A stretch of DNA of 64,000 bases from Sordaria brevicollis (Eukaryota > Ascomycota > Sordariomycetes > Sordariales > Sordariaceae): positions 2,976,001 through 3,040,000 of the forward strand of contig JAUTDP010000006.1 in NCBI GenBank assembly GCA_033439795.1. The letters are read 5' to 3'. Both the position numbers and the translations under genes were made by a program. The first letter of the stretch is position 1, and each line of letters begins with the position of its first letter. The notes below the pieces were generated by a model. That model did no database searches. It saw only the letters and a list, made by a program, of their open reading frames with translations, and had not been told where the DNA came from. This document shows, in pieces, positions 1-64,000 of the stretch.

Positions 1-1069
1 GTCTAGTATGCGGTATAGCTTCGGGGAAATGCCTTCTCTCGTCGAGGTATCTGACTGCTGGCTCTTTCATGTCAACATTCACTCTGGGAGGATGGAGTGG
101 AAAGTGTTACATCCTTAGACAGACTTCCTTGATTTGGCCTCTATCCAAAGCCTCCAAAGAGACATGGGCATAAAGCCGGCTCCGAGAGAGCACTTTGAAA
201 GGTTTAAACACGCTTTGTAGCGTAGTAGATATTTGGATTGGGCAAATGTGCCGCTCTCCCAGTGTTGGAACTGTCTTGTCATTCCAGCAACACTTACCTT
301 TCTTCGTCAAATGACGGCTCCTCATATGGCAGGTCATCATATGAAGATCATATGAAGTCCATATGCAGTCCATATGGAGGCTACGTACCAACCTCAAAAG
401 ACAATGCCAAGACCTGATTTGGATATACCCCGGTACGCTTGTTCGTTCGTCGCCCCGATAATTTCTTCTTCCCCGCTCAGTAGTCGCTCTGCTGTATGCC
501 TCTATCCCCAACCTTACCACCTTCGCGCCTTCCTAAACTTTTGGAGGTTTACAATCTCAACCTCAACCTTTTCGTTATTGGCTGCCTAGCCAATTAAAAA
601 ATGTCACGTGGTAGTATTCTGGCTTCCCCGCGCGAAAACTTTTCACTATTTATACCTGCATCCTCGACCTTGTCGTCGACACAATCTCGGTGTTTCTTTC
701 AACCTCTTCATTACAACGTCGTCGTCGTCACCACCCGCAAATTCTGCCAGGTTTACTTTTTTACATCAAATCTTTCCGTGCATTGCTATAACTTGCTTTT
801 CAATTCCTTTTACTCCTTTTTACGCGTTTTGTAAGTGGTGCGCGTGCTCACCGCCAACTTCGCCTTCTTTCGCGACCTTGCCGTTGTCACCAACTTGTCG
901 TCGTGATAAACCTCCGCGTTTCCGCCAAGACACGTTTCTACATACTTTTCTTTTTCATTTTCTTAGCTCTTGTTCTTTTATTATTTTGTGATCTCTATGA
1001 TTGCTCCTACCGACGCTTCTACGCCCGACTTCAATTCTTTCACAGAACCGAGGAGCAAGACTATCGATT
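1..1069. other. Intergenic / 5' region of paralogue 1
   Basis: No convincing coding region. The reading frames here are short and lack family motifs. The right third is pyrimidine-rich (about 600-1000), as expected for a fungal promoter and 5' leader ahead of the first zinc-finger paralogue. A short CATATG tandem repeat lies at 337-380 and is listed separately. Confidence 0.6.
337..380. repeat. Four tandem 11-bp CATATG units
   Basis: Four back-to-back 11-bp units of the form YCATATGNAGN begin at 337, 348, 359 and 370. A fifth CATATG lies 15 bp upstream at 323. Each unit contains the palindrome CATATG, and the period is about one helical turn. It may be a protein-binding array or a simple microsatellite. 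Confidence 0.75.
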
Positions 1070-3225
1070 ATGGATCGCGTACCCTCGGACTATCTACCAG
1101 ATGATTCCGACTGGACCTGGACAAGGTTTCCAAATGAGATATTGCAGACGCAATGCAAGAGGCGCGGCCTTTCCGCATATGGCGACAGAAAGGCTCTGCA
1201 GCAACGACTGCTTGACCATAAGCAGGCCAACGTCATCATTCCTAGGAAAGGGCCTTGGCTTATGAGGCCCTACACCGGCGAGAACCAGGATTTACACTGG
1301 CAGTGGAGGTCGCGAAAGCACTTCATCAGCCATGTCAAAGACAAAAGCGACGCCCAAGTTGGTCTGCGAAAGATCTTTACTGTCGCGACTAGAGATCAAA
1401 ACGGTGACTACGTACCTGAGCGCCCTCTTGGGACTGTCACCTTTGACCGCAATCCGGCCTGTACCTGTGTCGGCGGCGTAAGTCTACCTCCCTCCCAACG
1501 TACAGAGCCCTGAAAGACTAACCCCCAAACAGAGTATTCGAGAAAAACCTTGCAGTCATTGGCTTTGTTGGTTACAATTCTTTTGTTATCTTCCCTAGGG
1601 ACAATCACCAAACGAGGATTAGCCAGCTAACTAGATCGTCCACAGATGTCCTCCGCAATGTTCTCCGCTGCCCCGAGCCGCTTCTATGGCAGCAGTCGTT
1701 CCTCTCTTCCGAGATCGAGCTTATCTACCGCATCAGCCCCGCCACCCGTAGCCGGATACATGATAGCAAATACCGACAAGGCGACTTCTGTTTTGTGTGT
1801 TTCAAGGATGAACATATTGAGGAGCCCATCTGGATCCAGTGCACCGCGTGCGGAATGCCGATGGACACCTGCTGCTACGACAACTTCCTGGAGGCCAGAA
1901 ATGTGCCACCAAAGAAGGAAGGTCAATGCATCGTCTGCCTTGATAAGGCTCACTGGGATGTCGAAAAGTATCGCGAGCAGCACGACAAAGCACACTTGGA
2001 TAATACCGGCAAATCCAAAGTCACAGCCACGGCTCCTGGGCCAGTCGAAAGCCACGTCTACTCGACAATCGAGGCGGAAATACCCAAATCTGCCAGTCCT
2101 AGCCGCTCGAGTTCACCCCATCTGAGCTATAAGGATGATAGTGGCTCCAACTGGTCAGACTGTGAAGAAGATTGCGGCAGCAGTCGCCGTCGGGGCAAGA
2201 AACCGAACAAAGCCATGAATGCAAAGAAGAATGCCACGGCCTCTCCTTGTCTCCCTCTCCGCTGTCAACCTACCGCCAAAGCTACACACTCAATTGTTTT
2301 CGAGAGCATTCATGCAAGCCCAGCGTCGCCTACTAGGCCTGTTAATGGGTATGGAACAAGCATGGTTCAGGTGACAGTCCCGGGCGGCCCAGCGAACTAT
2401 CGTTTGGAAAAACATCCAGACGAACAACCCCAAGGAAGAGACAAGCAACAACAGCAGCAGCACCAAGTACGACCAGCTCTTCCCGTCATTCGCACCGTGA
2501 GGGAATCGATACTCCCAGATCTTCACCCTAACCAGAGCAAGGAAATGGAGGTCATCGAACTTGACGATACGATATCGGTTATATCTATTTCCTCCGATTG
2601 CGACTCTGTCTATGACCCTGCTACGTCTGTACCTTCTCAAGACCGGGTACCCGCTTCTGCCCCCTTTGTTGCTTCTAATTTCATCCCTGTTCAAGATCTC
2701 ACCACACCTCCTGCTGTTGACGTCCAACAGCCCGTCTATTCACCTTCTCCTTCGGCTTCTGGTGGACCCGCTGACGAGATCATCGTCGAAACACAAGCTG
2801 GCAGCGCATCCGACAACGAGAATAGTGTCACTAGTAGTGGTTTCCTAGCCTCTACTATTCGAGCCTGGTCGGCAGTCGTAGGAGGTTCACGCCCTCAAGG
2901 ACCCGTAAACCTGAACGATGGGCGAGAAGGAGTTGTAGACTGTTATGGCGGAGATGTCAATAATGATGCTGTTGACAACGGACCCAGCCCAGATTGGGAC
3001 AGTGACACAATAATTGTGAAGAAGAAGAAGAAGACAGACAACAGCCACAATGACGGGGCCGTCAAAAGAAAGGTGAAGGAAACGCAAGAACTTGAGGGAC
3101 GCTCAAAGAGACAAAGAACAAACAAGGAGTCCCGGCACAAGATTCGGAGGCCTCAGTCTAAGAAGGGAGGAAAGTTGAGAGGCGTGGTGAGAGGGCAGAA
3201 AGTCGTGGAGGATCGTGAAGAGTGA
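1070..3225 (+). CDS. SAP-SWIM-PHD-like zinc-finger protein, paralogue 1
   Basis: Spliced gene with exons 1070-1477, 1533-1566 and 1646-3225, encoding 673 aa. Residues 7-50 resemble a SAP helix pair and begin with the family signature YLPDD. The SWIM zinc finger is C131-x-C133 at the end of exon 1 plus C143-x-H145 in the 34-nt exon 2; exon 3 then continues YVLRNVLRCPEPLLWQ. A PHD-like finger follows (C196/C199, C213/C216, D221, C224, C242/C245). Its usual histidine is Asp221, so zinc binding there may be weakened. The tail is low-complexity and ends in a strongly basic, NLS-like stretch, without the coiled coil of paralogues 2-7. Introns have phases 0 and 1, as in the other copies. SAP domains generally bind DNA; the role of this protein is unknown. 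Confidence 0.85.
2551..2600 (+). other. Candidate SUMO-interacting motif cluster (in paralogue 1)
   Basis: The encoded segment VIELDDTISVISISSD has two hydrophobic beta-strand cores (VIEL, ISVISI) next to acidic and serine residues, as in SUMO-interacting motifs. A further IIVET core next to an acidic stretch lies near 2780. This is motif resemblance only. Confidence 0.3.
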
Positions 3226-3934
3226 GCAGTACATTTGGAGGTCATGTTGTGAAGAATAGTTGATCAGCCGGGATGTCGTATTTCCTTGTGTCATTTCCTT
3301 TCTCTTTTCCTTACTCTCCTGTTTTTCTTCGTTTTCCTTGCTACTTGTGTTGGATATTTCCTTTTGGTTGTGGTTCAGCAACCGACTTGAGTTGCTATTA
3401 CACGCCTTGGCCTGATTGTTGAAGGATTGCTAGGACACAGAATCTACGTCGTTTTTGGCTTTGAGCTCTCTGCGCACCTGCTTGCTTTTTTGTCTCGCCG
3501 TTCAACAAGAACATGGCCATTGAGGCGCCATCTCGACTCCATCCGTCCAGCCCCGCCGCTGGCACCATTCACCAAGACCCGGACAGCTGGGACGGAACGG
3601 TGAACACGACCCTTCACTCACGGCGGCCGAGTGACCGATGTGCTTCCAGGACGTTCCCGAAGCCCTGTTGCTTGGGGCACTTGCCGCCCCGGGGGCTGTG
3701 GTAGCTGGTAGTGGTGGCCTGGATGCCCGGTGCTTTGGCGGGCGGGTTCTTTTTCTCTTGCACACAAAAATTTGGCCTTGGTTTCCTTTCCGCCTCCACG
3801 ACCCTATCACACCACGCAACACTTCTGATTTTCACTTTTGGCAACCCGGCGACGGTGCTCACTCATTTCTTGACTGCTTAGGACTTCGAATCCCCAATCT
3901 CATTCTCCTCAAAGCAACCCTTCCAGTCAACAAC
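3226..3934. other. Intergenic between paralogues 1 and 2
   Basis: Holds the 3' region of paralogue 1 (T-rich, about 3280-3400) and the promoter and leader of paralogue 2. Short open frames exist, but none shows family motifs or splice support. Confidence 0.6.
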
Positions 3935-5947
3935 ATGACCATGGAAGCCGCGAAGATCGAGTACTTACCGGACGACGTCAATTGGCGAAAGTATAGGAAT
4001 CTGGAAGTCCTCCAGCGTGAATGCGCCAAACGCTCCATTCCCGTCACTGGAGACAAAGAATGGCTACAATTCAGCCTATCCATGTTCCATGAAGACCACC
4101 CTCCGTCAGAGCCACGGCCGGAGCCCTGGCTGCGCAAGCCACCCGAGCCTTTCTATTCGGATCTCTTGACTGCAGCTCAGATTGAAAAACTTTGGGTTGT
4201 CAAAATCCGAGATCTAACCGGTCAGATCGGAGGTCGCGCCAGGAAGATGGCGTTCTCGATTGTACACGACGACGTCGCCGAGCCTTTCGTTGTCACTTTC
4301 TGTAACCGTCCTACTTGCACCTGCGACTACCTGGTATGTCAACCTTTCCACCTACCTTGCGTGCAGTTGGAGGATTATTGCTAACCAAGCATTACACAGC
4401 CCTACCAGTGTGTTCATATTATGTGTTTGTCACCTCCCCTTCCCTTCCTTACATCAAGACAGCAGCTCACACTGATTTCTAGACGTCATGCGATATGTTC
4501 TCAATGTTCCCGAGCCACTCCTCTGGCAGCGCGCCTTCCTCCGCTCCGAGGTTGTCGGAATATTTCGACGAAGCCACCCGGTTCAGGCTCTTCTCTCGCC
4601 GGAGCAGTACCCCAAACTGCCTGGACTCTGTCCGATTTGCTTCAAGGGAGACGCGGCGCACTTCGGTTGCTTTGCCTGCGGCATTGGCCTGCACGTAGGA
4701 TGCCTCGCAGTCTCTAACAAGCATCGCGGGTTTGTCCCGTTGTGCACGATTTGCAAAGACCGACATCAAGTAAAGAACATGGCCCAGGGAGCGAAAAAGT
4801 CCGAGGCGAGGGCCATTACAGAAGGGCGTACTGTCCCCGATGGAGAGTGGGGTCATGATTCTTCAGAAACTTCCAGCGGATCATCAGAAGAGGAGGGTTC
4901 TAGCGACGAGGAGTCGAGCGAGGAGGCCTCAAGCAATGAAGAGCAGGCCAACATCATCCCTCGCAACGGACGATATGACAACGAAGAGCCCAGGAATGAA
5001 GTGCCCCTCGCGGATGAGGAGCATGGTATCGCCCCCAATCAGCCCGTTGACCAGCTCATTGACCAGCCCGTTGACCAACCCCGACCTATCAACGAGCCCA
5101 TCGGCCAGCGTTCCCGCTCGCCGTCTGTCGCCATTAAGCAAGAGAGGTCCCCTTCTCCTTTTATCCCACAGCTCCCTTTGCCTCCGCGATCTAAGGCAAA
5201 GAAGCCCGCCAGCTCTCCTATACGCAAGCAGCCATCCCGAGCTGCCAAAGATGCCGGGCTACTTCGGCAGAGGCAAAGCCTCAACCCCGCGATCGAAGCT
5301 CCTGCTCCTCCCCCTAGTCGCAGCCCTGGCCGTACCAGGGCTCCTACACTTGCAAAAAGCCGGCCTGCATTTTCCGCACCTCGGATCATCACTCCGGTAC
5401 CGATCCCAGCTATTCCGGCAAATGCCATGTTACTGGCTCAACAACAACAGCAACGGCAACGGGCCCGACAGGTTGTGATTGTGTCAGAGGCTGGAAGTCC
5501 GCAGCTCGCACCCAGCAGCGTCCGCCGTGACGTAGTTCCCCTACACAATCCCGGAGTTCGAGCTTCAGCGACTCCTGCGCCCGACCCTGCTCCTCCTATT
5601 CAAGGCTCTGTCACTCCACTTGCAAGCTCACCTCCCATAACGCGAAGGCCGCCTCCCACCCCCTTGATACCGCTTTCTCTCCGATTTCTGCCCCTACTCC
5701 TCGTTCAGCCTCTCCCGCCCACTCTTCTCTTTCCACCTCGGCAGCTGTCAGTGCTAGCGTCAAGACCAGCAAGGAGAAGAGAAAGGCCATGAAGCTTGCT
5801 AGGAAGCTCAAGCGCCTGGCGAAGAAGTCTGCTGATGTTCGGAAGCATGCGGAGCGGGAGCTGAAGAGGCTCGCGAAGGAGAGTAAGCGGTTGGAGAAGA
5901 AGGTGAAGGCTTTGGCTAAGAAGCATGAGGCGGGTGGTGATGAGTGA
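3935..5947 (+). CDS. SAP-SWIM-PHD-like zinc-finger protein, paralogue 2 (apparent frameshift)
   Basis: Exons 3935-4333, 4400-4424 and 4483 onward. The SAP-like region starts EYLPDDVNW. The SWIM finger is C128-x-C130 (exon 1) plus C137-x-H139 in a 25-nt exon 2; exon 3 opens YVMRYVLNVPEPLLWQ. The PHD-like finger is intact (CPIC...CFAC-x4-H-x2-C...CTIC). A long Ser/Pro-rich tail follows. The frame that carries the finger ends at 5792. The family's C-terminal coiled coil (KAMKLARKLKRLAKKS...) is encoded to a stop at 5945-5947 in a different frame, open from 5531. The shift equals one missing base, most likely near the C5 run at 5659-5663. This could be a sequence error, a real frameshift or an unrecognised intron. 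The start could also be the ATG at 3941. Confidence 0.8.
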
Positions 5948-6792
5948 GGCTAGTGTGGTTGGTGGTTTGAGGAGGGAGAGGGGTAGTGGGATGTAAGGGT
6001 AATGTTTGTTTGGGAGGTTTGGTGCGGCGCAATGAGGAGGGAAGGAAGATAAAATGATGGAGTTGTAGGAGTACACTATGAGAGGAAAACGGGAAAGGGT
6101 TGCTCAAAGGTCATTAATGAAGATCATATGCCGGTTTGACCAGCATTGATTTGGAAGATCTTGAGCAGCAGACCATTGGGGGTGTCTATATGATTGTATA
6201 AATGTCCGAGATGTCAAGGAGAAAGAAATATAATAAAATAAAATCTCTCAATTGCAGACTGCTCACTGCCCACTCAGACTTCGCCTTCAACCTGCCTCCC
6301 GTGAATTGTAGAGGTATGGTGGTGAATTCAAAGATGTCTCGGACTCTCGGTGCCGAGCACTTTCCCAAAATAGTGCTCACATTTGCTCCTTCCATTCCCC
6401 ATACCGTGAGGCAGGAGCTTATCTGAACAAAACTGTACCTTCCCTCCCCGTCACTGACGTGCCTCCGGGACCGGAGCTTCGATGTGAGTGTCTGGGCACA
6501 TGAGCCAAAGTTGAGCAACTGCCTGCCTCGCGCCTGCCGTTGGCAGGATCGTAGATACTCGACTGTTGCCCTACACACACACTTTTTCTTACCCCGCGTC
6601 CTTTTTGCGAGTACCTTGTTGTTTCTCTCCCCACAACTCACGCCTCCATCAAAGTTCCGTCGACAGTGCAATATTTCCCAAGAGCGCAGGAACAAGCTCT
6701 TGAAGCTTAGTTGATCTCCATCTTGGAATTTCTCACACAATCCATTGTCATTTCTCAATCGGTTGAAAGAAATCTGGGTATCGTTGACAACA
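5948..6792. other. Intergenic between paralogues 2 and 3
   Basis: No gene seen. A poly-purine stretch follows the stop of paralogue 2. The last 300 bases are pyrimidine-rich and probably form the promoter and leader of paralogue 3. Confidence 0.6.
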
Positions 6793-8702
6793 ATGGCGGA
6801 GCACCCCCTCGCCAATAGGCTCCCCGACGACGTTGACTGGAGCGAGTACGACCATTCGGCACTACACGCGCAGTGCGTACTTCGCAATATTGGTGTTGAC
6901 AAAAATGCCAGCTGCGAGAGAATGATGCGCCTTCTGCACGTGTATCGGAAGCATCATACCACTGAAACTAGACTGCTCCCGTGGCGCCTCGACCCAAAAG
7001 ACGCCATATGTGATTATTGGATTGAGTTTCGCGTCCGCACCCTCCATGGTGAATTCAATCTAGCACAGGTCAGGAACATGCGAACCTTAGATGTGATGTG
7101 CTTCTGGAAAGACTTCACCATCTGCGACAAGGAAGGAAGGTCTTGGGTTGTTTCTTTGAAAGCGATCCCGAGTTGTACCTGTTCGCAGGAACCCACGGTA
7201 CGTTGACCTTCCACTTTCCCTTTCGACCTGGGATTCAGGGCTTTTAGCTAACGTCTTGGGTACTTCAGGACCGCTGCGATCACATCTTGTGTCAGTTCTT
7301 CATCCCCGCACCTTCTGTCCAAAGAACCCTCCATGCGCGTACTGACGGCTAAGCGGAAGACCTCTCCTACTATGTTCTCGACATCCCCATGCCATATTTC
7401 TGGCAAGCAGCCTTCTTGCCCTCCGAGCTCGAGTTGATCTACCGGCATAGTCTTCCCCTGCGTGGCTTAAGCATGACTGGCCGGGAAGCCCCGCAGAGAG
7501 TATGTGCTCTATGCTTCACATTTCTGCCTGATTCTGTGTTCTCCTGCTGTCGCAGACCTTTCCATAGGTGCTGCAATGATGCCGTCAAGAAGAAGAGAGT
7601 TCGAAAGCAAGCCAACCGTTGCTGGATTTGCGAGGATACCGCTGAGTGGGAATTCGAAAAATACCACCAAAGAGAGCTGGAACCGACTGCCACGACCACA
7701 AGAGCGCTCAATGCCGGGGACAACACCGTCGCGACTACCACTCCAATGTCACCTGCACCGACAGCAGGGACTGTTGACAAAGGCACCACACGTGAATTCA
7801 CAGAGCGTCATGGCGCAGGGGGTTTGGGTGGCTCCTCCAAAAATCAAGCCCACAGAGGCAAACAAGCCAACAGCACCCGCGAAGTCAACCAGCCTCCTTC
7901 CAATCCTCCACATCCGCATTCCCCTTTCGTCTCATCGACACCCAATGTCCCGCCTGCTCCCCAACCCGCTGTTAACAAGCCAAGTCCTGAGTCCCCTTCT
8001 CGCCCCCAAAGGCCTTCACAGGCGTCCAAGAACGTAACTCCTCAACATAAAGGCTCTGCCTCCCTTTTTTCCACCCCTGGACAGAGCACCACATCTTTTC
8101 CTACGCCCCCAGAGCCAAAACATGACCCTGAGAGAGCTGGTAAATCCAATCATAGCGTCTCCAGTAACTTGAGGTTGGAATCGACTCAGTCTTTGCCCTC
8201 CGATCCCTCGACTCAGTCTCCGATTCCGACCGCCTCTGCCCCTTGTGTTCCAACCTTCGGACAATCCGGGCAGACACCGGCTCCTCTGTCTGAAAGTGTT
8301 GATGCTCAAAGTCCTGCTGCAAGCGTTGTGGTTTCCATTGACCAGGCCGCTACACCAGTTCCAGATGCCCACCGTAGTTCTCCTTTTGGAGTTGTCGATG
8401 GTTCTTCGCTAGGCAATGGCATGAACTCTGATAGCATGAAGCGGAAGGCTGCAAGATTGGTACAGAAATGCCGTCGTCTGGAAAAGGAGTCACTCCGCAT
8501 GGGTAAAGACATGGAGCGCAGGATGCAGGTTATTGACAAAGAGTACAAACAAGAGCTCAAGACACTCAAAGAGAAGCGCAAGATGCTCAAGGAGAAGCGT
8601 AAGAGGAAGTGCATGAAAGCTCAACAGAAGTGGAAGAGTGGGCTCAAGAAACTCGAGCGCAAGAGACAGGACATTGAGCAGAAGCTGAAGGCTTTGGAGT
8701 GA
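6793..8702 (+). CDS. SAP-SWIM-PHD-like zinc-finger protein, paralogue 3
   Basis: Exons 6793-7197, 7269-7290 and 7360-8702 encode 589 aa. The start was chosen at MAEHPLANRLPDD because paralogues 5 and 6 begin MxHPLxGxLPxD; an upstream in-frame ATG at 6745 is less likely. The SWIM finger is C128-x-C130 plus C138-x-H140, the latter on a 22-nt exon. Exon 3 begins YLSYYVLDIPMPYFWQAAF. The PHD-like finger has CALC, a CC pair, then x4-H-x2-C and CWIC. The third ligand is displaced (CC rather than CxxC), so its fold may differ. A Pro/Ser/Thr-rich spacer leads to a long basic coiled coil at the C terminus (about the last 100 residues, rich in KxxLKEKRK). Confidence 0.87.
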
Positions 8703-9364
8703 AGTGGTGAAGCGAGTGGCGAAGGATAGTGTGTCTAGGGAGGAAGTGTGGGACAATTGACTATCTCCACGTCGGGAAAGGCTTGCGCAAGAAGGAAAGT
8801 TTTGCTCCAATAATTATCACTTGAGGTCTTTGATGATCTCAAGGACATATGGGTGTCATTTTGTCGGAGTATGGCTATGAGCGAGGCCCAGATGTTGAAC
8901 AAGAATATTGAAGAGCGTTGATCGAGGCTTGTATGCAAAGGAGGTAAATAAGATGAGCGGCTTTCAAAGGTTATGAGGTTGTACATAAAGCAACAAACGC
9001 AAAGTGCCAAACACAGCCATGATGTAGGTATCGAAGAGATTCTTGATTCTTCAGAACTTTTTGTAAGTAGAAAGACAAGATACTTTCCCATCACATTATG
9101 AGTCAGCTGTATTCCTGCATGGTGGCCCACTTGGTCCCTTGGATGCCTCTGTTAATGCAAGCCCATGCGTGAGCTCGAAGGCGGCATGTAATCATCCTCT
9201 CCCTCACCTACATAATCCCTCTAATCCCCCCTGTTCTTCATTCAACTTCTCTCTTTTATCAACCACCCTCCCGTCATCAGTTTCTGAAAAGTTCTGCCGA
9301 ACTTTCATACGCGACCCCGGCCTATGACCGAATCAGGACCGAACGAGTAACAACGCCAAACAAT
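8703..9364. other. Intergenic between paralogue 3 and the PPxY membrane protein
   Basis: No coding region supported. It contains the 3' region of paralogue 3 and a pyrimidine-rich leader just before 9365. Confidence 0.6.
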
Positions 9365-10012
9365 ATGCAGCTCACCAACACCACATCCTTGCCGTCGGGC
9401 GAAGGTCTCGACGCCCTGACCAAGGACCAGCTCAGAGTAATGACAATCTGTCTCTTTGCATTCGTGGGGTTGTTTTGTATCGGCGTTATCGTCATTGTCC
9501 TTGGAGTCAGAGAACTACTCGGAAAACCAGAAGGTTTCTCCCGGCTCTGGAAAAAGCACGCACCCGCCACCCCGCTCCTGCCAATCAGCGAAAATGATGT
9601 CGAAGCCAGAACCGTCGTTTACAAATTCACCAAGGCGGTCCTCAAATTCGTGGTATATACCTGGGTGGTGAGCCGGGTATTCAACTTCCTACGGCGCAAT
9701 GCACTCCCTCCTACATGTACCACGCCCCCATCGAGGTTGACCAGCCCCCAAAAAGACAGTCCCGAGGCCCCGGTCCCGGACGCCAGTTCCCGCTCCCAAA
9801 CCACCCGCACCCAACCGCCTACGCCACGTCCAGGTGGTCGAGCCAACAATACGCGCTTGCCACAAGAGCAACGTACATCGACCCGCCCATCCCCAATTCC
9901 TGCCCCTATCTCGACAGTTCCAACAACGCCAGCAAATCCTACTCCCGCTACACCAGCAGCATCTGCGGGTTCTTGGGGCCTCCCGCCCTCGTACGAGGAG
10001 AGCGAAGGGTAG
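9365..10012 (+). CDS. Small single-pass membrane protein with C-terminal PPxY motif
   Basis: Single-exon frame of 215 aa, unrelated to the flanking zinc-finger family. Residues about 26-48 form one strong hydrophobic segment (VMTICLFAFVGLFCIGVIVI), followed by a basic, amphipathic region at about 85-110. The second half is Pro/Thr/Ser-rich and ends PPSYEESEG, with PPSY at residues 207-210. PPxY motifs are bound by WW domains of Nedd4/Rsp5 ubiquitin ligases, and small membrane proteins of this layout often act as Rsp5 adaptors or substrates (family knowledge). That role is inferred here. I do not recognise the protein otherwise, and the long hydrophobic segment argues against a chance frame. 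Confidence 0.65.
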   Translation: MQLTNTTSLPSGEGLDALTKDQLRVMTICLFAFVGLFCIGVIVIVLGVRELLGKPEGFSRLWKKHAPATPLLPISENDVEARTVVYKFTKAVLKFVVYTWVVSRVFNFLRRNALPPTCTTPPSRLTSPQKDSPEAPVPDASSRSQTTRTQPPTPRPGGRANNTRLPQEQRTSTRPSPIPAPISTVPTTPANPTPATPAASAGSWGLPPSYEESEG

Positions 10013-10395
10013 GGAACTGGCGGACGTTTGCCAAAGCCCTTATCGACAGGCCAGGGCAGCTGGAGGCTTTAACGCAGTTTTCCAGGATTGAACACCCAAG
10101 CGTAGATGGGGGAGGGGGGGGAGCAAATTTAGGAAGAGGTTCTTAGCCAGCTGTGCAAAATATCCTTGTGTTATGGTGTAAATAGCAAAACAAACTACAT
10201 CCAGCCTTCAATCACATGTTGATATACCTCGACGTTTTCTGCTTGACTGCCCACCTGCATGTCAATGCGAGGCTTGCGTGAGCCCTACCGCAAGTCTAGC
10301 CACTTGATCTTCTTGTTGGATCTGTCTCCGCCTGAGTCTCTTCTGTCTTCATCGCAACATCGACCGTGACGCTTCTTTTCTTGGGTGAACCATTC
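10013..10395. other. Intergenic before paralogue 4
   Basis: A 383-bp gap with no gene. It includes a short G-run (about 10111-10120), the 3' end of the PPxY gene and the leader of paralogue 4. Confidence 0.6.
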
Positions 10396-12108
10396 ATGAT
10401 GGTGCGCTCCCTCGTCGGCTGGATTCCCAACGACGCCAACTGGAGGCTTCAGCAGTTCCTCAAAGAGGAACTGGAGAAGCAATGCAAGCTCCGCAACATC
10501 GATACCGATGGATTGTACAAAACTCAACTCCAGGACATCCTCTCATGTTATGGCAAGGGAGACGAGTTCGAGAAAAGAGCTTGGTTCTGGTGCGATCGGC
10601 CTCCCGACTGCGTGGCCGATGCCTATGCCACATCTCTGAAGCTAGCGGAGAGCAAGAGCTTCCAAATCATACAAGTTGAGGATCAGAGCAGCGAGGACCA
10701 AGGCAACTTCGTGAGGAAGTTTACGCTCACCAGCTTTAAAGCTGTTGAGGGGCAGCCTTCGGTATTTAGCGTTTTCTTCGGCAATTACCTGAGGTGTTCA
10801 TGCCGCGGTCCGGTAAGTTGACCATTCTTTGGGCTTTCCCAAGACACATCAAAATCCAGTCCGCTCTAGAACCTTTGCACTAATCCTTCAAATCTTACCT
10901 TGTAGGCTTCTACTCCGTATACGTTTGACATGCAGCATTGTGTCCATACCATCTGTACGTTTCACCACCCCAACCCGACAACCGAGCCATACTACTCTTT
11001 GTCAAAAAATGGGGCAAACAACTAACACAGTCTCACTGCAGACATCATGCGCCACGTCTTAAACTGCCCCGAGATCTATCGTTGGCAGTTCGCCTTCCTG
11101 TCGTCCGAACGAGAATCTCTCCTGCGTCACAGCGCCGCCGCTCGCATAATCAGCAGAACAGGCTGGGACGTCCCGAACTCCCTGTGCACGCTCTGCTTCA
11201 AGAACCTCTACAGGATCCACAAGACATCTCGTGGAACCTGCCAACGGTGCGGAAGGCAGTACCATACTGCTTGCTTTAACGCAGCCAAGCGGGAGAGGGA
11301 ACCAGCCAAAGACGGCGAGTGTTACATGTGCTTAGACAGAGACGAGTGGGGACTCGAGCAATACCGTGAGAAGCCGAATGTTCGGCCGAAGAAGGCTGCT
11401 GCAGCTGACGCTGCCGCAAAGACCATAAAACCAGGAAAGCCAAAGGAGGCGGCGGCGGGAAAAGCTGCCAAGCAAGCCCGGACACGTACGAAGCAAGGTG
11501 CCAATAAGAACAACAACGATACCTCTAAGCCCGATGCTCCTCAAGCTGATGCGGCACAAAGTTCTTCTGACGAAGAAGAAGAAGAAGAAGAAGAAGAAGA
11601 AGAAGAAGAAGAAGAAGAAGAAGAAGAAGAAGAAGAAGAAGAAGAAGAAGAAGAAGAAGAAGAAGAAGAAGAAGAAGACGAAGAAGAAGAAGAAGAAGAA
11701 GAAGAAGAAGAAGAAGAAGACGAAGAAGAAGAAGAAGAAGAAGAAGAAGAAGAAGAAGAAGAAGAAGAGGAAGAGGAAGATGCTGGCACCGCCGCGTCTC
11801 AACAAAAGAGTGCCATGTCCACTATGGATTCCTTCATCTCTGAGATCGAAATAGAAAGCAGAAGATCAGTCAAGCTGGCTCGAAGGTTCAGGGAGCTGTC
11901 AAAGAAGCTGGTTAAAGCCCGGATAGCGGTGGATCGTGAGAATATGAAAATATTCAGGGAGGATGAGAGGATCGACAAGGAGAATGAAAGGATTGACAGG
12001 GAGCTTGACCAAAAGGTTGCCAGGTTAGAAGGGGAAAATACGAAGCTCAAAAGGCGGATCAAGGCGCTGGAGGCTAACAAGCGACGTCGTGCTGATCGTG
12101 GGGTGTAG
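10396..12108 (+). CDS. SAP-SWIM-PHD-like zinc-finger protein with polyglutamate tract, paralogue 4
   Basis: Exons 10396-10812, 10906-10954 and 11042-12108 encode 510 aa. The start is one of two adjacent ATGs (10396 or 10399). The SAP-like region starts GWIPNDANW. The SWIM finger is C134-x-C136 plus C151-x-H153 on a 49-nt exon. The next block reads YIMRHVLNCPEIYRWQFAF. The PHD-like finger is canonical: CTLC, CQRC-x4-H-x2-C, CYMC, then a D..EWGLEQY motif. After an Ala/Lys-rich segment comes a run of about 69 Glu codons with a few Asp. The C-terminal coiled coil carries the family motif RRSVKLARRFRELSKK and further heptads (IDKENERIDREL). The acidic tract between two basic regions resembles histone- or chromatin-binding acidic patches; this is inference. 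Confidence 0.88.
11572..11778 (+). repeat. GAA/GAG trinucleotide repeat (69 codons)
   Basis: Continuous GAA repeat, with a few GAC and GAG interruptions, inside the coding sequence of paralogue 4. All purines lie on the + strand, so the tract can form triplex DNA, and its length is likely to vary between isolates. Frames read across it in other phases give meaningless poly-Lys, poly-Ser or poly-Phe. Confidence 0.97.
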
Positions 12109-12707
12109 CGTGTTGCGGACGAAAGATTGCGTTTAGTGGGAAAGAGACAATCTCTCACGGTCAGGTGAAGAGGAGATATGACAGAGTGCCAGCTGTTTGG
12201 GCTCGTGGATGATAAGATGCTTGTATGGTGTGGTTGAGCTGGATTGAATACACTGGTCCGGGACGGATACCTACGTCTACTCATCGCCAGGTAGATCGAA
12301 ATTGAGTCGAGGCCATACTTACGTGCCTGCCTTTGGTTACTCGTATTGTACCGTATCAAGGCGGAACGCGAACGCGTGGCCGGACCGCGTCGCGGCATCG
12401 TCCTACGAAATGATCCGAGACTTGACCTTCTGTGTGATTGTGAGGGGTGCCCCGAAGTGATTAAAATTTCATTACACCGGCAGCCAAACTTTCCTCGATT
12501 ACCCCTCCATCGCGCGAACCCAACAGTCTTCTTTACTCCTTCTTCCAACCACACGATCACCACCTCCGATTCTCATCTCGCCGCCATTCGACTAGGTGTT
12601 GCTCGTCATTAAACCTCACCTCCCGCTCATCTTCTAGCGCACTAGTCAGCTGGAACTTCCTTCAACGTAATCAGAGAAGACGCCGCGACAGCCGACAACC
12701 TGCGACC
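12109..12707. other. Intergenic between paralogues 4 and 5
   Basis: No gene seen. A long minus-strand frame that covers this gap runs antisense into paralogue 4 and has no family features. Confidence 0.6.
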
Positions 12708-14813
12708 ATGGCGCATCCGCTCCAGGGGCGCTTACCCGATGACGCGCCTTGGGCCAAATACACCGTAGCTGTGTTGAAAAGAGAATGTGGTAATCGCAAT
12801 CTTCCCAGGTCGGGGACAAAACAGGTCTTGATAGATCGCCTGGTGAGCTACACTGAAGCTCATGCAAGCACGTCGGCGACAAAACGCCACCACCCTTGGT
12901 TGGCTAAGCCTATCTCCGACCTGAGATATACCCTACAGTTTGCGACAGCGATGACTAGCAGGATGCAAATCCTACCCCGATATATTGTTGACGAGCCTGG
13001 TAGCAATGGTGATACCTTGAGACGTATTTTCAAGGTTTACGACCCGGACAATGGTTTACTGGGCAACTCCCACAGCTTGGGGGGGAAGAAATACAAAGTC
13101 TCCATTGGCACTACCCTCAGTTGCGACTGCTCATCCAGTGTATGTTCAATTTGAATTTGATTTCTTCCCAAGAAGAGACCTTGATTAGGATATCGACTAA
13201 CTGTCTTTAGGCTGGCTTTCCCTGCCGTCACGTGTTGTGTTTGTTTAACCCCAAGGTCTCCCTTGTAGAAGCCCGATTGCTCTTCGCTAACCTTTGACAC
13301 ACTTGCCACAGATATCATGAATTTTATTCTCGTTTGCCCGGAGTCTTATCACTTTCAAATAGCTTTTATGCCTTCCGAACTTCGAACGATCTTTCAACAT
13401 AGCCGCCTTAACCGGATACTTGGTGGAACACCGCAAGAGTCCCAGGCCTTCATCTGCCACCTGTGTTTCCGAGATACTGACCACGGGACGGAACCTCCGA
13501 TTTATTGCAAGGAGTGTAAGCGAGGAGTGCATTCCAAATGCAACCTAGAGGCAGACTTCGGCATTCGCAGCACAACCGGGGGCGGGGCCACTTGCTTGGC
13601 TTGCGACAACGAGCTCGATTGGGACGTCGAGAATTTCGGTTGGAAGGATCGGGTGTTACCTATTGATCCTAACACAACATCTGTTCTACCCGCGCAGGCT
13701 GGACAGAATCCAGGTGCTATTCAAGAGGGAATCCAGGGAGGAAAGCCAGAGGACGAGAATGCCAACCAGATCCAGAGCACCAAACCTGGCGTTTCATCTA
13801 GCTCGTCCTCCTCATCTGCCTTCTCCGAACAAACCCAACATCTACCAGACACCGTCAATCATCAAGAATCTTCTCCTGCTCAATCTAGTAGAGAGATCAC
13901 ACAAACAGATAACTCTGGGCAACATCCGGGTAACCCGGCGCTTATCGAGAAGGAGATGCACCAGCAGCACGAGCGCGAGCAGCAACAAGTTGACAAAGCA
14001 CAACAACCAGTTGCTCTCCTAGAGCCCGCTGCCAACTTGGGTGATGTCTTGTCCAAAACGCCTCACGAGGGAGGTCAAGACACACAGGCTACTACTTTCG
14101 ACAATGCTGCAAAGCCTCATATTTCTGCTCAAGCATCCTCCTCAAGTTCCCAGGACCTTACCACCACCGCGAGCACCGTTACACCTCAGCTCAACCAAAC
14201 CGACGCCACCTCAACAACTCCTGCTGCCGACGCCTCGGTCGCAGACAGCGTTCCCCAGAGCCAAAGCCCTCAAGTCGACGCTACAACTCCAGCTGCCGAC
14301 CAGCCTGCGGCAGCTACCGACGCTCAGGTCGCTGCCAACACTCTGTCTAGCAACAACTCCATAGTCGCCTCTACACCCGTTCCGCCCAATCACTCAGCTT
14401 CCTCTCCCAGTTCCACACCTGCCCCCTCTGCTACCTCCTCTCAGATCAATACTATCGACAAGAACACCAAAGCACTGGCTCTCGTCCAAGAATGCAGCCG
14501 CCTGGCAAAGGAATCCGTTGAGATCCGGAAGAAGTCGGAGCGCGAGGCCAAAAGGACAGAGAAGAAGTACTGGCGGCAACTAAAGAAGATGATTAAGACC
14601 ACAAAGGCGGAGAGGAAGAAGCACAGACAGGAGCTGAACAGAATCAAGACGGAGAGGAAGAAGCTCAGACAGAAGCTCAAGAGGAGCAAGAGGAAGAGTC
14701 AGCAGGAGATCAAGGAGCTTGAGAAGAGGATTGAGAGCTTGGAGAAGGAGATATTGAAGGCTTTGGGGAGTCCGGCCCCGGAGGTGGACATGGCGGAGGG
14801 TGATGCTGCTTGA
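12708..14813 (+). CDS. SAP-SWIM-PHD-like zinc-finger protein, paralogue 5
   Basis: Exons 12708-13139, 13211-13238 and 13312-14813 encode 653 aa. It begins MAHPLQGRLPDDAPW, and residues about 8-50 give the clearest SAP match in the array (AVLKRECGNRNLPRSG followed by K..LIDRL). The SWIM finger is C139-x-C141 plus C149-x-H151 on a 28-nt exon. Exon 3 opens YIMNFILVCPESYHFQIAF. The PHD-like finger is CHLC, CKEC-x4-H-x2-C, CLAC. The following 300 residues are Ser/Thr/Gln/Pro-rich and probably disordered. The C terminus is a long basic coiled coil that starts with the family motif ECSRLAKESVEIRKKSE. It is closest to paralogue 6 in start, SAP region and coil, which suggests a local duplication. Confidence 0.88.
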
Positions 14814-15608
14814 GTTAAGGAAGGGATTCTTGTTTGAGTAACTTTACTTTGAATGAAGAAGAACGGAAGATGGATGGATATTGCTGATAGCTTATTGCTT
14901 CGATCCGAATTGTTGCGCAAGGACTAGGGATTTGAGAGGCAGTTAATGGATCTGCCAGAGCGAAGATGCCGTTGATGGCAATAATGGTGTTTTCTGGTGG
15001 ATAAGAAGGATATTTTCTACAAAGACCTGTTGTAAAGTGGACACTGAGAGGGCAAATTGTCAGGTAATGTAGCAAGATATTAGGGAATGTAGATAGATAT
15101 GGTTGTACAAAAGACTGTCGTATACGTGTAAAACGCATTCTTCGAGGCGTAACTTTGATTAACTGCCCTATGAGATGGTGGGAAGCTGAGCAATGGTCAT
15201 GACGCCAGCGAACCCGTGATCGGGTACTGGAAGACTCGAGTGTTGAACAGCCTCGACCGTTAGGGTGCAGGGTTAGAGGTGTCCCGAACGTGCATGCCAT
15301 TTGACACCTCCAACCCTGTGCCTGCTGCATAGCACATAATTTCCAACTTGGAGTTCATGCCTGATGGAAGGTGCCCACGGACTCACAGGACGGAAAAACG
15401 CAAACGCTCTTGCCGCCCAGGCAAGCGCAGCAACCTGCAATTTCACAACAACAAATTTTCACCCAACTCTCAACCATCGTGCATCACCAATCTTTCCAAT
15501 TCACTCCTTTCGACGTTTATCTTTGACCGCACGGCTTACAGTTGATAGTTCTTTCACGGAGATTCTTCCACTGCCAAGAGCCCTGACACTAGTCCCTACG
15601 ACCACGAC
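14814..15608. other. Intergenic between paralogues 5 and 6
   Basis: No gene supported. The first 400 bases are AT-richer 3' flank. The last 200 bases are a CA-rich leader of paralogue 6. Confidence 0.6.
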
Positions 15609-17611
15609 ATGTCGCATCCTCTTGAGGGGTGGTTGCCGAATGACGCGCGATGGTCAACGCTTCCCATAGATGATTTGAGAAAGCAATGCGCCGCTCGCAA
15701 TCTCCCCGATACCGGTCCAAGAGCGAGCCTTCTTCAACAACTCTTGACGTACAGGCAAGCGCACCCAAACATTAAGCGACATCACCGTTGGCAGGACGAG
15801 CCCCCATCGTATCGCGAGACCGCGTCGACCGCGGAAACCACGAGGTTTGAGCTGGCAAGGGTTGTCGACAAGCCCCTTCGCAAAGAAGGCTGCTTCCAGA
15901 GGAACTTCCGGATATGTGACGGTCGAGTATGGAAGAGACACGTTACCGTTTCCATTGGCACTGTGCTCAAATGCTCTTGTTACTCACTGGTAAGGCCCTT
16001 CGGCCCCCCCAAATCGCCTTTCTCGGCAAGTGACACCTTGGTCGGGTCATCCACTGACTTTTTTCTAGTTCAATCAGCCTTGTGAGCACCAGATCTGTTA
16101 GTCCTCACCTGAAACTTATCTCCCCATCGTTTCTGCTGTCATTTTCTAACGGGTCCCATACAGACGTTCTACGAGATGTACTCAACTGCCCGGAGCCTTA
16201 TTGCTGGCAAAAGGCTTTGCTGCCTTCGGAGCTTCAAGCAATCTACCAGAATAGCCACGCTATCCGCTTCTTCGGCCCAGAGGGGATCCCCTACATCAGT
16301 CCCGAGATGCCAGGCCATGAGGATGAGTTGTGCGTCTGCTGTTTCCGACCCATCAGATTCAACCGATTATACCCATTTGGGGTGACGACCGGCTGTAAGA
16401 AGTGCAAGAAACCAATCCATCAATCATGCAGCGACAACGTCAAAGAGGTGAGAACCCCAAAGAAACGCGATGTTTGTTGGATTTGTTACGAGGATGGAAA
16501 TTGGACCATCGAGAAGTTCGGTTGCCCTGGTGGGGCTAGAGATATGCCTGACTCTGCTCCCCACGGCGCCGCACTTGCTGTGCACACGCAAGTTGGGCCA
16601 CCCCTGGATGTTGTCGGCGACTCCATCGAGCGTGAAGGACTGGATGCCGATGAGCCTCAAGGCTCAAACTCCTCGAAAGACGAAGACTCTGAAGAGGAAG
16701 ATCCCAGCAACAATCAAAGAACCAACGAGCCCGGCCAGCTTCTTTCGTCGTCGCCATTATCTTCTCCTAAAGCCTCCTTATCCCCAGTCGACCAGGAAGT
16801 GCCATCTTCCCCTATACGCCGTCAACAGCCACCCCGAGAAAGCAAGACGAACTGGAAAGCCTTTCGGCTCATTGGTGAGGAACAAGGGGCATTGGCCAAC
16901 TTCGTTTCAAGCAACAATGCACCCCTCTCACTTCCAGGTAACCCAGCGCTTATTTGGAAGGCAATGCAAGAGGAGCGCGGGCGCGAGCAGCAACAGGGGA
17001 CAAAAGAGAAAAAACAGCTTGCCGTCCCCAAACCATCTTCACAGGCTCATTCCCTGCCTACTACGACTCCCGATGAAGCTGAGAGACGAGAAGACATCAT
17101 CGTTTTCAGAAACAATCTCACCAGCGATCCCGTCGAACAACATTCGTGTGCCAACACATCCACTACAAGCACCGAGACTCTTGCTATCACAGCTACAGAG
17201 CCAGATGCTAGCACTGCCGATGATCATCAGACCAGCGACACTCCTGCCGAGGAGCCTACCACAGTTCCTTCAACAGCTGTCCAGTCCCATCTTGTCGATC
17301 CCACCTCCGCCGACACGCAAGCATCTTCCCCAAATCCTTTACAAGGCAAGGTTGAAGTTAATAACACCATTGAAGCAGTGGAGCTCGCCCAGAAGTGCAT
17401 CCTGTTGGCAAAGGAGTCCGTTCAGGCCCGGAAGAAGTCGGAGCATGAAGCCGAGAAGATGAAGAAAAGGCATAAGAGGGAGCTGAAGAAGATCAAGAAG
17501 AGGAATAAGCAGGAGGTTAAGCGGCTTGAGAAGAAGATTGAGGGCTTGGAGAAGGAGGTCCTGAAGATCTTGGGGGGACCGAGGGTTGCCGCGAAGGATA
17601 ATGGTGCGTGA
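15609..17611 (+). CDS. SAP-SWIM-PHD-like zinc-finger protein, paralogue 6
   Basis: Exons 15609-15989, 16069-16096 and 16164-17611 encode 618 aa. It begins MSHPLEGWLPNDARW with a clear SAP-like motif (DDLRKQCAARNLPDTG). The SWIM finger is C122-x-C124 plus C132-x-H134 on a 28-nt exon. Exon 3 reads YVLRDVLNCPEPYCWQKALLPSEL. The PHD-like finger has a longer first loop: CVCC, then CKKC-x4-H-x2-C, then CWIC, and the trailing W..EKFG motif. An acidic/Ser-rich tail ends in a Lys/Glu coiled coil with the family motif LLAKESVQARKKSE. It is the last member before the decayed transposon; its stop lies only about 130 bp from the transposon's target-site duplication. Confidence 0.88.
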
Positions 17612-17743
17612 GAAAACCTTCGCGCACATGGAAGAAGCCCGTCAACAATTCGCGAGTTCAGTCCTCGTGCGGCAGCAAAAATAGTCATTGATCTTGAAGT
17701 TATGTTAGGGTTAAGTTTCTTGATACCGTACTTGTTCGTAGCT

Positions 17744-17751
17744 GTCCTAGA
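17744..17751. repeat. Left target-site duplication GTCCTAGA
   Basis: The 8-bp sequence GTCCTAGA directly abuts the left terminal inverted repeat. It is repeated exactly at 21035-21042 after the right end. An 8-bp duplication is the hallmark of hAT-superfamily insertion. Confidence 0.85.
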
Positions 17752-20700
17752 CAGCGCTGTAAACAAATCAAATCAAGTCAAGTAGGCCTCTTCAACTTAA
17801 TTGAGTGGGTCTAGAAAAATCTAATATTTATTTACTTAATAATTTGGCAAGTTTGGTCAAATAGAGAATAATAGTTTTTTATAATTTTTAGAGTATTGAA
17901 TGCCTTTTTTTTTATTCTTTTTATTTATAATATTTCCTAAAGCCTTCCTTTACTTTCCCTATGCCTTTATCCCTAACTTTGTCGTCGTCGTCGTCGTTAA
18001 ATATTATTTATATCCTCCCTATCGAATTCGGCCGTTATTTAATACTTTACGGTTTTGATTATATAGATAGAGTTAGTTGCTAGATTCTATTTTTGGCTAA
18101 TAACGGTTAATTTAGTATTATTAAATAAGTATTTATAATTATTTATTATTGAAGGTATAAATAAGTAATTAAATACTATATAACGAAAGTAAGGGTAATT
18201 ACTTTCGTTAGCCTTTTATTATATTAGCGGATTATTTATAATATAAATATCCTTAATGAGGTAACGCTATAGTTTATCTTCCTTTTTTAGGTATAATAGG
18301 AGGGTATTATAGAAATTAGGGTCGATTAACTAATCTTCGTTGGCTTAACGAATTTATTAATTATTAGTATTAATTAGCGGGTTATTATTAAATAATTAAT
18401 TAATATATTTAGAATTATATAAAAATTTGAAATCGTTTATAATTTTTTTATACTTTTAATTATTAAAGTATTTAATTACTTATTTAGTATAATAATTAAA
18501 GTGAAGGATAGTAATAATTTAATACGCGGGGTTTTCTTTTATTAAATTATAATACAATTCGAACTTTGTAATAACCCGGTTTAATATTATATTAATATAT
18601 TCTATACTTTTATTAATTAAATTATTTTCGTAATTAATAGGAGGAAGTAAGTAGTTAATTTAAATCGAATTGGTTATTAACGATAATAAAGGTTAGGCGG
18701 TAATAATTCGAATATAATAATAGGGTTAAATATTAATTATAATATTAAATTTTAATATTTTTAATCCTTCGAAGGTATCGAATACGAATTCACTATTAAA
18801 ATATATACGCTTTTCTTTAAATACGTTAATAAAGTAATAAAAATTAGGGATAATAATTATAAATAATAACCTACGGGTTTTAAACTTTTTAATAAAGTCC
18901 TTAAAATATTATATTATATTTATAATAAAAGTAAAAATCCTTTAATTATCGCTATTTAATTAATCCTCTTTAGGAAGCCTCTTTAAAGATTTTAGGTAAT
19001 TAATAACTTTATTAATATAATAGTCGATATATTTACGAAATTTCTAAGCGCGGCGTATTATACGGTAATTAGAATTTTAATATATTTAATTATTAAAAAT
19101 AATATTAATATTAAAAGAGTAGTCCTTATTTACGTATTAATTAAAAAGGGTAGGGAGGTCGTTATTAATATTAATATAATTAATAAATTTAATAATTTTT
19201 TAAAACCTTTTATAATTTTAAGGATTACGGCGGATAAATTAAACGATATTATAAAATTTATTAATAGGACCCTATTTATACTATTCCTAAATTATTATAT
19301 TTTTTTAAATAATAGAAAAATAAATAATAAAATTAAATATTACGGTAATATCCCCTCTATCCCCTACTTTATTAGTAAGGGCGGTAATAATAATTATAAT
19401 AATTTTCTTATTGGGTTTAATTATAATTTTCGCGCTAAAATTAAAAATATAATTAAAATAGCGTAAACGACGGTAAGGAAATTCGATTTTAATTTTTAAT
19501 TATATTATAATAGGGAATAATCCCTTTAATATATAAATAATATATTAATCATTAAAATTAACGTTATTATATTAAAATAATTAATATATTCGCCTTTAAA
19601 TTCGTATATATTAAATACGTATAGGATAATAACCGCAACGTTCTCTTTATTATAATTATTAAAAATTTAAAAAAGATTAATAAAATTATTTTTAAGGGTT
19701 TTAATTATATTTATATAATAAAAAAAAATAAATAAGATAATTAGACCGTTAGGAAAGGTCTAAAAATCGAAGGAAACGTATTTTTTATAATAAAATTCGG
19801 TAAAATAAATTTTAAAACGTTCGAAGTAATACGTTTATTTATTCTCAATTTAAATATATAATATATAGCGCGATTAGGGGAATAATTTATTAATTATATT
19901 ATAATTTATTAACGATAAGAGACTTCGAAATGCCTTATTTTCGATAAAAAAATATAGGAGCTGAATATTAATAATTATTTCTATTATTAATTCGCGGAAA
20001 ATTTTACTAATAGGCTTAATAATAATAGTAAATAATATTTAGAATTATTTAACGATTGACTTTATTTTTTTAAATTCGGGCTCCTCCGCGCCGTTATTAC
20101 GGAGAAGTTCTTTAATTTTATAAATACGACGGAAATAGATTAGCGAAAACGAAATAGCGAATAAAGAGTAAATTTTATAATATAAATTATAATATTAAAA
20201 GCTATTCAATTCGTACTTACCCGAAACGTAGATTAAATAAATATTATATTCGCCGATTTATAAAATTCTTTTAAATTTTCTAATTAATTAATTTTCGAAG
20301 ATATATTAATCTTTCTTTTAAGTAATTCGTAATATATAGAAGATATTTTTAAATAAATTATTAGGATAAATTTCTTTTAAAATTTAGATTTATTATATAA
20401 AAGGGATATAATATTTCTTATTAAATATTTTTATAGTTCGAATATAGGTTATTATATTATTGAAAGAGATAAATAGTATAATAGCGGCGGTAAAGGAAGT
20501 TTTAGGATCGGTAACGACGGGTATTTTAATAACGGTAGCGAATTATATTAATAACGCTAAATAATAGTTAATATTAATCCGCAATAGGGAGGGGAAAGAT
20601 TAATAAATATCGCGGGTATTTATTAAATTAAAAAAATTCGATTTTGGGGTTTAGCGATATAACGTTGAAGAAACGTAATAATTAAAAATAATATTCGAAA

Positions 20701-21034
20701 AAAATCTAATAATTGAAAAATCTAATATTCGAGAAAAAATCTAATATTTTAGAAAAAATTTCGAAATTTATACGTTGCAATTAGGAATTATATTAATAGA
20801 TAGTAAGTTGGGGGGACTTTGGGGGACTTCGAGGGCCGATAGTAATTATTTTTAATAGTTAAAATCTATTGGTTTTTTTAATTATAACCCTAACCCTACG
20901 ATATAGTAAGTAGGGTAAGTAAGTTAAGTTGGGGTTTTAAATTTGATTGATAATAGGGAGATCCTTTACTTGATTACTTACTTGCCTAATTTACTTGATT
21001 TGGACCTACCCTACTTGATTTGTCTACAGCGCTG
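17752..21034. mobile_element. RIP-mutated hAT-like DNA transposon (3,283 bp)
   Basis: The ends are imperfect inverted repeats starting CAGCGCTGTA(A/G)ACAAATC, with subterminal ATCAAGTA motifs on both sides. The exact 8-bp duplication GTCCTAGA flanks them. Together with CAG-type termini this indicates the hAT superfamily. The interior (about 17800-20950) is extremely AT-rich. On reading, CpA and TpG are almost absent, TpA is abundant and CpG persists, which is the signature of RIP (C-to-T preferentially at CpA). No open frame of useful length survives, so any transposase is destroyed. In Neurospora such blocks are usually methylated heterochromatin (family knowledge). It splits the zinc-finger array between paralogues 6 and 7. 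Confidence 0.85.
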
Positions 21035-21042
21035 GTCCTAGA
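21035..21042. repeat. Right target-site duplication GTCCTAGA
   Basis: Exact copy of the left 8-bp duplication, immediately outside the right terminal inverted repeat. Sequence after it (AGCTACAAGG) is ordinary-composition DNA. Confidence 0.85.
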
Positions 21043-21832
21043 AGCTACAAGGACGGAATAAAATGGAAGATTAAGAATTGGTTAGGGATATAAGGTGTTC
21101 CAGAATCACCTATTCAAAGCCCAGCTACGCCTCAACACAAGAGCAAAATACAATAGTAAGAAACGAAAAGGGCTGTCGAAGTTGACCAGAGGTCCCAAGC
21201 TGACACAAAAAGCAGTACTGGATTGTAAGTTACAAGTGTCCCGCAACTGCAAGAAACTTCGACGGATCGCTGGATCGCTCCTTCCTCCAAGCAAGTTCAA
21301 GCCGGCTTCGGAGGTACCTCCGAAACGTTCCTCCATACCCGACTTTCAGCGCGTGACGCGGTTGACGCGGCTCACCGGGCCCATCCATTTCGTGTAAGAA
21401 CAGACACTCCCGCTTGCTGCCTTGTTTCCGTTGGTGCCTTCCTTCCTCTTCCTCGAGCAAGAGCATACCACGGATCTTCTTTTTTTTTTTTTTTTTTTTT
21501 TCGGGCCCGCGACACGCGACACGAACCAAACCCCTTCGTTTTCCCATCAAGATCTCCTTCACATCACCGAAAGCTCTTCTCCTCGTCTACTTCCATTGTC
21601 ATCGTCTGCTCAACATTCTCATTTGGTATTTTCGAAGGTCCAGTCTCTGTACCAGCGATCCACAGACTTCGACTGTTTGTCGGCACCTTCTTCCAGGTAT
21701 CTCGATTGCCGTTGTGTCGGATTGTTCCTTTGAACTACCCCATCAACGTGTCTTTTCCGTCATCGTCATCGCCATCGCCGAAATCCCAGAAATCGCGCCG
21801 TCCTAGGCTGACCCCGCCACCGAAACACCACC
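21043..21832. other. Intergenic between the transposon and paralogue 7
   Basis: Normal base composition resumes abruptly after the transposon. The stretch includes a long T-run at about 21479-21502 and a pyrimidine-rich leader for paralogue 7. No gene seen. Confidence 0.6.
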
Positions 21833-23541
21833 ATGCAGCGTACCCTCCCCGATTGGCTACCCGACGATGCTCCCTGGAAGGAATTTGACGTATCGACCCT
21901 GAAAAAGCAATGCGAAGCTCGCAATATTCTAGCTGATAACCTCAAAGCGCCCATGGTGAAGCGGCTGGAAAGCTACGAAGTCGCCCGCGCCGTGGAGAAA
22001 AGGCTGATACCCTGGGTAGTCAAACCGAGCGGCCGGTATCAATCCAGGTTGCAGGAGGTACAGCGCGAGAAGTTCCGCATAGTTCAGGCTAAGTGGAATG
22101 GCAAGCATTTCCAAGTAACTCGTGACGGAGAAAAACTTGTGGAGGTCAAGATTAACAGTCAGCCTGGGTGTACCTGTGAGAAACATAAGCCTGGGAATCC
22201 TGCCTGCGTACATGTCATATGTAAGTTATAAGACAGCTTCCCCATCCTAGGAGAGTCTGCTACCCTTTGTAGCACTACTGACACCGCTCAACAGATGTCC
22301 TCCGCTATGTACTCAACTGTCCCGAGCCTCTCCGATGGCAAGTTTGGTTCCTCGACTCAGAACTCAAAGACATATACCGCCATAGCTACGCCGTTAGCAC
22401 TCTACTCCTCACTAAGTGGAAAGATCAGGACCCTCTTTGCGCCCTGTGCTTCAAGGTTGTTGGTGCCACGGAAAAACGTTGCACCTGCTGCGCCACTTGC
22501 GGAAGAGCAATGCACACCGAGTGCGTGGATGTCGCGAACAAAGTCGAAAGACTAGCGAACAAAGACCGCTGTTGGAGATGCGAAGATGAGACAGATTGGG
22601 GTATCAACAATTTCTGTGAGCCTGGAGAAGTCAAGTTTCCTCTGGTTGTTTCGAACACCAACGCTCCCGCTCGGAACGAAGAGGTAGCTGGGCCAGCCAA
22701 ATCTACCACTCAAGAGGCAAATCATGACACGGCTAGCAATCCTGGCGGCATCAAGAAAGAGGAGGACTCGTCACGCAGCACTCACTTCGGCGGGCAACAC
22801 AAGAAGCCGACCAAAGCTCCGCTTCCGACATCCAACCCGCATTCAGCTACCCCATCGGATGTCAACTCTAAGTTACTCACCTCGAAAAGACCTTCAGAAG
22901 GCACGGCTACTAAGACGTTTCCGTCCGCTCTCTTTGGAGCTAGTTTCTCAACCCCTGCTTCTCTTCAAGCGAATGCGTTTTCTTCCACCCAATTTGGTAC
23001 CAGTTCTCAAACTCCCAGACCCTTTCGAGTCACTGCCGCCTCTCAAGCCTTGCCTCCCCGTCCAGCCAGCTTACCTCCAGCGTTGACGAAGATAAAGGCA
23101 GCTCACCCGCCAACCTTATTTGGTGTTTCTTCACCAGTCGCATTCGCCCCTGCTGACAACGACACTCCTACAAGCCGTAAATTCACTCCGGCTCAGGCTG
23201 CAAATCCGACTCCGAATGCAACTCCCGAGGTTTTCTTAAGCCCAGGTTCCGCTGCTAGTGTCAACCAAGCCCCTGCGATGAGCTGTACCAGCATCAATAC
23301 CAGCGACAGGCGCTCGGTCAAGCTAGCTCGAGATCGACGCCATTTAGCAAAGGAATCGGTTAAGCTGCAGAAGAAAGCGGAGCATGCGTTCAAGAAGATG
23401 AGCAAGAGGCATAGAAAAGAGCTCAAAAAATTGGAGAAGAGGGCTGAGAGGGGGCTGAAGCGTCTCAAGAAGAAGAGTCAGAAGCTTGAGAAGAAGGTTA
23501 GGAACTTGGGAGGACATGGAGAGGGAAGTGATGACGTCTGA
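21833..23541 (+). CDS. SAP-SWIM-PHD-like zinc-finger protein, paralogue 7 (intron 1 lost)
   Basis: Two exons, 21833-22220 and 22295-23541, encode 544 aa. The whole SWIM finger, C113-x-C115-x9-C125-x-H127, is contiguous in exon 1, which confirms the joining inferred for the other copies, where an intron splits it. The remaining intron sits at the shared phase-1 position (T|AT, giving Tyr130). It starts MQRTLPDWLPDDAPW. Exon 2 opens YVLRYVLNCPEPLRWQVWFLDSEL. The PHD-like finger is CALC, CATC-x4-H-x2-C, CWRC. The tail is Ser/Thr/Pro-rich with repeated FG-like SxLFGxS segments, then the coiled coil with RRSVKLARDRRHLAKESVK, nearly the same motif as in paralogue 4. A SUMO-consensus IKKE occurs just after the finger. 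Confidence 0.9.
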
Positions 23542-24997
23542 GCCAAGTGACTGAGATTGGGTCACACGGATAGATATAAGGACCTTGTAGGATGGCGAGG
23601 TGGTTGTGTTTGCTTGTTGGAGACTGTACAGGATTGGTTTGTACTCTTGGGATTATGGATATTTGTCTTCATGTTTCATGCGCAACAGCAAAGCGAGAGG
23701 GAGTCAAGTGGAAGGCGTAAAAGCCCACCGGTAAAAAGATGTGCTCGGATAAAGTTGGGTCAAGTTTTGGATGTTTTTCTCGTTACCAAGCTGGGTACAA
23801 GGGTTTTATGGTCATTCCAGGAAAAGGGAAAAGGTAAGACGACAATGCGAGGTAGGAGGACGGAAAAGGGATAGAAGTATAGATGTACGGAGTATGGAAA
23901 TTGCTGTCAAACAAACATTTTCACAATTTTGGGTTCTATTTGTTGCCAACTACTGTCATCTTGTCACTTTTGTGTATGCAGGTCGTGTCAATGGTGAGTT
24001 TGAGTGCTTGAGTATTTGGTGACGTGACACGTCAGGGGATGACTGCGAATGTTGAGTGTGACCAGTAGGTCATAGATAAAGGTTTTCATTGTGTACCTTT
24101 TGCATTATGTGCTTGGTCATGCACTGAAGTCATTATAGAATCCCAGAATGAGCCATCTTTCTGAACTGTTGCTGAGGGACACCATTGTCATGTCATGTCA
24201 TGATCGATCTGCGATTTTGCGGATGGGTTGACATGTACTGTACATATATTAAACTCCCCCACCCCTTTGCTCAATCCTCCTTAGCTTCTTCGTCTCTTTG
24301 TCATTGAAAACGACAGCTACCTTATCACGGCTATATCCTCGTCCACTCCGTTCACTACAACACTTGGTATTCCGGGAAATGTGGGGCCAGCCGAAAGCGA
24401 CCCACTCTTTTCGGATGCTGGGCCCGGGATGCTTCGGGGGGTCTCCGGTTGGGAGACACTTGACGATATCTTACCGTAGGGGGTAACAGGAGTTTGAATA
24501 GCGCCTGAAGTCTTGATAGTAGTTATATAAAAAAAAAAATTAAATGCATTTTACTGTTCAACTCGTATTGTAAGGTTTCGTTGGAGTATCATTTTGGCAC
24601 GAGGTGTCGACTTGGTGGGCGGCTTGATCGCACCTTCCGCCGGATGGTGATTTTCGTCTGATGCATGCAGCACACCCCGCTTGAAGATATGCGTTTGTTT
24701 GTATTGTGTGGTTGGAAAACTTCTCCTGCTCTCTCCTGTCCTGCATCTCTTGCATCTTCATTCGTTTCAGTTTCCAACACACGAACTTCGTCCTCCTTCG
24801 CGCTGTGCTTTTTCTTCCATCCGACGCGTCAACGACGATAGGCCTGCTTCGAAATACTTTACGTATAGCGAAAGAAAGTTTTATTTATTTCTACATCACG
24901 ATCGCTTGTCATTTTCTTCCTTTCTTCATCATCGTACATTCGCCTCACCTTTCTCCTTCCATCATCCTCGACTTTCTTCCTTGAATCCAACGACAAC
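23542..24997. other. Intergenic between paralogues 7 and 8
   Basis: 1.46 kb with no supported gene. It contains a 15-bp palindrome at 24020-24034, a GC-rich patch at about 24370-24450 of unknown nature, and a pyrimidine-rich leader before 24998. Confidence 0.55.
24020..24034. promoter_or_regulatory. Palindrome with two TGACGT half-motifs
   Basis: TGACGTGACACGTCA is a perfect inverted repeat of 7 bp around a central A. It contains TGACGT/ACGTCA cores such as bZIP (CRE-type) factors bind. Whether it regulates paralogue 8, about 960 bp away, is unknown. Confidence 0.3.
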
Positions 24998-26209
24998 ATG
25001 GATCGTACTATCGACAGTCCCCTCTCCTCGTACATCGCCGACGACGCGCCTTGGGGCGCCTACCCTCTTGAGGTGCTCCAAGAGCAGTGCCTCAAACGAA
25101 CTCTCTCTTCGAAAGGCGACGCGACCGAGTTGCGCTTGCGACTCGAAGATTACCACCTCCAGCACAAGCGCGAGGAGCGCGACCATTTTCCGTGGCGCGC
25201 AGCAAAGGACATGATTTACGTCCAATACGAGATGGCAGGGCAGGGGTACAATCCTTTGTTGCTGAAAGTGCGCGACCGAAGCGACTTTCTCCGGGGAAGG
25301 ATCGAGAAAGACTTTACTCTCGTCGTAAAATCCCTGGATCCTGGGATGTATTCTTGGTGCAACGTCACCATCGGAAGGAATCCGACGTGTGACTGTACTT
25401 TAAAGGTAAGTAGTAGTTGACTCTATCCCTCGTTGGCTTTGCAGGTGATTACAGACTAATTTCTAACCATTTCACTGTGCACGCAGAACGCTGAATCGGA
25501 AGACGGGTACGCGGACTACACCTGCCCGCACATCATCTACGTCCTCAAGTACATCCTCGGCTGCCCAGAGCCTTTGCGCCTCCAAGGCGCCTTTCTCACT
25601 GACGAGCTGGTCAAAATCTTCCAGCACAGCACCGTCTTTGACCTGATGGAGCGCTACGTCGTTCCTCAGTTAAATCCCAACACAGCAACGCAACGTCCGC
25701 GCCTCAAATTCGAACCCAGACACATCGACCGTCCGGCACAGACCTGCACTCTGTGCTTCCGCTTCATTTACTTGGGAGACAAGGTCAAGTTCTGCCATCG
25801 TTGCGGGCTGCCTGTCCACCTTGAGTGTCGCCAGCATTTGCAAGATCATCGGAAGGGTACGGGGAGGAAATCGTGCTCGCTACACCACGACTTCAACGAG
25901 TGGACCTACGAGCTTCTTGTGGCGCGTAAGAAACAGGGCTCGTCCTTGTATCACTTCCGTGGTCAGGGGGCTGAGGCTCTTGAGGGCGGGTTCAAACAGG
26001 AGTCGGACGACGTTGACATGGAGGACGCTTTTGGCGACGACTTTTGGCTTGAGGGCAACGAGCTTGACGTGGATGATGGCTCGGATTTGGAGATCGACGA
26101 TGATGACAGCGAACATCAAGTCGTTAACGATTACGCTGTCGCTGGCAACGACCAGCTGGAGATGACTCTTGCCATCAGACCTCGCCGGTCTGTTGAAGAC
26201 CACGAGTAG
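24998..26209 (+). CDS. SAP-SWIM-PHD-like zinc-finger protein, paralogue 8 (short, intron 2 lost)
   Basis: Two exons, 24998-25405 and 25487-26209, encode 376 aa. The SAP-like region begins YIADDAPWGAY. The SWIM finger is C131-x-C133 at the end of exon 1, and C149-x-H151 lies in exon 2, which runs on without a second intron into YVLKYILGCPEPLRLQGAF. The PHD-like finger is CTLC, CHRC-x4-H-x2-C, then CSLH, so the eighth ligand is His instead of Cys. After the finger the protein has only an acidic tail (DDVDMEDAFGDDFW...), and the coiled coil is missing. It contains FKQES, a SUMO-consensus site followed by acidic residues. It groups with paralogue 9 by its lost intron and its YILGCPEPLR sequence. 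Confidence 0.87.
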
Positions 26210-26293
26210 TTTAATGATCGGGGGGTTTGGGTTCTTGATCGGTGACAGATACCCAGTGGCGCAAGTTAGACGATATGGCACGGAGACTTGTCT

Positions 26294-26398
26294 AGTGGCA
26301 TAGACGAGCAGATTTTTGAACAGGGGGATGTCAAGTGGCATAACCGAGTGGCATTACGGAGTGGCATGATGGCCTGGGGTTGCATCACGGAGTGGCAT
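26294..26398. repeat. Cluster of five AGTGGCAT units
   Basis: AGTGGCAT occurs at 26294, 26334, 26347, 26360 and 26391. The middle three are spaced exactly 13 bp apart, and several are preceded by CGG or CG. Origin unknown. Confidence 0.7.
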
Positions 26399-26948
26399 CC
26401 GAAAATAGAAGGCACAGTAGCCTTTCTAGCAGATGACTTCATGTCAAGAAGAGGAGTAGCTCTCCATGCTTTGGCCGGGTCTACTATTGCTCAAGGAGCT
26501 CAAGTCAAGTTCTCTCATGTTGTTGGTTTCACTTTGTTGCTTATTTTCTACCCTTCCTTTCTCTGTCTTCAGGTTTCTTTGTACTCTGTTCTTGCAATGC
26601 TTTGCTCATTTTCCCTTAGTCCTGGTCGATTCAATGACAATCGTTGAGAGCTTATCATGTTTCATCTTGGAGAACCACTGTCGGTTCTCTTTATCGACAT
26701 AACCTCTAACCTGAACTCTGACACGTAATTGTCTGGTTCTTTCAGTACCTCTGCTCTCAGTCGTCAAGTGTCGGTAGTGGCACTGTACAATTAGTTCCAG
26801 ATGTTATACCACAAAATTCCGTTCAATATCAGCGTACTCCAAACTACAGAGGTAGTACTCTTGCTAATAGTGTCAGCTAAGTAGCTTCTGTGGGTTTCGT
26901 GAGTCTCGTCTCTTGTGTGAAGTGTCCCATTGTTGAAGGAGACTCATC

Positions 26949-27141
26949 CAGCTATGTAAACAAGTACTTAGTTCAACAGGTCCCGAGAAATCTAAAACTT
27001 ACCTAGCTATTTGGCAAGTTTGGTCGAGTATATGCCAAGGCCTATCCCCGGAGCACTTTCGAAGATCCGGCTTCATCCGGCCCGGCCGTCAGGGAGCCAC
27101 CGGGACCCCCAAGGGCCTTCCCAGACTACAGGGCAGCGCTG
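26949..27141. mobile_element. Short non-autonomous hAT-like element (193 bp)
   Basis: The left end, CAGCTATGTAAACAAG, resembles the left terminus of the 3.3 kb element. The right end finishes CAGCGCTG, the same terminal octamer. The flanks GACTCATC (26941-26948) and GACACATC (27142-27149) match at 7 of 8 positions, consistent with an aged 8-bp duplication. An internal stretch including ATTTGGCAAGTTTGGTC is shared with the large element near 17842, but here it keeps its cytosines. The element is short and not RIP-mutated, which fits the lower length limit of RIP (family knowledge). It may be a deletion derivative. Confidence 0.6.
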
Positions 27142-27883
27142 GACACATCCTCGCAACAACCAGAATCTTTATATAACATGTCCGCTACGGTGAGCCCACC
27201 GTTATCTTTCCCTTCGCTACAGATCAGTCTCCCTCAGTTTAGGACATTGCCTTCTCTCGAGGCCCGTGCTCTGGCCCTGCCATTCCCTCGCCGACTTCTG
27301 GATATTTAGGCTGCTCTGGTTTTCCTATTTCCTGTTTTCGCTTAGATTCCAGATTTATTCTTCACTTTTATGCCGTAACCTTCCGTCTCCTTGCGGTCCA
27401 GGACCTTCCTCTGCTAGTTTCGTTGGCGAGCGTCTGCGTGGTCTGTAGGAACGGCAAGAATGGAGGTCCCACTTCTTGTCTTCTGGCCCTGGGTGACAGG
27501 TAAAGTACAACAACTTGTTACCGACAATAACAGTGAATGACATCCAAAGTATGTTAGCCGGCCTTCCTAGTCAGGTGATCCGGGATTTCAGCTCCCGAAA
27601 TTTTATAAAGATTTGTTTTTGACCGTTGGTTTGCGCTGCCCTTCCTCCGTACTTGGTGTTGCTCAGTCATATCCTGCCTATAGAACTGTGCAATTTCTCT
27701 ACGAAACTTTTGGCTAGACCCCTCTCTTTTGACATAGTTAGTACAGATCCCGACTTTAGCCATCTTCATATTGCCATTACCCCTCGTGGTGAAGTTACGT
27801 TTACCACTCTTCCTTCCTTCTTGGCAGAGCACTCGGCAAACTTCGTCGTATTTTTTCAAGACATCTCAACCGCACATTGAGTC

Positions 27884-28713
27884 ATGGATTGGCTCGACTC
27901 CAAATACGCGATGCCAAACTACTTGCCACTGGACGCACCGTGGTCGGAGTATTCAGAGCAGGCCCTCCGCACGCAATGTTTCCTGCGCTTTCGGAATGAT
28001 GTTGGTTCCGCAGACGATCTCCGAGATCGCTTGGAGCAATACCGAGTCGGCCACCCCATCGAGGAGCGCCTCTTCCCCTGGCGCGTCAGAAAGAACAAGA
28101 GCTACACCAGCGATCTCAGCCGAGCTAGGTACCGCAGGTACCAGGTAATTGAAGTCGAGGATAACAGCGATAAAACCTCGGTCGAGAAACGTTTCACCTT
28201 GTGGGAACCCCACACCAACACGATGTTCGACGTGATCATCAGCAGAATCCCCCGATGCAACTGTCGGAGACGGGTAAGTGTCCTCATCTATCCTCCCCGC
28301 CTCTATGATGCGTGACTCTTACTAACAACTCGTTACAGAGGAGGAAGAACTACACATGCGAACACATCCTCTATGTCCTTCACTTCGTCCTAGGCTGTCC
28401 GGAGCCTTTGCGATGGCAACAGGCTTTCTTGAGCGAAGAGCTTCGGGGCATTATTTGTCATAGCGATGCCTTCAAGCACTGCCTGAAGCTACGCACCCGC
28501 ACCCTCACTCATATCGACAATAAGCAGTGCGTCCGTTGCTTTCGCGACCTTCACGACCTTGACGATGATGACGAGCAAGAAGACTCGGTGGTGGATGGTC
28601 ATTGTTGCGGAGCTTTAGCTCACCCTGACTGTCGCGATATTGGCATGGAGTTGGGTATGCGTTGTATTATGCAGTCTGAGGAGCTTCTTAAGGGTGGACG
28701 GGAGTGTGTTTAG
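27884..28713 (+). CDS. SAP-SWIM zinc-finger protein with degenerate PHD-like finger, paralogue 9
   Basis: Two exons, 27884-28273 and 28339-28713, encode only 254 aa. The SAP-like region begins YLPLDAPWSEY. The SWIM finger is C125-x-C127 plus C137-x-H139, with the second intron lost as in paralogue 8. Exon 2 reads YVLHFVLGCPEPLRWQQAF. The PHD-like finger starts CVRC, has a CC pair, H-x2-C and then CIMQ. The final cysteine is missing and the protein stops about 16 residues later, so the finger is probably non-functional. There is no low-complexity tail and no coiled coil. This may be a truncated or dying copy, or a dominant-negative short form (inference). Confidence 0.82.
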
Positions 28714-29930
28714 CGCCAGGGTTTAGTACGTGCGGCGCGATGAATGGGGGCGTGGATGGATGGTAAGGTTGAAGGGGTCCGGCGTTAATAGACCGGTCTA
28801 GAAGGGAGTATGGGAAGTCTGAGTATGGTTCGGTATCGCGAGCTCATTCGGCCGGGTTGATGATGTTCTCGTGGATGGATCGACTGGTCGGATCCGTGAA
28901 ACAGTAGAAGGTCCCTGTCGCTGTTGATTGTATGTGCGGATGCATGAAATTCGAGGGTTCCAAAACCAGTACGAGAAAAATGCACAATGTCATGTAATGT
29001 TAATCTTCTTCCCTTCGGATTCTGTTGTTGATGTTTCAATGTCCTTGGATTCCGCGGGACTCTGATACTGCCCAGCCAAACTATCTCGAGCTGCACCTCG
29101 TGATGGCGCAATCGACCTGACTGATGCCATCAATGTTCTCGATCGTAGAGACGAAGGGAAACAGCACAGGATCTGGATGCTGGGATTTTCACTGCAGTGA
29201 CAGTGGCTGATGTGGAAGTTTCCGAAGGCAAGAACACCCTACGTGACTTGTGTGCGGGATAAGTTGACAACCTCAAGACCGGAAGCTTTCCAGACATCGT
29301 GTTCCGATCGCGGCCGAAATGGTTCGATGATCACTGCGACCCTTCTATGGTCTTTCCATTTGAAGTGAGAAGGGATCTGCCTCATAGCCACATCGCGATT
29401 TCCCTGAACAATTTGAGAGCACTGCGCCTTACCTTTGGGTACGTTTGTGGCCAACCTTATCGCAAGAACAGGTCAGTTGCTTGTCATGCGCCCGTCCGCA
29501 CCTGCCCTCGATGAGAAAAAAAAGTGACTTCGAGGATACTAAGACGGGTCTCAATTGCCGCCAGGCTCGGGCATCCCTTCTCGTGGGTCGCGCCTTCCTC
29601 TGCCACTGAAAACTTCCAGCTCTGTGGAGCCCGAGTTCAGTGGTCGAGTTTGGAGCTCCCGTCGGGTCCAGAAAAGTTTTCTGTCCGTCTTCTCCAGTCT
29701 GTCTCGCTCAGGTCACTTCTCTTCCAGCCTCTCTTCTGCTCCTCGGCGAACTCTTGTCATTTGTTCTTCGGTCGTTCTCTTGATCCCTTCTCAGGCGTCT
29801 CCAAACCCGTCAATGCTCCGCCATTCCTACCGACTGGCTCTCAACCTCTGATATACGACCGTCCGAAAATTACATCGACCGCACTCCGCACTCCGCACTC
29901 CGTACTTCCGGCTCCCAATCCCCTTCAACG
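28714..29930. other. Intergenic between paralogues 9 and 10
   Basis: 1.2 kb with no gene seen. The right half is pyrimidine-rich and carries a short GCACTCC/CTCCGCACT repeat just before the next start (about 29880-29905). Confidence 0.6.
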
Positions 29931-31431
29931 ATGCCACTCCCATGGTTGCAGGATGTCGATCCTGCTGAGCTGCTGCCCGATGACACAAAGTGGGAGGACT
30001 ACGACGAGTTTACTCTGTGGAAGCAGTGCAAGCTCCGTGGTCTTGATGGTCTGGTGAGAAAAGACGGGGACGCTCTTCGGTTGCTGAACGATTTGAACAG
30101 GCCCTTCGAAGTAACCTGGCTATGTTATGTAAGATCAACAGACCCCAAAGGAGTTGAGGTCTCAAATGAAGCGGCCAACGAGAAGGCGTTGGCGTGGTTG
30201 ATTGAGGCTACCGGAAGGCAGACCTTCCAAATCCTTGGAGTTGAGGAACACAGGTCAAATGAAGGTTCCCCAGAGATGGTGATCGAAATGTCAGACGCTA
30301 CTGTCACCTTGTACCAGACCAAAAAGTGTAACTGTGCTTTCATTGTAAGTCGCCACTCTAAGCCACGCTGTACATTGTCATAAACATAGCTGACGTTGGA
30401 GGCAAATAGTTTTGGGTTGGCATGAAAACTTGCAGGCATATACTTTGTCAGTGCCTCCAAAATAACCTGTTCCGGATTCAGATTTGCTGACTTTGACAGT
30501 TGCAGACCTGGAAGTCCATGTTTTGAGATGTTCAAAGCGCCTGCACTCAGCAAACTTCATCTATCAATCTGACTTTAAGGAGTATTTCGCTAATGCACCG
30601 CCTGCGTTCCGGCCGAAGGGGCTCCTTGGAGATCAATACTTCAACGATCCGGTGTCTGGTAGGAAATGCCAGCTCTGTTTCAAGACAGTCGAACACACAG
30701 CCGCTGGCGACATTAAAAGATGTCAAGTTTGTTGCCGTGTTGCGCATCAGCAATGTCATAAAGTTTATCTTGCCCGCAAAGCAGTCTGCGAAGGAGATAC
30801 TGGATGCCCTCTGTGTTGCCCTCGTTGCCCTTGGAACCCCAGCAACCGAGAACTAAAAGCCGAACCACATTCATTGACGACCAAAGAGGAATCGACACCT
30901 CCAGATGTAAAGTCAGAGACTATTGAAGATGATACGTTGGCAGCAACGGAGAGAAAGAATTGGGTGTTGGAGAAGAAGATCCGCAAGCCCCGAGGCCAGC
31001 TCCATGGCCAGCGCCGTCGGAAGTCGGCCAGTCGTACGATGACTGACCGACAGTACAAGAGACTGATCGCCAAGGTAGGGGGAAGGGTCGGAAGACGTCG
31101 GAACAAGGAGACGGCGTGCAAGATACATTCTCCCACAAAAGACGAACCGGGCGCCAAGGAAGAAACCCCAAAACATATGCTCCAGGATCAAGAGACACGG
31201 GTGGACGAGACTGTGAAGGAGGGAAAGTGTGTCAAAGTCAAGGAGGAATCAAGGGCCAAGGATGAGAGACCAACCGATATCTCCCAAAAACCGAGAGCAT
31301 CGGTGGAGCAGACGGCGAAGGAGGAGAAGCCGGCCAAGATGAAGGAAGAATTGGAGCCAGAGGTGGAATTTGTCAAGATCGAGCCGAGAGCCAAAGTCAA
31401 GTCTGAAGCTGTGGTGATAAGCCTGCTCTGA
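29931..31431 (+). CDS. SAP-SWIM-PHD-like zinc-finger protein, paralogue 10
   Basis: Exons 29931-30344, 30410-30446 and 30506-31431 encode 458 aa. It begins MPLPWLQDVDPAELLPDD and shares LWKQCKLRGL with paralogue 11. The SWIM finger is C133-x-C135 plus C146-x-H148 on a 37-nt exon. Exon 3 lacks the PEP..WQ motif of the + strand relatives (YLEVHVLRCSKRLHSANF) but has YFANAPPAF, again shared with paralogue 11. The PHD-like finger is CQLC, CQVC-x4-H-x2-C, CPLC, with an extra CPRCPW. The tail is Lys/Glu-rich and contains several SUMO-consensus-like sites (VKSE twice) and repeated VKEE/AKEE segments instead of a coiled coil. Paralogues 10 and 11 are the closest pair and lie in opposite orientation around the sulfur genes. 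Confidence 0.87.
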
Positions 31432-31765
31432 AACCTCAAGTGTGAAGGGCCGTGAGCTTGAGTCCGTTAACGATGAAGAGTAGTAGGGCGATGTTCGTGA
31501 TATGCAAGGATGTCATTGAAGTGGACGTTATAGCTAGCTCACTGTGATGTTTCGGTCAGGTTGCGACGGAAGAATAGTGCAATCGAAAAGGGTATCATGT
31601 AAGGACTATCGGGTCTTGTGTGTCGTATGTACAAGAATGTAGAAGGGTTGCAATCTGTCAGCTACCGACATCCCATCGCTCTTATGTGCAACCCACGATG
31701 GGTAGTCAGCGTAGCCCCAGAACAACTGTGTTTCTCTCCATCCTTTCTCTCCACCACTCTCCTGC
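31432..31765. other. Convergent intergenic gap
   Basis: 334 bp between the stop of paralogue 10 (+) and the stop of the YeeE-type gene (-). It should hold both 3' regions. Nothing else seen. Confidence 0.6.
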
Positions 31766-33012
31766 TCAGCCCCTCAAAAGACCAAGCAAGGCACCAGCAC
31801 CGAAAGCCGAACCGATGGTCAAGAAGCTGGACGTGGAGAGGAGGGAAATACCGCTGATACCATGACCAGAAGTGCACCCGCCGGCGATTCTCGAACCGAT
31901 GATCATCAAGAAACCACCCAAGCCGGCAGCAAGAGGAGAGACGGCAACCTCGGTGAACTGGCCAAAAACAGGGTACGCAATCGTCAACAGCTTGGCACCC
32001 AGAACCGCGCCGCTGACAAACAACAGGTTCTGGTACCGCTGGGGCAGGGTCTTGCCCTTGAAGATACCCCAGAACCAATCGCCAACCTCCTCAAAGCTCG
32101 TCGACGTGCCAACCAAGTTCTTCCTCAGCAACAAACTCAACATCTGCGCGCCGGCGATGCAAAGTCCGCCGTAAACAGGCCAGATCTTGGCCTCCGGTCC
32201 CGCACTCGTCCACAGCGCAGTGGTGGCAACCACCGTCGCGCATACCGCTTCGAAACCCAACAAGACAGAAGTCTTGGAAACGCCCAGGTTGTCGTAAACA
32301 GTCACCGTCACCTCCTTCTCTTCTCCACCCCTAGCCTTGAGCTCGGCCTTCGCAGCCGCCTTGCGACGAGCGATCCAGGGGCCGATGAAGCCCGTGAAGA
32401 CGATGCCGCCGATGATGCCGCCCTCGAGGGCGTAAAAGCCGGAGCGGACGCCGGCGCCGAGCTGGGCGAGGACGGTGCCCGGGCAGGCGCCGGAGAGCAT
32501 CATGCCGGTGCCGAGGAGGAGGCCGCCGAGGATGTTGCCGTCGTAGCGGGAGAAGAGGGAGAGGGTGGAGAAGGAGCGGGGGGAGAGGGGGAAGGTGGAG
32601 GGGGCGAGGGTTTGGAGGAGGTGGACTAGGGCTCTGTTTTTTGGGGGGGAAGGTTGTTAGCTAGTGTTTACATGTGTGGGGATGGATTGGAAACGTTGAA
32701 TGGAGGGCGAGAAATTGAGGTTTGCGGTCAGTTGAGGGTTGCCCGGCCGATTTGAAGCCGGGGCCGGGACCGGGGCCGTGGCCGGACGGAGTGTGCGGAG
32801 GAAGGGACATATATGGGTTGCTTGGCAGGGAAGGATGAGGGATGAGGGATGAAAAGAGGCAAAACTTACGCGCTGCTGGCCGCCGCAGTCAGGAAAGCCT
32901 GCATCATATGCCAGTTCTCAAACTTGAGCTGAGAGACGATGACAGAAGGCTGGTAGACGCCCGAGGCCGTGAGGGCCGCGCCGAAAGCGGCGCCGGTAAC
33001 AAGTGTGTTCAT
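31766..33012 (-). CDS. YeeE/YedE-type (DUF395) sulfur-compound transporter
   Basis: Two exons on the minus strand, 33012-32870 and 32633-31766 (phase-2 intron of 236 nt), give 336 aa. The protein is an integral membrane protein of about 8-10 hydrophobic segments. Family hallmarks are visible: SGACPGTVLAQLGAG in the first half and SRIAGGCTSGHGISG near the C terminus, each with a conserved Cys used by YeeE-type transporters to pass thiosulfate or related sulfane-sulfur species (established for bacterial members). A charged loop in the middle is probably cytosolic. Bacterial BigR operons pair such proteins with a Blh-type persulfide dioxygenase, and a matching gene lies about 5 kb away. The likely role is movement of sulfide or thiosulfate-related compounds; membrane location and substrate are inferred. 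Confidence 0.87.
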
Positions 33013-36000
33013 TTTTGGAGGAGTTGTTGGTATGTAACACTCGATGTGTGGATTGGTGTAAGATGGTTGGTCAGTCAGAGATTCACAACCTCTGTTCGGT
33101 GTTTGAAGATGAGTATGTCGAAGCAACACTGATGTGAATGAGCTTGAACCAAAAAAGGATCAAAACCAAAAAGGGAAGAAAAAGAGGCGAGCCATTTTAT
33201 TATACATGAGTGAACGGCGTCATTGAAAGAAAAAGTGGGAATAAAGACGTGCGTGCTCCATTATCGGCGTCTACGATCTCCCTATACATTACTGCCGTAG
33301 CGCAAGGGACTCGAAACACTACCTAACAATAGCGCTTTTTTTTTCCGGGAAACCGTGATCGGGACTTTGTGCTCGCCGATGTGTTTGAAACTCAAAAAGG
33401 GTTCCCGCCGCGGGCACCACGGCCTGCACGGGCGCTACGGGCACTAAAAGAGGTGGGTCACAAGGGCGGAAGTCGTCGTGACATTTGGGACCAAAATTAG
33501 GCGATCTCTTTTTTGGTGGGCCAGGACGGCAAAAACGGGTGTCGGGAGTCGGGGGCTAACGCGCGCTAACTGGGGTTAACAGGTAGCCATACCGGATTGC
33601 CGGGTCTGCGTTAGTGCCCGGTAAGGACCCCTCTAAAACCCGATCGGTCTTGGCTGGGTCTCGGGACTCGAGTTTCTGGGTCAGGTCGCCGGCTGGCCGT
33701 GCTCACAAATACATACATCGGCCCCTTGCTCCATTGCCCCCTTGTCTGGAATTGAGAAGCTTGTCCGAACGTTTTTTTTGCGAATTGGAACATTTCCATT
33801 TTCCCAATGTTTTGGAACGACTTCCCCGGCTTTTCTGAAGGCGGCTTTTTTTCTTCCTTTTTGGTGCCGGTGTGGCTGACCTGGATGCCGGTGGCTGCCT
33901 TAGAACAACACCACCGGATGTCTCGAATGTGTGATAGAAACCATTTCAAGGAACGTCAAACATGATGCCGTGATGCTGAGCAAGACGACCAGTTTTGCTT
34001 CTTCCTGTCATGGTGTCTCTCCGTCTGACGCCTTTTTCTACACTTCTCTCGGTGATATTGTCGAAATTGAAACCGGCAAGGGTGTGGCATTGCATCACCC
34101 GCGCGCACACCTTTTCAAACACAAACACACAAAGGGAACCGGCGCGCCATTGGAGGTGACAATGGCACGAGGAGCCAAGATAATAATGTATGTCTCTGAT
34201 AGCAACGTGCTTCACACGCGGTGCGCACGTGCGAATGGCTGATGGTGGTGGTGACGGTGGTGGTGATGAGAGGAGACGCAGCCAATTGCCGACTTCCTGG
34301 ATTCTGAGAGGTTGCCGAGGCTGAGACATTGGGAATCCCGGAATATTGGTCACGAACAGAAGGGTGAGAGAACATTGGAATGAAGGTGTCAATGGAACCG
34401 TGTCCTGCGTGGTCACACTTGCGACGGCGCGGCAAGAGGGAAGACCGAGGCGGTAACCAACTTTGATTTGAAAGAGATGCGATGCTGGTGGTCGGCGATT
34501 TAATTTGGGAAGTCGTGATAATGATCAATGTTGGTGTTGTTGAAATGAGGGGCCAAAGGGGAAGTGACAAACCCCAGAACCCGGACGATTTTGCCCGCAG
34601 CTGCCCGCAATGTCCGGGTCGGCCTCCCGGTGGAGCCCGGCCAATTCGATTCGCTGAGAAATCACAAACTCCACAATTCCCGGGGAAATATTCTGGACGG
34701 CGACCCCACTGTTTCCCGCTTCTCAATCCCCGTTTCGCCGCCCGTCATTCGGGAACCTCCACACTCAAACGACGACACCTCTTCGGGCTTCCTTCAAACA
34801 ACATCGCCTAATCACCCCTTTTCGATCTCCAACCCGGAACCCCTTGTTTCCTGACCAACCCCAATTCCAAACGAAGCGAAAATCAACGACCTCTTATTCA
34901 CCAAACAACTTTGCCGTCCTCTCTGTCGGCGTCCCGGGGACTCGCTCGTGTTACACCAGACGCTAGAACCATGCTGGAACATTGCATCCTGGCGAGTGCG
35001 CCTCATTCAGTCCAGAGTCCAGAGTCCAGAATCCAGACGGCTGGCGCAATCACTAAATCAGCCGCAAGCACACGCTGCACACACCCCTCCGTCGCTAAAC
35101 CCTCGCAGGCCTCGCTCTAGTCCTCGCTTGATTGGATCGTTTGACTCTTCCCATCAGCCCATTATGACCTACGTGGTATCTCACATCAACAACCTTCACC
35201 ATACATAACTCTCAGGGTCGCCGGCACTATTGGAGTTAATGGGTCGATTTCTACGCAATTGCTTACAATCGCCTAAACCAACTCACGAATCGGTTCAGTC
35301 GCCGTGGGAAAGAGTGGTCGCCGATGGCTTTTGAAGGGGTACGTATCGGGGATCTTGGTTGATGGCAGTCAGGGTCTTCGGCGACCTCAAGTTGAGAGCC
35401 AGGTGCATCGGGCATCTCGTAGGGCTACGCGGCGTTTTTGGACGTCTTGCTATTGGTGACGGCGACCTCGTTTTGATGCTTTACGGGCATCAGGTTCGGT
35501 ACGGAGGTACAAGAAGTACCTTTTCGGGCACCTCGTCTGTGACGACGGCGACCTCCTTAACCACTACCGGCGACCTACTTCATGCTATTCGGGGACCTGG
35601 GGAAGATACAAAGGTACTCTTCGGGGACCTTGAGACGTTCGGCGACCTCGTTTCAAACTACGACTCCAATGGTTTGACTTCGCGATGCTTTTGAACTGCC
35701 CATCCTGTCGTCATCAAAGCCTCATGAGGGGTTGAAGGTGTTGGTGGCGGCGATGTAATGTGCGCCGCTTAGCACTTACTCAGAGCTTTGTCAGTCGCCA
35801 TGAGGTTATTCAGACAAGGACGACTATGAGATGAGTGGACAAGGGAGAGGCGAGCACTGGAGCTTCCGCCGAGGTCTGAGCTCGGGCGCCGCTGATGTGA
35901 TCGACCAGGCACCAACTGCTGACCATAGCTTTGACAGGTTTGACAGGTCCGGGGAAGTGTCCACAAAGTTGCCGTGCGTCCAGGAGGTCCCCGGCTCGCT

Positions 36001-38012
36001 GACGGACTGACTTGGAGATGTACATCAACGTCTTCAATATGGCATTCGGATGAGACGTCAGCTGGCGACTACCGACCATGGCTTTTGACAGCTCGGGGAA
36101 GTCTCAGTATGTCAACCTATCACGGGTAGGACATTCTGTCGCCAACGACACCAGTCATCAGCATGAAGACCCTGATACAAGCTCGCAGGGTACATCCTCG
36201 CTGAGTGGAAATCGCGGTTCATGCGGAGATGAGCAGCCCCGGACTGGACGGCGTCGTGAAAGTTCTTTATGGAAATGTTCACGGCGACCAGTGCTCAGTG
36301 TTATCGACCCCCTTTTCTCCTTGGTGGATGCACACGTGTTTCTTTGATCTGACGATGGCCCAGTGTACTACAAAGTCTAGATGGACACCGACGGGTCTAA
36401 GCCTTATGCCCCCAATTATAGACATGGTACAGTCGGCGACCACTTTCCATACTCTATCTTGCTTTATTCTTGGTCTTGTATCGCGGAGAGATCCCTTGTT
36501 CCATTCGTCGAAGAGGTCTTGTTCCCTGTTCTGGGCTCACCAACCTCAGTAACATATGGTCGCCGAGTGGTACCTCAATCTCATGCCGGTTGGTCCCTCC
36601 CGCCCCTGACGGGCTTGTCAAGCCGGCGACCTTCTAGGCGAAGTGTCAAGACGGCGACCTGTTATTAGGCGATGTCGAGAGAAATGCCCGTTCCTGTGGG
36701 CACCCACATGGTGATCCAGTCTTTTCATTGCACCGGCAATGTTGGAGGTCCAGACGAACAATGGTAATCTACTGCAGGGCGTTCTCCAAGTGGTAAACCG
36801 ATCTCTGTAGTATCTAGGTACAGCCTTATACCGGCAAATATAGGCAAGGTAATGGTCGCCGACCACTTTGCGTACCCATAGAGCACCTAGAGGTACGTAC
36901 CCTCATCCTGCTGTTATATCAGCAAGGAGGTCCCCGACTCGCCGATATCTACATGTACGGGCTTTTAATATGGTGCTCCCCCTAATCGCCGACAGCGTGC
37001 ATCCTCGCTGAGTGTCTCATCCCCCATATCATACTGAAGTGGTCCCCGACACTACCCCAGATTGGACGCCATATGGACAGTATGGACGGCGACCTCTTTT
37101 CAATGGGGGGGTTTCTGAAACGTTCTTTTTTTCCTGTGGACTTCTACACGTGTCGTTGATCCAGCCCGTTAGACACCTGTCAGACACTGATGGTGGAACG
37201 GCGAAGTCTCAGATGAACACCGGCGGCTGGTTTATGCCACGATCCATGCCATGCTCACCGTCGATCCCCTTATGCCAACTCGATATTATTGGCATGGTAC
37301 AAGGTCGGCGACCAATTTGTTGACATCCCTTACATAGCTGTCCAATCACAGAAGGTATCCCTTTGCTTACCCCGAGAAGTCGGGGATCAGCATAAAGGAC
37401 GTAATGTCCGGCCTACAAACGAGATCACCGTTGAAACTGACGGATCCTGTACCGAGTCCCGGAAGAAGGATAGTAGTCGAGTGGCCGACTACCGAGGGTT
37501 GTCTCCTCCGCTTCCCGAACCCGACTTCCGGGGCGGACCGCCGTTGCATGGAACCATCGTAGTTCATCGGGGCGGAAGTTGGCGGGAACGAGCGGTGACC
37601 TAGCGGTAAAATGGACACACCAGGTGTTTATCCCATCTGGAATTGACATCACATTTGGGATGAACCTCGTCCCAACTTACCTCTTCCTCGAGTTTGGCAT
37701 GAACATCCTTTCCGTAACGCTGCAGTATGAACAGATCATTCAGTCGGCGACCATCATTGTTATGGATTCGCCGTCAAAATGGCTGACGTCGACGATTGAA
37801 GGGCGAATGATGCCCGGAACCTGATTCTTCAAACGCGAATCGTAACAGCTGTCAAACTGTTATAAAACACTTACGCCGAACATCCTACCAAACTTCCTCC
37901 GCATCATCACTATCATCAAACTCGACCATTCTTCAAAAACACACGCCACATTCAACGCACTAAACAAACCACCAAACGCATCCACTACAAACACCAATTC
38001 ATTTCACCCAAA
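33013..38012. other. 5 kb divergent intergenic region with degenerate repeats
   Basis: Lies between the divergently transcribed sulfur transporter and persulfide dioxygenase genes. Many short frames exist, but none shows a domain, consistent composition or splice support. From about 35300 to 37760 the heptamer GGCGACC/GGTCGCC recurs 15 times, and blocks near 35980-36440 resemble blocks near 36920-37310. This indicates an old, decayed duplicated sequence. The left part (33300-35200) shows nothing I can name. Confidence 0.55.
35316..37752. repeat. Degenerate repeat with GGCGACC core
   Basis: GGCGACC or its complement occurs at 35316, 35380, 35461, 35547, 35569, 35641, 36283, 36435, 36558, 36625, 36653, 36854, 37088, 37307 and 37746, often as TCGGCGACC(A/T). 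Longer similarities recur 0.8-0.95 kb apart: AGGTCCCCG(A/G)CTCGC (about 35980 and 36927), CATCCTCGCTGAGTG (about 36194 and 36999) and ATGGTACA..TCGGCGACCA (about 36424 and 37294). Composition is not RIP-like. Confidence 0.7.
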
Positions 38013-39165
38013 ATGTCTTCCTCTTCTCCCGTCGAACCAATCATCCACCCCCTCTTCGACCCCTCAACCTCAACATTCACCTACCTCGTCGCCTGCCCCT
38101 CCACCCTCCACGCCGTAATCATCGACTCCGTCCTCGACTTCGACCCTGCCACCTCCCGCATCTCCACCACCACCGCCGACTCTCTGCTATCTCTCATCCG
38201 CTCCAAAGGCTACACCATCGTCAAGATCCTCGAGACACACGTGCACGCCGACCACCTCACCGCGTCGCAGTACCTCCAAACCCGCCTCGCCGCCGATGAA
38301 GCGAATGGTGGAAAAGTAAAGCCCGAGATTTGCATCGGCAAGCGGATCGTCGAAGTGCAAGAACGGTTCGCGGAGAAGTATTCCATTCCAAAGGAAGAAT
38401 GGGAGGGGGCGTTTGATAAGGTGTTTGAGGACGACGAGGAGTTTAGCGTGGGGGAGTTGAAGGCGACGGTGAAGCATTTGCCGGGGCATACGCCGGATCA
38501 TGTTGGGTATTTGATTGGGTGTAAGTCCTGTCCTGTCCTGTTCTTTTAAGAATGATTTTTTTTTCTTGTGAGGTTTGCTGATGCTAACGTTGAAACCAGC
38601 CAACATCTTCTGCGGCGACTCCCTCTTTGATCCCGATGTGGGATCCGCGAGGTGCGATTTCCCGGGTGGTGATGCTCACGCTTTGTAAGTTCTTTCCCTG
38701 ATCCCCCCTCGGCCTTCCCTGGCCAGCCCAGCCAACCTCCATCTCTTTCCGCGTCTTTCCCTCTTAAATCTTAAACGCCTGTTCGCCTCATAGTCCCAGC
38801 CTTGCTTGCCCTACGTAAACACCCAAGCTAACAAAACTCTCCCAATCAGATACAACTCAGTCCAAACCCTCTTCTCCCTCCCCGCCCACTACAGAATCTA
38901 CACCGGCCACGACTACCCCTCGGGCGACTCCCGCTCCCCTCAGCCCTTTACCACCGTCGCCGACCAAAAGAAGCTGAACAAGCACTTGAAGGACGGCACG
39001 ACAAAGGAGCAGTTCGTCAACTGGAGACAGGAACGCGACTCGGGACTGGGAGAGCCCAAGCTGTTGCATCAGGCGCTGCAGGTTAATGTGCGAGCGGGCA
39101 GGTTGCCGAGAGATGGCATGTTGAGGGTGCCTGTTAAGGGAGATGTGGCGGGGTGGAAGTTGTGA
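38013..39165 (+). CDS. Persulfide dioxygenase / Blh-like metallo-beta-lactamase protein
   Basis: Exons 38013-38520, 38600-38684 and 38850-39165 encode 302 aa. The metal-binding motif THVHADH (H76, H78, D80, H81), PGHTPDH (H159), CGDSLF (D176) and a C-terminal GHDY define a glyoxalase-II/ETHE1-type metallo-beta-lactamase fold. The signature SARCDFPGGDA followed by LYNSV is typical of the Blh/persulfide-dioxygenase branch, which oxidises glutathione persulfide to sulfite during sulfide detoxification (family knowledge). No clear mitochondrial presequence is visible, although the N terminus is Ser-rich. Together with the YeeE-type transporter it forms a sulfur-handling pair like that in bacterial BigR operons. 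Exact substrate is inferred. Confidence 0.87.
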
Positions 39166-39555
39166 GACACCCACGACTTTTGGTTAGAGAGTTTTATTGA
39201 ATGACTAATCTGGAGATGGATGGCGCGCAAACCTAAACCATTCTCAGCGTATACTCACTACCTTCGTTGCTTCGTACCTCGCATACATGATATATCAGCA
39301 ATGACTGGAACAAACTTCCTGCGCGACGTCCTTTTAAATAAAATACAGTCCCCCTGGTCTGCAAAGGCCAAACAAGACACCGTTTTTACATTTACCCTTT
39401 CCATTGCCACGACTCGGCCACAGCCAACTTGGCACTCGTACATCTTATTTGAACTCGCAAGACTCAGACTTCACTTCTGCCTTGGACTCGAGCTTGACAG
39501 CTTGCTTCTCCTCCTCCAAGACCCGATCCAGCGGTTCCGTCTGTACTCGCAAAAA
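39166..39555. other. Convergent intergenic gap
   Basis: 390 bp between two facing stop codons (persulfide dioxygenase + and paralogue 11 -). Nothing else seen. Confidence 0.55.
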
Positions 39556-40637
39556 TCACTCTTGTTCCTCTTTCTCGACCCCATCACACTTCCTATTCTT
39601 TGCTCCCAGTGAGCCGTTAACAACGGCAGCTGAGAGTCCCTCAGGCGACGGGAGTTCTCGCTTGACTGCTGCTGGAATGACTTCCGGTTCAACATTTTCT
39701 CGTGTACGAGTCCAGGGACACTCGGGGCACCACAGTGGACATGGGTCTCCTTCACGCGCTGCTTTGCGAGCAATGCAGATGAGATGGCATATCTGGTGCG
39801 CCCCTCGGTTGCAGGCTTCGCATCGAACAATGTCGCGGTTGTCATCCACCACTTTGAAACAGAGCTGGCACTCCCTGTTGTCGAGTGTGTGGCCCGGGCC
39901 TTGTTCTCTTCCCAGGCAGCGGGGCGCGAAGGCAAACGGTGCGTTCGCAAAGTATTGCTGCAGCTCTGGGGGATCGACGCCATCTTTTCGCTGAAAGCGC
40001 TCTGGACACTTCAAGGCAAATTGTTCCACGTCTGAAAGCGCCAAGGATCAGTGATGACTTGTCAACGGCGGAGGGTTCCGGAAGCCACTGACAGAGAATA
40101 TGAGGGCAGGTGATAAAATACGTTGAAATGCGGAACTGTTTTCAGTTTGGCGTCCATGTCAGCCCCATGTGCAAGAACTGCTCCTCGACTCCCAGGCCGA
40201 GAACTCACTTTGAAATTGCAATTGCACCTTTTTAACCACCCAATTGAGGTAATGGCATCAGACATCTCAATTATCATCTCCGGTCCGATAATATCTCTGG
40301 TAGGGCCCTCCTTAACGTGGAGGACCTGCATGTTTTGCGTGCTGACGTGCTTGATCAGTGCAGCCATTGCTTTTTCTTCGGCCAGTGGCTTCGGGAGGTC
40401 AACACCACCAATCTGCGTGGCTTCAAGTTCGAGATTGCAGCACCACATCACCTCAAGATTCTTCAGCTCGTTCAGAGTCTTGAGTGCATCTCCTGGGTTT
40501 TTCACGCAATCTTCCAATCCACGCAGCTTACATTGCTTCCACAAGGCAACCTCATTATACGTGAACTTTTCCCACTCCGTATCGTCAGGCAACTTTTCCG
40601 ACGGGTCTACCTTGGGTAGTAGCCACGGGAAGGACAT
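39556..40637 (-). CDS. SAP-SWIM-PHD-like zinc-finger protein, paralogue 11
   Basis: Minus-strand exons 40637-40209, 40135-40093 and 40031-39556 encode 315 aa. It begins MSFPWLLPKVDPSEKLPDD and contains LWKQCKLRGL like paralogue 10. The SWIM finger is C138-x-C140 plus C153-x-H155 on a 43-nt exon. Exon 3 has YFANAPFAF, then the PHD-like finger CQLC, CEAC-x4-H-x2-C, CPLW-CPECPW. The short tail holds VKRELPSP, an exact match to the phosphorylation-dependent sumoylation pattern PsiKxExxSP. There is no coiled coil. It is the inverted partner of paralogue 10, and both are separated from the rest of the array by the sulfur genes. Confidence 0.87.
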
Positions 40638-41971
40638 CGTCGTGATGGGTGTGGGTGTGCGGCGGAGCCTGGCGTGGAAACAATACGGGGACGACAACCG
40701 GAGTTGATTCTTCGGGGCAGCAGAAAGAATTTGTGAGCAGCCGCAAGCAATGGCGAGGCGAGACAAGTGAGAGAGGCCTAATGAAACCCAAAGTCGTAGA
40801 GCGGATGAAATAGTTTACGGAAGAAGGTGAGAGTGCCTTAAAGAGGAGGAAGAACAAAAGTCCAAGTCCAGACTCCAGAGCAGCGTAATGGGAAAGGATT
40901 TCTCTCACATCCCACGGAGCGCAGTTACAAATGGACGGAGGCAGGTGCATGCCGTGGGACTGGTGCCTGACGGCTCACGGATGGTCAAGTCAAGATTCTG
41001 TCATCACGTTTGGAGCCTTGAGGTCGAGAGAAGGCGCGTACCTGTTGTACCTGGCGGGAGATTGGTCCCGTTCTCAGATGACTTTGTGGTGTCACCTGCT
41101 CAGAGAGAAAGTACGATGTTTCTCCTAGCCGGGAACGGAGATTGCAGGTCGATGGGCAGAGGTGCATGATGCAGAATGGCAAGAGCTGCAATTCCCGTCT
41201 GCCACCGTGATCGAACATTGTGGCAGCAAGAGGGAAGGCGCCAGCGGATTGACACCATGCCTAGTGTACGCGGGAAAACCAGTCGGGTTCAGCAATGTCT
41301 ACTTCCCCGCTCTGTATGGACGTACACTTGCAATGTCGAGGGGGAACCTCCGGGAAGGTGCGTTCTCTCTGACCCGCCCAGTGATGAAACTGAGATTATC
41401 TTATGAAAAGGTCTCGAGACCGAGTTGAGCAGTTCGAGGTCGTAGGCAAGTACCCTCGGTGCCGTCTGACCCCGGCGACTTTGCGACAAGTTCTGAAAAG
41501 GAAGGCGCTGAGAAGCTCTTTCCTTCGGAACATTCCGGCGAGTGCTGTTGTCTCGACTGAGAATCTGAGATTGATGATGGTGTGTCTGGATTCCAATTGA
41601 AATCACTCCATCGTCTTCGGGTGCCGTCATGGATCCTGGCTCACGGAACAACTCGAAGACTTGAGGGAATTCACGAAAATGATGATACCATACAGAAAAA
41701 CTCAACTTCAACGTCAAACAAACTGCTTCCGCCAACACCATCCGACACCTGATGGGACAAAATGACAGATACTCCAAGCAACGCAACCATGAGTCATCGT
41801 CAACACAGGCAAATCCTGAGCTGTGTACAAAGTGGAAAAAGAAAGAAAAGAATAAAAGGCACCCAACAAGAACACAAAAAAGCCAATTCCACCTCCGCTC
41901 AACTTTATCCGCACTCCCATCCTTCTCGCTGATGCTGGTCGCTTGAGCTTGTTGCCATAGTGTACTCTCCA
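40638..41971. other. Intergenic between paralogues 11 and 12
   Basis: 1.3 kb with no supported gene; both neighbours are on the minus strand. Frames of up to 228 aa on the minus strand lack recognisable features. Confidence 0.55.
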
Positions 41972-43151
41972 TCACTCGAACCTGCGAGTTATTCTGTAGT
42001 ATACCTTTTTCAGTTTCTCTTCAAGAGGCTCTTCCTCCGGGTCCCTTGGCTCAGCGTCCCCTAACAATGAAGGCCCACGTGCTTCCGTCCACTCCTCCCA
42101 AATTTCTCTATTTTCGCATACGGCGCATCTCGCCCCATCAGCTCTGGACCGCTCCAAGCGTGTTGTCATTGGCCCGTTATCCGTATCTGGCGGTAGGTCG
42201 CAAGAGCTAAAATGAATCAATTGCCCACATCCAGAGCATGGACAGTAAACCCCCTCCTTTATTGTTCGGAAACATCGGAGGCAAACCAAATGATTGTCCT
42301 GCTCAAACTTCATGTCGTAGACAATCTCGGAGGCTTGCTGCGGGACTCGGTCTAGCACTCTGCGCCAGTCTGCATCTGGCAATCTGGAAATCCTGAGAGC
42401 CTGAGCGGGGTATGAATGGACAAAAAGGTCGTCGTATTCCTGTCGGGTGAAAGCGTCGTGTATGGGGAGGTCACCGCTGGGACAATTGAGGACATATTCT
42501 AGAACATCTGTTGCAGCAACACTTGCGTGAGTTTTTCGCTGAATTTCTATCGCAGTTCAACATTTCCTGCATGTGGCGCGAGGGAAGACTCACAAACAAT
42601 ATGTTCGCACTAAAACATACGTTCCCCCTACATATGGTTCACCGAATCAGGAAAAGTCTGCCACAGAGAGGGTGGCGACCGCGGGAACTGACCTTGTAGA
42701 ACTGGCACAGACAAGTACAGCCCTTCAACCCAATCCGTACCCAGGTTTCCTTCATACCATCAACTCTTCCACCTCTATCCCGAGGTCCGATTCCGATGTG
42801 AAAGAGCCTCGTCAAGCGCTCTGGGTCAGTGGCATGGCGAGAGGCGCTCACCCTCAAGAGAGTCATGGAAATTCCCCCTACTTCCAGTAAGAGACCAACA
42901 TAAGCGTCCGCGTTTCTGTCATCATACGAGTTGGACGAAGTGGAATCGCGGTAGGGCAGACCGCGGTGCTTCAACAGCTGATTTAAAAGTGCCCGCGGCT
43001 CCTTAGCGGCCCCCCAGATTTCCCGTGTTGGAAGGCCCAAACTGTCGCAGGTTCTCCTGACGGTATTCACATCCTCCGCGGACATGCCGCGCAACGTTCT
43101 GACATCATCTGGGAGCCATCCCGAGGGAAGGCGATTCCACCGAAACGGCAT
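41972..43151 (-). CDS. SAP-SWIM-PHD-like zinc-finger protein, paralogue 12 (16-nt micro-exon)
   Basis: Minus-strand exons 43151-42693, 42609-42594 and 42507-41972 encode 336 aa. The N terminus carries GWLPDDVRTLRG, then a weaker SAP-like segment. The SWIM finger is C145-x-C147 plus C154-x-H156. Exon 2 is only 16 nt and encodes CEHIV plus one base of a Tyr codon, flanked by a TTTTAG acceptor and a GTGAGT donor. Exon 3 opens YVLEYVLNCPSGDL. The PHD-like finger is CLRC, CSGC-x4-H-x3-C, CAVC, followed by the family's IWEEW motif. The tail is short and acidic with no coiled coil. It is the most diverged member, at the outer end of the array. Confidence 0.85.
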
Positions 43152-44963
43152 GGTATTTCTTGTGCTTTCGTTGGCGGTAATGTGGTATTTGAAGGAGGCT
43201 GTTGTTTGTGGAAAGGCAGACTCTGAAGAACGAGATGGTCGAAAAGATTGATGTTGACGTCAAGACTCTGGTGCTCGCGTGGCAAAAAGAGAAAAAAAAA
43301 AAAAAAAAAAAAACAAATGTGTATGACTTCAAGTGATGTTGGATACCAAGCTAATGGCAAAGAGCAAACAAAGACTGATGATCAGGAAAACCAATTCATG
43401 AAAGAGGGTGACCTGCTTCGACATATATACGCAAAGTCCCACCGTCTCGTACCTGCCATGTACTTACTCCCTTCTGGTGCAAAGATACACGTACACATCA
43501 GGAAGGGGAAACATCAGTCCCCATCACGTAACATACCTACCTACCACTGTAGGTCGAGAAAGAAGCTGCATGGATACAGCTACCTAGAGAGCAGGGGGCA
43601 TGAAAGGGAGGTAAGGTACCCTACCGCCAAGTGGCGAGCCGGCGAAGAAAGCAGGTACGCAGGGGAAGCGAACTAAAAGCAGCCTCAGAGTACTACCCGT
43701 GTGCCGGTGGAGGTGGAAGGAGTGTACCTACCTACTTGCCGGGAAGGAAATGGAGAGATGGTAGGCACGATGGGAAGATGGTAGGCACGATGAAAAGACG
43801 GCAAGGATCGGAGGACGTACCTACCTACGCTAGGTTAGAGGTAAGGTAGAGGAGCAGCTTGATGTTCGCAACGACATCGATAATCGATCTCACTTTCCGC
43901 GGACACTTCCACTTACAATGATGACCGTGCAACATGGAAATCTTCTTCCTGATGGTGCAGTGTTATTCCTGTAGCGGGACACTCAGGTGGACAGCAGGGT
44001 ACTTGAACTTTCGAATGCGAAGGGGCGAATCGATTGATCTTCTATCATTTCCAGGAGATGCCAAACTTGAACCGACAAGCCTGAATAAAATGGAATTTGT
44101 CTATTATCGATACCACTGAGCCTTGAGCCTCTGTTTTGGTCACTTTTGGACCATGACATCCTTACTTACCTCTACCAAAAAGATAACTTTTTGTAAACTT
44201 TTCCTTCCGTTTTCCTTCTTTATCGCACCTGTTCTCCCCGTCTGGAACTCGTATCATAATCAAACCTTCACATTTTTCCTGTTCCTTTTCAGCGTCATTA
44301 ATGTAATGTAGTAAACCCGACCTCGAAACCTGCTTTTGATGTGATTGCCAGCATAGGGTACTGAACCAGTGACATTTACAGCCTTCAGTTCCCTCCAACT
44401 GTGCTTCTTATCGATAGCATACGCCTTATCTTTCATCATTTCGTTCTAACCCCTTTTTTGATACCCCACCTGAGTAAACAAACACCACTAGAAACGAAAA
44501 AAAAAAACGTGGAAAAATAGACCTCATCCGGTCACCACAATGGACCAGCAAGAGGTATATTAAGAAGAAAAAAATGTTCAACTAGACAAATGTAAACCTG
44601 ACAACAAGAAAATTTTTTCGAGTAAACCCATTCATCATCAGAAAAAAATGAAATAAAAAAAAAGCTCCATAGCTCCCTAACCCCGTCCGACCAACCAAGC
44701 CAACCAAACCAAGTTGTGTGAATCATTGGCATAATCAATCAACGCAATCCCAAGCAACCAAGGTCACCCTGTCCGACCACCCGTACACCTCTTTTTTGTT
44801 GACCAAGTGCTCTTTATCAGTTGACCGATCGGAAGAGTATAAAAATCATTAACACGACACGCTTATCCATCCATCCGTCCATCAAAAGCCAAATATGTTA
44901 CAGGGAACTCTTAGCCCTCCATCCAGTTGCTCAAAGAGAAGCATTGCAATTGGAGCAGGTACA
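43152..44963. other. Intergenic between paralogue 12 and asd-4
   Basis: 1.8 kb. It has an A-run at about 43290-43311, several TACCTACC repeats (about 43530-43830) and an AT-richer stretch at 44100-44800, which probably includes the 3' region of asd-4. No gene seen. Confidence 0.55.
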
Positions 44964-47521
44964 CTATGACTCTGACTCCGCCTTGAGAGCTTCTTCCACT
45001 GCGGCAGGAGCGGCGGGAAGCTCAGTGGGCACCACCTCTGGTGCAGCAGGTTGCTCGGTGGGCTGCTCCTCAGCAGAGGCAGTCTCCGGTGCGGCGGGCG
45101 TCGGCTCAGGACCAGGTTCAGCTTCTGGCGCTGGGGCAGGAGCCGGAGCTTCAGTCGGCTCGCTAACAGGAGCGGCCGCAGCCTCTGGCTCCTGAATTTG
45201 GTCGTGGACAGGCTCGGGCGCGGGTTCTGGAGCCTGCTCAGGTGCGGCCTCGGGTACTGGCGCAGGGGCAGGCGCGGGCTCGTCGATAACCATGGGGGTG
45301 GGGGCTGGTTGCTCCACAGGTTCGGGCTGCTGCTGATGCTGATGCTGCTGCTGCTCTTGCTGCAACTGCTGATCAATAACGTCGGCAGTGGGCTCGCTCT
45401 TGGTGTTGTCGTCCAGACGAATCTTCTTGTGACGTCCATTGTCCTGAGATTCGAGAGCTTCCTTGACATCCTTCAACTCAACCTCCAGCTCGTCAAGGCG
45501 CCTCTTGAGCATGTTCTCCCGCCTGTGACTTTCCTCCAGTTCCTTTTGCAGCTGCTGGTGAGCTTCGGCCATGGCATCGATCTGGCCACGAAGTTGAGCT
45601 TCAAGCTTGCCGGGTTCCGAAGCTTGGCGAATGTTCTCCTCCGTCTCGAGTTGGTGAAGTCGACCGCGGTAAAGTTCCTGAATGACCTCCAATTCGCTAA
45701 CTCGGGTCTTGAGACTGGCATTGGCAGCAAGGAGCTGCTCGTGGGTCTGCGGCATGTGCTCGCCGTTCATGGGAGACGGGGCTCGACCAGGGGACGCCGT
45801 AGGGACACCGAAACCGGGGATCTGTTGGGCCTGGAATTGATACTCGAGGTTGTGATCGATGGGAATGTGCGGGTGGTATACGTTGGGGGTGCCGGTGCGG
45901 GAAACGGGCGAGTTATCGTCGACAGGGTGACCATTCATGGACTTTTGGGATGCTCTCCGGGCAGCCTGGGCGGCGGCGGCAGCGGCAGGGTTGTTGGGAT
46001 CCATCATGCCCACTCCTCCGTTCATATCAGCGGTGGCAGCGAGGTTCTGCTGCTGTTGTTGCTGCTGCTGTTGCTTGGTACGGTTAGCTACTGAAGAAAG
46101 CTATATCCAGACCACGACAATGGACCGCCTACCTTCTTCTGCTTTGCCAAATCAGGGCGCATAGTCTTGACACGGTTTCGGCTCTTGATAACGTCGGTCT
46201 TTAGGGAAATTGGTCGTGGACGGCCGTGCAGCTTGAGGAACAGGCCGCAAGCATTGCAGAGGACCTGACCCATCTCGTCGCGACGCCATAGCGGCGTTGT
46301 CGAGGTCGCGCAGTTCTGGCATGTGGGCTGTGTGGTTTCACGGTCATGATTAGCCATTGTCGCCATGTTTGCGATTGGGTGGTGGTGTTGCTGTTGCTGT
46401 TGCGCAGGGCAGCAATGTGGCGACGGCGTGGTAATACTATGGTATCGTGCTGATCTTGGGCTACCTTGGTAGCGGATAAGAGATGGGAATGGTATCGCGG
46501 AGAGGGAGAGATAGAAGATTAGATGCTGGCGATAAGGCAACCCGGGCCTTGATAAATAAATGCGGGAAGTGGAAGCGGACCAAGATAGACGCTGCTGCGT
46601 GGGTGGGAGGGATGATGATAAGAGCGGCGCATGGAGTGATAAGGAAATTTTTTGACGGGGCGCATTGGGATTTGGGGCGCTGCAGCAGGCCAAGCGGGCG
46701 ACGAAATAGTGGGCCGTTGCGATAACAACCCGGTCGGGCTTTGGAGGGGCTTAGATAAGCGGATTCCACCAAAACCTGACGTCTTGGCCAATGGGAATCG
46801 TTGCCATTCTCAGCAAACCGGTGGTCATGGCTTTTTCGTGACGTTGATCCATTGCCAACCGCCCGATTGTGTCGCAAGACGCGATTGGGAATATGCGATA
46901 CGCGATAAGGGGGTGGTGGAAAGTGGAAGCCGCAGCAAGACGGCAGAACGTAGAGACACAGCAACAGCAACAACAACAACAACAACAACAACAACACCAA
47001 GAAAGCGAAATAGTAAACTTACCAGATTGCCTCCTGGTCCTGGATGACTGCTAGCAGCTGGAGAAGTGCCTGGAGGAATCATGGGAGGAGCGGCCATAGC
47101 GACAGGTCTACCATTGCAATGTCAGTAAAGTTGGCGCATCGCGGGCGCATGTAGGTACTAAATGTAAGAGTGAAGGGGGAAACAAGCAGCAGAACCACCA
47201 ATGCGCTTTCTACCGCTGCTGCTCTTTCCTCTTCCTCAACTCGGAATCCAATTGACTGGGCACTGACCTGGGCTGTGGTGATGTTGTTGCCGCCGGAGTG
47301 TTGTTGTTGTTGGTGGTGGTGGTGGCAATGGACGCGATACCAGGCAGCATCTGCTGCGACATGGTGTTCTGAGGCGCCGGGGCTGAGGCTTGAGTCGACG
47401 TCGAGCTCGGACGGGATATGGGTTCGGGTTCAAGCGTGGTCGGCACTGGCAAGGGCGGCGATGCCGTCGTCGTCGCGGGTGGTTGTTGTTGTTGTTGTTG
47501 CGTCGTGGGTTCCTCCATCAT
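44964..47521 (-). CDS. asd-4: GATA-type transcription factor, ASD-4/AreB-like
   Basis: Minus-strand exons 47521-47268, 47107-47023, 46327-46133 and about 46073-44964 give about 547 aa. Exon 3 encodes a single GATA zinc finger of the C-x2-C-x17-C-x2-C class (CQNC to CNAC) followed by [16 protein letters not shown] and a basic tail. The last exon starts with a Gln run and contains a long coiled coil (about [19 protein letters not shown] onward), then a Pro/Ala/Glu-rich tail. One GATA finger plus a C-terminal coiled coil is the layout of Neurospora ASD-4 and Aspergillus AreB, which act in ascus development and nitrogen control (family knowledge). The first two exons are less certain. An in-frame ATG at 46366 just before the finger could start a shorter form inside the roughly 700-nt intron. 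The exon-4 acceptor could be 6 nt later. Confidence 0.82.
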
Positions 47522-51056
<3,535 letters not shown>

Positions 51057-52220
51057 ATGCCTCTCCAACTAACCGTCAAGAAAATCGACGGTAAACCCGG
51101 CCAGGTTTACTATCCGTATGTTTTTGCTTTCTCCTCATGTTCATCTCATCAACCAAACCACTAACATGTCAACAGCCTCCAACTAAACACCATCCCCAAA
51201 CCCACCCCCGGCCCCGGCGAGCTCCTCGTCCGGCTCCACTCCTGCGCCCTCAACCACCGCGACCTCTTCATTCGCCAACACCTCTACCCCGGCATCTCCT
51301 TCTCCAACCCTTTTCTCGCAGACGGCTACGGCGTCGTCGAATCCGCCGGCCCCTCCGTAACCTCCGCCTCGGCGCAACTAATCGGCAAACCCGTCCTCAT
51401 CACTCCCTCCCGCGGGTGGATCTCCTCCCCCGACGGCCCCGACGATCCAACCCAGCCTTGGACCGTCATCGGCTCCGCCCAGCTCACACCGGCGGGGACA
51501 GCGCAGGAGTACATCGTCGTCCCAGAAGCCGAAGCCGTTGCCGCGCCTGAACATCTCAATGCCGCCGAGGGCGCCGCCCTTCCCTTGGTGGGGTTAACCG
51601 GGTGGCGAGCGCTGGTTACCAAAGCCCAGGCCAAACCCGGGCAGAACATTTTGGTGACCGGCATCGGCGGCGGTGTTGCATTGCAAGTGTTGCAGTTCGC
51701 CGTGGCGATGGGGTGTAACGTGTTTGTCACCTCTGGGGATTCCCAGAAAATTGAAAAGGCGAAGAAAATGGGTGCTAAGGGAGGGGTGATTTATAAGGAA
51801 AAGGATTGGGATAAGCAATTGCTGAAACAGTTGCCGAGGGATAGACCATATTTGGATGCGGTGGTTGATGGTGCCGGAGGGGATGTGGTGGCGAGGAGTG
51901 TGAAGCTTTTGAAGAGTGGTGGGGTTATAGCGAGTTATGGGATGACGGTTGGTCCGAAGATGGATTGGTTGATGCAGGCTGTTTTGAAGAATGTGGAGCT
52001 GAAGGGGAGTACGATGGGTAGTCGCAAGGAGTTTGAGGAGATGGTGGAGTTTGTGAGGGAGAAGGGGATCAGGCCGGTGGTGAGCAAGGTGGTTAGGGGG
52101 TTGGATAATTTGAGTGGCATTGATGAGTTGTTTGAGGAGATGAAGCAGGGGAAGCAGTTTGGGAAGTTGGTGGTGTTGATTGATGGGAAGGCGGAGGAGG
52201 GGAAGGAGAGTAAGTTGTGA
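51057..52220 (+). CDS. Zinc-independent medium-chain dehydrogenase/reductase (quinone-oxidoreductase type)
   Basis: Exons 51057-51115 and 51176-52220 encode 367 aa. An N-terminal GroES-like part (ALNHRDLFIRQHLYP, FLADGYGVVESAG) precedes a Rossmann NAD(P)-binding part with ILVTGIGGGVALQVLQFA. The four-cysteine structural zinc lobe of classic alcohol dehydrogenases is absent, and the usual catalytic-site Cys/His pair is not in place. This points to the zinc-free quinone-oxidoreductase/enoyl-reductase branch (Pfam ADH_N and ADH_zinc_N families). It probably acts in the cytosol with NADPH on quinones or conjugated carbonyls. Substrate is unknown, and no pathway partner lies next to it. Confidence 0.9.
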
Positions 52221-52446
52221 TCTCTCACCCGCCCCGCCCCCCCTTCCCGGATGATATAAGGAGTTGAAACGGAGCTGATGCTAGTTTCCGTAGGTGAATA
52301 AGATACCAAAGAACGATTATCCTCTATCCTATAAAGGTGGACATAGTGCAAAAAAGGGAGAGAATGCCGAGAGGCCGGCCCTGATGATAATAGAAAAAAA
52401 CAGATCAAAAAAGAGGATCTCGAATCATCTATCTCATCACCGATTT

Positions 52447-52532
52447 TGGACGAGCTGGGAATCGAACCCAGGACCTTTCGCATATCCGTAAGGTATGCTA
52501 AGCGAACGCTCTACCAACTGAGCCACACGCCC
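52447..52532 (-). tRNA. tRNA-Ala(AGC) with 13-nt intron
   Basis: An 86-nt minus-strand gene. The 5' exon is 37 nt (GGGCGTG acceptor strand, D arm GGCTCAGTTGGTAGAGC), the anticodon loop reads TTAGCAT with anticodon AGC, and the T arm is CTGGGTTCGATTCCCAG. The 13-nt intron lies at 52483-52495, after position 37 as usual. The acceptor stem has one U-U mismatch at 6-67. The discriminator base is A. Confidence 0.93.
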
Positions 52533-52567
52533 TGAAAGTGGAGATAAAGATATTGATGATGGAGAAG

Positions 52568-52655
52568 TGGACGAGCTGGGAATCGAACCCAGGACCTTTC
52601 GCATATTCGGAAGAAACATGCTAAGCGAACGCTCTACCAACTGAGCCACACGCCC
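52568..52655 (-). tRNA. tRNA-Ala(AGC) with 15-nt intron
   Basis: An 88-nt minus-strand gene whose exons are identical to the neighbour 35 bp away. The intron, 52604-52618 (15 nt), differs in length and sequence. This is a tandem tRNA pair, with internal A and B box regions intact in both. Confidence 0.93.
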
Positions 52656-53411
52656 GTAATCTTTGTTGGAAACCGGCGCCGGATGAAGGGTTTATCATTG
52701 CGAGGCGGTTGAGTTGAGAAGTGACTGGTGGTAATTAGGAGTGAGGCGAGAGTGATGTGATTGTTGATGGGATGGCTGAAGTGTGGTTTGGAGGAACTTT
52801 GGGTATGAACAACCAAACCGCAATGTGATTTGGTCGACGCCTTAACGGAAATTCCCACATTTGTGGCATTGTGTATGTTGCTGGTTGCAGAATTGATGAG
52901 TGTCTGGGGAGTGCCATCTGTGGTCGTATTTAGTGATACATGCATCGGTTTTTCCCCGAACGGACCGAAAATGGTGGTCGCTGAACCGTGCTACTCTTCG
53001 GTATTGAACCTTGGCATCGGTCCTCTTTTCTCTTTTTGACGTGTTCATAATGCACTAGTCGGCTGCGTTTGTGACGGGAAGCATTGGGTCAAACTTGGCT
53101 TTTGTCCGTTAGACAGCTTGCGCAACCCTTCGTGGAATGAGTTCGATCGGGAGTTGGAATCTAGATTCTAGGTTGACGCCTTGGTCCGTTGTAGTAGCTT
53201 GGTGCCCAACGGAAACCGTTGGGGAAAGGAGGGGTGTCGATCACCAAAGAGAAGAGACGTGGTCCCGATGCATGGTCCAGCCCAATTAGATGCTCCGTTG
53301 CCGGTAATTTGATGCCTCTCGGTGATTATTGTGGCCATGATCCTTGCTCACCAACACAGACTTGTCGTTCATGTTATGGTCGTCGAAGTTGACTGGGCGG
53401 CTATTCAGGGT
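52656..53411. other. Intergenic after the tRNA pair
   Basis: 756 bp of unique-looking sequence. No gene seen. Confidence 0.6.
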
Positions 53412-53894
53412 TTACCAAAAAGGTTCCCACTCCAGATGATCGTCTTCGGTATCACTGTGGTCGGAGGCATGTTCGATGTGCTCAACGCCTTTGCGCTTTT
53501 CGGTGGCGGAGGAGGAGGCTTTTGGCTTTGGCTTTGACTTTGGCTTAGACTTTGGCTTAGACTTCGGCTTAGACTTCGGCTTGTTGATGGAGACAGTAAC
53601 TTTTGGGTTTGGCTTGGGCTTGGGGTTCTTGAAGTTGGTTGAGATAGATGTTGAGGTGATGCGTTTGAAGGTCACTTTGGAGAGGGCGGTAGAGATTGTG
53701 CTAGATAGACGAGTGAGCAGGGCGCCTTTGAAAGGGCGCGGGAGGGAGGTTGAAGGCATAGCTGTGGCAGTCAAGGTTGCGGAGGTCATGGTCGTGGGAG
53801 TCATGGTTGTGGGAGTCATGGTTGTGGATGGCACGATTTCAGTTCGAGAAACGACTTTATTGTCTGTTGCGTTTGGGCCGGAAAGTGATGGCAT
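53412..53894 (-). CDS. Low-complexity hypothetical protein with PKSK repeats
   Basis: A single-exon frame of 160 aa with no recognised domain. The N terminus has Met/Thr repeats (TTMTPTTMTP). The middle is Ser/Thr-rich. Residues about 92-130 are a Pro/Lys repeat (KPKS four times, encoded by a 12-bp tandem repeat at about 53525-53585). The end is acidic (DHSDTEDDHLEWEPFW). The lysine repeat next to an acidic end suggests a nuclear or nucleic-acid-binding protein, but this is speculative. A + strand frame overlaps it and has poorer composition. Confidence 0.5.
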   Translation of the reverse strand: MPSLSGPNATDNKVVSRTEIVPSTTMTPTTMTPTTMTSATLTATAMPSTSLPRPFKGALLTRLSSTISTALSKVTFKRITSTSISTNFKNPKPKPNPKVTVSINKPKSKPKSKPKSKPKSKPKPKASSSATEKRKGVEHIEHASDHSDTEDDHLEWEPFW

Positions 53895-55067
53895 GACGGG
53901 AAGGATAAAACACCAAGACAGTCAACGAACGGGGAACACCGGAACTTTTGTACCCCGACCCCCCGACTCTCGTCTCCATCATCCCAACGTGGTTCCATTC
54001 TCAGGTACCATCCACCATGCATGCGGGCCAGCAAAACCCCATATATACATGCATGATGCACATCAACGACGTGTCATTTTGTAAGTTGATGATGCACCCC
54101 ACGCCGTAGTCTGGCATAAGCGCTGTCTTTAGTGGTTTTTGGTGGAGGACATGAGTCCATGTGTGCTTCAGCCCTTTAGCGCTTTCCAAAACCACAGACT
54201 GACGCTTTCACCAAGAAGAAGAGTGACACACGTGAAGACAATGACCCCAGGCAAGTCCGCGCAACACTCCACGAGCAAACATGACAGTTCAAAGCAAAGA
54301 TTGTACATCGGGCTGGTTAAGTGAGTCAATCCTGGGACCAAGTGTGTCGAAGAACAAGAAGGTCATGTTGGATGCGAGTGCCAGATAGACGTACAGATGG
54401 CATGGCATGTATACGTGTTGTTTACCCTTGCCCTGAGCTTCCTAGCAGCGTACCATCTGGTTCTATCCACATGACATTTTTTGATTTACGATGCCAACAT
54501 CGCCCAAAACTCTCCACGGACTGCCGTCAACCCCCGTTCTACGGTACACTGTTTGAATGCACGCCATCGTCAGTACCAAAAACCGTTTTCCTCAGGGCAC
54601 GGCCGGAGGGTATATGCCACTTGCACGCGACCTAATGTCAACAGTAGAACTTTGCAAAAAGGAGGCAATTCCTGAACGGTTGTCGGGTGACAGCGGTTAC
54701 GGTGTTGGGACTGATGGGTTGACATGTTGTAGGTATTATTGCACAGTTCACTTCACATAGCAGCCAAGAAAACAAGCATCACGATCATTGAAGGTGTATC
54801 CAACCACTTGCATTCCGTTCGTTTCTAGCTGTCGTCGTGTCTTCCCTTTCTTGCCCTTTTCCATCTCCAGCTCGTTCTCCAGCTCGTTCCATGTCTCCGG
54901 TCCCAGCTCTCCTCCCATTCCTTTCCCTGTCCATCAACTCCCTCCCCGCAAATATTCTCCAAAGGCCAAAAAACCCAGACTTCCACCACCCTGCCTCAAC
55001 CCTAGCCGTATGTCGATAAAAGGCGTGTATGACAACGCCGGAGACATCCAACCCAACCGGACCCCAT
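53895..55067. other. Intergenic between two hypothetical genes
   Basis: 1.17 kb. It should hold the promoter of the PKSK protein and the 3' region of the next minus-strand gene. No other gene seen. Confidence 0.55.
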
Positions 55068-56069
55068 CTACACCGCACACAAAACAACCAAAACCCCTAT
55101 CTCCGCCCCCTGGGACCTAAACTCCGACCCCCTCCTCTTCCCCTTTGAGGTTGGAACCGGCCTCGCCCCCTTCCTCAACCTCTCCAACCTCTCCCTCTCC
55201 CTCTCCTTCTTCTCCTCCTTCTTCATTGCCCGTACTTCCTCCCTGTGCTGCTTGTAGCTAACCAAACGCTCCTTGAGAGCGTGGAGGACGTGCCTGCCTC
55301 CCACTTGATGGTGACGGTGTTCGTGCTCCTCTTGAGGTCTGTACTCGTCTTCGTACCTGTACTCGTCTTCGTACTCGCAAAGTGCATGCTCCTGCCCCTG
55401 AACTCGCGTGAGAGGAGTGAATTGAGACAAGTCTTTGTTGTTGTCGGTGGTGTTGTCGGCGTGCTTGTCTTTGTGCTTGTCTTTGGTGTTGGCAACCTTA
55501 GAGCGGCCAGCCTGAGCTCGCTGGGACCTGCTCCAGGCCGGAAACATGGCGTAGACCGGGTGGAGGAAGGAGCCGACGAGTCGTGGTTTGCGGACTTGGA
55601 CGGTGCTGCATGTGTCGGAGAGGGAGATGGCGGTTGTGATGGTGGTGGCGGTGGAAAGGACTCGGGAGATGGAGTCGTTGTAGTCGTTCTTGGAGTCTGG
55701 GATGTATGACTCGGTGGTGGTGGTGATTGCCGAAGGAGGTGATGGCAGTGTCTGGGTGTGTGGCTGGGTGATGTTAGCTAGGTCATGGTCATGGTTATGG
55801 TCGAGGACCGGGACATGGGAAAGGTGCTTTTGGGCTGGAGTTGGCTGTACCTTCTTCTGCTTCTTCTGCTTCTTTGACTTGTTTCTCCATGATGCGTCCT
55901 TGATGAAGGTCTCGTACTCCGCTGGGGATGTCATGAGAGGGAGAAAGTAGGACATGGTGGATGAGTTGTCTTTGGATGACTTGTGTGTGGACGACTTGTG
56001 TGTGGCCGATTTTTGTGTCGATGACTTGTGCGTGGACGACTTGTGTGCGGACGAATCGTGTGCGGACAA
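55068..56069 (-). CDS. Hypothetical protein with N-terminal HKSST repeats
   Basis: A single-exon frame of 333 aa, not recognised. It starts with HKSST-type pentapeptide repeats encoded by a 15-bp minisatellite. It continues with a globular-looking part (YFLPLMTSPAEYETFIKDAS), a His/Asp-rich stretch (DHNHDHDL), a Thr-rich segment and a highly charged C terminus (EEKKERERERLERLRK) that is probably helical. The DNA repeat runs upstream of the first ATG past stop codons, so the true start may be the internal Met at residue 39 (SSTMSYFLPLM). An intron cannot be excluded. Confidence 0.5.
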   Translation of the reverse strand: MSAHDSSAHKSSTHKSSTQKSATHKSSTHKSSKDNSSTMSYFLPLMTSPAEYETFIKDASWRNKSKKQKKQKKVQPTPAQKHLSHVPVLDHNHDHDLANITQPHTQTLPSPPSAITTTTESYIPDSKNDYNDSISRVLSTATTITTAISLSDTCSTVQVRKPRLVGSFLHPVYAMFPAWSRSQRAQAGRSKVANTKDKHKDKHADNTTDNNKDLSQFTPLTRVQGQEHALCEYEDEYRYEDEYRPQEEHEHRHHQVGGRHVLHALKERLVSYKQHREEVRAMKKEEKKERERERLERLRKGARPVPTSKGKRRGSEFRSQGAEIGVLVVLCAV

Positions 56070-56155
56070 CTTAGGTGTGCTTGGATAACTTGTGCGTGGA
56101 CGACTTGTGTGTCGATGGCTCGTGCGTGAATGGCTTATGTGTAGACAGCAAGGTT
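55970..56155. repeat. 15-bp minisatellite around a start codon
   Basis: Degenerate tandem 15-bp units of the type GGACGACTTGTGTGT (+ strand) run from about 55970 to 56150. They encode HKSST repeats in the minus-strand gene and continue upstream of its first ATG, where the frame is lost. Confidence 0.75.
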
Positions 56156-56279
56156 GGCTTTGGTGAATGAAGCTTGTTGAAGTTGATGGTTCAGACTTGA
56201 GCAGTTGCTTGAGCTTGGCTTTGGTGAATGAAGCTTGGTGAAGAGTTGGTGGTTCAGACTTTAGCAGTTGCTTGAGCTT
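56156..56279. repeat. Tandem duplication of about 61 bp
   Basis: Two adjacent units that start GGCTTTGGTGAATGAAGCTT (56156-56216 and 56217-56279) differ by a few substitutions and a 2-bp insertion. Confidence 0.85.
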
Positions 56280-56924
56280 GGGTGAATGGATGAAGAGTGA
56301 GAGGAAAGGGAAAGAAAGGAAAGGTCTTGGGGGTCAAGCTTTATATGGGAGCTTGTCGAGGCCAGTTCGCCGCATCCCGTAAGCTTCACAGTTGCATGAA
56401 AAATGGCTGAACGGCAAAAGAAACCCAAAGACACGGATGGCATCAATAAGGCATGCTGCGACAGCATTTGGAGATGCGCATGCAAGGTTGAACGTTCATT
56501 TGCCTGCAGAGCGACATTATCGGTACTTCCCCAAGCACACATCCAGGCTTCCGCGATGTAAACCTCTCGGAGATGGGTTCGGCGACGAAAAAGGAGATGA
56601 CCAGAAACCCGGAGAAAGAGTGGTGCAAAGTGGCCACAACACTTCAGTTCAGGGCAAGAAGATAGAAGTCGTGGAGGTACAGTTCCATTGCTCGAGTCAA
56701 TTCGAGCTTCGGCTTCTTCGTGTTACGGCTTGCATGATACATCACGAGTCTTAAACTCACAAGAAATCTCGAATGTCCAACCGACCCAGCCGATGGGCAG
56801 AATGATTGTCAGCGGTATATTATCGAGTTCTATTGACACTTTCTATTTTCTACACATTGATCTATATTTGACTGTCCGACAAGACTGAACAGTAGTTACT
56901 AGTCAAATTCGCACACTCCGTCTT
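56280..56924. other. Intergenic before the DUF3176 gene
   Basis: 645 bp with no gene seen; probably upstream sequence of the HKSST gene and 3' region of the DUF3176 gene. Confidence 0.55.
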
Positions 56925-59438
56925 CTATCCACGCCCATCATCCTTGAGGTGATCGATGCGAACGTCCATGTACTTGGTCGCCTCCTTGATATCTCCCAGG
57001 TTCTTTGGATGGCCAATGCTGCTTCTCGTTTCATCGTCCAAACCATGGTACAGCGCACCAAATATCGACTCTTTCCAAACGCCCACTGTGGACCTAGGCC
57101 TCAAGATGATATAAAGCAAGTACGCCAGGCCCATGATCTCGATGCCAAACAGAACTGTCAGCCACTCCCACCTTGCGACCAGGATTGTCTCACGCACGAC
57201 ATAACTCCCCGTCACTTTCTCTTGGGACATCGCGTAGTTCTGGTTGTTGAGCGCTGCAGCCAGCGTGTTCATGAAGGCCGGAAGCGTGTTGCGAATAAGT
57301 CGGACGCTAAGTTGCGTGTTCCCGGTTGGGTATTGGGCTAATTCTTGTTCGGGGATTAGCCACCATTTCTCCCATCCGGATCGGGCGTCCTCATAGTTCT
57401 CCAGGCCGGTATAATTGTGAAGATCTTGCCGAGTAATATGTCTCGAGTACGCCTCATTGAGGTCTGGACCTGTCTCGCCAGTCCACTTAACCTCGCGTTG
57501 CACGAGGGGGATCAAAATTTCCATCATCCCGAGGTTGGACTTGAGAGTCCCGTTCCACAAGCAAAAGGCACCTGTTGAGTGAGGATCTGCTTGATATCTA
57601 GGGCTGCGGTCGACGTCGAAGCCCTCCATGTCCGGAAACGACCCAGTTGGCTCCGTCTGGAGCACTCGAGCCATGGTTTCGTTGTCATTGATGACGTCTT
57701 CTGGCGCGAAGCACCAGGCTTGGGCATATTCTTCATTGGGATTCTGAAGTTTTTTTCTATGTTTGAAAGCCCACTTTTCAGCCTCGTCCTCCCATGCCGG
57801 TCGAAGATACTTGGATGACTTGACTTCAGAAGAAACATTGCCGTTCACTACCTTCATTGTGCGCTCAACCTGGCAAATAGATAGCGCCGCCCACTCTGTC
57901 GTATTTGCACGCAACCGGATTCTTGCGGTGGCCCGTTGGCCTTCTCGTATCTGATCATAGCGTGTATGACCCATAAGAATGCGTGGTGGAGGTATGCGGA
58001 CGCCACTGGATCCATCGCCGTTGATGTTTGTCCTGTCCACTGGTAGGTATGTGAATGTCTCCGTCGGGTACTTGATATACTGGAAGTACTCCTCATCGTA
58101 GTCATCCTTGTAGAACTTGTATTCTCTGTTGAAGGTAAATCCAGTGACGACTGCGGAGTGCATCGCAGTATCGACCAACCAATTGGGGTCTCGGCCGTCT
58201 GCTTCCAGATCCCACATGTCCCGTGAACCAAAAGTTTTGTAGGTAAGCTGATAGCTCGAGTTGACTAGATCCAAGCTGAATACTTCACGTATTTCCTCGG
58301 TAGTGATAAGAGGATCAAACATATGGTTGCAGGACCGAACTGTAACACGATGCTGGCCAGTTTCCTTGTAGTGGCGCTTTGCTTCATCCAACTCGGTCTG
58401 ATTGAAGGATATGTCGCAGTATCCGGGTGGGTTATTGAAGACGCCGTGGTCTACGCAATATTCTATCGCGTAAAAGTTTTCGAATTCACAGGACCCGCTG
58501 GGACAAGTGACGTGGGATTTGGGTTTGTAGGCTTCCGGATCAAGCCAAATGGCCCCCTTAAAGACTTCCACCCGAGCTTCAACGCATCGGGGCGACCTCT
58601 CATAGCCCCAAGTGCGGCAGAAAAACGGTGCACTCGACTGCGCTCTCCAGACCTCGTCGGAGGGAACGAGTCTTTCTCGCTGCTGCAGTCTCACGACCTG
58701 CTGCGTGAACGGGTCGACAACGAGCGAAAGCAATACCACCAATGCGCCTAGCGAGGTTGGTGAAAAGGCTGTCCGGCGGCTGACGAGAATCTTGAAGGCA
58801 CCAAGTGGGCCCCTGCTTGCTTGATCAAACATTTCCATGTCCTTGAACCCTTTGCTCGTCTTCCAACTGCTCTTCCCCGTGGTCTCTAGCCCTTCATCCT
58901 CTCTGTATTGTTGGTGCTCCTGGTGTTGCTGCAGTTCTTCTTGTTCTTGTCGACCTGTTTTGTGCCCAATGCGAGCAGCTCTGTCGTTATAAGACCAATC
59001 CCATTTGTCCTGACCCAGAGCGGCACATATGGCATAGAGCAAGCTGGACTTGGCCACGGTGGAAAGGACCGAGACGACAGCGTTGAGCGAGACATCCCAC
59101 GGGAGCTTGGGAACTGGATCGTGATTGTAGACCCCGAGAACGATGGGAATGGCGGCGGCGCAGCTACACGACAGGATGACGGCTAGGATTTCGGTGAGCC
59201 AGCCATTGGTGTACCAATTCCTCAATTTCCTGCGGAAAGTTCTTTTCTTGAGAGTGTCACCACCGCCTTTGCTCCCATTGTCATCAATTCTGGCGTTATC
59301 GCTACCGTCCTTTACCGACCATTGGCGGATGAGCGGGTGAGCTGGGTCCTCCGACTTGGCGTCTCTCTTGCCCTGGAGGTGAATCGCTTCTTCAGTGGTG
59401 TCGAAATGGCGAGGCTCTGGGTCAATATGAGCCATCAT
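56925..59438 (-). CDS. DUF3176 multi-pass membrane protein
   Basis: A single-exon frame of 837 aa. The N-terminal 75 residues are hydrophilic. Hydrophobic segments lie at about 84-107 (ILAVILSCSCAAAIPIVLGV), 120-142 (AVVSVLSTVAKSSLLYAICA) and 225-245. A large Cys-containing region with several N-glycosylation sequons follows, and a last membrane segment (LFGIEIMGLAYLLYIILRP) lies near 765-785. The order of two early segments, KWDWSYNDRAA, and MFDQASRGPLGAFKIL matches the fungal DUF3176 family (Pfam). The big central part is probably extracytoplasmic. Function of the family is not known. The start could be Met1 or Met2 (adjacent). Confidence 0.87.
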   Translation of the reverse strand: MMAHIDPEPRHFDTTEEAIHLQGKRDAKSEDPAHPLIRQWSVKDGSDNARIDDNGSKGGGDTLKKRTFRRKLRNWYTNGWLTEILAVILSCSCAAAIPIVLGVYNHDPVPKLPWDVSLNAVVSVLSTVAKSSLLYAICAALGQDKWDWSYNDRAARIGHKTGRQEQEELQQHQEHQQYREDEGLETTGKSSWKTSKGFKDMEMFDQASRGPLGAFKILVSRRTAFSPTSLGALVVLLSLVVDPFTQQVVRLQQRERLVPSDEVWRAQSSAPFFCRTWGYERSPRCVEARVEVFKGAIWLDPEAYKPKSHVTCPSGSCEFENFYAIEYCVDHGVFNNPPGYCDISFNQTELDEAKRHYKETGQHRVTVRSCNHMFDPLITTEEIREVFSLDLVNSSYQLTYKTFGSRDMWDLEADGRDPNWLVDTAMHSAVVTGFTFNREYKFYKDDYDEEYFQYIKYPTETFTYLPVDRTNINGDGSSGVRIPPPRILMGHTRYDQIREGQRATARIRLRANTTEWAALSICQVERTMKVVNGNVSSEVKSSKYLRPAWEDEAEKWAFKHRKKLQNPNEEYAQAWCFAPEDVINDNETMARVLQTEPTGSFPDMEGFDVDRSPRYQADPHSTGAFCLWNGTLKSNLGMMEILIPLVQREVKWTGETGPDLNEAYSRHITRQDLHNYTGLENYEDARSGWEKWWLIPEQELAQYPTGNTQLSVRLIRNTLPAFMNTLAAALNNQNYAMSQEKVTGSYVVRETILVARWEWLTVLFGIEIMGLAYLLYIILRPRSTVGVWKESIFGALYHGLDDETRSSIGHPKNLGDIKEATKYMDVRIDHLKDDGRG

Positions 59439-60292
59439 GGGGGACCAGGAGAAGAACAGAGAGATGAAGTCTAGAATGTAGATGTAGATGGGCGGGGAAA
59501 TCAGGACATGTTCAAGTCAGGATTGACAGACAGAGTTGGTGGGTGGCAGTACTTACTTATCACTTTTGTCACACCTGTTTTCAAGGTCAATCTTCACTCT
59601 CCGGCTTCCTATTTGCATCTAGGAGGCTGTTGTTGGTGGCAATCAGGCCCAAGAAGCCACCACTGTGTAGCAGTCGATTGGCTGCCCATCGTGCTTCTGC
59701 CATCGACAGTACGAAGTTGATGCGCTTATCCGAGTCTAGAACCGCTTGGGATCCGCCCGGTTGTTTTCGCTGTGTCGTGGAAATTCTATTCGTCAAGGGG
59801 TGATTTGGCCCCCAAACATCAACCCGATCAAGTGCAGCTTCAACAGTAGACGTATGAGAAGCCACTGTGTGCCATGCGCGAACAGGATAAACGTGAAAAA
59901 ACTGATGAGAGGAATCGAATGGATTGATGTAGGTAGATTAAGGAAGAAGGGGACAGTCCCAGAGGCGGTGCCGTTTCCTCCGACTACATACCCTGTGAAC
60001 AAGAAGCTGGTCGGGGACGACACAGTGTAGCAGAAGGCTGTACGCCTCATCGCTCTTGCCGCCTCGGTTCGACATGGAAAACCTCAAGGTGAAATACTGG
60101 AAGGAAGTACGGGGTAAGCCAATAGCAGAAACATGTTGCAGCCCTCGGCGCGGCAAGTGCAGTTGGTTAGGAACAGGACGATCCAATTCGTTCTTTTCTT
60201 CTGTGGGGACACATGCCCTGTACCTCAAGATAAACGCTTCCTGAGTTCGTGCAAAAGTTCTGCAATCCTCCTCTATAGGTACCCAGACCAGA
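59439..60292. other. Intergenic between DUF3176 and oxidase genes
   Basis: 854 bp with no supported gene. It should contain the DUF3176 promoter and the oxidase 3' region. Confidence 0.6.
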
Positions 60293-62188
60293 TTAAAATC
60301 CCAAGGCACTCAAGTCGATAATACCCTTGCCAAGCGCACCGTAATTGACCTCCCCGCTCGCCTCTGGTTGATCAAACGTGTTCCAGTCTTTGGTCGCATA
60401 CACATCCGTGATCTCTCTCGTCTTGACGTCCACAATCCCGCCTTCATCACCGGAAGATGAATCCAGGCCGTCGTCGGCAAGCAAAGGAGGTGGCGATGCC
60501 GAGTTCGACTCTGACATCAAGCCAAAGCTGGACGTCGTCAGTGACTCTGCAGCTGGGAGAGAGTCCGAAGCTGTCTTTGCAAAATCAGCAGTCTTTGCGT
60601 CAGAATACGGAAGCCGAATCCCCTGCTTCCATTTGAAGAAGTTGTCCCTGTCCCAGATCTGCTTAACGCGCCGCAATCTCTGGCGGTTATTACCATAGTA
60701 GACCCTCTCGCTATCTTCCGACAGGATATCAGCGTCAGGAAAGTTGATGAACGCAGCGCAGCCCATGACCGAAAACGGCCTCAGCTTCGCCTTCATCTTC
60801 TTCAAGAACCCGCGCATGTCCAATTCCAACCACTTCTCCTGCCACTCGACCATGATGTACGCGTGGTACGTGCACTTGCGCCAGCGGAATGCCGTCTCCG
60901 ACCTCTCCTTCGCGTTCGCCTGTCCGCCGGCGTGAATCCAGGTGACCTGCAGAAGACCAGACTCGCCGCCAAACTCCTTCCGGAAGGCGACCATTTCTTC
61001 TCTGATGATGGCGATGATGCGTCTGATCTTCTCGGCGTCGTCGTTTCTGAACACGAATGAGGTGTAGATCTTGTGCGAGACCTCAGAACCGGAGGGAAAC
61101 GCCTTGATGGTTTCTTCGGACCACTGCGACGCCAGCGTCTCGTGCAAGAAACGAGTCGACTTTTCTTGTAGGGTACGGCGCTTGAGCTGCCTCGCAAGTT
61201 CCGTATGCTGGATTTTCTCGTCAATAAGCGCATCGAACTCCGGCTCGCTGCCATCGTAGTACACGAGAAACCGCACGCCGAGCTCGCTGCCGTTGGCCTG
61301 CTTGAGGTCGCAAAGCCAGGAGCTGTCGATGGTCATCTCATTCGGCCAGTCCGTCGTATAGAACCGCTCCATGGTTTCCATAAACTCCTCCATTTTGCAT
61401 GGCGTAGGAAACCACGTATACCGTCCCGCCACCACCAACCCTTCCTCATTCCTCAACTTGCAAAGTCCCATCTTGAACTCAACAACCACACCAAAGTTCC
61501 CAGCCCCCGCACCCCGCAACGCCCAGAAAAGCTTTCCCTTGTCCGAATCCGCCGGGTCTTCCTCGCTGACCCTCACAATTTCTCCCTTAGCCGTAACAAC
61601 CGTCGCCTCCTTCATCGTATCGCACCCCATCCCAAAACTCCTCGTAAACGGCCCCAACCCTCCACCTAACAGGAAACCGCTGACACCAACGGTAGGACAC
61701 CGTCCACCATTAATAACATACCCATCATGCCGTCCATTAACCAACATCTTGTACGCATGTCCCCACAACGCGCCTCCTTGCAACGTAACCTCTTCCCTTT
61801 CCATATCCAACTCAACTTTATTCATCCGCACCAAATCCAACAAAATCCCTTTATCAGCGGTCGAGAAGCCGGCATAGGAGTGCCCGCCGCATTTGATGGT
61901 CACGGGAACGTTGAGCGATTTGGCTTGCTTGATGATCTGGCATACTTGCTGGGGAGTTTCGGGCTGGACGACGCAGGCGGGGCGGGTGAAGCGGTACAAC
62001 AGGTTGGCGGTGGCGACGGAGCGCTCGTACTCGCTGATGCCGGAGCGGCCGCCGGGGCCGGAGGAGGTGAATGTCGGGATGGAGGAGGTGAGGAGGTGGG
62101 AGATGAGGGTTGTTGAGGAGGTTTTGAGGGTGGCTTCGGCGGCGGCTGAGGCGGCTTTGGATTCTTTGGTGGTGGCGGTGTCTGTCAT
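60293..62188 (-). CDS. BBE-type FAD-linked oxidase (bicovalent flavin)
   Basis: A single-exon frame of 631 aa. Residues about 65-250 are an FAD-binding PCMH domain. CGGHSYAGF provides His103 and GGRCPTVGVSGFLLGGG provides Cys164, the two residues that hold FAD bicovalently in berberine-bridge-enzyme-like oxidases (established for the family). The berberine-type C-terminal motif is present (YYGNNRQRLRRVKQIWDRDN). The protein is about 100 residues longer than many relatives because of a Ser/Asp-rich tail insert. No clear signal peptide is seen, although many relatives are secreted. The likely reaction is two-electron oxidation of an alcohol, amine or sugar with O2. Next to a carrier-enzyme thioesterase it could tailor a secondary metabolite (inference). 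Confidence 0.9.
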   Translation of the reverse strand: MTDTATTKESKAASAAAEATLKTSSTTLISHLLTSSIPTFTSSGPGGRSGISEYERSVATANLLYRFTRPACVVQPETPQQVCQIIKQAKSLNVPVTIKCGGHSYAGFSTADKGILLDLVRMNKVELDMEREEVTLQGGALWGHAYKMLVNGRHDGYVINGGRCPTVGVSGFLLGGGLGPFTRSFGMGCDTMKEATVVTAKGEIVRVSEEDPADSDKGKLFWALRGAGAGNFGVVVEFKMGLCKLRNEEGLVVAGRYTWFPTPCKMEEFMETMERFYTTDWPNEMTIDSSWLCDLKQANGSELGVRFLVYYDGSEPEFDALIDEKIQHTELARQLKRRTLQEKSTRFLHETLASQWSEETIKAFPSGSEVSHKIYTSFVFRNDDAEKIRRIIAIIREEMVAFRKEFGGESGLLQVTWIHAGGQANAKERSETAFRWRKCTYHAYIMVEWQEKWLELDMRGFLKKMKAKLRPFSVMGCAAFINFPDADILSEDSERVYYGNNRQRLRRVKQIWDRDNFFKWKQGIRLPYSDAKTADFAKTASDSLPAAESLTTSSFGLMSESNSASPPPLLADDGLDSSSGDEGGIVDVKTREITDVYATKDWNTFDQPEASGEVNYGALGKGIIDLSALGF

Positions 62189-63075
62189 GATGGGAGAGTG
62201 TTGGGTTGTATGCTTGGTGGAAGAGTGAATTGAGAGATCGGTTTCCTTTCATCGAGTTTGGCGTCCTGATGCCTTTATATCAGTATGATCAGTCACGATG
62301 AGAGTAGTGTCTCATGGATTTGCCTAGGCCATGTCCGCGATATCAGCTCATCAGCTACCATGCTGGCGCATATGCTGTTCTTCAGCCTCGTCATGACCGA
62401 TTGGATTCTCCGACGCCAATGGCCAATCTATTGGCTTGACGACCCTTCAGCTCAACGTTCGATGACACCCTCGCCCCAGAAATCCTGCATTTCAGCTGAG
62501 ACATTGTCGTCTTCAGAGGCCGTTTGAGGTGTTTAGGAAATGCATCCGCCCAAAACGGTTAGCACTCGGGATGCGACTAGTCGGATCTATTGGCACATTG
62601 TGAGATCTAGATTCCAGTTCCTCAACTGTCACACGGTTGAACACCACGCTTGCCTCTCGGCAGATTCGCATCGCCCCAGGTCATTTTCAGGGTTATTAGG
62701 CGCGGTTGGAAGTGAGGTGTCGAACGAAGGGATGGCATCAATGTGCGTTATCAGGCGTCGATGAAAATGGGAGTGAGAGCATCCACGGCTTGGAGGTATT
62801 TAGAATCCAGCGGCTTTGAAACAACAAGGATCGCGGTTTGGAAAGTATCTATTGTCTTGCGCTAAAAAAAAAAAGACATGGAAAGCAGCCTCGATGAATC
62901 GAGAAAGGAAAATTCCATTGGGAAAGGATGAAGTTGAAATTAAGTTCTTCATCAGCCACATCCATGCACGAACCCCTCAAACGCCACATCCTGCGGTGTG
63001 GCTTAGCGCTCCCTTCCTTTCCTCTTTCGTCACCACACTTGCAAACACGACAACCAAACCTTAACAATCTCAAAC
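62189..63075. other. Intergenic between oxidase and thioesterase genes
   Basis: 887 bp with the promoter of the oxidase and the 3' region of the thioesterase gene. No further gene seen. Confidence 0.6.
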
Positions 63076-64000
63076 TCAAAGCCCTCTACCCGCCAACCTA
63101 GACACAAAAGTCTTCGCAAACGAATCAACATGCTCCGGAGCAAGTAGGGTATAATGGTGGCCCTGCACCTCATGGAACCGGATATCATTCACAAAGTCGG
63201 CCCATCGTGACAGCTTCTTCTCCAACCACTCATCCTTCGAGGGAGCTACATCGGCGATGGGCTCACCATAGAACACCTCCAACACGGGCACGCGGTCTGA
63301 CGGCTCATAGTCTCGCGCGATGGCATGCGAATTCAGAGCCAGACTGGTCCACCTCGCCAACCGCTCCTTGTCGAGTCCGTATTCCTCCAGCCGGTCTACC
63401 GCCATGTGCTGAAGCAGAAGCTCGACCAGCCGCTCTCGTTCCTCGTCTGATGGAGCTCTGCTTCCAGCGGAGAGGTTGGTCATAGCCGCTGCGGCTCTCT
63501 TGAAGTTTGCCTCGCTCTCTGCGTCGGGTAGCAGGTCGAAGAAGCGCACCAGTGTCAGCAACACGCCAATCCAGTCGCGTCCATGGCGCATGCGCTGCTT
63601 GATGTGCGGTGGCTGGTCGAACACGGCAAGGAACGGGACGGCGTTGGCACCATCCTGGTTCAGAAGCACCTTGGCCATCTCGAACGTGATGGTCCCGCCG
63701 TATGAGTAGCCGGCAATGGCATACGGGCCCTGGGGCTGCGTCTTTCTCATCGCCTGGAGATACGTGCCCACCATCTCGTCCATGCTCCCGAAGAAGGGCT
63801 CTCCATCGAAGCCCCGAGCACGCAGGGCATAGATGGGCCGGTCTGTGATTTGCTTGGCGAGATTCAGGAACACCAGGACCTCGCCGACACCAGGGTGGAC
63901 CAGCCAGAGCGGCGCCTTGCTTCCACCAGAGCGCAGCACAACCACAGGGTTGTACTCGGTGCGTGTCGTGTCCATGGCCGAGAGAAGAGACGCAATAGTC
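63076..64000 (-). CDS. C-terminal thioesterase domain of an NRPS-like or PKS enzyme (5' part beyond window)
   Basis: The minus-strand frame is open to the window edge, so the gene is partial. From the Met at 63975 there are 299 aa that form an alpha/beta-hydrolase thioesterase: LWLVHPGVGEVLVF (oxyanion region), GYSYGG with nucleophile Ser91, a candidate Asp120 in VFDQPP, and GHHYTLL with the catalytic His near the end. The codons just before that Met read TIASLLSAM, which is how carrier (PCP/ACP) domains typically end. The domain is therefore probably the end of an adenylation-carrier-thioesterase (NRPS-like) or PKS protein rather than a stand-alone enzyme (inference). Its job would be release of the thioester-bound product by hydrolysis or condensation. 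Confidence 0.82.
   Translation of the reverse strand, partial: TIASLLSAMDTTRTEYNPVVVLRSGGSKAPLWLVHPGVGEVLVFLNLAKQITDRPIYALRARGFDGEPFFGSMDEMVGTYLQAMRKTQPQGPYAIAGYSYGGTITFEMAKVLLNQDGANAVPFLAVFDQPPHIKQRMRHGRDWIGVLLTLVRFFDLLPDAESEANFKRAAAAMTNLSAGSRAPSDEERERLVELLLQHMAVDRLEEYGLDKERLARWTSLALNSHAIARDYEPSDRVPVLEVFYGEPIADVAPSKDEWLEKKLSRWADFVNDIRFHEVQGHHYTLLAPEHVDSFAKTFVSRLAGRGL

What the first reader, a model, noticed from the sequence alone, without database searches (positions are those of the whole stretch)
1070..43151. Twelve-member array of a SAP-SWIM-PHD-like zinc-finger family
Twelve genes in 42 kb share SAP-like start, SWIM finger (CxC...CxH), a [NG]CPEP..WQ.AF block and a PHD-like C4HC3 finger, ten of them head-to-tail on +. 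I know of no described system with this domain order. A DNA-binding-like domain combined with two zinc modules suggests a chromatin or ubiquitin/SUMO-linked protein family undergoing local expansion and diversification.
Basis: partly seen in the sequence, partly recalled or inferred. Interest (0 to 1): 0.92.

Follow-up and report, generated by a model that had tools for sequence, protein, structure and literature searches.

The report
SAP-tethered SWIM-RING-derived gene array
In the fungus Sordaria brevicollis twelve neighbouring, strongly diverged genes are predicted to encode proteins with a SAP-like start, a SWIM zinc-binding motif and a RING/PHD-like finger, in the same order as the SWIM-RING part of the human ubiquitin ligase MEKK1; they are likely DNA-tethered regulators derived from a ubiquitin ligase, and some copies have probably lost ligase activity.

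Summary
Twelve paralogous genes lie at 1070-43151, ten on + and two on -; all twelve give intact spliced reading frames. Twenty of 21 introns carry a branch site, and one public gene model equals mine letter for letter. Three more copies on the same contig make at least 15 over about 83 kb. The host is Sordaria brevicollis; all 20 named relatives are Sordariaceae.

SAP and SWIM are supported. The "CPEP..WQ.AF block" is the helical linker, and the C4HC3 finger sits in the RING place, of a known SWIM-RING module: the family profile's best solved structure is "MEKK1 SWIM and RING Domains" (E 4.1e-10, collinear), and a SWIM-RING gene without detected SAP elsewhere in the genome bridges the two. 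The finger alone reads PHD-like, yet 0 of 12 keep the RING E2-contact tryptophan and 0 of 12 the PHD tryptophan.

Most likely: SAP-tethered proteins built on a ubiquitin-ligase module, some copies non-catalytic. Ligase activity is inferred and untested. New variant of a known kind.

The parts
1070..3225 (+). g01: exons 1070-1477, 1533-1566, 1646-3225; 673 aa; SAP-like, SWIM (CTC..CSH), linker, finger (H replaced by D, as in Neurospora P0009 and copy o3)
3935..5792 (+). g02: exons 3935-4333, 4400-4424, 4483-5792; 577 aa as modelled; the conserved basic helical tail lies in another frame (5531-5944), so a further tail intron or a frame change is possible
6793..8702 (+). g03: exons 6793-7197, 7269-7290, 7360-8702; 589 aa; finger with displaced third Cys; intron 2 acceptor is the unusual ...GGAAG
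10396..12108 (+). g04: exons 10396-10812, 10906-10954, 11042-12108; 510 aa; long Glu runs in the tail
12708..14813 (+). g05: exons 12708-13139, 13211-13238, 13312-14813; 653 aa; SAP and SWIM both above Pfam cut-off
15609..17611 (+). g06: exons 15609-15989, 16069-16096, 16164-17611; 618 aa
21833..23541 (+). g07: exons 21833-22220, 22295-23541; 544 aa; CxC and CxH on one exon; groups with Neurospora and Pseudoneurospora proteins
24998..26209 (+). g08: exons 24998-25405, 25487-26209; 376 aa; identical to public model P0018
27884..28713 (+). g09: exons 27884-28273, 28339-28713; 254 aa; degenerate finger, no tail
29931..31431 (+). g10: exons 29931-30344, 30410-30446, 30506-31431; 458 aa; most RING-like finger (CPLC, Tyr in place of the E2-contact Trp); psiKxE-rich tail
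39556..40637 (-). g11: exons 40637-40209, 40135-40093, 40031-39556; 315 aa; closest window relative of g10 (43% identity)
41972..43151 (-). g12: exons 43151-42693, 42609-42594, 42507-41972; 336 aa; longest branch in the tree
18001..21000 (.). AT-rich island (GC 0.19-0.24) with RIP-type dinucleotide indices, between g06 and g07; not a family member

Best explanation
The array encodes a diverged family of predicted proteins in which a SAP-like domain precedes a module matching, in order and by profile, the SWIM-linker-RING unit of the ubiquitin ligase MEKK1, so the proteins are likely DNA-tethered ubiquitin-ligase-type regulators, and some copies have probably lost catalysis. Predicted working: SAP would hold the protein on A/T-rich DNA or chromatin (recalled property of SAP domains); the long C-terminal helix of the longer copies (predicted for a Copromyces relative, pLDDT about 95) would pair the proteins; SWIM would recognise the client, as a paper title reports for MEKK1 and c-Jun; the finger would recruit an E2 where its contact residues survive (best in g10 and g11) and elsewhere act as a binding-only finger. 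Shown: exon anatomy with intact frames, domain order, homology of the module, and array and copy number. Inferred: DNA binding, dimerisation, client binding and any ubiquitin transfer.
Against: 0 of 12 fingers keep the Trp that MEKK1 and the C2 gene have after the sixth ligand, 2 of 12 keep CPxC, 8 of 12 keep Ile/Leu at the MEKK1 Ile440 place. The finger alone is closest to PHD fingers (KMT2C 3.5e-5, KAT6A 5.9e-5); MEKK1 is not among the 60 of 98 hits shown, and on its own the finger scores only E 1.3 against the MEKK1 stretch. Foldseek on the finger model gives nothing below E 0.001, and a PHD ranks first. Four of 12 fingers have altered ligands. Pfam detects SAP in only 4 and SWIM in only 1 of 12. 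No expression or biochemical data.
Confidence: 0.5

Rival explanations
1. The finger has become a working PHD-type reader: the proteins are DNA-tethered chromatin readers or scaffolds with no ubiquitin role.
For: Finger-only profile hits PHD fingers first; C3-x2-C4 spacing in 10 of 12 as in PHD (recalled), where MEKK1 and the C2 gene have x3; E2-contact Trp lost in 12 of 12; best Foldseek hit is a PHD.
Against: The PHD tryptophan two residues before the seventh ligand is absent in 12 of 12; the whole module is collinear with SWIM-RING; Foldseek E-values are not significant and RINGs are interleaved with PHDs; Pfam PHD stays below its cut-off.
Confidence: 0.3
2. A rapidly evolving, lineage-specific family used in self/non-self or mating interactions, like other lineage-specific gene clusters of Neurospora, whatever its biochemistry.
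For: All 20 named relatives are Sordariaceae; g07-related proteins of Neurospora species share only about 55-77% identity; lineage-specific Neurospora genes cluster with HET-domain genes (abstract of PMC10684091).
Against: No HET domain among 29 single-exon ORFs chosen by length in the window and its flanks; no population data; the low identities may partly mix paralogs or faulty gene models.
Confidence: 0.12
3. A SUMO-pathway family (PIAS/SIZ-like ligase or SUMO-targeted ubiquitin ligase).
For: SAP plus RING-type finger resembles SAP-containing SUMO ligases (recalled); the g10 tail has 5 psiKxE sites against 0.86 expected, and relatives P0019, P0021, P0028 and P0031 likewise (relatives, so not independent); the tail end VKSE[PA]V[VA]ISLL is shared by g10, P0019, P0020, P0021, P0029 and P0031.
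Against: No PINIT or MIZ/SP-RING match in 12 of 12 N-terminal parts or 10 last exons at E<=0.05; over the 9 window tails counted (g09, g11, g12 have none long enough) SIM-like motifs are 4 against 5.1 expected and psiKxE 9 against 5.0, 5 of them in g10.
Confidence: 0.06

Closest known systems
MAP3K1/MEKK1 SWIM-RING (PDB 9p40)
   Same: Order SWIM, helical linker, C4HC3 finger; profile match over the whole module, E 4.1e-10
   Different: No kinase match; SAP in front and long helix behind; E2-contact Trp lost, C3-x2-C4 in 10 of 12 instead of x3
SWIM-RING gene of the same genome, G000:C2:671422-672237 (L032:5422-6237)
   Same: SWIM, linker and finger collinear, hhalign E 5.7e-15
   Different: On another contig; no SAP match in the 271-aa ORF scanned (an upstream exon is not excluded); keeps the RING Trp and CPxC
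PIAS/SIZ SUMO ligases (recalled)
   Same: N-terminal SAP and a RING-type finger in one protein
   Different: No PINIT and no MIZ/SP-RING match; SWIM instead
PHD fingers of KMT2C, KAT6A and DPF2
   Same: Finger-only profile matches, best 3.5e-5
   Different: PHD tryptophan absent in 12 of 12; the finger sits in the RING place behind a SWIM domain

Membership tests
SWIM domain proteins | CxC-xn-CxH ligands followed by the SWIM helix | tested here: met
   Ligands invariant in 12 of 12 spliced models; Pfam SWIM above cut-off in g05 only
SAP domain proteins | SAP helix-extended loop-helix | tested here: met
SWIM-RING module of MEKK1 type | Collinear SWIM, helical linker and C4HC3 finger | tested here: met
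   (sequence profiles; the structure route was uninformative)
RING E3 ubiquitin ligases | E2-contact residues: Ile/Leu in the first CxxC, Trp after the sixth ligand, Pro in the last CPxC | tested here: not met
   8, 0 and 2 of 12; positions from MEKK1 as printed; the role of Trp and Pro is recalled, that of Ile440 is
RING E3 ubiquitin ligases | Ubiquitin transfer | not testable with these tools
   Needs biochemistry
PHD fingers | C4HC3 with Trp two residues before the seventh ligand (recalled) | tested here: not met
   C4HC3 complete in 8 of 12, Trp or other aromatic in 0 of 12; Pfam PHD below cut-off where shown
PIAS/SIZ SUMO ligases | PINIT and MIZ/SP-RING domains | tested here: not met
   No match at E<=0.05 in 12 of 12 N-terminal parts and 10 last exons
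ZSWIM2/MEX | SWIM followed by RING, ZZ and a second RING (recalled) | tested here: not met
   No ZZ or second RING match at E<=0.05 in 12 N-terminal parts, 10 last exons (g09 and g11 not given) or eight homologs scanned whole

The most novel reading that the evidence does not exclude
A ubiquitin-ligase module caught turning into a reader: in Sordariaceae a SWIM-RING gene gained a SAP domain, multiplied into an array of at least fifteen genes, lost the E2-contact tryptophan and took on PHD spacing, giving a repertoire of DNA-tethered proteins that runs from near-RING (g10/g11) through PHD-like to ligand-losing decoys (g09), each tuned to a different client.
Probability: 0.25. Interest if true: 0.75.

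Novelty: new variant of a known kind. Interest (0 to 1): 0.5.

Why it matters
It links an unnamed fungal gene family to a solved ubiquitin-ligase module and so makes it testable. It is a family of at least fifteen copies in a genome with RIP marks, where close duplicates are expected to be mutated (recalled): by blastn the 12 window copies share only 60-176 bp patches at 70-79% DNA identity. It also suggests why the architecture was easy to miss: of 16 homologs checked, 12 lack an intact CxC..CxH, although for two of them, g07 and g12, the DNA encodes it. If the RING-to-PHD-like drift is real, it is a natural series for asking how a ligase finger loses E2 binding.

Tried and rejected
Chance or artefact: rejected by 12 intact frames, intron signals and cross-genus groups. 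PIAS/SIZ and ZSWIM2 membership: rejected on Pfam. A SUMO role for the whole family: motif counts are not clearly above shuffles except in the g10 lineage. Whole-model Foldseek gave no hit below E 0.001; the SAP part matched SAP structures, the strand region matched NUDIX-type sheets weakly; 9p40 did not appear among the rows shown, so the structural route neither supports nor excludes the MEKK1 reading. The second model (g07 linker plus finger, mean pLDDT 71.8) gave mixed PHD and RING hits, none significant. Pfam SWIM on the whole genome in six frames found nothing at E<=0.001; introns split the domain and most copies score low. NCBIfam found nothing. Pfam also gives weak C1 matches on the finger (4 of 12, best 8.3e-4, below cut-off), read as generic zinc-finger similarity, and weak coiled-coil-type matches on the g05 tail. 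The protein searches need shared 5-residue words, and one search scored only the 7993 candidates sharing most words, so relatives outside Sordariaceae are not excluded. The tree has long branches (g12, g03, C2 copy) and the tool warned that the g10 group may be falsely drawn to the outgroup. The AF2 SWIM region has low confidence (pLDDT 46-54), so zinc geometry was not tested. For g02 four possible tail introns were listed by script and none was chosen.
Full report
Where it is. The window is G000:C24:2976001-3040000 of a 53-Mb, 27-contig genome. C24 is 3,528,139 bases long, the same length as the contig of Sordaria brevicollis protein P0001, which equals g07 apart from stretches that its gene model leaves out; the host is therefore taken to be Sordaria brevicollis (Sordariaceae).

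What is there. Stop-to-stop ORFs compared with each other form two main linked sets, first exons and last exons, in the same order along the DNA. Reading the stretches between them gave 12 spliced models, all open from ATG to stop. The typical gene has exon 1 (SAP-like part, beta-strand region, SWIM CxC), a micro-exon of 16-49 nt with SWIM CxH (9 of 12 genes), and a last exon (linker helices, finger, tail). An intron at the first place (phase 0) is present in 11 of 12 and at the second place (phase 1) in 10 of 12; 20 of 21 introns carry a CTRAY branch site in place (background 9.8%), and 20 of 21 a GTNNGY donor. g07 lacks intron 1 and g08 and g09 lack intron 2, so the joined reading is visible in plain DNA. 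P0018 is identical to g08; Copromyces P0010 is a public full-length relative with CxC, CxH, linker, finger and tail.

How many. Four own-genome searches (g05, g07, g10, g12 as queries) found three more copies on the same contig: 2936362-2937171 (-), 2946320-2947048 (-, public P0008) and 2973299-2974181 (+), each with the SWIM ligands. That is 15 over 2,936,362-3,019,151. There is one SWIM-RING gene without detected SAP on C2, a 34-residue fragment on C1 (E 6.7e-4) and a stop-bearing trace on C5 (E 0.083); a SAP-only match on C22 (E 0.195) is not counted. Counts are lower bounds by the tool's own statement.

Domains. Pfam at E<=0.05 on the 12 N-terminal parts: SAP in 4 (best 2.1e-10), C1_1 in 4, PHD in 3, Prok-RING_1 in 2, SWIM in 1 (20.1 bits, cut-off 19.6). 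The ligands are better kept than the domain scores suggest: CxC and CxH are invariant in 12. Ten last exons scanned whole show no kinase, ZZ or second RING. AF2 of P0010 gives SAP helices, three strands before the SWIM ligands, finger pLDDT about 73-85 and a long terminal helix at about 95, but the SWIM loop is poor.

The key comparison. The C2 gene matches MEKK1 (1.2e-10) and the family (5.7e-15); its own Pfam RING and SWIM scores lie just below cut-off. Splitting the score shows that SWIM plus linker carries most of it and the finger less: 52.4 and 17.9 bits to C2, 21.2 and 11.8 to MEKK1; jointly 76.0 and 40.4. The MAP3K1 finger is called a PHD motif in the literature yet was modelled on a RING; it is reported as an E3, inactivated by Cys438Ala and Ile440Ala (passages of PMC4356348). 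That its SWIM domain is a substrate receptor for c-Jun I saw only as a title in reference lists.

Against a plain ligase reading. In the finger alignment the Trp after the sixth ligand, present in MEKK1 and the C2 gene, is kept in 0 of 12 (g10 has Tyr, g01 Phe); CPxC in 2 of 12 (g10, g11); Ile/Leu at the Ile440 place in 8 of 12. C3-x2-C4 spacing in 10 of 12 differs from x3 in MEKK1 and C2. Eight of 12 have all eight ligands. The finger-only profile prefers PHD fingers (3.5e-5), with MEKK1 outside the 60 of 98 rows shown, and the finger model's Foldseek list mixes PHD and RING without significance. The canonical PHD Trp is also missing in 12 of 12. So the module is of SWIM-RING descent, while the finger is a diverged C4HC3 finger that passes neither hallmark test. 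I commit to ligase-derived, DNA-tethered regulators, with catalysis likeliest in g10/g11 and doubtful elsewhere.

Evolution. Three searches returned 31 distinct proteins; 20 carry organism names and all are Sordariaceae: Sordaria 6, Neurospora 11, Pseudoneurospora 1, Copromyces 2; 11 are unnamed (families). Cross-genus groups g01/P0009, g07/P0002-P0003-P0006-P0007 and g10-g11/P0019-P0020-P0021 indicate that several duplications predate the genera (25 rows, long-branch caveats). Pairs of family members share a contig length, hence probably a contig, in Copromyces (P0010, P0020), N. crassa (P0006, P0021; P0004, P0031), N. tetraspora (P0012, P0028) and Neurospora sp. IMI 360204 (P0002, P0009), so the clustering is likely old; P0019 of the last lies on another, short contig. 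An AT-rich RIP-type island at 18001-21000 interrupts the array while the 12 coding sequences show no RIP signature; copies share only short DNA patches at 70-79%.

Public models. Of 16 homologs checked for an intact CxC..CxH, four have it (P0008, P0010, P0014, P0018) and twelve do not (P0001-P0007, P0009, P0015, P0019-P0021). For g07 (P0001) and g12 (P0015) the DNA does encode it, so those models skip it; for the Neurospora, Pseudoneurospora and Copromyces models the DNA was not seen, so a real loss is not excluded, nor are exon-skipping isoforms.

In print. Searches for 'SAP domain' with 'SWIM' and 'Neurospora', 'SAP domain' with 'SWIM domain' and a ZSWIM2/RING/fungi set (listing seen) returned no paper on such a family; the library holds open-licence papers only. 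PMC10684091 on lineage-specific Neurospora genes has no mention of SAP domain, SWIM or PHD in its main text.

Noticed in passing
18001-21000: AT-rich island (GC 0.19-0.24) with RIP-type indices between g06 and g07; similar AT-rich stretches lie at L027 about 2-6 kb and L031 about 5-10 kb.
   Followed up: partly
44964-46693 (-): Asd-4-like and GATA zinc-finger domains: probable counterpart of the ascus-development factor ASD-4, about 2 kb right of the array.
   Followed up: partly
L030:332-2323 (+), C24:2966332-2968323: ORF with a weak IBR match (2.9e-4, below cut-off) about 5 kb left of copy o3: possibly another ubiquitin-ligase type gene by the array.
   Followed up: no
56925-63975 and L031:3-4304: DUF3176, berberine-bridge-type oxidase, thioesterase, AMP-binding/PP-binding and MFS genes in a row: may be a small secondary-metabolism cluster.
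   Followed up: no
30506-31431 (g10 tail): psiKxE sites enriched (5 against 0.86 expected) and a conserved end VKSE[PA]V[VA]ISLL in relatives: candidate SUMO site next to a SUMO-binding-like end.
   Followed up: partly
11042-12108 (g04 tail): Runs of glutamate, the longest 35 in a row.
   Followed up: no
52294-52734: Short internally repeated stretch (several overlapping ORF fragments match each other).
   Followed up: no
21833-23541, 41972-43151: Public models P0001 and P0015 of g07 and g12 skip the SWIM ligands that the DNA encodes; misannotation is likely, exon-skipping isoforms are not excluded.
   Followed up: partly
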